From: an uncultured Gammaproteobacteria bacterium
GTDB taxonomy: Bacteria; Pseudomonadota; Gammaproteobacteria; Arenicellales; JAANXG01
Assembly: GCA_945787105.1 (NCBI GenBank)
Contig: CALZGZ010000044.1
Location: forward strand, 1-35,180
Direction of reading: 5' to 3'
DNA length: 35,180 bases
The notes under the pieces were generated by a model. The model had not been told where the DNA came from. It saw only the letters and a program-made list of their open reading frames with translations, and ran no database searches. Made by a program: the position numbers and the translations under genes. This document shows positions 1-35,180 of this stretch, piece after piece (positions within the stretch are counted from its first letter, which is position 1; the number at the start of each line of letters is the position of its first letter).

Positions 1-1142
1 AACGCGCGAGCGAAAGCCCGGATGTCGTCGACCAGCAGATCGGGCCGCTCCAGTGCCGCGAAGTGACCGCCGCGCGGCATCTCGGTCCAGCGCGCGACGT
101 TGTAGATACGCTCGACATAGGACCGCGGCGGCCAGGACAGGAGTTCGGCTGGAAACAAGGCTACTGCCGTCGGCACTTCGACACGTTTGCCTTCGCGTGA
201 CAGTATGCGACCGCCTTCTTCGCGCCTTCCATAGTAGATCCACGAAGCGGTGTTGAAGGTGCCGGTGACCAGATAGACCATGATGTTCGTCAGTAGCAGG
301 TCCTTGGTGTGCACGCTTTCGATGTCGTCGCCATCGATATCGGACCACGACTTGAACTTTTCGATAATCCAGGCGGCGACGCCGACGGGGCTGTCCATCA
401 TCGCGTAACTCAAGGTCTGCGGCTTGGTCGCCTGCTGCGTCCGGTAACCGTTCTCCATTAACTGCTCACGCTTGAATTCAACAGACCAGGCCTCTTCCTC
501 CGGCCCCTGCGGACCATCGGGGTGGCGCATCGTCATGATGTTGATGTGGATAGCCTGGCACGCTTGCGCGTGGTCGAACCCGAGCCAAGTCGAAACGGCC
601 CCGCCCCAGTCGCCGCCCTGGGCCAAATAGCCGTCGTATCCCAGCACCTCGGTCATCAATGTATCGAACAGGCCGGCCACCTTGCGTGGTCCGATCGGGC
701 GCGGCGGACGACCCGAGAAGCCGAACCCGGGCAACGACGGCGCCACGACATCGAACGCATCGTCTACGTCGCCGCCGAAACGCTCTGGATGGGCCAGCGG
801 CTCGATGATGTCGAGAAATTCGACGATCGAACCAGGCCAGCCATGGCTGATGATCAGCGGCAGGGACGCAGGCCCGCTGCCCTTCTCGTGAATAAAGTGG
901 AGGTCGATGCCGTCGACGGGGGCAGTATAGTGAGAGAACCGGTTGATCGCCGCTTCGTGCTTGCGCCAATCGAAATCATCGAGCCAATACGCACAAAGCT
1001 CCTTCATGTATTCCAGATTGGTGCCGTAAGCCCAACCCCCATCATCGGGCATTTCGTGCCAGGGGTATTCCGCGACCCGGGTGCGGATACGATCGAGGGT
1101 CTCGTCAGGGACGTTGATGCGAAAGGGATGAATGCCTGTCAT
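1..1142 (-). CDS. Epoxide hydrolase, alpha/beta-hydrolase fold (C-terminus cut by window edge)
   Basis: Likely hydrolyses epoxides to diols in the cytoplasm. About 380 residues are visible and the frame is still open at base 1, so only a few residues should be missing. The N-terminus (MTGIHPFRINVP) has the features of the epoxide-hydrolase N-terminal domain. HGWPGS near residue 100 is the oxyanion-hole motif. GGDWGG near 176-181 holds the expected nucleophilic Asp178. GGHFAALE near 358-365 supplies the catalytic His360. The ATG at 1142 has GAGG about seven bases upstream. It lies on the same strand as hemN, about 200 bases downstream of it, and shows no link to the cytochrome genes. The family is clear; the substrate cannot be told, and some members act as juvenile-hormone-type or promiscuous hydrolases. 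Confidence 0.9.
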   Translation of the reverse strand, partial: MTGIHPFRINVPDETLDRIRTRVAEYPWHEMPDDGGWAYGTNLEYMKELCAYWLDDFDWRKHEAAINRFSHYTAPVDGIDLHFIHEKGSGPASLPLIISHGWPGSIVEFLDIIEPLAHPERFGGDVDDAFDVVAPSLPGFGFSGRPPRPIGPRKVAGLFDTLMTEVLGYDGYLAQGGDWGGAVSTWLGFDHAQACQAIHINIMTMRHPDGPQGPEEEAWSVEFKREQLMENGYRTQQATKPQTLSYAMMDSPVGVAAWIIEKFKSWSDIDGDDIESVHTKDLLLTNIMVYLVTGTFNTASWIYYGRREEGGRILSREGKRVEVPTAVALFPAELLSWPPRSYVERIYNVARWTEMPRGGHFAALERPDLLVDDIRAFARA

Positions 1143-1346
1143 GCACGCACCTCGTTGATGAAATGGTGGGCCGAGAATTAGCCGCCTCGGCTGAGTCCGC
1201 AATGAGCAGTACCGACCGCATCGCTAGCAATCATGAACAGCCTTATTCAATGATCTATCCGATCGCCAACGGACCATAAGCCAGGACCGCTGTTGGCTGG
1301 TTTCGGTTATTTCGGGCTCGAGTATGTCGCCGCTGGCGTGTGAGTG

Positions 1347-2750
1347 CTAGATGACCTTGGAAAAGGTGTGCGCTTCACCCTCATTATTGAGATAGTAATC
1401 GAATACCATGCAGATGTTTCGGATCAGCAAACGTCCCTTGGGTGAGACCTCGATGTTTTGATCTTCCACGGTAAGCAATTCATCGACCTCCAGTTTTCGT
1501 AATGCCTCGATTTCCGGCGCGAAATAAGATGCAAATTCGATGTTAAAACGGTTCTCGACATCGCGTGCACCCAAAGAGAAATGACAAATGAGCTCACCAA
1601 TCACATGGCGCCGCAAAAGATCGTCCTTGTTCAGTTCAATACCGCGAAACACCGGCAATTCACCTTTGTCTAGAATCGCGTAGTATTCATCCACCGTACG
1701 AACATTCTGGCTGTAGGTATTTCCGACGCTTCCGATTCCGGTGACCCCCATAGCGATCAGGTCACAGTCAGAGTGCGTGGAGTAACCTTGAAAATTGCGA
1801 TACAGCTTGCGTTCACGCTGAGCGATGGCTAGTTCATCGTTAGGCTTGGCGAAATGATCCATGCCGATATAAACGTAGCCCGCATCCGTCAAACGCTCGA
1901 TCGTAAGCCTGAGTATCGCCAACTTCTCCGACGGCACCGGGAGTTCGTCCGCGTTGATCTGACGCTGGGTCTTGAAGCGGTCCGGCAAGTGCGCGTAATT
2001 GAATATAGACAACCGATCGGGATCGGCATCGATGATCCGGTCGATGGTACGGGCAAAGGTCTCACGGCTCTGGAGAGGCAGGCCGTAGATCAAATCGACG
2101 TTCACGGATTTGAAACCCACGCGCCGCGCGGCGTTCATGACCGCAAGGGTTTGTTCCTCACTCTGAATGCGATTTACCGCCTTTTGTACATCCGGCTCAA
2201 AATCCTGCACCCCCAGGCTCAGGCGGTTAAAACCGATTTGCCTCAACAACGCCATGGTCTCGGCGTCGGCCTCCCTGGGATCGACTTCGATCGAATACTC
2301 CCCCTGATCATCATTACGCAGTTGAAAGTGATCACCTGTCACCCGCATCAGCTCTATCATCTGCACGTGACTCAGAAAAGTCGGCGTGCCCCCGCCCCAG
2401 TGCAGTTGGTCGACAACCCGATTACGATCGAATAACTCGCTTTGCGCACCAATCTCCTGATGCAGGTGTGCCAGATAGGGAATCGCGTGTTTTCGATTCT
2501 TGGTGACGATCTTGTTGCAGGCGCAATAGAAACAAACCGTGTCACAAAACGGAATATGAAAATACAGCGATAACGGCCGGGCATTGATGCCAACATTGGT
2601 CGCGCGCGCGCGCGCGCGATAGGCATCGGCGCCAAACGACTCGTGAAACTGCACTGCCGTCGGGTATGACGTGTAACGCGGGCCGGCCTGATCGTAACGG
2701 CGTATCAAGGCCTCGTCGAATTCCAAGCTCTGTAATCGAGATCCAGTCAT
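1347..2750 (-). CDS. hemN: Oxygen-independent coproporphyrinogen III oxidase HemN
   Basis: A radical-SAM enzyme that decarboxylates coproporphyrinogen III to protoporphyrinogen IX without oxygen, in the cytoplasm. The 467 residues match the usual HemN length of about 455-470. The N-terminus carries the YTSYPTA motif. FHIPFC then leads into the CxxxCxxC cluster motif (Cys69, Cys73, Cys76) plus the extra Cys78 of true HemN. GGGTPTFL follows near residue 119. It lies just downstream of the large cytochrome locus on the same strand but is separated from it by about 360 bases, so it probably has its own promoter. Anaerobic haem supply fits the many haem proteins nearby. I found no convincing FNR box upstream. 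Residues 45-50 are an Arg-Ala repeat encoded by an alternating CG tract. HemN is favoured over the shorter HemW because of its length and Cys78. Confidence 0.97.
   Translation of the reverse strand: MTGSRLQSLEFDEALIRRYDQAGPRYTSYPTAVQFHESFGADAYRARARATNVGINARPLSLYFHIPFCDTVCFYCACNKIVTKNRKHAIPYLAHLHQEIGAQSELFDRNRVVDQLHWGGGTPTFLSHVQMIELMRVTGDHFQLRNDDQGEYSIEVDPREADAETMALLRQIGFNRLSLGVQDFEPDVQKAVNRIQSEEQTLAVMNAARRVGFKSVNVDLIYGLPLQSRETFARTIDRIIDADPDRLSIFNYAHLPDRFKTQRQINADELPVPSEKLAILRLTIERLTDAGYVYIGMDHFAKPNDELAIAQRERKLYRNFQGYSTHSDCDLIAMGVTGIGSVGNTYSQNVRTVDEYYAILDKGELPVFRGIELNKDDLLRRHVIGELICHFSLGARDVENRFNIEFASYFAPEIEALRKLEVDELLTVEDQNIEVSPKGRLLIRNICMVFDYYLNNEGEAHTFSKVI
2601..2618. repeat. (CG)9 dinucleotide tract inside hemN
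   Basis: Nine uninterrupted CG units lie within the hemN reading frame and encode Arg-Ala-Arg-Ala-Arg-Ala (residues 45-50), just before the beta-strand that leads to the Fe-S cysteine motif. Gain or loss of one unit would shift the frame and truncate the enzyme. Alternating CG of this length can also adopt Z-DNA. Confidence 0.95.
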
Positions 2751-3108
2751 TGTTAGATCATATGCCTATTTCGGCCCCGGTGAGTCGATAGCGTGCCAAC
2801 ACGTCGTGATCCGCGTTGCCGGTCCGCCCCCGTCAAAATATTCGTTGGCGTGCCTCCAGCCAGCATCTACCGCTTATCATCAGGATGATTATCTATACGT
2901 CTATTGTAGCCCGTTTAGTGCTGCGCGGGCGGCCGGTTTTTAGAGTAACACGCACAAAGGATCCTGCACTTAGAATGCGAGATGCGGTCCTCGGCACCAG
3001 AATAGAAGCTTGCAGCGGCGGGCGGGATGCGCGCCGTTACCCGATTCTACGCAATCGTGGCTGTCGGGTTTTCATTATTTCCGACGCCCGATATCGACCA
3101 TCCATGCG
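2751..3108. other. Intergenic region upstream of hemN
   Basis: A 358-base stretch between hemN and the dihaem cytochrome gene. No convincing gene is seen; the short plus-strand frames here lack a ribosome site and any recognisable protein. It contains a 14-base inverted repeat, ATCATC-AG-GATGAT, at 2876-2889, about 130 bases upstream of hemN, which could be an operator. It should also contain the hemN promoter and the end of the cytochrome transcript, but I see no strong terminator. Confidence 0.5.
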
Positions 3109-3804
3109 TCACTTTGACGACGTCTTGTGCCCCCCGAGTCGCGCATAGTACCGCGCTAGGCCACGCAGTTCCTCGTCTGTCAGCCGGCCGGTCAGATCGC
3201 ACATACTATTATAGACATCACGGGCACGGTCTCGCTGCGCAAACAGTTGCATCGTCGCCAGGAAATATTCGAACTTCTGGCCGCCGATGGCCGGCGTATC
3301 GATGGGCGCCCCCTCGCCACGCACACCATGACACCCCGCGCAGGCGGTAAGACCCCGTGTCTGGTCACCGCGCTCCACCAATTTTGAAATCCCCTCCGAT
3401 ACTGGAGCCTGAGACAAGTCCGGCTCAGCAGGCTCCAAGGATGCATACCATGCAGCGACGTCCGCCATGTCCTGATCACTTAGCCGGCGCACTCGACGTC
3501 TCATCGGGTTGTGATTGCGCGGCCCCTTCGCCTTGTAGTGCTGCAACTGCTTATAGGTATAGGCGCGCACCTGTCCGGCGAGATTCGGTACCCCGGGCTC
3601 AACCCCGATACCGTTTTCGCCGTGACAATGGCTACAGCGTTCTGCGATCTGTTTGCCCCGCGCCACGTCACCGCTATCTACCAGCTTTTGTTCCACCACG
3701 GTCCACATCACACTCGGACGCGGCGGCATCTTGGTGGACTGGGCACAGACGCCGCCAACCCAGAACAGCACCATGGAACCGATTACCACGCGCGAAATCT
3801 TCAT
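3109..3804 (-). CDS. Dihaem class I cytochrome c (cytochrome c4-like)
   Basis: A periplasmic dihaem electron carrier of 231 residues. Residues 1-21 form a Sec signal peptide ending in GGVCAQS. Two class I cytochrome c domains follow: CSHCH at residues 57-61 with Met101 as likely sixth ligand, and CAGCH at 155-159 with Met201. Each domain has the usual NLAGQ or AIGGQ segment and a C-terminal helix (DMADVAAWYASL, ELRGLARYYARL). Size and domain order match the cytochrome c4 family, which shuttles electrons to terminal oxidases or other periplasmic acceptors. The ATG at 3804 has a strong AGGGAGGA ribosome site. A sigma70-like promoter lies about 60 bases upstream, so it can be transcribed apart from the upstream cytochrome operon. 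The redox partner is unknown. Confidence 0.93.
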   Translation of the reverse strand: MKISRVVIGSMVLFWVGGVCAQSTKMPPRPSVMWTVVEQKLVDSGDVARGKQIAERCSHCHGENGIGVEPGVPNLAGQVRAYTYKQLQHYKAKGPRNHNPMRRRVRRLSDQDMADVAAWYASLEPAEPDLSQAPVSEGISKLVERGDQTRGLTACAGCHGVRGEGAPIDTPAIGGQKFEYFLATMQLFAQRDRARDVYNSMCDLTGRLTDEELRGLARYYARLGGHKTSSK

Positions 3805-3868
3805 AGTTATCCTCCCTTGGTAACAGCGAGATATCTGATCTTTCCGGAAGTACTTGGGATAGTAAATG

Positions 3869-3897
3869 ACTATATTAGAGTATGTGAAATATCACAA
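3869..3897 (-). promoter_or_regulatory. Sigma70-like promoter with palindromic operator for the dihaem cytochrome
   Basis: Read on the minus strand, TTGTGA (3897-3892) and TATAGT (3874-3869) are separated by 17 bases, a good -35/-10 pair about 60 bases upstream of the start codon. The perfect palindrome TGTGA-N4-TCACA occupies 3883-3896 and overlaps the -35 box and spacer. Crp/Fnr-family proteins bind TGTGA-type half-sites, although Crp itself uses a six-base gap. The position over the core promoter suggests repression. Regulator identity is inference. Confidence 0.5.
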
Positions 3898-4002
3898 CAT
3901 CGGGCGTCACAATATCATCCAGCCTGAGTCCGTTCGCAATATTCGCGCCCTTACATCGCCACGACCATTTTTCGAATCGTTATCACTTGTTCGCGGGCCC
4001 GC

Positions 4003-4647
4003 TTATCGCCGGGATTCACGCGCTGCCGGCACCACGGACGAGCCGGCGGTGACACATCGCGGATCCGGCGTACCCTTCACTGCTCGCTGCCGCTGCGCCG
4101 ATTGCCACTCCCCGAGCGCAGCGCGTGCCTTATCGGCGAAGCGATCTTTGGATTTCGACAAGTGCAGGTAGGTACGCATGGAACCGATCGCAGCACCCGC
4201 ATCGCAGAGACTTTCCAATGCGACCGCGAGTCCATAGTAAGCGTTCACCTGTTGCGGGTTAAGCTCGATGGCGGAACGGAAAAAATCCCGCGCCGCCGCA
4301 TATCGTTGCTGCCCCAATAATGCAAACCCCATGTTGGCATGGGCCTCGGGCATCTTTGGCACCAACTGGAGCAGCCGGTGCAGCGCCGCGACCGCATAGT
4401 CGTATTGCCTGGCGTGCAGCATGAATTTGGCTTGTTCAAACCGCTCGGCAATTTCTGGTTCACGCATGACATGCACATGGGCGGTCTCGGTCGATTGAGA
4501 CGGCTCACTGCGTGCTTGCTTCGGCGATGGCGTTGATGCCAGCCATAAGCCCTGACCGGAGGTTAACGCGAGCACCAACCCCAATAACATCACCGCCGCG
4601 CCGGTAACCCACAGCGCTGTGTATCTGAGATCGGCACTGCGTCTCAT
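4003..4647 (-). CDS. Membrane-anchored TPR-repeat protein
   Basis: A 214-residue protein with one N-terminal membrane segment (about residues 11-30) and a periplasmic domain holding at least two tetratricopeptide repeats (about 65-155; QYDYAVAALHRLLQLVPKMP and the repeat after it, which ends in AIELNPQQ). Its ATG lies within the stop codon of ccsA (ATGA, 4644-4647), so the two are translationally coupled. That coupling suggests a role in cytochrome c maturation, perhaps holding apocytochromes for ResB/CcsA as the TPR domain of CcmH/CycH does in System I. This role is inferred from context only. The frame stays open far upstream, but the extension is the ccsA region read in another frame and was not used. 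The C-terminus is basic and low in complexity. Confidence 0.8.
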   Translation of the reverse strand: MRRSADLRYTALWVTGAAVMLLGLVLALTSGQGLWLASTPSPKQARSEPSQSTETAHVHVMREPEIAERFEQAKFMLHARQYDYAVAALHRLLQLVPKMPEAHANMGFALLGQQRYAAARDFFRSAIELNPQQVNAYYGLAVALESLCDAGAAIGSMRTYLHLSKSKDRFADKARAALGEWQSAQRQRAVKGTPDPRCVTAGSSVVPAARESRR

Positions 4648-5468
4648 AAAATCCCCTGGTGTGGCGCCAGGCTCAGGAATGGCACGCCAAAAAAGGTCAA
4701 AAATGCAACCAAAAACACCCCGATAATCATCCACCAACCGGTCCATAGCGGAAGTGGGTAGGTAACACGTAAATGCAGCGAGACCCCAAGCGTCAACCAG
4801 GTGATGAAGGCCCATGTCTCGAGGGGGTCCCAGGCCCAATATCTGCCCCACGCATCCTGCGCCCACACCGCCCCCGCGATCAGCATCAAGCTGTGGAACA
4901 CGAACGCCAACGCCATGAATCGCCATGCCAGGGCATCCAGAGTCTCGTCGCCGGGTAATGCCGTGAACACGTTGCGCACGGCCCCGCTTTTACGCAGCAA
5001 TAACACACCAGCGATGCCCACCGCGACGAGACACAATCCTAGAAACACCTTGCCCACGCCCACGTGTACCCACAGCCAGACGTTATCGTAAGTAGCCGGC
5101 AGCCGGCTGGGTTCGGCAGAAACGATGAGCAACCAAAGCCCTAAAAGCAACAGAATCGGCAACGCGACGACAGAACCGGGACGCACCCAGGTGATGCGCC
5201 AATACGCAATGGTGTAAATCAAACCCAGACTGAACAGATTACTCAGCAGGATTTCGAACATGGTTAGAAAGGGTCCGTATCCGATACGCATCCAGCGCTC
5301 GGCGATGCTGAACGCGAACAGCGCAACACCGGTAACCAACGAGACCAAGATCAAACGGTCGTGAGACCGACGCGTAAAGGCGCCATGCCAGGCAGCCGCG
5401 GTGCTCGCGGCATACCCGGCCAGCCCGCCCCATAGCCACACCGATTCAGACACCAACGGCGGAACCAT
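4644..5468 (-). CDS. ccsA: System II cytochrome c haem-ligation protein CcsA (ResC)
   Basis: An integral membrane protein of 274 residues that pairs with ResB to export haem and attach it to CXXCH motifs in the periplasm. The tryptophan-rich haem-handling motif WGRYWAWDP is at residues 207-215. Conserved-type histidines sit at 135, 192 and 232, and about eight hydrophobic segments are visible. It fits the short CcsA/ResC form. The chosen ATG at 5468 overlaps the end of resB by 23 bases; the open frame continues upstream, but that part is resB read in another frame. It overlaps the TPR gene by ATGA. Its place inside a multihaem cytochrome operon suggests that it serves these cytochromes. Confidence 0.93.
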   Translation of the reverse strand: MVPPLVSESVWLWGGLAGYAASTAAAWHGAFTRRSHDRLILVSLVTGVALFAFSIAERWMRIGYGPFLTMFEILLSNLFSLGLIYTIAYWRITWVRPGSVVALPILLLLGLWLLIVSAEPSRLPATYDNVWLWVHVGVGKVFLGLCLVAVGIAGVLLLRKSGAVRNVFTALPGDETLDALAWRFMALAFVFHSLMLIAGAVWAQDAWGRYWAWDPLETWAFITWLTLGVSLHLRVTYPLPLWTGWWMIIGVFLVAFLTFFGVPFLSLAPHQGIL

Positions 5469-6489
5469 CCGTAACTCGTCGCTTACTCCGCTCAGTCGCA
5501 ACACCAGGCAGCGGTTGCGACCAGATCTTGGTCCAGAAGTGCCACACCAGTCCCAACACCGCGATGAAGGCCGCCGCGAACAACCAGGATAAGGTAGCAT
5601 CGTAAAAGACTTCGTAACCCATCCACATGCGCAGGCCCTGATAGCGTAAGCGGCCACCGGGCACTCGAATCTCGTCACCCGCTGTGAGCACCTGTACTCG
5701 CCCGCTTTGCAGTGCCACCTTGACCGCACCTGCCGCATCACGGCTGTCCAGTGTCCACGACCGGTCCAGCGGCACCTGCTGCGGAAGCTGAAGTTCGACC
5801 TCGATTTCGCTACCACCCGGTGTCGTCCAACGGCGAATTTGCTTCCAGTCGCGCAGCGGATACGAGGAAAGATGAATCGCCGCGGTACTGGCTTGACCAT
5901 GGTCACCGAGCCAGTTGAACAGCACCGCATAACCCTTGTTGGAGGTCGTGTAGAAGCGGTAACCCGCGGCCTCGAACGGTACATTGTCACCAAAACTGAC
6001 CATGCCCCGCTGCTCATGCGTGGCCACCTGACTTCGAGTGCGGCCGCGCTGTAATCCCGGCGCATACGCGACGGACAGCGGGCCCTGGCGAAAGTAAACC
6101 GCGGCCAGCCGGTCGTGTGGATGCCATGGACCCTCACGGACGGTCTGCACCATGTCCGGCGTAAACATCTGACCCTGGGTGATCTCCAAACGCCCCTTGA
6201 ACTGAGTCATCTGGCCTACGGCGGCCACTACGATCACCGCCACCAGACCATAATGAAATACGAGCAGTCCAGCCTGACGGCGGAACCGGGGATTCGTGAT
6301 CAGCGCGCTCACCAGGTTCAGGAAAAGCATCACCAGTGGCGCAACCACATAACCCACCGGGGCATTGGTCATCTTGTAGCTTGCCAACACACCTATTGCG
6401 AGCGCGAACATGCCGACCAGAGTTAGTTTCAACGAAGCGAGGCGGCGCAGCATCATCACGGCGGATTCGAACATACCTGGGCCATCCAC
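5446..6489 (-). CDS. resB: System II cytochrome c biogenesis protein ResB (CcsB)
   Basis: The partner of CcsA in haem export and covalent attachment to apocytochromes. The 347 residues hold three membrane segments near the N-terminus (about 18-37, 45-64 and 72-92), a large periplasmic domain, and a fourth membrane segment near 304-322, which is the ResB arrangement. The segment LASLKLTLVGMFALAIGVLA is typical of the ResB N-terminus. The start is a GTG at 6489 inside the end of the 11-haem cytochrome gene, with GGGGAAGG just upstream; an in-frame ATG at 6474 is an alternative. Overlap with both neighbours indicates one polycistronic message. The sequence is shorter than fused ResB-CcsA proteins, and the two functions are separate genes here. 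Confidence 0.92.
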   Translation of the reverse strand: MDGPGMFESAVMMLRRLASLKLTLVGMFALAIGVLASYKMTNAPVGYVVAPLVMLFLNLVSALITNPRFRRQAGLLVFHYGLVAVIVVAAVGQMTQFKGRLEITQGQMFTPDMVQTVREGPWHPHDRLAAVYFRQGPLSVAYAPGLQRGRTRSQVATHEQRGMVSFGDNVPFEAAGYRFYTTSNKGYAVLFNWLGDHGQASTAAIHLSSYPLRDWKQIRRWTTPGGSEIEVELQLPQQVPLDRSWTLDSRDAAGAVKVALQSGRVQVLTAGDEIRVPGGRLRYQGLRMWMGYEVFYDATLSWLFAAAFIAVLGLVWHFWTKIWSQPLPGVATERSKRRVTDGSAVGV

Positions 6490-8819
6490 ACCTTCCCCGG
6501 CTCTTCGTCGCTCGATCCCGGCCCCACGATCATGCTACTCGATCCACAGTCGTTCACATCCCACTCCCCGCTGCGGGGAAAGCTGGTGATCTTGTTTACA
6601 GCGTTCAAGTAGTAGGGTTCTTGAGTGTAGTACTCGGGCATCTCGGTATCCGGAGCGAGACCGGCCTCGGGACCGACGTCATTGAGATTAACCAGCAGCG
6701 CCTTGTTCTTGAAGCCGTGGGGTACGGCAGCGTGGCACCACGAGCAACGGATGGCGCCGATCTTATCGACGTGCAAACCATGCCAGTTGCTATTGCCGTC
6801 ACCGAAACCACTGGAGCGGTTTTGGCCTTGTGCCGTGGCGTAGGTGGTGTAGTCGTGGCACTTGAAACACAACCCGCTGGGATCCCCGGTGCCCTGTTGT
6901 GCGTCCCACGACCCCTTGAGTAAAAACGCATTGCTGGAGCCGTGCGGCCCCCACGGGTTGCTACCGGACGGTTGCACAGTGCCGGCCTCGGTGTTGTTAC
7001 CGTGGCAATCGGAGCAATACATCGTTTGATTGCCCACATCGTTGCCCCACGGTGACACGAACGCCTGTGCATCCGTATTCCGGTCCGCCAGCGTCCGTCC
7101 GGTGCCGTCGATCACCGGATGCCAGGAGCGATGATTGCCGCCGGGCTCGCCAGTGTCCCCGCCTGGGGCCTGAAACTCCATCGCCTGGTTGGTGTACTGG
7201 GTGAGGCCGTTGGTGCCCGCAGGGGTGCTGCCCCCAAAACGTCCTAGATTGGGCCGGCTACCGGTCGGAAAGCCGTTGTCGTCGTCGAAACCGTAATCCG
7301 AATGACACTTGAGGCAAATCTGATACTCCCGCGTCACATATGCGCTGTCTACGGACACACTGGCACCGTTACCGCCATCGCCTTTTTTCACCAGATACGA
7401 ACTGGGTAGACTGAGGAACGATGTGCTGCCATACACCGGCTCTATACCCCACGCGCCGCGCAGCGCGCCGGAGGCGATGTTTGTGCCCAGCGTGTGTGCA
7501 GAACGGATCCCGGGTCCAGTGCCGTTAAACCGCTCGTTGCGCATCGACCGGTGGGAATGGTGGCAGTCACTGCATTCGGCATGCCGGTTGTCGGGGTCGC
7601 CCTTGCCTAAGGTCTCCTGATCCTCGACGAGATCGTTATCGGTGATGTCATGGGCCTCGCTACTCGAATCGTCGTCATCACTGATGGGCATGTGGATGGC
7701 CAGTGCGAAATCGCTCTCGATGTCTTTGACCTCACCGCTTGGGTTGTTTATGATCGGTGTCGCCGAGTGGCATTGATAACACGTCTCCTCAACCGCCGAA
7801 TTACCGCCGGTCTTCGGCGAATTGGTCGCGTCATCGGTCCCTTCTCTTAGCAACCATCGGGCGCCGCTCACGGTGTGGCTGTCGTGGCAATTCACGCATC
7901 CCGCTTGCCACACGGCAATGCCGGCGGGGAAATCTCTAAGTTCACTATCAGAACTGAGGTATGTCTCATCGGCGACAGTGGGATCGGCATGCGCGGAGGT
8001 TGACCATCCTCCCTTGTCGTGGCAGGCCAGGCAGCCGATGTCGTTGGTTTGATCGAAAACTCCGATCGATGGTGCCGCTTCTTGAAACCGGTTCAAGCGC
8101 AAAAACTTGATATTCTTAGTCTGATCCGAGTCGCGGATGTGCGGATCATGACAAGTCGCGCATTGTATCTGCGGCTCGCCACCGGTGCCGGTAAGCTCTA
8201 AAGGAACGGCAGGCCGCACGCCCGGCTGGCGCACTCCAATGTGGGTCTCTACCTCGGGGTTCAGGAGTTCGCTATCGGCCACTGCCAGGTTGTAGTCATA
8301 GGTTACCGAGATGGGATGGTCATTGCGCAGATCGAGCCCCAAATCCCGCGTGAATCCGGTGTCGACACCCTCTCCGGCGGGCATCCTCCCGTCACCCGCC
8401 GCACCGCTCAATTGGATGGTCACGTTTTGCCGCCCGCCGGTCACGTTGACAGTGCCAAGCGCGATGGTACCGTCATGACAGGATAGACAGAGTTTGGAAC
8501 TCCCCCCCGGCTGGTCGAGTTGCGTTTGAATAGTGAGTGCATCCAGGGACGACGAGGTATAGACCTCATATGTGGCTCCAGACAGCTCACGATTCCAAAG
8601 CGGGGTGGGGGCACCAGTCGCCAGGGTCGCGGCATGAGGCGTATGGCAGAACACGCAGATCTTGGTTTCATTAATCGCCCGCACCGGACCCGGGCCATCC
8701 ACGGATAGGTTGTGCTTTGTTCTGGCGATGTCGGAAATGATCTCGCCCATCGCTGGTACGGCCAAACTCACCAACACGGCGGTGCAGATCGAAATAATGA
8801 CGCGACGTGGTGTGATCAT
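6456..8819 (-). CDS. Undecahaem (11-haem) c-type cytochrome, exported
   Basis: A 787-residue multihaem cytochrome with a Sec signal peptide (about residues 1-25) and eleven CXXCH motifs: CVFCH, CLSCH, CATCH, CLACH, CVNCH, CYQCH, CSDCH, CLKCH, CSDCH, CFKCH and CSWCH. It has well over eleven further histidines, so full bis-His ligation is possible. The first quarter repeats the motif order of the tetrahaem cytochrome at 16761-17579: KHNLS, CVFCHTPH, PLWNR, CLSCHDGT, NDHPIS, CATCHDPH. No lipobox or membrane anchor is seen. Size and context fit the outer-membrane or surface cytochrome of a porin-cytochrome conduit, with the beta-barrel at 13484-15484 as partner. An acidic stretch (SDDDDSSSE) lies mid-protein. 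It overlaps the upstream NHL gene by ATGA and resB by 34 bases. Its location at the outer membrane is inference. Confidence 0.93.
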   Translation of the reverse strand: MITPRRVIISICTAVLVSLAVPAMGEIISDIARTKHNLSVDGPGPVRAINETKICVFCHTPHAATLATGAPTPLWNRELSGATYEVYTSSSLDALTIQTQLDQPGGSSKLCLSCHDGTIALGTVNVTGGRQNVTIQLSGAAGDGRMPAGEGVDTGFTRDLGLDLRNDHPISVTYDYNLAVADSELLNPEVETHIGVRQPGVRPAVPLELTGTGGEPQIQCATCHDPHIRDSDQTKNIKFLRLNRFQEAAPSIGVFDQTNDIGCLACHDKGGWSTSAHADPTVADETYLSSDSELRDFPAGIAVWQAGCVNCHDSHTVSGARWLLREGTDDATNSPKTGGNSAVEETCYQCHSATPIINNPSGEVKDIESDFALAIHMPISDDDDSSSEAHDITDNDLVEDQETLGKGDPDNRHAECSDCHHSHRSMRNERFNGTGPGIRSAHTLGTNIASGALRGAWGIEPVYGSTSFLSLPSSYLVKKGDGGNGASVSVDSAYVTREYQICLKCHSDYGFDDDNGFPTGSRPNLGRFGGSTPAGTNGLTQYTNQAMEFQAPGGDTGEPGGNHRSWHPVIDGTGRTLADRNTDAQAFVSPWGNDVGNQTMYCSDCHGNNTEAGTVQPSGSNPWGPHGSSNAFLLKGSWDAQQGTGDPSGLCFKCHDYTTYATAQGQNRSSGFGDGNSNWHGLHVDKIGAIRCSWCHAAVPHGFKNKALLVNLNDVGPEAGLAPDTEMPEYYTQEPYYLNAVNKITSFPRSGEWDVNDCGSSSMIVGPGSSDEEPGKVWMAQVCSNPP

Positions 8820-9889
8820 GTTCCCAAATATCTGAAGATTACCACTCTGCCGTTGAACATATCAGCGACGAATACACGACCGAGCTTGTCTGTCCAAGCA
8901 CCCGCCGGCAGGAAAAACCGCCCCACGGCGGTGCCGGTTCCGCCAATCGGTAGTAGGAAACGCCCATCTTCGTCAAATACTAACAGATGATCGTAATAGC
9001 CTTCCACGACGTAGATATTCCGATCATGATCAACGGCAATGCCCTTGGGTCGGGTCAGATTGCCCACGAACAAGCCGCGTGCTCCGAGGCTGTTGACCGG
9101 CTCACCGCCAGCCGTCAGCACCTGCACGCGGGCATTCAAGGTATCGCTCACATATAAATAGCCGTCCCTGTATGCCAGGTGCGTCGGTGCGTTGAACTCT
9201 CCCAGTTCCTTGCCACGCCGGCCGATCGTTTGCATCAATTTGCCCCGATCGTTGAACACCTTGATGTCATGCTGGGCGGTATCGGCAACAAAAATACGAC
9301 CCGATTGGGGGTCGCGGGCCAACCCCGTTGGCCGGCCGACGATACCCTGGGCAAAACTACCTCGCGGTACACCGGAGCGGTCCAAACGGACGATACGCCG
9401 CAAGCCGGAATCCGCCACCAGGACCTCGCCATCCCGTCCCACAACGATACCGATTGGAGACACAAACGATGTGTATTCCCCGGCCTGATCCCAAATGAAA
9501 AGCTTGCCCTGCGGCTCGTCGAATACGAACACCGCCTTACGGCCGACGTCGGTCACATAGATCCGGCCGCGGTCATCCATTGCGCCTGCCTGTGGCCTTA
9601 CCAGCTCCCGAGGGTCCTCCTGCGACCCGGCGCCCAGCCCCACCAACCAACGAACAACGCGCTCACCGGTGCCGGGCCGAGATTGTTCGGCTAAACCGAA
9701 ATTACGCTCACCGGCGAGTTCACCCGCAAACTGGTACCGCGGGATATCCGGTGGTGGCGGCCATACCAGAGCTCGCGCTGGCTCGCTGCCGCTGGGGAAC
9801 AAAGTCATCACCGTCGGTGCCGAGGCACATCCGACGAGCACGGATACGGCAACGGCGAGGGTTAGAAATTCCTTAGCCGTTACTCGCAT
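8816..9889 (-). CDS. NHL-repeat (beta-propeller) lipoprotein
   Basis: A 357-residue protein with a lipoprotein signal peptide; the lipobox LVGC places the lipidated Cys at residue 21. It is followed by about six NHL-type blades with recurring IYVTD, VLVAD, IFVAD, LYVSD, IYVVE and VFVAD strands. The C-terminal blade (RVFVADMFNGRVVIFRYLG) closes the propeller. NHL propellers bind proteins or ligands and are often encoded beside multihaem cytochromes, so a scaffold or assembly role at a membrane is likely but unproven. It overlaps the upstream NHL gene by ten bases and the 11-haem gene by four (ATGA). No ribosome site is obvious, so translation probably depends on coupling. It is related in plan to the lipoprotein at 18813-19898. 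Confidence 0.9.
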   Translation of the reverse strand: MRVTAKEFLTLAVAVSVLVGCASAPTVMTLFPSGSEPARALVWPPPPDIPRYQFAGELAGERNFGLAEQSRPGTGERVVRWLVGLGAGSQEDPRELVRPQAGAMDDRGRIYVTDVGRKAVFVFDEPQGKLFIWDQAGEYTSFVSPIGIVVGRDGEVLVADSGLRRIVRLDRSGVPRGSFAQGIVGRPTGLARDPQSGRIFVADTAQHDIKVFNDRGKLMQTIGRRGKELGEFNAPTHLAYRDGYLYVSDTLNARVQVLTAGGEPVNSLGARGLFVGNLTRPKGIAVDHDRNIYVVEGYYDHLLVFDEDGRFLLPIGGTGTAVGRFFLPAGAWTDKLGRVFVADMFNGRVVIFRYLGT

Positions 9890-10860
9890 GGTGGGAGCAC
9901 GTTAAAGATACTCACGCGGGCGTTTGCGCCATCCGCCACATAGAGAAAACCATCGCTATACCATAGATCCAGCACGTTTTGAAACCAAGATCGTGCATCG
10001 CCATCACCGGCTATGACGGTGTCCAGTTCAGTGTCACGAAACACCTTAATCGTATTGTCGAAACGGTCAACCACGAACACCCGCCGATAGTCATCCACCG
10101 CGATGGCTTCAGGCTGCTCTAAGTTATCCTCGCCGAACACTGCATGAAAACGCTGATCTGGTCCAAACGCATACACCAGTTGACCCAGCTGATCCACAAT
10201 GAACGTCTGGCCTCGGCCGCGCGCCATGGCTACGATATCTCGAAACGGTATCGGTTGCATCACACGCGCGCCCAAGCTCCCGGTTACGCTACCGAGTCGA
10301 TTGAATGCTAAAACGATTGCCCTTAGCCCATCGGCGACGAGTATGCTTGCATCGTCGGGACCTACTACCACGGCTACCGGCTGCGGCAGGTTCTGAGTAT
10401 TCCGATAGCGCTGCATCAGATTTCCCTGCCGGTCGTATTGCCGAACTTCGCGACCATGCGAGTCAGCCACGTACACGGACAGATCGGTATCCACATACAA
10501 GTCCACTTCAGCGTTGCTCGCAGGCAACCGCGCAAAACTATGAAGCACGTTTCGTGTCTGGTCGAACCGGAAAATTGTGCCGTGTCCCGCATCGAATATG
10601 AACAGTTCATTGGCATGAGCGGCGATCGCCTTCGGATACAAGAAATAAACGTGTCGTGGCATGCTTTGACCGTTCATCCGTGAGCCAGAACCAAGATTTG
10701 TCTGCACCAGCCCATGACTCACATGGCGCCACAGCGCTAAAGGATTCTCTGCGCCCTTAGCGCATGAACTTTTTGTGTCGGCAAGAGCCGCGGTGAATAA
10801 AAACAGCGCTGTGCATACAGAAATCACTATCGCCAAAGGCGTGTCGGTGTTGCGCTTCAT
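9880..10860 (-). CDS. Exported NHL/beta-propeller protein
   Basis: The second propeller protein of the locus, about 326 residues. From the ATG at 10860 it opens with a clean Sec signal peptide (MKRNTDTPLAIVIS, then a hydrophobic core and TAALADT). No lipobox Cys follows, so it is probably soluble in the periplasm or secreted. Blade-like strands recur: LFIFDAGHGTIFRFD, VYVADSHGREVRQYD, ILVADGLRAIVLAFN, VFVVDRFDNTIKVFRD and LYVADGANARVSIF. A GTG at 10893, directly after the upstream stop codon, would add 11 residues before the signal peptide and is less likely. It overlaps the next NHL gene by ten bases. The role is unknown; it may bind or guide cytochromes during export. The blade sequences are more divergent than in the two lipoproteins. 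Confidence 0.85.
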   Translation of the reverse strand: MKRNTDTPLAIVISVCTALFLFTAALADTKSSCAKGAENPLALWRHVSHGLVQTNLGSGSRMNGQSMPRHVYFLYPKAIAAHANELFIFDAGHGTIFRFDQTRNVLHSFARLPASNAEVDLYVDTDLSVYVADSHGREVRQYDRQGNLMQRYRNTQNLPQPVAVVVGPDDASILVADGLRAIVLAFNRLGSVTGSLGARVMQPIPFRDIVAMARGRGQTFIVDQLGQLVYAFGPDQRFHAVFGEDNLEQPEAIAVDDYRRVFVVDRFDNTIKVFRDTELDTVIAGDGDARSWFQNVLDLWYSDGFLYVADGANARVSIFNVLPPCE

Positions 10861-10893
10861 GATGAAGCTCGCACACTGAAACGGGGTGCTCAC

Positions 10894-11286
10894 TTACCAG
10901 ATACCCGGGCCCTTCGTTTCGTGACCGCCCTGGATTTTGGTGGTCAAGCCCGGCTTACCCGTGTGGCATAAGTCACAGTTTTCGACTGTCCAGGCTATTT
11001 CGCCGTTATGGCAGGCACCACAAAACCTGCCCTGGCTGATTTGGTCCATGGTGACTTGTGTCGCCCCGACCCGCATCTCAAATTTGAGTTCATTGTGGCA
11101 AACCCGGCACTGAAAACGTATACGGTGAAACCAGTGCTGAAAAATGACCGGCCGCATGCCTTGCTGCTCTGACACGTTATTGAGGACGATGTCGCCGAAT
11201 TCGGCGCGTACCGCCGCGCTTCCAACCAGTAACAGCATCGCAACCGGAAGCAACCTCAGCTTGGTTATGTGGATGGTCGCCTGCAT
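10894..11286 (-). CDS. Trihaem cytochrome c7-type protein, form A
   Basis: A periplasmic trihaem electron carrier of about 130 residues. A Sec signal peptide (about 1-28, ending VRAEFGD) precedes CRVCH, CGACH and CDLCH. The pattern HWFHRIRFQCRVCH, with paired histidines just before the first haem motif, is typical of the c7-type trihaem domain. It is closely related to the protein at 13030-13437; both share GDIV or GDVV, HWFHR, CGACHNG, VENCDLCH and SGKP or TGKP. The ATG at 11286 is 11 bases after the upstream trihaem stop. The frame continues further upstream, but that part is the neighbour read in another frame. It likely passes electrons across the periplasm between inner-membrane donors and the outer-membrane conduit. 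Confidence 0.93.
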   Translation of the reverse strand: MQATIHITKLRLLPVAMLLLVGSAAVRAEFGDIVLNNVSEQQGMRPVIFQHWFHRIRFQCRVCHNELKFEMRVGATQVTMDQISQGRFCGACHNGEIAWTVENCDLCHTGKPGLTTKIQGGHETKGPGIW

Positions 11287-11297
11287 CGTTGATTTAC

Positions 11298-11840
11298 CTA
11301 ACTGTCGTGCGGCAGCGTGTGACAGCGCCTGCATTCGGTAAGGGGAAATGCAACCGCGCCATGACAAACGCCGCAGTGCTCGCCGCGGAGAATACTGCCC
11401 ATGGAAACCGGGGTGGCGCCGGTTTTTGACTTGAACAGGCTTTCGTGACAGTTCGCGCAATCGAGCCACTGAGTGTGCACCTTGTGGGGAAACAGTACAT
11501 TGGGATGCCCCGCCGTGTCACTCATGATGATATTGAGATCAAGCACCTGTACTGTCTTGTCCCCTGCTAGAGCAGCCCGTGGTTTAATGAGGCGCTCGTC
11601 CATGGCCCGGCTCCAATCCACTTTGTTGCCGGCGGTATCGGTGGGTAGTGAACCCAATGCCGCTTCCGGGCTTTGCAGCAATTCTAAACCCGGACTACGC
11701 CGATCATGTAATCCGTCTTTGTTCAATGGCAGCCACTTCCCGGCGTAAGCAAGATGAACGCCGAACATGACGGTAAGCAAGGCGATGCCGGCGCCCGCGA
11801 AAACACGCCGTATTCTGTTTATGTCCCTGGCAAACCACAT
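11298..11840 (-). CDS. Trihaem cytochrome c7-type protein, form B
   Basis: A trihaem protein of about 180 residues with an uncleaved or late-cleaved N-terminal hydrophobic segment (about 14-31, ending LAYAGKW). A linker of roughly 70 residues has no haem, and the haem domain then shows FPHKVHTQWLDCANCH, CGVCH and CRRCH. It is similar along the haem domain to the proteins at 12379-13014 and 20342-21112; shared features are VDW, the FPH..H pair, SI or AI with L.GE.CGVCH, and VAF. The ATG at 11840 is preferred; a TTG six codons upstream is possible. It overlaps the upstream unknown gene by 22 bases. It is probably a periplasmic electron carrier paired with form A. Confidence 0.9.
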   Translation of the reverse strand: MWFARDINRIRRVFAGAGIALLTVMFGVHLAYAGKWLPLNKDGLHDRRSPGLELLQSPEAALGSLPTDTAGNKVDWSRAMDERLIKPRAALAGDKTVQVLDLNIIMSDTAGHPNVLFPHKVHTQWLDCANCHESLFKSKTGATPVSMGSILRGEHCGVCHGAVAFPLTECRRCHTLPHDS

Positions 11841-12238
11841 GATTGTGCTACCCCGCAACGGCCCCTACCCCGGGATGTAGATACCAGAAAATCCCGCGCA
11901 CGCTTGTTGGCCAACTCCGGCGGCCGCCCGGCCATACGCACCGCCTGAAACATTGTGCTCGTTGCACTCGTGAGCAACTCGTTGGCGAGTTGGTGGCGTT
12001 TCGTTTCCTGGGCAGCAACCGCGTGACGATTCAGGGCCCGCGCCCGGTCGCGCTTGGCCTGCGATCGATGATGCGAGGCAAGATCAATCTGGCTTGATGC
12101 GATTGACTCTTCGATAAGTCTTTTGATAGCGTGTTGGCGGTTGATCACCGCCGCAATGTCGCTCTCATCCTGGGCGTTTGCAACGGCTAATCCCCCACAA
12201 AATGCGAGTAACGGCGGCATGGACACGAAATGCTTCAA
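11819..12238 (-). CDS. Small exported protein of unknown function in the cytochrome locus
   Basis: I do not recognise this family. A 139-residue protein that opens from a TTG codon (12238) with GAGGG seven bases upstream and a Sec-like signal (MKHFVSMPPLLAFCGGLAVA, cut near ANAQ). Starting at the next ATG would lose the basic n-region, so TTG is preferred. The mature part is Arg/Lys/Ala-rich and mostly helical, with no haem motif; a single CG-CG-type cysteine pair is absent, but two cysteines lie near the end. It sits between the two trihaem gene pairs and overlaps the next trihaem gene by 22 bases. It may be a periplasmic assembly or docking factor; that is a guess from position. The helical, coiled-coil-like composition is the main visible feature. 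Confidence 0.65.
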   Translation of the reverse strand: MKHFVSMPPLLAFCGGLAVANAQDESDIAAVINRQHAIKRLIEESIASSQIDLASHHRSQAKRDRARALNRHAVAAQETKRHQLANELLTSATSTMFQAVRMAGRPPELANKRARDFLVSTSRGRGRCGVAQSCGLPGT

Positions 12239-12378
12239 CTCTCTTCCCTCACTGTCGGCTTCTGCTGGTTTGGAAGCTCAGTTAGAGGTTTAGTTCCATC
12301 CCGAATCCACACCTAGATGCCGGCGCAGATTACAATGCGCACAGGAAGTCTGCGCGGCGCCTAACACACGTATTTATC

Positions 12379-13014
12379 TTACTTTTTCTTACTTTTTGCC
12401 GGCTTGGCCGCTGCCTTGGCGGAGGTCTTGGTTGCCTTGCCTTTGGTTTCTGTGTGGCAACGACGACAATCGGCAACCGGAAATGCCACCTTGCCGTGAC
12501 ATACACCGCACGACTCACCAAGCATAATAGACGCCATACTCATTTGATTAGCGCCTTTCTGCGGCACAAACGGCACCGGATGGCAGTTCGAGCAGTCCAA
12601 CCATTCAGTATGCTGCTTGTGCGGGAATATGACATCCGGCATCGATCCCTTGACCTGGCGCACGATGGTTAGATCCATAATCACCGGTTTCGCCTTGGGG
12701 TCTTTGCTATCGAATCGCGGCTGGATTTTCTTGGCGTCAAACGCCTTGACCCAATCGACATAGTTACCAGACTGGGCTGGGGGAAGAGGTTTAAACGCCT
12801 CGCGAGGCGTCTGCAGCCCCTGCGTGCCGATTGAGCCCGGGTCATGAATGCCATCTTGCGTGGGTGGCGGATTACGCTTTGACGGTGGCTTCATCAAGCG
12901 GTTAAAGGTGTTCGGATCCGCCGCCGCGGCATCCGGCACCGGCATCCAAGCGACAGACAGTGCGATGATTCCCAACGAGGATATCAACGACACGAAAAAT
13001 TTTGAGCGAACCAT
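12379..13014 (-). CDS. Trihaem cytochrome c7-type protein, form B, with lysine-rich tail
   Basis: A 211-residue exported trihaem protein. The ATG at 13014 is set by an ideal GGAGGTGA ribosome site five to six bases upstream; the GTG three codons earlier lies inside that site. A signal peptide (MVRSKFFVSLISSLG, cut near DAAAADP) is followed by a proline-rich linker and the haem domain: FPHKQHTEWLDCSNCH, CGVCH, CRRCH. After the last haem comes a tail of about 25 residues rich in Lys and Ala, ending KSKKK. The form B protein at 11298-11840 lacks this tail. A basic tail could dock on acidic partners such as the 11-haem protein or on membrane surfaces. It follows the form A gene at 13030 with a short gap, in one operon. 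Confidence 0.92.
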   Translation of the reverse strand: MVRSKFFVSLISSLGIIALSVAWMPVPDAAAADPNTFNRLMKPPSKRNPPPTQDGIHDPGSIGTQGLQTPREAFKPLPPAQSGNYVDWVKAFDAKKIQPRFDSKDPKAKPVIMDLTIVRQVKGSMPDVIFPHKQHTEWLDCSNCHPVPFVPQKGANQMSMASIMLGESCGVCHGKVAFPVADCRRCHTETKGKATKTSAKAAAKPAKSKKK

Positions 13015-13029
13015 AGTGATCACCTCCCG

Positions 13030-13437
13030 TTACTTCGGGGCGCCAGCGGGCCTGATTAATTTCTGCAACGTACTTTCGTGGACCTGAGTCGGTGTCTTGG
13101 GTTTACCGGAATGGCACAGATCGCAGTTCTCCACCGACCAGGCGATATCTCCATTGTGGCACGCGCCGCAGTATTCTCCATCGATGATCTTCAACATATT
13201 TATGTCGTTGCCACCGGCTTTGAACTTGAATCCCAGATCCGCATGACATACTTTGCAACGGAAGCGGACGCGGTGGAACCAATGCGGAAACACAACCGGG
13301 CGGATTCCAGAATCATCTGAATATTTGTTCATTACTACGTCGCCATACTCTGCATGGCTTGCATTATGCGTCAATAAAACCAGACACACTATTGTCAAGA
13401 CCAGGACCGTTATGCGTTTACACAGTGTTAGCGCCAT
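13030..13437 (-). CDS. Trihaem cytochrome c7-type protein, form A
   Basis: A 135-residue periplasmic trihaem protein. The ATG at 13437 follows an AGGAGAAG ribosome site; the upstream extension of the open frame overlaps the beta-barrel gene and was not used. The signal peptide (MALTLCKRITVLVLT, cut near ASHAEYG) precedes HWFHRVRFRCKVCH, CGACH and CDLCH. Most residues of the haem domain match the form A protein at 10894-11286, so the two are likely duplicates. It lies directly downstream of the beta-barrel gene and upstream of a form B partner, so the A-B order here is reversed in the second pair (B-A). It is likely a soluble electron shuttle to the outer-membrane complex. Confidence 0.94.
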   Translation of the reverse strand: MALTLCKRITVLVLTIVCLVLLTHNASHAEYGDVVMNKYSDDSGIRPVVFPHWFHRVRFRCKVCHADLGFKFKAGGNDINMLKIIDGEYCGACHNGDIAWSVENCDLCHSGKPKTPTQVHESTLQKLIRPAGAPK

Positions 13438-13483
13438 GGATGTCTTCTCCTTTTCGGTTGTTCCCCGGGTCGAGAGGTGCATA

Positions 13484-15484
13484 TCAAAAATTTCCAAAAT
13501 ACCGCCGCATGTTAAACAAGATGAGCGAGTCGTCTCCTCGTTTGTATTCCGATGCGCGTGCTAGTACCGTAAAATACAGCCTTCCAATCCAGTACTCGAC
13601 CCTATTTTCCCATACTAGCGTCTCCCGTTCGTTTAATTCTTGAGTTTCGTCAAGAAATGGGAAATATGAGTCACTCAACGCCCGCAACTCCGATCGGAAC
13701 GTCAAGCGCGGTACGTCAAATAGTTGCCGATTATTATAGGCGATATTCACCGAAGCGGTAGGGTTCAAGTCATCGTCACCAGCCAAGCGTCCGATTTCGC
13801 TCCGTGTCACCTGGATCGTTGCGTTACCGATGAGACTCGACACCCGCGTGAGATTCTGGTTTACCGAAGCCTGAAAATTGACGAGCTGAAATTCCCGTTG
13901 TTCATCGCCTTGCCGGCCGCCACCGCCATAGGTTCGTGAGTCATTGGCCGACAAGCGGATCGATGCGGTTGTCGCCTTTTTAGTTTTCCGCCAATCGACG
14001 CTGGCGTTATGGAGCAGTGCCTGGACCGACCTGCCGTCTGTGTCTTCGATCACATTCCCGCTCTGACGGGCGGTAATCCTGAACACTGCATTGTTACCCA
14101 ATGGCATGCTGCGGGACAAGGTCTGGCCGGCCGCAAACCCTGCAGAAAAGAGTGAACCCACGTCATCGGACAGCGCGCTCGCCTCGGGTCCGGCGAACCA
14201 GCCATAGTCAAAACCGTGCCACGGAATAGTTACCGAAGTGTAGGTCGCCGTACCGCCCAAAAAAGCCGAATCCTTGCCAACGCCAGTGGCATGTAACAGC
14301 GACCCGTTGCCCGCCAGTCGCCAATTCCGACTCCAATCGTAGGTGGCGCCGATACTCCCGAAATAACTCTGCTGATCGGTGCTGCTCGCTCCGGATCCAG
14401 AGCTGGAGTCCACCAACCGCACGGTACCATTGATCAAACTCGCCCGCTGTGTCTGAGGACGCCAAAAAGTATAACTCGTAACCTCCAGTCTAGTCGTCGT
14501 GGTTTTGAAGTCTCGATCCAGCAACCGTTGGATCTGCGTCTCGCTGTCGTTGTAGGTCAGTCGGTTGTTGACGGTCAATCTTGTCCCATCCCGGTAACGA
14601 TGGTTGACCGTCGCAAACAACCGCTCAAAATCATTACCGGTATCCTTGCGGTCGATCTGCTGCCAAGTAGTGCTCGCCCTAATGTTATGCCCGTCTAACG
14701 AATAATCGTAGCCGAGCTCCAACAAGTCGGCGACATCCCGGTCCACCTGCAGGTCGGAATCGGTCTTGCGCATCGCATCGAATGTCTGGTCGGTGTGTTC
14801 ATACCTGCCCCGGAACCGGTGTCCGATCTCTGTTCGGTACATCTGCACGATGCCATAACGCGTGAGTTCCCTATCCAGACCCGTTAGATCTGTATCCGTG
14901 GTGCTGTCGAGCTGTTGAAAATACAGTTCAGACGGAAAACGGCTGCGGGGGAAAAGACGTAATCTGACTTCGCCGTCGACTAAGTCTCCGGAGGAATCAA
15001 TTTCTCGCTCGTCAGTGTCTCTCACCTGCAGCCCGATGCGTCCCTCAACTTGAGCGATCCATGGTTCGGAGATAAAGGTTGCCGCACGTACGTTGACACG
15101 TCCGACGTGTTCGCGTTTGTCAGAGTCCTCATGGCGATAGGTATACCCGAGATCTCCCCACACCCGCACCGGCCAAATCGCCGCTTTGATGGGTCTGACT
15201 TGTAGTAGCACGACAAACAGCGCCACTACGCACACCTTGATCAGCCGCTGTCTACGTTGCCGGGTGGTATGGCCGGGGAAGACGAGACATTCCTTATCGG
15301 AGTAGGTGGGCGGCTCGCGTCCAGGCGCATTGGATACACAGTCACCGGCGCGAAATGGCGTGGTTGACACTAGCCAACATATCGCAGGCGAATCAGACCG
15401 TCTGGACACCGGCATGGTGATCGACTCGTCACCGCGGCGTAAATCTGATGACGATTGATATTCCGGCTCGTTAACTATGATCAT
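13484..15484 (-). CDS. Outer-membrane beta-barrel protein, candidate porin of a cytochrome conduit
   Basis: A 666-residue protein. A basic, hydrophobic export segment lies at about residues 75-103 (RQRRQRLIKVCVVALFVVLL, then IKAA). It is followed by about 560 residues of alternating polar/hydrophobic strands typical of a large barrel (WGDLGYTYRH, VRLRLFP, LTVNNRLTY, FRSELRALSD) and ends in the aromatic residue Phe, as barrel proteins do. Length suggests more than 20 strands. Placed among multihaem cytochromes, it fits the porin part of a porin-cytochrome complex, but it does not obviously match MtrB/PioB. The ATG at 15484 has an AGG ribosome site, yet it puts about 75 residues ahead of the export segment; no ATG lies closer to that segment than residue 24. 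The barrel is well supported; the partner is inferred. Confidence 0.85.
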   Translation of the reverse strand: MIIVNEPEYQSSSDLRRGDESITMPVSRRSDSPAICWLVSTTPFRAGDCVSNAPGREPPTYSDKECLVFPGHTTRQRRQRLIKVCVVALFVVLLQVRPIKAAIWPVRVWGDLGYTYRHEDSDKREHVGRVNVRAATFISEPWIAQVEGRIGLQVRDTDEREIDSSGDLVDGEVRLRLFPRSRFPSELYFQQLDSTTDTDLTGLDRELTRYGIVQMYRTEIGHRFRGRYEHTDQTFDAMRKTDSDLQVDRDVADLLELGYDYSLDGHNIRASTTWQQIDRKDTGNDFERLFATVNHRYRDGTRLTVNNRLTYNDSETQIQRLLDRDFKTTTTRLEVTSYTFWRPQTQRASLINGTVRLVDSSSGSGASSTDQQSYFGSIGATYDWSRNWRLAGNGSLLHATGVGKDSAFLGGTATYTSVTIPWHGFDYGWFAGPEASALSDDVGSLFSAGFAAGQTLSRSMPLGNNAVFRITARQSGNVIEDTDGRSVQALLHNASVDWRKTKKATTASIRLSANDSRTYGGGGRQGDEQREFQLVNFQASVNQNLTRVSSLIGNATIQVTRSEIGRLAGDDDLNPTASVNIAYNNRQLFDVPRLTFRSELRALSDSYFPFLDETQELNERETLVWENRVEYWIGRLYFTVLARASEYKRGDDSLILFNMRRYFGNF

Positions 15485-15567
15485 TCAACCTGCCCTTGAG
15501 ATGACCATGGGAGTTGCACCGTGTTCTTCTTCGACGACATTCAAACCGCCGGGGAAGGATGCCAACC

Positions 15568-15587
15568 TACAATTTATATAAATTGTA
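15568..15587. repeat. 20-base perfect palindrome between PPIase and beta-barrel genes
   Basis: TACAATTTATATAAATTGTA reads the same on both strands. It is flanked by CCAAC (15562-15566) and its complement GTTGG (15591-15595), which extends the dyad. This AT-rich element stands out from GC-rich surroundings, 84 bases upstream of the beta-barrel start. It could be an operator, a promoter element or an RNA stem-loop. Confidence 0.8.
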
Positions 15588-15638
15588 TAAGTTGGATCAT
15601 CTAGTTTGATGCGACTCTCTAAGTTTGTGTTATTCGAA

Positions 15639-16661
15639 TTATCCAGCGAGTGACGGATCCAGCAGTTTGATTAACGTGGTGCTACGAAGTTTCTCTTGAA
15701 GCGCTTGCCATCTGCCATCGCTTTGTTCTCGTAACCATAGTTGGTTCGCCCGTTTTTGTACATCTTCGAAACGCTGCTGGGTTGCCGGAAGACGCTCATC
15801 GAGACGGAATAGCGCAACCCCCTCCAGGATACGCAGCGGCGCGGTGAAGTCACCAGGAGATAGTTTCTCGATCACTTGCTCAACGCCCGGATTGAGCATG
15901 CCTCGGTGCAAATATCCCATGTCGCCGCCGTTTTTCGCCGACGCATGCGCGGAATGCTCGCGGGCAAGTCCGGCAAAGTCAGCACCGCCCTTGAGGCGCA
16001 ATACCAGTTGCTGGGCCTGTTGGGTGGCCGCCTCCCACGCCGCCGGTGGTGCGGACGGCGTAGTCTTGATGAGTATGATCGACACCCGTACGCGCTCGGG
16101 TTCCGTGAACTTGTCGCGATTGTTCTCATAGTACGCACGCAGTTCTGCGCCGCTCGGCGCCTCGACCCTGCGGACGTTTTGCTCCAGTTGGCGTAACTGG
16201 TCGTTCTCTTGTAGATACGTCGTGAGTGTCGCCAATGCCTGGGCGCCTTGCTGCGCCCAGCCCGGGGTGTTTCCGTAGCGTTTCTCAATTGCGTCGCGCC
16301 GCGCCTGCACTTTCGCGGCGTCCGGCTCGATGCCGCGCCGCCGGGCCTCTTGCAGCAACAGCACCCGATTGACGAGCTGCTGCGCGACTTGACGCCGGAA
16401 CGCCTGTTCCTTCCCCTGGGGCGGTTTGCCGTGATAGAACGTCTGGCGGATGGTGCGCCGCACTGCCGCAGTCAACTCGGCCTGAGTAATATCGGTGTCA
16501 CCCACACGGGCAATGATTTCATCGGGCTCGACGGCGCCGGATGTCTGTTGCGCATGCAGCGGATGCAAGGACAGCAACACTATTCCCGCCAGCACGCCCA
16601 CCCACACATGCCACGACGAGGTAACGCGTAGCTGCAAGGTCTTCGTGCACCGCCGGTTCAT
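15639..16661 (-). CDS. PpiC-type (parvulin) periplasmic peptidyl-prolyl isomerase, SurA-like
   Basis: A folding catalyst of about 340 residues. The signal segment (about 20-38, ending LHPLHAQQ) precedes a SurA-like helical N-domain (VNRVLLLQEARRRGIEP) and a parvulin domain (about 190-300) with the motifs REHSAH, NGGDMGYLHRGML and LSPGDFTAPL. Such isomerases sit beside outer-membrane multihaem cytochromes in other electron-transfer loci, where they are thought to aid cytochrome or barrel folding. The ATG at 16661 lies 16 bases past the U-tract of a strong terminator, and I see no normal ribosome site. A TTG three codons upstream is an alternative start. It is followed by the beta-barrel gene. 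It may serve the barrel, the tetrahaem protein or both. Confidence 0.92.
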   Translation of the reverse strand: MNRRCTKTLQLRVTSSWHVWVGVLAGIVLLSLHPLHAQQTSGAVEPDEIIARVGDTDITQAELTAAVRRTIRQTFYHGKPPQGKEQAFRRQVAQQLVNRVLLLQEARRRGIEPDAAKVQARRDAIEKRYGNTPGWAQQGAQALATLTTYLQENDQLRQLEQNVRRVEAPSGAELRAYYENNRDKFTEPERVRVSIILIKTTPSAPPAAWEAATQQAQQLVLRLKGGADFAGLAREHSAHASAKNGGDMGYLHRGMLNPGVEQVIEKLSPGDFTAPLRILEGVALFRLDERLPATQQRFEDVQKRANQLWLREQSDGRWQALQEKLRSTTLIKLLDPSLAG

Positions 16662-16676
16662 CGGAGTCAAAGTTCC

Positions 16677-16713
16677 AAAAAAAACCCGGGCAAGGCGACT
16701 GTCCTTACCCGGG
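16677..16713 (-). terminator. Strong intrinsic terminator between tetrahaem and PPIase genes
   Basis: On the minus strand an 11-pair stem with one mismatch (arms 16713-16703 and 16695-16685, core CCCGGG) and a seven-base loop is followed directly by eight T residues (16684-16677). It lies 47 bases after the tetrahaem stop and ends just before the PPIase start. It should end most tetrahaem transcripts and let a fraction read through into the operon. Confidence 0.88.
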
Positions 16714-16760
16714 CCTGCTTATTGTTTTCGGTTTACGTTCTGGTCAGCGCGCACACTGAA

Positions 16761-17579
16761 TTACTTGATATGACACGACACACAGACTTCGCTACCGGCG
16801 TTGGAAATCCGCAGGAACTGTACCGAACCCGGACCACCGGTGGTCTGGCCGTCGTGCGGATCGTGGCAACTCCCGCACTCCACGGTGGGCTCGATCACGC
16901 TGGAACCGGCGACGTCAGCGCGCGCGTACAAGGGCAGGTCGGTCTTCTCACGCACCCCTGCCACGCCGACGGATGTATCGATCCACCACACCGGATTGCC
17001 GTTGATGGTGGTTTTTTCCGGGAAGTTAAAGTCCGGGTCCCCGAGCGGCCCCACGCAGGTACCGTCCGCATCGCTGTCATCGCAACCGCCGCCAGCGTAC
17101 TGGATACTGATCGGATGGTCGTTGGTCAAATCCGTGCCCAGATTACGCACCGGTGGGGAGCCCATCGGGCCGATGGCTCCGACGTCAATCTGGGTACCCG
17201 CCGCATTGTAACCGTAGCTTCCCGGTAGATTGATGACCACATCCATGGCTTGCGTGCCGTCATGGCAGGACAGGCACGCGATAGACACGGAACCTACTGG
17301 CGCCTCCGCACCATCCAGTGTCGGCAGCAGCAGCGACGAATACCTTGTGTATGCGCCCGGTGCATTCAGGACCTTGTTCCACAACGGCACCGCAGCGAAC
17401 GAGGTATCCCCGCCGTGAGGCGTGTGGCAGAACACGCACACGGCAGTGGTATTAGCCGTGAATGGCGAAAGATCGTGAAAGCTGCCCACCACCGTCGCCG
17501 AAGCGTTGTTAAAGGCAAATATCGCGAAGATGGCGGTCCCAACCGCGCCGATTGATTTCTTAACCATTGCTCTCATCAT
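16761..17579 (-). CDS. Tetrahaem c-type cytochrome, candidate OmcE-like nanowire subunit
   Basis: A 272-residue exported cytochrome. The Sec signal peptide (MVKKSIGAVGTAIFAIFAF, cut near ASATVVG) precedes four haem motifs: CVFCH, CLSCH, CGSCH and CVSCH. The mature chain holds exactly four other histidines, in GSFHDLS, CHTPH, NDHPIS and CHDPH, enough to give bis-His ligation to all four haems with none left over. The motif order, from HDLS through CVFCHTPHG, PLWN, CLSCHDGT, GTDLTNDHPIS and CGSCHDPH to the closing FLRISNAGSEVCVSCHIK, matches what I recall of the OmcE-type cytochromes that form extracellular filaments in Geobacter. Two further cysteines (GGGCDDSDADGTC) may form a disulfide. The start has AGAGGA five bases upstream. 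The terminator behind it would favour high expression relative to downstream genes. Filament formation is inference. Confidence 0.9.
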   Translation of the reverse strand: MMRAMVKKSIGAVGTAIFAIFAFNNASATVVGSFHDLSPFTANTTAVCVFCHTPHGGDTSFAAVPLWNKVLNAPGAYTRYSSLLLPTLDGAEAPVGSVSIACLSCHDGTQAMDVVINLPGSYGYNAAGTQIDVGAIGPMGSPPVRNLGTDLTNDHPISIQYAGGGCDDSDADGTCVGPLGDPDFNFPEKTTINGNPVWWIDTSVGVAGVREKTDLPLYARADVAGSSVIEPTVECGSCHDPHDGQTTGGPGSVQFLRISNAGSEVCVSCHIK

Positions 17580-17665
17580 TACGTCCTCTTAAGTTGACAC
17601 CCCAAGTTACCCATATCTGCGACCCGACCCACTAGTTACTGTGGCGGTCTTGGAACAAAATTCGC

Positions 17666-17682
17666 CGGTGATTTTATCACCG
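17666..17682. promoter_or_regulatory. Palindrome over a -10-like box upstream of the tetrahaem cytochrome
   Basis: CGGTGAT-TTT-ATCACCG is a perfect inverted repeat of seven bases per arm. Read on the minus strand its centre contains TAAAAT, a good match to a -10 hexamer, about 90 bases upstream of the tetrahaem start. A protein bound here would cover the promoter. The ATCACCG half-site recurs as a palindrome at 20052-20063. Confidence 0.5.
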
Positions 17683-17709
17683 TCCGACCACCAATTGGCT
17701 AGGAAAAAA

Positions 17710-17723
17710 TTGATCAAGGTCAA
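17710..17723. promoter_or_regulatory. Anr/FNR-type binding site
   Basis: TTGATCAAGGTCAA matches TTGAT-N4-ATCAA in nine of ten defined bases and fits the degenerate TTGAY-N4-RTCAA Anr/FNR consensus fully. It lies about 130 bases upstream of the tetrahaem start on the same side as its promoter. It suggests induction when oxygen is low. The binding protein could be a chromosomal FNR/Anr or the regulator encoded just upstream. Confidence 0.6.
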
Positions 17724-17975
17724 AAAAACCCGTTTGCGTGGGTCTGATCAAGTAAGCTTCGCGCTCGATGAACCCCCGCAGATCCCGAGGTCGCACTAGC
17801 CTTTCTTGTTAATATAGTCGTCTCGGCACGGTCTCGCCACCCTTGCACGACCAGACTTGACCCACGTCATGTCTGCACCACTGGATCCGATTTCTGTTTA
17901 ATTTATAAGCGCTTGCACGCGCCCGAGCCCGTCAGCGGGCGCCGCGTTAACAATATTTAACCGCGACGCACAACC

Positions 17976-18716
17976 TCAACGGCGCCGCAATGCCAGGTGC
18001 GTCAAACCGGTGTGGTCGGCGATCACGATGCTTCGCCGGCCCAGCTTGACCCAACCAGAGCGCTCAAATTCCTTCAGTTGCCTACTCACTACCTCGCGCG
18101 CGGTACCAAGCTCGGTGGCCAACTCACGGTGGGAGGCCTCGATCGGTTCGTCTTGATCGCAATGGGTCAATAGCCATTGCGCCAACCGCGTGTCGACGTG
18201 ACCAAAGGCAACCTCTTCGAGAAGCACGATCAATTCGCTGACACGTTCGGCATACCGTTGGTTCACAAACTGCCGAAATCCTTGGGAGTGATCCAACGCG
18301 TGGTGAAAGTATTTCGCAGGCAGCAATACAAGATGGGAATCCCGTTCGGCAACGGCCTCTGCTGGGTAGCGCTGCCCGCTCAACAGCATGGCCGCGGTCA
18401 CCGGACAGGTCTGACCCTCACTCACCCGGTATAACACGATTTCACGGCCCTTGCGCGAGACCCGATAGATGCGCAGGCAGCCCTCCAGCATCATGAGGTA
18501 GTGTGTACACTCGTCGCCCTGACGAAATACCAATGATTGCGCCGGCAACCGCATGGTCTTCGCGGCCATGCTCACCTCTTGCCATGCTGCATCGCGAATT
18601 CGCTCCAGGGCAGGAAATGCCCGAAGCCAAAACGGCACCACGGTATCCGCGGTGTTTCGCCACACCTGGTTGGCCACTACTCGACTACCCCCACAACTAC
18701 AAAGACTTGTTATCAC
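17976..18716 (-). CDS. Crp/Fnr-family transcriptional regulator
   Basis: A 246-residue DNA-binding regulator. A cyclic-nucleotide-binding-like beta-roll domain (about 35-155; LVFRQGDECTHYLMMLEGCL, GREIVLYRVSEGQTCPV) precedes a dimer helix and a winged helix-turn-helix (about 195-240; HRELATELGTAREVVSRQLKEFE). The N-terminus has only CSC and lacks the spaced cysteines of oxygen-sensing FNR, so a classical 4Fe-4S cluster is unlikely; single cysteines in the beta-roll (DEC, EGC, QTC) could respond to redox or NO. The Crp cAMP-binding Arg-Ser pattern is not seen. The start is a GTG with TAGGTG overlapping it; an internal GTG near residue 14 is possible. It lies directly between two parts of the cytochrome locus and is the obvious candidate regulator. 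Confidence 0.9.
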   Translation of the reverse strand: MITSLCSCGGSRVVANQVWRNTADTVVPFWLRAFPALERIRDAAWQEVSMAAKTMRLPAQSLVFRQGDECTHYLMMLEGCLRIYRVSRKGREIVLYRVSEGQTCPVTAAMLLSGQRYPAEAVAERDSHLVLLPAKYFHHALDHSQGFRQFVNQRYAERVSELIVLLEEVAFGHVDTRLAQWLLTHCDQDEPIEASHRELATELGTAREVVSRQLKEFERSGWVKLGRRSIVIADHTGLTHLALRRR

Positions 18717-18812
18717 CTAGTACTTATAAAGTTAGTCTAGGAATCGGACTTTGTCACATTGAAATTGGGGTTTTGTGAGCGTTTTGACTATCGATTTTTG
18801 ACCTGGGTCAGA

Positions 18813-19898
18813 TCACTTTGATGCGTTCCAGACCCCCAGATATCCCTCGTTCTCGGCCAGGTGGGCGGGACGATACACATCGATCTTGCGGAAATACTGA
18901 TCCACCATATACACGCGGCCATCCTCGTCCACATGTAGACCGGCCGGCAACATGTAGTTGGCGCGGCCAAATGTCGCTGATCGGCCGCCGATGAATAACA
19001 ATAACTGACCTTGGGGGTCAAAGATTTGAAAGTTCCCGTAGGATGCGTCGCTGACGTAGACATTGCCGTCCGGGTCGATGGCAATTCCCTTGGGACGGGC
19101 GAATTGTCCGAGTTGCAGGCCGAGAGCACCAAAACTTCTGACAAACGTGCCGTCTGGGCGTAACACCTGCACACGAAAGTTTGCCGAGTCAACCACATAC
19201 AAAAGCCCGTCGGGGCCAAATTGCACGTCGCGCGGCATATTAAACTCTCCATTTCCCGTGCCGCGCTTTCCGATATCGTAAAGGTGATCTCCGGATACCG
19301 CATCGAACACCCTGATGCGATGGTTTGGACTTCTCGAACCACCCGTGTCTACAGCAAAGATACGTTGTTGCTTTTCGTCAACGGCCACATTAGACAGACG
19401 GTCGAACCAATCCAGTCCTCCGATGGCCTTTATAAACTTGCCGTCTTGGTCGTAGATGTTGACACGCTTTGCGGTAAAGTCCGCCACATACAAATTGCAC
19501 TGGGAGTCTGTGGTCAGTCCAAGTGGCTTGACCAGCACACCGGGTTCGGTAACACCGATCGGAAAGTTTCGTTGCCCGGGGACATCGTAAACCTGGACGA
19601 CGCGATTAACCGAGTCGCTGACGAATATACGGCCTTTGCAGACGCTCACATCATGCGGTTTCTCGATGCCGATACCCCGTTCGCGCTCACCGGTCAGCAG
19701 TCGCCGCCAACGCTTCTTCGCGTCGCCTTGAATCAGGTCCGCACTGCCGGTGATGATACGCTCGAATACAAATCGAGGCTGCTCCGGTGGCGGAGGAAAA
19801 AACAGAGGTTGCAGCGGCTGGGGCTCGGGCGTCGTGGCGCAGCCGCCGATGACGATCGCCACGAATAGCCAGGTATTCTTATTAGGCAAGATGTTCAC
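18813..19898 (-). CDS. NHL-repeat lipoprotein
   Basis: A 361-residue lipoprotein; the lipobox IGGC puts the lipidated Cys at residue 20. A proline-rich segment (PLFFPPPPEQPRF) resembles the same region of the lipoprotein at 8816-9889 (VWPPPPDIPRYQF), so the two are homologous. About six NHL blades follow: IFVSDSVNRVVQVYD, LYVADFTAKRVNIYD, IFAVDTGG, LYVVDSANFRVQVLR, VYVSDASYGNFQIFD and VYMVDQYFRKIDVYR. The start is a GTG at 19898 with a weak GAAG upstream; no better start gives the signal peptide. It is the first gene of the minus-strand locus and faces the divergent plus-strand cytochrome operon. It is probably a membrane-attached scaffold or assembly protein for the cytochromes, by context. 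Confidence 0.9.
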   Translation of the reverse strand: MNILPNKNTWLFVAIVIGGCATTPEPQPLQPLFFPPPPEQPRFVFERIITGSADLIQGDAKKRWRRLLTGERERGIGIEKPHDVSVCKGRIFVSDSVNRVVQVYDVPGQRNFPIGVTEPGVLVKPLGLTTDSQCNLYVADFTAKRVNIYDQDGKFIKAIGGLDWFDRLSNVAVDEKQQRIFAVDTGGSRSPNHRIRVFDAVSGDHLYDIGKRGTGNGEFNMPRDVQFGPDGLLYVVDSANFRVQVLRPDGTFVRSFGALGLQLGQFARPKGIAIDPDGNVYVSDASYGNFQIFDPQGQLLLFIGGRSATFGRANYMLPAGLHVDEDGRVYMVDQYFRKIDVYRPAHLAENEGYLGVWNASK

Positions 19899-20341
19899 CG
19901 TTGTTCTTCACACCGAATCAACCAGGTAAATTGGACAATCTCAGAACTACAGTATTAATCTATATGGAAAGTCTATGCGCGTCGACTGTCGTAAGATGAA
20001 GAAGCTTAGTCATCGATGCCGGTATCCGCAAGCGGCCGCCGATTTTCGAAAATCACCGGTGATGCGTGTTACCGCGGTCAACCCCATCACCGGCACCGTC
20101 ATCCCGTGAACACGCCGGTCTGGACCCCTACCGCCGCGGCCAAATCATGGACGAACCGGGCCGATCGAGTAGCGATTGCTGACAGATGTCTCGATGCGAT
20201 CGTGGCGACGATAATATACAGCTAATCACTGCACGCACACCCATGACTCCACGCTGCCGACACCACTCCGCATCCGGTGCGCTCCCCCAACGAGCAGAAG
20301 AAGTTGTCAACAATCGGCAAATCACCGACAGTATATAACGT
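19899..20341. other. Divergent promoter region between the two cytochrome units
   Basis: A 443-base stretch. Short frames on both strands have no recognisable product or ribosome site. It holds two overlapping palindromes at 20041-20063 and a further ATCACCG at 20321-20327. Promoters for the NHL lipoprotein (minus) and the trihaem lipoprotein (plus) must lie here, but I cannot assign clear -35/-10 pairs. Confidence 0.5.
20041..20063. promoter_or_regulatory. Two overlapping palindromes in the divergent promoter region
   Basis: GATTTTCGAAAATC (20041-20054) and ATCACCGGTGAT (20052-20063) are each perfect palindromes and share three bases. The second uses the same ATCACCG half-site as the palindrome upstream of the tetrahaem gene, in the opposite arrangement. 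Position between divergent cytochrome units suggests an operator. Confidence 0.5.
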
Positions 20342-21112
20342 ATGCATAGCAACCGCCCCGCAATCGTGGTTCTGGCCGCATCCGTTCTGAAACCGGATCG
20401 AGTACACGCATCGCGGATGCTAACCGGGCACGTGACAACTGGCCTGACCCTATCCAAACACCGGCAACACAAACTCGCACACGTGGTGTTGATATTAATG
20501 ACCGTATTCGTAGTGGTAGCGTGCCAGCCGCGCGTCGCGGTTTCGCCGACCCGACCTGCGGGCGACGCACAATCCCAACGCATACCCACCCCTTTGGAGC
20601 CTCCGCCCCCTGCGCCGAAGCCGGCCGCCGACACCGCGACGTGGTGGCAGGAACAAGCGCCGACAGGCGTGCGAAGTGCGGCCGCCGTGCCGAGTCAAGA
20701 CATTTATTATGATCGGAACAACCCGAGTTACCGCACGCTGCAAAAGGCGAACCAAGCCTTGAAGGGATTCCCCCTCCTCGGACACGGCGAACTGGATTGG
20801 GTCACAACACTCCGCCGCGGCATGATACAGCCGCGCGCGTCGCTGTCAGATGAGTCAGAAATGATGATCTTGGACCGGGATATCCTCATGAAAAACACCA
20901 AGTTGATGCCCTATGTCCGGTTTCCACACCGGGCGCACACTGAATGGCTCACCTGCAGCAACTGTCACGATCAAATATTCGTGTCCAGAGCGGGGGCAAA
21001 CCGAACCACGATGAGCGCCATTTTGGGCGGAGAATCTTGCGGGGTGTGTCACAATAAGGTTGCATTCTCAACACTGGCTTGCGGGCGTTGTCATAACGTT
21101 CCCAGAGAGTAA
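20342..21112 (+). CDS. Trihaem cytochrome c7-type lipoprotein, form B
   Basis: A trihaem cytochrome of up to 256 residues with a lipobox (TVFVVVAC), so the mature protein is probably lipid-anchored. A Pro/Ala-rich linker follows (TPLEPPPPAPKPAAD). The haem domain has the form B pattern: LDWV, FPHRAHTEWLTCSNCH, CGVCH and CGRCH. It is the third form B copy in the window and the only one with a lipid anchor. The start is uncertain: ATG at 20342 gives a long leader, ATG at 20417 a shorter one closer to normal, and neither has a clear ribosome site. It opens a plus-strand operon with the Sel1 and monohaem genes. An anchored trihaem protein could fix the periplasmic chain to a membrane. Confidence 0.85.
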   Translation: MHSNRPAIVVLAASVLKPDRVHASRMLTGHVTTGLTLSKHRQHKLAHVVLILMTVFVVVACQPRVAVSPTRPAGDAQSQRIPTPLEPPPPAPKPAADTATWWQEQAPTGVRSAAAVPSQDIYYDRNNPSYRTLQKANQALKGFPLLGHGELDWVTTLRRGMIQPRASLSDESEMMILDRDILMKNTKLMPYVRFPHRAHTEWLTCSNCHDQIFVSRAGANRTTMSAILGGESCGVCHNKVAFSTLACGRCHNVPRE

Positions 21113-21116
21113 CAAT

Positions 21117-21797
21117 ATGAATTCAGTTGCGCGCTACTATCCAGGATCCTCGCGTTCGCGATGTCTGCCTCAGTTTTTGCTGTTGTTGTGCCTATCGGTC
21201 ACACCCGTTTTAGCGTCCGCGGACGCCGAAGAGGACCTTAGCCGCGGCAACCAGGCCCACCGCGAGGGCGATATTCGCGCGGCGATGTCGTGGTTCCAAA
21301 AAGCGGCTGAGCAGGGACACGCCATCGCCCAACTACAGTTGGCCCGGATTCTCGATATTGCCGAAGAGAACGAAGAAGCGGCCAAGTGGTACCAAAGAGC
21401 CGCCGCGCAAGGCAATACCGAGGCGGAATTTGAATTGGGCAACCTATATACGGCCGGCGAAGGCGTGGATAAAGATTTGGAACAGGCTGTGCAGGCGTAT
21501 CAACGCGCCGCGCAACAGGGGCATGCCGATGCGATCCGTGTATTAGCGGCGGCGTTCGAGCATGGACGACTTAATCTGCCCATCGATCACGAGCGGGCGG
21601 TGTCTTGGTTGCGTCGCGGCGTCGCGCATCAAGACCGATGGTCGATGAAACGGCTCGCCACGGCCTACCAAAACGGCGAACTTGGCCTGCCGGTGGACTC
21701 ACAGCGAGCGCGTGATGTCGAGGCTGGGCGGATCCCGCCGCTGGTCGATAATGTTAATTTGAAATATGACGACCTGGGAAAAACACTCGTCAAGTAA
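21117..21797 (+). CDS. Exported Sel1-repeat protein
   Basis: A 226-residue protein with a signal peptide (hydrophobic core FLLLLCLSVTPVLAS, cut near ASADAEE) and about four to five Sel1-like repeats (36-residue TPR relatives): AMSWFQKAAEQGHAIAQLQL, AAKWYQRAAAQGNTEAEFEL, AVQAYQRAAQQGHADAIRVL and AVSWLRRGVAHQDRWSMKRL. Sel1 proteins act as adaptors in protein complexes. The ATG at 21117 is four bases after the trihaem stop, with GAGAG upstream, so the genes are co-transcribed. It may help assemble the trihaem and monohaem cytochromes encoded on either side; this is inferred from position only. The open frame begins earlier, inside the trihaem gene, and that extension was rejected because the signal peptide starts here. 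Confidence 0.88.
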   Translation: MNSVARYYPGSSRSRCLPQFLLLLCLSVTPVLASADAEEDLSRGNQAHREGDIRAAMSWFQKAAEQGHAIAQLQLARILDIAEENEEAAKWYQRAAAQGNTEAEFELGNLYTAGEGVDKDLEQAVQAYQRAAQQGHADAIRVLAAAFEHGRLNLPIDHERAVSWLRRGVAHQDRWSMKRLATAYQNGELGLPVDSQRARDVEAGRIPPLVDNVNLKYDDLGKTLVK

Positions 21798-21810
21798 TGG
21801 AGTTTAAAAG

Positions 21811-22167
21811 ATGGCAACGCAGCGAAGGCGAAAACACGTTAATTTAACTATAAGCAACACCGGCCTTGGCCGATGGTGCTCATTGGGTACGCTCATGATC
21901 GCGTTGTGGGCCAGCCCCGTCCACAGCGGAGATATCACTGCCGGCAAGCAACTTTATCAGACGCATTGCGAAGGCTGTCACGGAGCACGGGGCCGACCAC
22001 ATATGCCGAACGCGCCGGATTTCAGCCGCGGTGAGGCATTGATGCAAGCGGATACCGCATTACTGGACGCCATCGGTACAGGCAAAAACGCGATGCCCGG
22101 TTTTCGCGGCATAATGAAAGACGATCAGATCATCGACCTGATCAGCTACCTGAGAACCTTGTACTGA
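21811..22167 (+). CDS. Monohaem class I cytochrome c
   Basis: A 118-residue periplasmic electron carrier. A signal segment (about 20-40, ending ASPVHSGD) precedes one CEGCH motif near residue 53-57, and the likely sixth ligand is the Met in NAMPGF. The C-terminal helix IIDLISYLRTLY is typical of class I cytochromes (cytochrome c553/cbb3 subunit type). GGAG lies nine bases upstream of the ATG. It is the last gene of the plus-strand operon, 13 bases after the Sel1 gene. His-Met ligation implies a higher potential than the multihaem proteins, so it may connect this system to an oxidase or another high-potential partner; that is inference. Confidence 0.93.
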   Translation: MATQRRRKHVNLTISNTGLGRWCSLGTLMIALWASPVHSGDITAGKQLYQTHCEGCHGARGRPHMPNAPDFSRGEALMQADTALLDAIGTGKNAMPGFRGIMKDDQIIDLISYLRTLY

Positions 22168-22196
22168 CCATTGGTTGACGGGCTGTTGGGGTATTT

Positions 22197-22214
22197 ATGG
22201 GTGTTGGCGCCCAT
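22197..22214 (+). terminator. Possible weak terminator after the plus-strand cytochrome operon
   Basis: ATGGGTG-TTGG-CGCCCAT forms a seven-pair stem with one G-U type pair, 30 bases after the monohaem stop. No real T-run follows, so termination here is uncertain. Confidence 0.3.
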
Positions 22215-22321
22215 GAGTGGGGTTTATGCGTGGCGTTGTCAGCGTGGTGTCATCTTCCCCGGTCGCAGGCGTCTTTAGATGCTTTCTTGAGGTATTCGCA
22301 GTTCATGGGAATTCTCGGTGA

Positions 22322-23641
22322 TCACTCGCCGTACATGACGCGCGGCAGCCAGAGTGCGATTTGCGGAAAGACAATAATCAATATAAGACCGACGAGCTGG
22401 ATGACCATGAATTGCATCATGCCCGAATAGATGTGTTTCAAATCCCATTCCGGAACCACACCCTTCAAGAAATACGCCGATAACGCCACCGGTGGCGATA
22501 ACCACGCAGTCTGCAGGTTCACTGCAACCAAGATGCCGAACCACAAGAGATCGAATCCAAGCTGGTCTATGAGTGGCAGCAGTATGGGGATAATAATCAG
22601 CACGATCGGCACCCACTCGAGTGGCCACCCGAGCAAGAAGATCAGCCCTAGGATCATGAACAGGAGCACCATCGGTGGCAGGTCAAGGGTGAGGAGGTAT
22701 TCCGTCAGCATCGTCGGTGTACCGAGCCGGGAGAACACCGCGCCGAAAAAATTCGACGCCGCCACCAGAAACAAAATCAGAGTCGAAATCTCGAGGGTCT
22801 TGACCAGGGCTTCCTGCATCCCAGACCAGGTCAGGCGACGATAGGCCAGCGTCAGGAGGAGGGCTCCGGCCGCGCCACAACCCGCGCCCTCGGTGGGGGT
22901 CGCGAAACCGAACAGGATGCTGCCAAGCGCCGCAAACACCAGGGCCGCCGGCGGTACCAGTCCTTTTAGGAACTCGGACCAGACGTGGGCGATGTTTTTC
23001 GGCTGCTCCTCCGGCGGAAGCACGGGTCCCAGAGCGGGATTCAGATGGCAGCGAAGCAAGGCGTACCCCGTATAGAGCATCGCCAGCATGAATCCTGGGA
23101 TGACCGCGGCGGCGAACAGATCGGTGACCGGCACTTCCAGGATCGGCCCCATCACCACGAGCATGATACTCGGTGGAATCAAGATTCCCAGGGTGCCGCC
23201 AGCGGTGATGGTACCCGCGGAGAGCTTCACATCGTACCCGGATCGATTCATGGTCTTCGCGGCCATGATACCGAGGATGGTCACCGACGCGCCGACAATG
23301 CCGGTCGCGGCCGCGAAGATTGTCGATACAAACAGCACGGCTATATAAAGCGCACCGCGAACGCGCGACAGCATGAGCTGTACGGCTTGGAACAACCGTT
23401 CCATGAGGCCCGCCTGCTCCATTAGGATGCCCATGAAGATAAACAACGGCACCGCCGCGAGGGTCTGTTCCAGCATGACGTTGGAAAATTGAAACGTCAT
23501 CAGATAAAAAACCAGCTTACCGAAACCCAGATAACCAAACACGAATCCCAGAAAGATCAGCGTAAATGAGATCGGAAAGCCGATGAAGATTGCAAACAAC
23601 ATGACGCCGATCAGAACCAAGCCCAGGACTTCGTTGCTCAT
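22322..23641 (-). CDS. dctM: TRAP transporter large permease (DctM)
   Basis: The main channel subunit of a tripartite ATP-independent periplasmic transporter, which imports an organic acid with sodium or proton. The 439 residues contain about 12 hydrophobic segments. Family features include VPLFIFMGILMEQAGL, the TGIVGASVTILGI region and GTLGILIPPSIMLVV. The ATG at 23641 overlaps the dctQ stop as ATGA; a GTG two codons upstream would lie in the ribosome site. It is the last gene of a dctP-dctQ-dctM operon. The substrate cannot be read from this subunit. It is convergent with the monohaem cytochrome operon and shows no functional link with it. Confidence 0.96.
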   Translation of the reverse strand: MSNEVLGLVLIGVMLFAIFIGFPISFTLIFLGFVFGYLGFGKLVFYLMTFQFSNVMLEQTLAAVPLFIFMGILMEQAGLMERLFQAVQLMLSRVRGALYIAVLFVSTIFAAATGIVGASVTILGIMAAKTMNRSGYDVKLSAGTITAGGTLGILIPPSIMLVVMGPILEVPVTDLFAAAVIPGFMLAMLYTGYALLRCHLNPALGPVLPPEEQPKNIAHVWSEFLKGLVPPAALVFAALGSILFGFATPTEGAGCGAAGALLLTLAYRRLTWSGMQEALVKTLEISTLILFLVAASNFFGAVFSRLGTPTMLTEYLLTLDLPPMVLLFMILGLIFLLGWPLEWVPIVLIIIPILLPLIDQLGFDLLWFGILVAVNLQTAWLSPPVALSAYFLKGVVPEWDLKHIYSGMMQFMVIQLVGLILIIVFPQIALWLPRVMYGE

Positions 23642-24243
23642 GGCCACCTGCCCCTGGTCGCGGCATAGATGCTCTTCAAGGTCTCAGACACACCCTGTAT
23701 GAGCAACAGCACAATCCCAACCGGCAGCACGGTCTTGATCGGACCCATGTGCGGCATCCAGGCAGTGTCCATACCCCGCTCACCCCTGAACCACGATAGA
23801 AACGCGAAATCCGTCGCCATCCACAAAAACACTAAGAGGCCGGGAAAGTAGAAGACCAGATACAGCCCCGCATCCACAATCCCTTGGGTTCTCGGCGACC
23901 AATTACGATACAGAAAGTCGGCGCGGATATGCACACCCTTGGACAGGGCGTAACCGGCACCCAGCATGAACAGCGCCCCATACAGCATGCGGCTGATGTC
24001 GTAGGCCCACATGGTCGGCGCGGTGAATGCATAGCGCGCCACGACCTCGTATACCATCGCGACGAATAGCGGGACGGTAAGCCAGCACACGATGCGGCCC
24101 ACCCACAGACTGAACCAATCTATCCAGGTGATCGTGCCCGCCATCCAGCGCGGCATATCGTCCGGCAACTGTCCTGGTGTGCCCGAGCGGCGCTCGGCGA
24201 TGAGCTCGTCGGCAATCTCGAGATCTTCGGGAATCTCGGCCAT
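23638..24243 (-). CDS. dctQ: TRAP transporter small permease (DctQ)
   Basis: The small membrane subunit that links the binding protein to DctM. The 201 residues have about four hydrophobic segments (about 47-70, 85-105, 125-150 and 170-190) and the family's typical WxxVVARYxF-like stretch (YEVVARYAFTAPTMW). The N-terminus of about 35 residues is acidic and hydrophilic. The ATG at 24243 has only a weak ribosome site. An intercistronic hairpin separates it from dctP. It overlaps dctM by four bases (ATGA). Confidence 0.94.
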   Translation of the reverse strand: MAEIPEDLEIADELIAERRSGTPGQLPDDMPRWMAGTITWIDWFSLWVGRIVCWLTVPLFVAMVYEVVARYAFTAPTMWAYDISRMLYGALFMLGAGYALSKGVHIRADFLYRNWSPRTQGIVDAGLYLVFYFPGLLVFLWMATDFAFLSWFRGERGMDTAWMPHMGPIKTVLPVGIVLLLIQGVSETLKSIYAATRGRWP

Positions 24244-24270
24244 ATCTGAAACTCGAACGTGCTAAAGAAT

Positions 24271-24293
24271 AAAGCAGGCCACAGGCCCGCTTT
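24271..24293 (-). terminator. Intercistronic hairpin between dctP and dctQ
   Basis: AAAGCAGGCC-ACA-GGCCCGCTTT forms a ten-pair stem with one mismatch. It follows the binding-protein stop by about 40 bases and lacks a full T-run on the minus strand, so it is more likely a partial terminator or mRNA-stabilising stem. Such stems often raise binding-protein levels above those of the permeases. Confidence 0.55.
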
Positions 24294-24335
24294 GTTCTTA
24301 TGTCACGTCTTCAGTTGTTTGCTAATCCCAACTTA

Positions 24336-25439
24336 TTACTTTTTGCCCTTGGCGAAGGCGTTGCCAAGGTTGGCGTTCGACTTTTGCGCACCGGCCCAAA
24401 ATGGCACGGCAATTTCGGCAAACGCCTTTTGCGAGTCCCACACCTTCTTAAAAAACGCATTTTCTGCCGCGTTTTTCTCTAAGCTCGCCTTGGCCGCGGC
24501 CATGTATTCGGTAAAGTAGTCTGCGGGCGTGTCGTGCAGGATGACGCCGTGTTTTTCGGTGAGTTCCTTCAGTGCCTTGCCGTTCTCATAGATCCGATAA
24601 CTGAGAGAGCGGATCAGAGAAGCATCGGCCGCGACCTCCATGGCTTTTTGCTGATGCGGTGTCAGTTTCTTCCACACATCTCCATTGATGTAGACATCGG
24701 CATTCACCACCACCTGGTGCAGGCCCTGGAGATAGTAGTGCTTGAGCACCTTCTGGAACCCGTACACCAGGTCGGGCTTCGGACAACACCACTCAGCAGC
24801 GTCAATCACGCCCTTTTCCAGAGCCGGCAGGATGTCGCCGCCGCCCATGGCGACCGCGGCCACGCCGATATCTTTGTAGGTTTGACCGGGAATACCCGGA
24901 GGCGTACGAAAACGCAACTTTCGAAAGTCCGCCATGCTGTTGATGGGCTCCTTGAACCAACCGAGGGCCTCGGGACCCACCGGCTGCAACATGAGGCCTT
25001 TTATGTTCATGCCCATCTCTTTCCACAGCTCGTCATAGAGTGCCCTGCCGCCGCCGTACATGAACCACGATACCCAGGCAATGTTGTCGATGCCAACCCC
25101 CGCGCCAGCAACCGGAGAGCCAAACAGCATCGCCGCGGGATGGTAACCGGACCAATAGTGCGTCCACGCAAACCCGCCCTCGATCAAGCCCTTGTCAACC
25201 GCCTCCAGTGTTTCCTTTACCCCAACGACGGCGCCTGCAGGCAACACTTCGATCGTGACTTCACCGTTCGTCAACGCGCTGACATTGGCTCCAAAATCGT
25301 TCAACATTGTGACTTCGTCTGCCTTGGCGGGAATAACGGATTGCACTCGTATTTTGACCTTGCCTGCCATGGCGGCACCGTTAAAAAGCAGCGCCATCCC
25401 TAACACCGCTCCGCATAATAGTGGGAATCGACTACGCAT
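24336..25439 (-). CDS. dctP: TRAP transporter substrate-binding protein (DctP family)
   Basis: The periplasmic receptor that captures the substrate for DctQM, 367 residues. The signal peptide (MRSRFPLLCGAVLGMALLF, cut near AAMAGKV) is followed by the DctP fold. Motifs such as KLRFRTPPGIPG (the conserved Arg that binds a carboxylate), ALEKGVIDAAEW and the CPKPDLVYGF/KHYYLQGLHQ region resemble the TakP-like group that takes 2-oxoacids and related monocarboxylates; the exact substrate is unknown. Two ATGs lie six bases apart; AGAGGAG abuts the first (25445) and is six bases from the second (25439), so the second is chosen. It faces a decayed LacI-type regulator across a region with a LacI-type operator. 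Confidence 0.94.
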   Translation of the reverse strand: MRSRFPLLCGAVLGMALLFNGAAMAGKVKIRVQSVIPAKADEVTMLNDFGANVSALTNGEVTIEVLPAGAVVGVKETLEAVDKGLIEGGFAWTHYWSGYHPAAMLFGSPVAGAGVGIDNIAWVSWFMYGGGRALYDELWKEMGMNIKGLMLQPVGPEALGWFKEPINSMADFRKLRFRTPPGIPGQTYKDIGVAAVAMGGGDILPALEKGVIDAAEWCCPKPDLVYGFQKVLKHYYLQGLHQVVVNADVYINGDVWKKLTPHQQKAMEVAADASLIRSLSYRIYENGKALKELTEKHGVILHDTPADYFTEYMAAAKASLEKNAAENAFFKKVWDSQKAFAEIAVPFWAGAQKSNANLGNAFAKGKK

Positions 25440-25751
25440 ATTCATCTCCTCTGGTATGTTTGGCGCCGGTCGTCAGCGACGCGGCTATTGATGGCAACCA
25501 CTTGGGTGGTTAGACCGAACAATTTCGTCAGCACCCGGAAGACACGGTCGGGGCCGTGGTTCGAACTCCAGTATTATTGTGTTAAATGATTCTCCTACGA
25601 GGTTGGGCTCGAGCTAACCTCGTGCTGTGTGATCCAATGCCGCGGCAACCCGCCGGTGACGGCCATAATCCGCAGTCGTCGCCGATCGGAGCCATGCCTT
25701 CAGGCATCGAGGCCTTGTGAGAGTCCCTTTGGCAAGCATAAAAATTGTTGT

Positions 25752-25765
25752 TGTAAGCGCTTACA
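25752..25765. promoter_or_regulatory. LacI-family operator (perfect palindrome)
   Basis: TGTAAGCGCTTACA is a perfect 14-base palindrome with the central CG typical of LacI/GalR-family operators. It lies about 150 bases upstream of the LacI-type remnant and about 310 upstream of dctP, as expected for a regulator controlling itself and a divergent transporter. Confidence 0.75.
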
Positions 25766-25894
25766 GCGTCCCGGTACTTTGGCCGTTAGTCGTCGCCGAA
25801 GTCAAGCCCTCGTTGACAGCGCTACGGTTTCAACTGCTTTTAATTTACCCAAGCTTTCCGCGGTTATTTTGCGTGTCTGATAAAGGTATCTGAT

Positions 25895-25910
25895 TTGTAA
25901 GCGTTTTCAA
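25895..25910. promoter_or_regulatory. Second, imperfect LacI-family operator
   Basis: TTGTAAGCGTTTTCAA has the same GTAAGCG left half as the site at 25752, with a degenerate right half. It ends three bases before the start codon of the LacI remnant, a position that fits autorepression. Confidence 0.5.
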
Positions 25911-25912
25911 CC

Positions 25913-26603
25913 ATGGCCAGTTCACCGACCTTAGCTGATGTCGCGCAGCTCGCGGTGGAGACCCCCAAAAACCGTGCGCGCCGGTGTGCGCGCCAAAGTG
26001 CAAGCCGCAATCACACAGCTTCGTTATGTCCCCCATGGCGCTGCACGCGCGTTGGCCTCGCGCCGTTCCGGCACCATCGGTACCGTCGTCCCTACCTTGG
26101 AAAACAGCCTCTTCGCTAAGGGCATACAAAGCTTGCAGATCCGCTTGGCGACCGAAGGCATCACGCTGCTATTGGCGAGTTCAAACTACGACCTCGACCA
26201 TGAGGTCCGCGAGATTCGCGCTTTGGTCAGCCGCGGCGTTGACGCACTGGTACTGGTTGGCATCAGCCATCGTCCCGAGGTGTATACACTACTCGCGCAA
26301 AAATCAATCCCCTATGTCCACACCTGGTCTGTTGATCGCCAGGGAATTCATCCTTGCGTCGGTATTGACAATGAACGCGTCGCCTATCGCATCACTCAGT
26401 ACCGGCTCGATCTGGCTTCGCAAAGACCCCCATCCCTTACCACCGCCCACGTGCCCGCCGACGCCATGGGTAAAGCCGCCGCCGAGTACCTGCTCGCCAA
26501 GATCAACGGTGCGACAATACCCGAATGCACCGAGCTGGAGGTGCGGTTGATTGTCAGAGACACGACGGGTCCACCAGCAAATAAAATACCACGTGAACCA
26601 TAG
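25913..26603 (+). pseudogene. Decayed LacI-family transcriptional regulator
   Basis: Remains of a LacI/GalR repressor. The first frame gives SSPTLADVAQLAVETPK; the protein then continues in the +1 frame as TVRAGVRAKVQAAI. The shift falls near a CCCCCAAAAA run (25962-25971). The join also lacks about 12 residues that normally form the recognition helix (the GVSxxTVSRVLN part), so DNA binding is lost. The sugar-binding domain starts normally (SGTIGTVVPTLENSLFAKG, ALVLVGISH), reaches GIDNERVAYRIT, and then jumps to LASQRPPSLTTAHVPADAMG, skipping roughly 100 residues of the core. The C-terminus (ELEVRLIVRDTTGPP) is intact. A full-length member has about 340 residues; about 230 remain. One frameshift plus two in-frame-size losses make a functional repressor very unlikely. 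It presumably once controlled the TRAP operon. Confidence 0.88.
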
Positions 26604-26761
26604 CGATGGTCGGGCCCGGCATTGAGCGACAGCGTATGCTACTACGTCATGCGCGCAACCGGCGTCGCTAATTTTATGAACCCGCTGCAACGTTGCTCTG
26701 GAGAGCCGCATGTTATCATTTCCTGGACCCGACGCTGCGGGTGTCTCCAGTACAGACCATA

Positions 26762-26796
26762 AATAGCGGCGGGGCGCCTTGGTGCAATACACGGGT
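26762..26796. repeat. Dispersed 35-base motif, copy 1
   Basis: This segment shares about 28 of 35 bases with 30794-30828, including AATAG, CGGGGCGC and TGGTGCAATA. It lies in the 262-base gap between the LacI remnant and trpB, 70-100 bases upstream of trpB. The gap holds no other supported feature. It may be a short intergenic repeat or a shared binding site. Confidence 0.5.
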
Positions 26797-26865
26797 TAAT
26801 GATCCGCTGGCAACCATAGCGTGGGTTTGTTATACATAGCGGCAATCATCAAAGGTAGCAGCGAC

Positions 26866-28233
26866 ATGGCGGACTCCATCAAGTACTTATTGAACGAAAA
26901 CGATATTCCCAAATTCTGGTACAACATTACGGCAGATCTACCGGAGCCGCCTCCCCCGGTGTTACACCCCGGTACCGGACAGCCGATCACGCCGGATGAT
27001 CTCGCGCCATTATTTCCAATGGCGGTAATACAGCAGGAAGTCAGCCAGGAGCGCGAGATCGAGATTCCCGATCCAGTGCGCGACGTGCTACGACAATGGC
27101 GGCCATCGCCGCTGCACCGAGCCCGCCGTTTAGAGCGGGCGCTGGACACGCCAGCACGCATCTACTACAAGTACGAGGGCGTGAGCCCCGCCGGTAGCCA
27201 CAAACCCAATACCGCCATAGCACAGGCCTTCTATAACAAGGAACAAGGGGTGAAGCGTATTACTACCGAAACCGGGGCCGGCCAATGGGGTTCCGCATTG
27301 GCGTTGGCGGGGGCGTTTTTTGGTCTCGAGATCGAAGTCTACATGGTCAGGGTCTCCTATGACCAAAAACCGTACCGCAGGGCGTTCATGGAAACCTTTG
27401 GCGCGACATGTATCGCAAGCCCCAGCAATCGCACCGAATCCGGTCGCGCCATACTTGAACAAAATCCCGACAGTACTGGAAGCCTGGGCATCGCGATCAG
27501 TGAGGCCGTCGAGATGGCGGCGCAACGCGAGGACACCAAATACTCTTTGGGCAGCGTTTTGAATCATGTGCTCCTGCACCAGACCATAATTGGACAGGAG
27601 GCATTACGACAATTTGAACTCGCCGACGATTATCCGGACATGGTCATCGGTTGTACCGGTGGCGGCAGCAACTTCGCCGGCATCGCATTCCCGTTTGTTG
27701 GGCGAAGACTACGCGGCGAACAGGACATCGATGTAGTGGCGGTGGAACCCGCAAACTGCCCGACGCTGACTAAAGGCAAATATGCCTACGATTTCGGAGA
27801 CACCGCGCATTTAACGCCCTTGGTCAAGATGCACACACTCGGCTCAACCTTCGTGCCGCCGGGATTTCACGCCGGTGGACTGAGATACCACGGTATGGCG
27901 CCGTTGGTGAGCCAACTGTCTGACCTGGATGTCATAAAGCCGCGCGCATATGCGCAAGCGCAATGCTTCGAGGCCGGTGTGACGTTTGCCAAGGCGGAAG
28001 GGATTATTCCCGCGCCAGAAGCGAATCATGCGGTGCGGGCGGTCATCGACGAAGCGCTAGACTGCAAGGAGGCTGGCACCAGCAAGGCGATATTATTTAA
28101 TCTTTGTGGTCACGGCCATTTTGACATGCAGGCATATACCGACTATTTCGCGGGCAAGCTATTCGATCAGGATTATGACCCGTCCGAGGTGGCTATGGCC
28201 TTGGCCGGCTTGCCGTCCGTGGCGACGGGTTAA
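26866..28233 (+). CDS. trpB: TrpB2-type tryptophan synthase beta chain
   Basis: A PLP enzyme that joins indole and serine to make tryptophan, 455 residues. It is longer than the usual TrpB (about 400) and has the TrpB2 N-terminus ([15 protein letters not shown]). The PLP lysine is K113 in [19 protein letters not shown] is the substrate-binding loop and [11 protein letters not shown] binds the cofactor phosphate. The ATG at 26866 is chosen because the family N-terminus begins there; the frame extends 15 codons upstream. It stands alone with no trpA or other trp gene, as is common for TrpB2, which may salvage indole without TrpA. The ribosome site (AAGGT) is weak and far. It is separate from the cytochrome locus. 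Confidence 0.94.
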
Positions 28234-28281
28234 CGCGCTATTGCGCCAAGGATCCCGGATTCTAGACACCGCACTGAGTAT

Positions 28282-30090
28282 TTAGCGCGCGGCAACCTCA
28301 ACATCTTTGGATGTTGGCAACGTACCGGCAACGGCAACCCGGTCGCGCCCGTTCACCTTCGCGAATCGCAGTGCACGGTCCGCTTCGTCGAAAATCATTT
28401 CAAAATTCTTCCTATCCGCGCCGAGATCGGCAACACCCAGACTGACAGTGACCGCGATTTCGCCAGAGGTGGTGTTGATCGGTGTACCGCTGATCGTGGC
28501 GCATAGGCGTTCTCCTACTCGGCATGCGAGTAGAATCTCCGTTTGCGGCAACAGTAGAACAAACTCATCGCCGGCATAGCGCGCAAACAGATCTTCTTGC
28601 TCCACTGCGTGTCGTAAACGCTGCGCAACCACGGTCAGCACTTGATCGCCTACGGCATGACCGTACGTATCGTTAATCTTTTTGAATTGATCGATATCAA
28701 CAATGATTACCGATAACGGCGATCGGCTCGTCCGGGCCTGTTCCACCAAGCGTGGCGCAATCTCGAACAGGCTGCGGCGATTGTGGACACCGGTCAGCAC
28801 ATCGCGATCCAATTCGTCGCGAAGCGCCACCACCGGCCGCATAAATCGTCTTGCCATCAAAAACGCTACCAAGGTAATCCCGGCACTGATGATAATCGCA
28901 ACAATCATCTTGTTTCGCTTGCCGCGCCGGATGGGGCCGATAAAGTCCGTTTCCGCGACGTACACGCCAATCACCCACGGCCAGGGACTCATTTTCGGAA
29001 ACGGCCTAAAGATGGCGTGGTATCTCTCACCTTCAATATCAATCGAAGCATGTAAAGAGTCTTCGAGGTTTAACCACGCAAAGTTGAGCAGCTCACCCGG
29101 ATTTTTGAATACCGTTATTGCGGCCTTTTCGATGGGATCGTCGAGTTCGTCGATCCGTGCCATACGTAGCCGCCCGGTCTCCATATCAATACTGACGCGC
29201 GGTGCATGTGAATGGGCGATATAGTCCCCTTGACGATTGATTATGAGAGCCGCTCCCCGCTGACCAACGTTCTGCTCGCCGAGAAAATCCGATAACTTGC
29301 CGATCTCCATATCGACTCCCACTACGCCTTGCACACCATTCTGGCGATCAAATACCGTTACCGCAGCGGTGATACCTGGTTGTTTGGAAGTAAAAAAGAC
29401 GTACGGGTCAGTCCACACCATTTCCTTCTTCGCCAGCGCATTCTTGTACCACGGGCGAGCGCGTGGATCGTAGGTATCGGCAGTCTCGTCCACTCGTTCG
29501 AAAACACCCATCATTCGATTGAGCCAGCGTTTTTCAACCCGGCGCACTTCGTCATTAAACTCAATGGTCTTGATTAGGTAAGCACGCTCGCCATCGTTGT
29601 GCTCTCGTCTCACCATCAAGAACTGGCCGTGCCGGTCACCGTAGTAGATCGCATCAAGTTGCGGAATTACACGCAGCTGCTCGAGAAAATATCGCTCCAG
29701 CTCGCTGCGCCGAGCCCAGCTAATCGTCTCGGCCTCAAACAAACGCCGGGAGAGTTCAGCCACGTTTTGTGTGGGGGTAAGAAAACCCTGCGCATTCTCT
29801 TTGATTTCGTCGATGACACCTCCAATGGTCCGTTTCATGTGTTCCCGCAATACCTGTTGCTCGTTGAGGTGCTGGGAGAGAAGGATACCGGCAACGGTTA
29901 CGATCTGAAGCAAAATCAAGCCGGCGACAATCACGAAGCGTAATGCACTGCGGCTGGGAAGCGAACGCACGGGTACCGGTTCTGCGCCGTGTCGCGCCGA
30001 GCCTGGTGTTGCCGCACCCGCCGCATCCCTGGTGATCGGATTCGAATCACCTGGGACCCGGGGCGATCTTGCTAGCTTATCTAGGGCCAT
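28282..30090 (-). CDS. Diguanylate cyclase with dCache sensor domain
   Basis: A 602-residue membrane sensor predicted to make cyclic di-GMP. Membrane segments at about 50-72 and 394-413 bracket a periplasmic dCache domain (about 75-390), which includes the typical DPRARPWYKNA motif and GVVGVDMEI. The cytoplasmic GGDEF domain (about 425-590) starts with DRDVLTGVHNRRS. Its active-site motif is AGDEF (506-510), with Ala in place of the first Gly, a variant found in some active enzymes. The inhibitory RxxD site is absent (EQED at that position), so product feedback is unlikely. The N-terminus of about 48 residues is unordered and polar. The ligand is unknown; dCache domains often bind amino or organic acids. 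No operon partner is evident. Confidence 0.95.
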   Translation of the reverse strand: MALDKLARSPRVPGDSNPITRDAAGAATPGSARHGAEPVPVRSLPSRSALRFVIVAGLILLQIVTVAGILLSQHLNEQQVLREHMKRTIGGVIDEIKENAQGFLTPTQNVAELSRRLFEAETISWARRSELERYFLEQLRVIPQLDAIYYGDRHGQFLMVRREHNDGERAYLIKTIEFNDEVRRVEKRWLNRMMGVFERVDETADTYDPRARPWYKNALAKKEMVWTDPYVFFTSKQPGITAAVTVFDRQNGVQGVVGVDMEIGKLSDFLGEQNVGQRGAALIINRQGDYIAHSHAPRVSIDMETGRLRMARIDELDDPIEKAAITVFKNPGELLNFAWLNLEDSLHASIDIEGERYHAIFRPFPKMSPWPWVIGVYVAETDFIGPIRRGKRNKMIVAIIISAGITLVAFLMARRFMRPVVALRDELDRDVLTGVHNRRSLFEIAPRLVEQARTSRSPLSVIIVDIDQFKKINDTYGHAVGDQVLTVVAQRLRHAVEQEDLFARYAGDEFVLLLPQTEILLACRVGERLCATISGTPINTTSGEIAVTVSLGVADLGADRKNFEMIFDEADRALRFAKVNGRDRVAVAGTLPTSKDVEVAAR

Positions 30091-30247
30091 TATCTATACT
30101 CAATAAAAGTAGCCTAACCTCGAGCTTTTTTGTGTTCTCGACGTTACAAATATTCACGCATACGGTTTTGTCATTCCGATAGACCCATTGTCCAGGGGCC
30201 CGAGAATCCCGCCCCACAATACCGAAAATTGAACTAGGGGGTGTCAA

Positions 30248-30538
30248 ATGTTCAAACGCAAACGCACAGCGAGGGCAATTCAGGGAGCGGATGAGAACCA
30301 CGAGTATACGGCAATCATCCAGTCGCTGAGCCCACATCTCAACGCGAAAGATCACGCTAAATGGTGGAAAAAGTGGCTGGCCGATCAGGCCGAGTTCGAA
30401 CAATCCCCGTTTTTACGTGTGGTTTCATTCACTAATGAGGTGTGCAAAGCGCACGGCCTCGACAGGAAAACCCGGCGAGGAATAAGGGATTCGCTGTGCG
30501 AATCACTCTTGATCAATAGCAATCACACCGCCGCGTAG
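30248..30538 (+). CDS. Small hypothetical protein
   Basis: I do not recognise this 96-residue protein. The ATG follows AGGGGGTG at a spacing of about four to five bases, a good ribosome site. The product is basic at the N-terminus (MFKRKRTARA) and likely all-helical (AKWWKKWLADQAEF, TRRGIRDSLCESLLI), with no membrane segment or signal peptide. It is divergent from the GGDEF gene with 157 bases between them. It could be a small DNA- or RNA-binding or regulatory protein, but nothing shows this directly. Confidence 0.55.
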   Translation: MFKRKRTARAIQGADENHEYTAIIQSLSPHLNAKDHAKWWKKWLADQAEFEQSPFLRVVSFTNEVCKAHGLDRKTRRGIRDSLCESLLINSNHTAA

Positions 30539-30793
30539 CCGGTATATTGCCCCCAAAGATCCAGGATGATGGTGCTCGGCTCGGGCGGCTGGATGCCGCG
30601 CTGGAGCGATCAAAAAACGGGGTTGGACTCTGTGACTGCGGCCGCTTTTTGTCTCTACAGTGACGCGCAAGCGTTCGCGATCGAGCCCACGCCTGGATAG
30701 TCCCGCCTCTATTTGATGGTCTGCACTGAAGCGGCCCGCAGCGTGTATGCTCATCAACAAGGCAACATTGGATTCTCGGGGTTGCTGGGCAAG

Positions 30794-30828
30794 AATAGGG
30801 ACGGGGCGCGGTGGTGCAATATGCCGGT
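30794..30828. repeat. Dispersed 35-base motif, copy 2
   Basis: Matches 26762-26796 in about 28 of 35 bases; the cores CGGGGCGC and TGGTGCAATA are identical. It lies about 40 bases before the DnaA boxes and in no gene. Confidence 0.5.
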
Positions 30829-30868
30829 GAGTCGCGTCGCGAACGGCGAAACGTTCATTTCCGGCTCC

Positions 30869-30903
30869 TTATCCACACAACCTGTGGACAATCTTGTGGA
30901 TAA
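30869..30903. other. DnaA-box cluster, possible replication-origin element
   Basis: TTATCCACA (30869-30877) is the canonical DnaA box. TGTGGACAA (30883-30891) is the complement of TTGTCCACA, and TGTGGATAA (30895-30903) is the complement of TTATCCACA. Three boxes in 35 bases, followed about 45 bases later by an AT-rich stretch, match the plan of a bacterial origin. dnaA, rpmH or gidA are not in view, so it could instead be a DnaA-binding regulatory or titration site. Confidence 0.6.
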
Positions 30904-31160
30904 CCTCTGGTTGAGAGGCTAGGTTGAATGGCTGGCCTCGCCCTTCGTCATTTTGATTAATTATTGATCAATCGGAAGTTTTCATAAAATACAATCACTT
31001 AACGCCACTTATTAAAGCTGGCTAAAGAGAATCGCGGCTAAGCTTCACAGTTTTGCAGCAGCGGTCACCGCCTGTGCACAACTCGGCTTGCTGGCGGCGC
31101 GAGATCGGCCGGCGAACAAACCAAGCAAGCTACAATTGGGTTTTTTAGCAGCGAACGCCT

Positions 31161-31610
31161 ATGGGCACGTGCCATGATGCGAAAACGGCGCCCAGCCTGG
31201 CCCGCAGGCTGGCGGCGATCACCTATGACGCCCTGTTACTGGGTGGTGTGCTGCTGATTGCCGGCGCCCCTCTTCCCCTGGTCGCAGAATCCATACAGAA
31301 GCTGTGGTGGGTACGGCTGATGATACAAGGCTATCTGCTCGCGTGCTGTTTCCTTTTTTTCGGCTGGTTTTGGGTGCATGGCGGCCAGACCCTTGGCATG
31401 CGCGCGTGGCGCATCCGGGTGGTCCAGGACGATGGTCTAAAGGTGTGTTGGTCACGAGCCGCGATGCGCTTCCTGGCAGCAATATTATCGTGGGTGGCCT
31501 TGGGCTTGGGTTTTGTGTGGGCAATCATCGACCCCGCGGGCATGGCCTGGCACGATCGCCTATCGAAAACCCGCTTGATACTATTGCCAAAGGCCCCGGT
31601 CAAGGGCTAG
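31161..31610 (+). CDS. RDD-family membrane protein
   Basis: A 149-residue inner-membrane protein. The family's conserved Arg and Asp residues appear in ARRLAAITYDALLL and in the C-terminal HDRLSKTRLI. Three hydrophobic segments lie at about 25-45, 52-70 and 105-128, with the typical GGQTLGMRAWRIRVV loop between the last two. Its function is unknown; some relatives have been linked to ion transport. It ends 44 bases before lptG, which runs the opposite way, with a strong two-way terminator between them. This RDD/lptG neighbourhood is common in Gammaproteobacteria. No clear ribosome site precedes the ATG. Confidence 0.88.
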   Translation: MGTCHDAKTAPSLARRLAAITYDALLLGGVLLIAGAPLPLVAESIQKLWWVRLMIQGYLLACCFLFFGWFWVHGGQTLGMRAWRIRVVQDDGLKVCWSRAAMRFLAAILSWVALGLGFVWAIIDPAGMAWHDRLSKTRLILLPKAPVKG

Positions 31611-31612
31611 AA

Positions 31613-31647
31613 AAAATGGGGTCTGAATTGAATTCCGACCCCATTTT
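31613..31647. terminator. Bidirectional terminator between RDD gene and lptG
   Basis: AAAATGGGGTC (31613-31623) pairs with GACCCCATTTT (31637-31647), and the loop holds a further GAATT/AATTC pairing. The A-run on one side and T-run on the other allow termination in both directions, serving the convergent RDD and lptG genes. Confidence 0.9.
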
Positions 31648-31653
31648 CTTTGC

Positions 31654-32718
31654 TTAGTGCACGCGGCGCAGCATTAACATCGCAACCCCAAGAAATGCCA
31701 ATGTCGGGATCAGCGCACCCAAAAATGGATAGATGTCATAGACCAACACCACATAACCGAATCCTTTATCCGCTACGAAAAACCCCAGCCCGAGCATAAT
31801 CCCGATGAATAGGCTGCGCCCCAGTCCGCCACTTCGTAGCTGACGGAACACGAATGGGATGGCGAGGATCACCATCACGGCGGTGGCAAAGGGTGTAATG
31901 ACCTTGTTCCAGAATGCGAGCCGATATGCACTGGTATCCTGATTATTATCATCGAGATGACTGATATACTGCCACAGTTGCCAGGCCGACAATTGATCCG
32001 GCTTGATCAAAAAGACCGATAGAATTTGTGGCGTAACAGTGGTGTTCCAATATGCTGCCGTAGCAGTCGTTGACTCGGCACTCTCCGGATTAATGAAGGT
32101 CTGCTTAATGCCGTTCAATTGCCAACGATCCTTATCATAATCTCCGCTGTCTGCATACACCAGAGAACGTAACCGACTGTCATCATCGAATTCGAATACG
32201 CGCACTTTCAATAGTGACAAGTCGGGCAGCACCTCGCTGACGTTGACATAGGTCTTGCTATCCCTCATCCATAGGCCGTAGTTCGTCTGTTGCTTTATGT
32301 TCTGTTGCAACGCCTCGGCACGACCGCGCTGGGCGGCAGTCTCGGTAATTGGCGTTATGACTTCGCCGATTAATATGGCGACCGCGACCAGTATGGCTCC
32401 GAACTTGAGCACTGAAACAATCAATCTGTTAGTAGAAACACCCGCCGCACGTATAACCACTAGCTCTGAATCTACAGCCAGTGAAGAGAGCCCCAGCATC
32501 GAACCCAACAAGGCAACCATCGGAAAGATTTCGTATATGGTTTTTGGCGATGACAGCACCACATAACGAAACGCCTCCCACAAACCGAATCGGCCGGTTC
32601 CCAAATCACTTAACTGGTCCACAAAGGTTATAAAAGTGAAAAGCCCCAACAAGACAGCGAACACAATTAACGTGTAATGCAGAATGGTCTTGGCGATATG
32701 CAGGTCGATGATTTTCAT
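31654..32718 (-). CDS. lptG: Lipopolysaccharide export permease LptG
   Basis: An inner-membrane subunit of the LptB2FG transporter, which extracts lipopolysaccharide and passes it to LptC. The 354 residues show three membrane segments at each end (about 15-35, 60-80, 100-120; 270-290, 298-318, 325-348) around a periplasmic jellyroll domain (about 135-260), the LptF/G plan. The N-terminus (MKIIDLHIAKTILHYTL) and the loop SSLAVDSELVVIRAAGVS are characteristic of LptG. It overlaps lptF by ATGA. It is essential in most gammaproteobacteria and is part of the core genome next to the accessory cytochrome region. Confidence 0.96.
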   Translation of the reverse strand: MKIIDLHIAKTILHYTLIVFAVLLGLFTFITFVDQLSDLGTGRFGLWEAFRYVVLSSPKTIYEIFPMVALLGSMLGLSSLAVDSELVVIRAAGVSTNRLIVSVLKFGAILVAVAILIGEVITPITETAAQRGRAEALQQNIKQQTNYGLWMRDSKTYVNVSEVLPDLSLLKVRVFEFDDDSRLRSLVYADSGDYDKDRWQLNGIKQTFINPESAESTTATAAYWNTTVTPQILSVFLIKPDQLSAWQLWQYISHLDDNNQDTSAYRLAFWNKVITPFATAVMVILAIPFVFRQLRSGGLGRSLFIGIMLGLGFFVADKGFGYVVLVYDIYPFLGALIPTLAFLGVAMLMLRRVH

Positions 32719-33821
32719 CCGGTACCGAACCGAAAGCGCAGACGTGGAACCAAGGATAGATTATGGGCGCGCCGATAAAACAAAAATATCGCCACGAGTA
32801 AGAAAATGCCGTGTACCCACCACAATCCTGTGTGGGGATCGATACGATCTTTTTTCAGTAATGCGACGCTAAACCCCAATACGTTGGTGTAAACAAAGTA
32901 CATCAAGAATGCGCCCAACGTGTTGAGAACGCGTCCCGAACGAGGACCGGCATAACTAAAACCCAAAGCGAACAAACCCAGAATGGGAACCACCAGGACC
33001 TTGGCGATACGCCAGTGCCACTCCCCCACCAGCTGCGGATGATCTGAACTGCGTATCTCGCTCGTGGGGCGAGCCTTTACCGGTGCCAACGCAGGAATTT
33101 GATTACGCGGCTCAATCCGCAACGCATAACTCTCGTAATCCAAAATACGATAATCCGGCTCACCGGGGTTTCCCTCGTAACGGGTGCCGTTTTTCAAAAC
33201 CAAAAAATGATCGCCGGTCAGTTCATCCATGCGTTGGTATGCATATTTTGCGACAACCACCCCTTCCTTACCAAAAGAGGATTGATATACAAAAACATTC
33301 TCGTAGCGGTCAGCCTGCTTGTCGAAACGCTCCACAAAATAAACACCTTTTCCTTTACGGGTCTCCATGAATACACCCGGGATCACGCCAGATATCTCAC
33401 TTCGATTGCGATACTCCGTTTCTAAGCTCCACCCCGCAGTCAAAGATAGGGGAGTCAAATAAAATGAAAATATTGCCACCACTCCGGCAACCAACAAGAC
33501 CAAAAACAACAACGGCTTTAGGAAATTACCCAAGCCTACGCCACAAGCAGACAGCACCGTCATTTCGTTGTCACGGTGCCAGCGCCCCATGACCATCAAG
33601 ATGGCGATATACAACATCAACGGCAAAATCACATCCAGATAACTGACCAGCTTTAACGCCACCAGAATCAGTACGCTCTCAACTGGAATAGCGCCCTGCG
33701 CCGCTGCCTGCAGAAATCCAAGCAACCGCACCACAAGGAAAATGGTCAGAATTACCAACGTCACAGCGACACTGGTATGCAATACTTCCCGGATCAGTGC
33801 TCGATTAATAATCAAACCCAT
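32715..33821 (-). CDS. lptF: Lipopolysaccharide export permease LptF
   Basis: The partner of LptG in LptB2FG, 368 residues. It has the same six-segment plan with a periplasmic jellyroll (about 130-260). The loop GRWHRDNEMTVLSACGVG contains the conserved contact region for LptB. It begins 142 bases from divergent pepA, the standard arrangement in Gammaproteobacteria. No good ribosome site precedes the ATG; the leader there is AT-rich (TTTAAAATTTAAAC). The stop overlaps the lptG start. Confidence 0.96.
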   Translation of the reverse strand: MGLIINRALIREVLHTSVAVTLVILTIFLVVRLLGFLQAAAQGAIPVESVLILVALKLVSYLDVILPLMLYIAILMVMGRWHRDNEMTVLSACGVGLGNFLKPLLFLVLLVAGVVAIFSFYLTPLSLTAGWSLETEYRNRSEISGVIPGVFMETRKGKGVYFVERFDKQADRYENVFVYQSSFGKEGVVVAKYAYQRMDELTGDHFLVLKNGTRYEGNPGEPDYRILDYESYALRIEPRNQIPALAPVKARPTSEIRSSDHPQLVGEWHWRIAKVLVVPILGLFALGFSYAGPRSGRVLNTLGAFLMYFVYTNVLGFSVALLKKDRIDPHTGLWWVHGIFLLVAIFLFYRRAHNLSLVPRLRFRFGTG

Positions 33822-33963
33822 GTTTAAATTTTAAATAGTGAATGATCAACCCCAGGGAGAATGCTTGACTACCGACAACCGGGTACAATGACTGTTCCCG
33901 TTGATTGGTGTCTCGAAAGCGTAAATTAGTTACCCGTTTAACACAATCGGATTGGAGATACAC

Positions 33964-35180
33964 GTGAAATTTGCAGCTAGATTGGGTGGAATTAGGGACC
34001 AAACCACGGAATGTCTGGTAGTGGGAATACCCCAGGGGGGGGAACTCACCGGCGTTGCGGGTGAGGTGGATCGCATTACCGGGGGCGCAATATCCTCACT
34101 CGTAGACAAGGGTGACATTACCGGTAAGGAATCGCAGACCGCCTTGCTTCGCGATGTGCCAAGCATGGCCTGCGAGCGGCTCTTGATCGTAGGATTGGGA
34201 AAATCTGAGGACATGAAACTCGCCACCTATCGGAAGGTGTGTTTAACCGCGGCCACGCAGCTGAACAAGGTTGGTTGCCAAAACGCGATATTCTGCCTGC
34301 ATGACATTCACGTCCCCAACACCGATATGAGCCTGAGGGTGAGGCACGCGGTAGAAGCGGCTGGCGATGCGGTCTATCAATTCGATGAATTGAAAACCAA
34401 ATCCAACTCCAAGAGCGCGTTGACGAACTTGGACTTATTTATTCACCGCCGTAATCAGATGCCGGCACTACAGATCGGTGTTAAACAAGGTGGCGCGATC
34501 GGCATGGGTAAGAAGTTCGCCAAAGATCTCGCCAATCTGCCAGGAAATATCTGTACCCCGACCTACCTTGCGGACCAGGCCGCGTCACTTGGCAAGTCCC
34601 ACCCGTTGAGAATCACGGTACTTGATGAGGAGCGGATGGAAAAGCTTGGCATGGGGGCGTTGCTCTCGGTTTCCAAGGGTAGCCGGCAACCGGCGAAGTT
34701 GATCATCATTCGTTACGAGGGCGGACGCAAGAATACAGCGCCTGTGGCGCTCGTTGGCAAAGGCCTGACCTTCGACGCTGGCGGTATTTCGTTGAAGCCG
34801 GCGGAGAAAATGGATGAGATGAAATATGACATGTGCGGTGGGGCAAGCGTTCTTGGCGCACTGTTGGCGGCAGCGGAGATGAAACTACCAATCAATATCG
34901 TTGGCGTGATACCCAGTTCGGAGAACCTCCCCGATGGCAATGCCAACAAACCGGGTGACATTGTCGAAAGCATGTCCGGACAGTCCATCGAGATATTGAA
35001 TACTGACGCCGAGGGCCGCTTGATACTTTGCGACGCGCTCACCTATACCCAACGGTTCAAACCCGACGCCGTCATCGATATTGCCACACTTACCGGCGCG
35101 TGTGTCGTCGCCCTGGGCAAACACGCGAGCGGCTTGATGGGCAACGATCAAGACCTGATCGAGGAACTTCTGGAAGCCGG
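33964..35180 (+). CDS. pepA: Leucyl aminopeptidase PepA (M17), C-terminus cut by window edge
   Basis: A cytoplasmic hexameric metallo-aminopeptidase that removes N-terminal residues; in some bacteria it also binds DNA. About 405 residues are visible of the usual 490-500. The start is a GTG at 33964 with GGAG six bases upstream. The catalytic domain shows VGKGLTFDAGGISLKP (metal-binding Lys and Asp) and the M17 signature NTDAEGRL. The N-terminal macro-like domain is complete. It is divergent from lptF, as in Pseudomonas and relatives. The frame remains open at the right edge. Confidence 0.96.
   Translation, partial: MKFAARLGGIRDQTTECLVVGIPQGGELTGVAGEVDRITGGAISSLVDKGDITGKESQTALLRDVPSMACERLLIVGLGKSEDMKLATYRKVCLTAATQLNKVGCQNAIFCLHDIHVPNTDMSLRVRHAVEAAGDAVYQFDELKTKSNSKSALTNLDLFIHRRNQMPALQIGVKQGGAIGMGKKFAKDLANLPGNICTPTYLADQAASLGKSHPLRITVLDEERMEKLGMGALLSVSKGSRQPAKLIIIRYEGGRKNTAPVALVGKGLTFDAGGISLKPAEKMDEMKYDMCGGASVLGALLAAAEMKLPINIVGVIPSSENLPDGNANKPGDIVESMSGQSIEILNTDAEGRLILCDALTYTQRFKPDAVIDIATLTGACVVALGKHASGLMGNDQDLIEELLEA

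Follow-up and report, generated by a model that had tools for sequence, protein, structure and literature searches.

The locus that occupies positions 19898 to 3109 on the minus strand of our window, the whole 35,180-nucleotide stretch of uncultured gammaproteobacterial DNA analysed here, is by its gene content a complete copy of the already described Uet (undecaheme electron transfer) cluster, uetA-J. This assignment rests on components and gene order that match the Uet description; the Tenderia cluster was compared by description. The uetABCDEFGHIJ genes were first described from the gammaproteobacterial order Tenderiales (Candidatus Tenderia electrophaga) and have since been reported from Gallionella and the Sphaerotilus-Leptothrix group, so the view of an earlier note on this DNA, that the arrangement was undescribed in gammaproteobacteria, is superseded. 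Its proposal that the locus serves extracellular electron transfer still gives the best reading and fits the published assignment, in which, as far as the accessible parts of the Uet literature go, UetA is an extracellular tetrahaem cytochrome, the Uet set is a porin-multihaem complex, and the cluster is named as a possible pathway for electroautotrophy and for the oxidation of iron. The kind of cluster is already known; what is new here is the kinship of UetA with the Geobacter nanowire protein OmcE, the OmcE-like start of UetJ, a model of the UetC barrel, and a hairpin that recurs after uetA. We think it rather probable that the locus, with the System II genes usual at its 3' side, encodes an OmcE-type nanowire joined to an outer-membrane conduit, for which we infer both polymerisation and the direction of electron flow.

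How closely does the locus follow the described Uet clusters? As in Candidatus Tenderia and other Tenderiales, Gallionella and the Sphaerotilus-Leptothrix group, the order is tetrahaem cytochrome, peptidyl-prolyl isomerase, barrel, two trihaem cytochromes, a protein at the F position, a further trihaem cytochrome, two NHL proteins and the undecahaem cytochrome, the published order being read from gene letters and Tenderia locus tags (around Tel_16515-Tel_16545) as far as these show it. UetA, UetB and the barrel UetC lie upstream of UetJ in the expected sequence, and the trihaem proteins UetD, UetE and UetG and the NHL proteins UetH and UetI lie between barrel and undecahaem cytochrome. The locus differs from the Candidatus Tenderia cluster in having one trihaem protein more (four, against the named D, E and G), and from the Uet clusters as described in the accessible literature in its additional upstream NHL and Crp/Fnr genes and in a ResB-CcsA-TPR set 3' of uetJ, of which those sources make no mention. 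Pfam matches and CXXCH counts bear out the gene set and single-strand order claimed in the earlier note, and every gene it named is present, although it omitted the TPR gene at 4003-4926. Its haem counts were likewise reproduced: 29 CXXCH motifs (four, four times three, eleven and two) on the minus strand, and 33 once we add the plus-strand divergent operon (20342-22167), which encodes a trihaem c7-type cytochrome, a Sel1-repeat protein and a monohaem cytochrome c (identified by Pfam and CXXCH count) and contributes three motifs and one.

The three trihaem cytochromes at the UetD, UetE and UetG positions are of the c7 type and match both Pfam Cytochrome_C7 and TIGR04257 (nanowire_3heme): UetD at 13030-13497 (5.3e-15 and 2.6e-18), UetE at 12379-13023 (7.7e-11 and 1e-18) and UetG at 11298-11858 (1.8e-11 and 6e-18), all on the minus strand, as are all features whose coordinates are given below. 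The fourth, at 10894-11469 with an uncertain start codon, matches TIGR04257 (2.3e-20), and four such ORFs occur in 28 of the 47 loci with 9 kb of upstream sequence. Between UetE and UetG lies the small UetF-position protein (11819-12238), which has no Pfam family, TPR models included, and is conserved in position; its family is found in 53 of 80 loci by a loose model. In Tenderia a TPR-domain protein, Tel_16525, stands between the second and third trihaem genes, and from the order of the locus tags it would be UetF. The NHL-type propellers UetH (9880-10893; Pfam NHL 6.2e-8) and UetI (8816-9889; 4.2e-24) follow, UetI with an N-terminus that by eye is lipoprotein-like. Iterated models fused the trihaem proteins, the NHL proteins, and UetA with UetJ into common families, and haem-number filters were therefore added.

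UetA (16761-17579), a tetrahaem cytochrome with four CXXCH motifs, is, on profile evidence, a relative of OmcE. A 30-row UetA profile finds the OmcE structures 7tfs (9.4e-38) and 9yuq (2.6e-36) in the PDB, the next best match having an E-value of 0.55. The two matched stretches take in all four CXXCH motifs, and UetA and the OmcE nanowire of Geobacter sulfurreducens are homologous at both ends; UetA has a longer spacer from the second haem motif to the third. The four CXXCH histidines and four further histidines of haem-ligand type are invariant in all 30 rows (29 ORFs and the window, selected for exactly four CXXCH), and in the alignments the four distal histidines occupy the same positions as in OmcE. 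In OmcE filaments one haem is ligated by a histidine of the next subunit (PMC12954529, PMC12307469). A review notes that homologues of OmcS, OmcE and OmcZ are known across bacteria and archaea; within the parts of the literature that were searched, no printed statement ties UetA to OmcE. UetA is probably the subunit from which a protein wire like that known from Geobacter is assembled. The placement of UetA and UetJ outside the cell is taken solely from the literature.

The same kinship reappears at the start of UetJ (6456-8819), which carries 11 CXXCH motifs in one ORF of 787 residues. Its N-terminal domain matches OmcE by profile (1.3e-24), the UetA profile matches all 58 UetJ sequences, and residues 11-244 of the model superpose on OmcE 7tfs with a VIA-align Z of 8.9 over 180 of 202 residues, five chains having been compared. 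The model has a mean pLDDT of 73, with stretches below 50 within this N-terminal domain. By sequence and model, UetJ thus starts with an OmcE-like domain, fused to a part with seven more haem motifs. That remainder (residues 252-787, window 6459-8066) finds no PDB relative at E-values up to 1; Foldseek returned no match for the UetJ model, and the undecahaem structure 6qvm gives a weak fold match only (Z 3.7). The haem number is well kept, with 11 CXXCH in 76 and 10 in four of the best 80 among 358 uetJ relatives, and in an alignment of 58 rows (57 of the 77 ORFs with 11 CXXCH, plus the window) the 11 CXXCH histidines and 15 other histidines each have a conservation fraction of 1.0.

UetB (15639-16670) is a SurA/PpiC-type peptidyl-prolyl isomerase (Pfam Rotamase 2.3e-16, SurA_N_3 1e-12), and UetC (13484-15484, a 666-codon ORF whose mature part spans about 13487-15181) is a predicted outer-membrane beta-barrel. 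Its AlphaFold2 model has 28 long strands, a mean pLDDT of 91.3 and a pTM of 0.75, in agreement with the earlier note's large beta-barrel. Among the structures compared by VIA-align the best match is MtrB (6r2q_B; Z 19.5, rmsd 5.8 over 310 residues), which is third in the Foldseek list; the MtrB barrel has 26 strands, against the 28 modelled for UetC. A large barrel of this resemblance and several multihaem cytochromes per operon are what Uet shares with MtrCAB and MtoAB. By sequence the two part company: UetC has no Pfam family, no MtrB/PioB family is matched by any of 47 UetC members (that of the window and 46 drawn from 48 long barrel ORFs), the window protein has no NCBIfam family, and the PDB holds no sequence relative (best E 0.16). 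Nor does a DmsE/MtrA-family decahaem (TIGR03508) exceed the cut-off in any of 13 genomes of the host's family, host included, although each of them gives sub-threshold matches, the highest reaching 104.8 of 192.2 bits (G030) and that of the host 43.7. Membership in the Mtr/Mto group was rejected on these two grounds.

Between uetA and uetB lies a hairpin resembling an intrinsic terminator (16682-16716; a 14-pair stem, a 7-nt loop and a T run), which we propose is an attenuator. Of the 17 genes in the window whose 3' ends were tested, uetA alone is followed by a strong hairpin. A general terminator scan of the region gave 22 sites, where shuffled sequences gave 16.7 (sd 3.8); with the total near shuffle level, the long hairpin after uetA is the one exceptional site. 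Elsewhere a strong terminator-like hairpin lies 3' of uetA in 22 of 39 loci and was not found in the other 17, compared with 3/46, 0/50, 8/219, 2/84, 2/78, 3/78, 2/64 and 2/60 at eight other gene classes (0-7%) and 9/780 in shuffled sequences. The sample comprised 39 UetA-like ORFs with two to four CXXCH lying more than 6 kb before uetJ, some cut at a sequence edge; being related to one another, these loci count as fewer than 39 independent cases, and the strict hairpin rule was fixed after the results of the preceding scan had been seen. We propose that the hairpin would raise UetA output above that of the other uet genes, and its recurrence is as expected for an over-produced filament subunit.

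Directly 3' of uetJ lie resB (5446-6489; Pfam ResB 4.5e-10) and a gene for the haem-handling protein CcsA/CcsB (4644-5519, start approximate; Pfam Cytochrom_C_asm 3.5e-22), a pair of the System II pathway of cytochrome c biogenesis. ResB is above the Pfam cut-off and has no NCBIfam match; CcsA is above the Pfam cut-off and below the curated cut-off of TIGR03144 (7.1e-31). The ORF starts of both genes are mechanical, the listed CcsA ORF extending back through resB, with the real gene at about 4644-5519. The earlier note singled out this built-in pair as part of an arrangement that it did not recognise as described. ResB, however, directly follows uetJ in 49 of 58 loci, and CcsA is there too in 44, adjacency being defined as a matched stretch that starts -100 to +600 nt from the uetJ end (stop-to-stop ORF starts undercount, giving 37 of 58). 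As judged from these neighbourhoods, built-in System II is the usual state of Uet loci. A TPR protein (4003-4926; Pfam TPR_11 1.3e-10) follows, and 47 of 58 loci have a TPR match, from a promiscuous model, no more than 4.5 kb beyond uetJ. The host genome also has System I, with CcmF and CcmC above cut-off.

Several neighbours were rejected as core parts. The dihaem c4-like cytochrome (3109-3804; Pfam Cytochrom_C 2.7e-20) belongs to a family found in 38 of 80 loci by a loose model, but within 5 kb downstream of uetJ in only 6 of 58. By similarly loose models hemN appears in one of 80 loci, and the family of the Crp/Fnr-type regulator (17976-18716; Pfam HTH_Crp_2 4.8e-16, cNMP_binding 5.1e-16) in six of 80. 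Upstream of that regulator lies an NHL beta-propeller gene (18813-19898; Pfam NHL 1.9e-25), and a minority of relatives likewise have an NHL gene ahead of uetA. The trihaem-Sel1-monohaem set of the divergent operon follows the uet genes in one other locus (L025), and a Sel1 and a monohaem gene do so in six (L052, L053, L066, L068, L070 and L072).

The neighbourhood recurs widely. Of 369 genomes sampled from the class, 40, the host among them, have the UetC barrel, and an 11-haem uetJ match was found in all 40 barrel-positive genomes versus none of 20 barrel-negative ones, the latter being the first listed, with no random draw; uetJ is partial or in pieces in G160, G185, G298 and G471, and begins at position 84 in G201. 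In 33 of the 40, barrel and uetJ lie on one contig and one strand at a distance of 4.4-6.7 kb, as measured on 45 of 55 uetJ rows (the ten weaker pieces omitted were on no barrel contig) and 36 of 37 ResB rows. The 80 loci span Gamma-, Beta- and Alphaproteobacteria and Magnetococcales; they are the best 80 of 358 confirmed uetJ relatives, hence the nearer ones, many are cut by contig ends, and none is named as a Tenderia record. The uet order recurs, whole or in part, in most of them, and the arrangement is therefore far from chance. These loci and the 40 genomes also dispose of the idea that the arrangement is unique to this genome, and the possibility, raised in the earlier note, that the proteins have no joint neighbourhood elsewhere is contradicted by strong conservation. 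Where 9 kb of upstream sequence is available, the barrel is found in 41 of 47 loci and UetA in 35, sequence simply ending there in some of the 12 without detected UetA; two loci (L075 and L093) have uetJ with 10 kb of upstream sequence yet no other uet gene. Whole uetJ is present in three relatives from the host's family (G028, G032 and G034). A plasmid-borne locus was rejected, since a search of 72,556 plasmid records at 1e-20 gave no uetJ match, and neither RNA elements nor tRNAs, as signs of an island, were found in the window.

What might such a locus do? The literature searched, as far as accessible, contains no worked-out Uet mechanism. In the mechanism that we propose, UetA would be exported across the outer membrane and polymerise into an OmcE-type cytochrome filament, with UetB keeping exported proteins foldable and UetC serving as the outer-membrane pore. 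UetJ would sit at this pore: its seven-haem part would be the conduit, and the UetA filament would meet its OmcE-like domain as a first rung. The four trihaem proteins would carry electrons through the periplasm, the NHL proteins may aid assembly or docking, and ResB and CcsA would load haem onto the multihaem proteins of the locus beside the cell's own System I. The partial terminator after uetA would yield more subunit than machinery. The earlier note called the locus self-contained, but the genes scanned include no recognisable inner-membrane cytochrome for quinol oxidation. The direction of electron flow is not fixed by sequence; uptake is mildly favoured over release, given the RuBisCO of the host and the use of a cathode by Candidatus Tenderia, the carrier studied best. 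RuBisCO is likewise present in six of nine family genomes that lack a whole uetJ, and therefore says little on direction.

A conventional porin-cytochrome conduit, in which UetJ and UetC cross the outer membrane and UetA is a monomeric surface cytochrome that forms no filament, would account for the MtrB-like fold of UetC and for the literature's extracellular UetA and porin-multihaem complex; moreover, kinship with OmcE is no proof of polymerisation. We nevertheless consider it unlikely, though the strongest of the alternatives, given that the haem motifs and ligand set of OmcE are preserved in UetA, the uetA transcript region bears a signature of subunit excess, and the host has no MtrA/MtoA-type decahaem above cut-off. 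More doubtful still is that UetC, UetB and the NHL proteins form a secretion or assembly machine for UetA, with no conduit and with UetJ as filament cap or anchor. The OmcE-like domain of UetJ and the frequencies of barrel and UetA given above fit such a machine, but the 11 haems of UetJ with their invariant ligands exceed the needs of an anchor, and the operon holds four trihaem carriers of periplasmic type. Trihaem c7-type proteins, System II and peptidyl-prolyl isomerases all occur in periplasmic redox or cytochrome-maturation clusters; that this locus is an ordinary cluster of that sort, without an outside partner, is very improbable in view of a high-confidence 28-strand barrel in the same operon, accompanied by the 11-haem gene in every barrel-positive genome. 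For a secretion machine there is also a precedent in the osc (omcS companion) operon of Geobacter, known to us by description only, which, as we propose for Uet, joins a filament cytochrome gene to genes for folding, secretion and morphology and was proposed to encode such proteins for OmcS (PMC13194489, cited at second hand).

Returning to the nanowire-and-conduit reading, we tentatively extend it to a possibility somewhat short of an even chance: that Uet loci are nanowire loci, with an OmcE-type UetA wire on, or docked to, a UetJ domain in the UetC pore, a terminator-set excess of subunit, and System II of its own. System II genes accompany the uet locus even in genomes that, like that of the host, already have System I. 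With UetA and the N-terminal domain of UetJ linked to the OmcE family, Uet gains a testable model, with wire, socket and pore in one operon, and the uet loci include those of cultured isolates that can be grown. Ramlibacter albus GTP1 (L068) and Rubrivivax sp. A210 (L061) have the whole set, whereas for Sphaerotilus mobilis (L077) the available sequence stops short of uetA. If the extension is true, roughly a tenth of the genomes sampled from the class would have a dedicated OmcE-type wire system. The link to OmcE also suggests that such wires may be widespread among Gammaproteobacteria, Betaproteobacteria and Magnetococcales.

What is the multihaem locus of the window? In contig C44 of the host assembly (4.8 Mb, 388 contigs, 97% complete), the minus strand from 19898 to 3109 carries, in order, genes for an NHL protein, a Crp/Fnr regulator, a tetrahaem cytochrome, a PpiC isomerase, a large barrel, two trihaem cytochromes, a small ORF, two more trihaem cytochromes, two more NHL proteins, an 11-haem cytochrome, ResB, CcsA, a TPR protein and a dihaem c4-like protein. 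The genes that an earlier note had listed are all among them, and CXXCH counts bear out its haem totals: 29 for the minus strand, or 33 once the divergent operon of trihaem-Sel1-monohaem genes (20342-22167) is included. That operon is adjoined by genes for the TRAP transporter proteins DctM, DctQ and DctP (22322-25445). Downstream, the locus is adjoined by HemN, an oxygen-independent coproporphyrinogen III oxidase (1347-2750; TIGR00538, 6e-185), which could plausibly supply its haem; the HemN family occurs near uet genes in just 1 of 80 loci (the best 80 of 358 confirmed uetJ matches).

The locus is a new member of the Uet (undecaheme electron transfer) family. The earlier note took the arrangement to be undescribed, a claim that fails, since the available portions of PMC10734462 and PMC12575090 present a cluster of the same content. 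As excerpted, the complex of cathode-oxidising Tenderiales comprises the undecahaem UetJ, extracellular tetrahaem UetA and periplasmic trihaem UetDEG, together with the peptidylprolyl isomerase UetB, the barrel UetC and the NHL proteins UetHI (PMC10734462, a Gallionellaceae paper). The conserved cluster is named uetABCDEFGHIJ (PMC12575090), and UetJ is reported from the Sphaerotilus-Leptothrix group (PMC13386937). In Tenderia, the cluster includes the trihaem genes Tel_16515, 16520 and 16530, the TPR gene Tel_16525 and the undecahaem gene Tel_16545; at the cathode, expression of the trihaem genes ranks with the highest (PMC5371394, available text). Compared by published description, the Tenderia gene order matches that of the window, which has one trihaem gene more than the published cluster.

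A UetJ profile of three rows, run against a genome collection, matched 433 stretches; 358 were confirmed and the best 80 were kept. Going by record titles, these 80 loci span Gamma-, Beta- and Alphaproteobacteria and Magnetococcales, and a few come from isolates. Among the 47 with at least 9 kb of upstream sequence, the trihaem and NHL families are each present in 43, the barrel and the small ORF F each in 41, PpiC in 39 and UetA in 35, some misses being stretches that end early. Of 369 genomes sampled evenly across the class, 40 have a UetC-type barrel, the host among them. All 40 also have a UetJ match, which in four is only partial or fragmented; the 20 barrel-negative genomes tested have none. 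The earlier note had considered that these genes might share no neighbourhood elsewhere; in 33 of the 40 genomes, barrel and uetJ share a contig and strand and are separated by 4.4-6.7 kb, whereas six genomes have them on different contigs and G311 has them far apart on one. Within the host's order, uetJ is matched at 1e-20 in 7 of 109 genomes and is whole in four, one copy (genome G032) being split over two frames.

A 30-row UetA profile, searched against 177,635 sequences of solved structures, was significant for two: OmcE, the nanowire cytochrome of Geobacter sulfurreducens (7tfs, 9.4e-38), and 9yuq (2.6e-36), a 16-chain entry titled putative multiheme cytochrome c. The best match beyond these had an E of 0.55. 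The window UetA alone finds OmcE at 2.2e-20. Four CXXCH motifs and four other His are invariant in 30 of 30 UetA rows; these eight His are all the histidines of the window UetA, and the four outside the motifs align with OmcE histidines. UetA is a member of the OmcE family. In OmcE filaments, one haem takes a His ligand from the next subunit (PMC12954529 and PMC12307469, as excerpted), an arrangement that UetA may share. Similarly, the UetJ profile matches OmcE (1.3e-24, positions 12-227), the UetA profile finds the UetJ head in 58 of 58 UetJ sequences, and the window UetA and UetJ share 30% identity by BLASTP across all four haem motifs. Residues 11-244 of the UetJ AlphaFold2 model (mean pLDDT 73, pTM 0.77) align with OmcE at Z 8.9 and rmsd 4.2 over 180 of 202 residues (five chains compared); plain Foldseek listed no match for the model. 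By sequence and model, the UetJ head is an OmcE-like domain, the same as that of UetA. For the part bearing the remaining seven haem motifs, a sequence search of the PDB gave no relative. Eleven CXXCH motifs and fifteen other His are conserved across 58 UetJ rows, and thus suffice for bis-histidine ligation of all UetJ haems.

The UetC AlphaFold2 model, built from a 47-sequence alignment, has a mean pLDDT of 91.3 and 28 long strands, which upholds the earlier call of a large barrel. Its top VIA-align match is MtrB, the barrel of the Mtr porin-cytochrome complex (6r2q_B; Z 19.5, rmsd 5.8, 310 residues, confined to the first 316 residues of the model); the three matches ranked below it score Z 17.4-17.9 at rmsd 9.6-13.9. 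Foldseek places MtrB third, with TonB-dependent receptors on either side. Since large barrels look alike, the match backs the size and kind of UetC, not its descent; 0 of 47 UetC members match the MtrB-type Pfam family. By formula, the backbone radius of a 28-strand barrel is about 25-28 Angstrom, by our estimate probably wide enough for a multihaem protein.

The region's longest terminator-like hairpin (14 pairs and a T run) sits between uetA and uetB, and the uetA end alone has a hairpin among 17 gene ends tested in the window. Across loci from the best 80 of 358, a single rule for all genes places a hairpin within 150 nt 3' of uetA in 22 of 39 loci, which are related; the rule was fixed after a first look (23/39 by a looser stem rule, without control). 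The same rule gives 3/46 for uetB, 0/50 for uetC, 8/219 for the trihaem genes, 2/84 for F, 2/78 for NHL, 3/78 for uetJ, 2/64 for resB, 2/60 for ccsA and 9/780 for dinucleotide shuffles. Hairpin sequences vary between loci. If the cell requires UetA in large excess, as it would a filament subunit, partial termination behind this first gene would be expected; a full terminator after uetA, with uetB having its own promoter, would also fit.

The System II haem-ligation pair belongs to the Uet package. In loci from the same best 80 with at least 3.5 kb of downstream sequence, ResB directly follows uetJ in 49 of 58, and both ResB and CcsA are present in 44 of 58. The built-in pair remarked on by the earlier note does stand beside uetJ, and is no peculiarity of this locus. 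A ResB relative occurs in 36 of the 40 barrel-positive genomes, starting less than 300 nt from uetJ in 29 and lying further away or on another contig in seven. ResB goes unmentioned in the available portions of PMC10734462 and PMC5371394. Because the host genome encodes System I as well (its CcmF and CcmC score above the NCBIfam cut-offs), ResB/CcsA is a locus-tied addition, not the cell's sole haem-ligation route. Elsewhere in the host genome lies a second multihaem locus that likewise includes a System II pair (L099, G000:C167:1-12376): positions 886-9077 encode an NHL protein, a 961-residue cytochrome with 12 CXXCH motifs, ResB and CcsA, and a B12-binding radical SAM gene comes next.

Two isolates carry reduced or rewired versions. 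Halomonas sp. DQ26W (L056) has UetJ, ResB and CcsA, with neither barrel nor trihaem gene detected nearby; Noviherbaspirillum denitrificans (L090) has the same three, no barrel detected nearby and, upstream, an ORF containing 24 haem motifs. Undecahaem genes form a tandem pair in one locus (L080, 9944-15079), and genomes G172 and G407 each have two, a few kb apart on one contig. Finally, we note a shorter 11-CXXCH protein with an OmcE-like head and an adjoining NHL gene, encoded by ORFs of 579-623 codons in relatives G033 (L007, 1438-3309), G029 (L008, 1456-3246), G030 (L009, 1438-3231) and G028 (L011, 691-2430), with the end of a UetC-like barrel beside it in L008 and L009. These four loci are a paralogous system.

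How would electrons pass through the Uet complex? Judging from its parts, we propose as the most likely scheme that the trihaem periplasmic proteins (NCBIfam TIGR04257) would connect the inner-membrane chain to UetJ, that UetJ would sit in or at the UetC barrel, and that its OmcE-like head would exchange electrons, either way, with a UetA filament. RuBisCO, which 10 of the 13 genomes in the host's family encode, the host's own included, is compatible with electron uptake for autotrophy, by analogy with the proposal for Tenderia; it is present in 4 of 4 genomes with a whole uetJ and also in 6 of 9 without, and is therefore weak evidence for such uptake. No MtrA/MtoA protein scored above cut-off in the 13 genomes. 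The Uet parts could run electrons in the opposite direction as well. What makes the locus valuable is the link to the OmcE nanowire, the OmcE-like head fused into UetJ, the terminator behind uetA and the conserved pair of System II genes; combined, they give a proposed mechanism testable in cultured bacteria.
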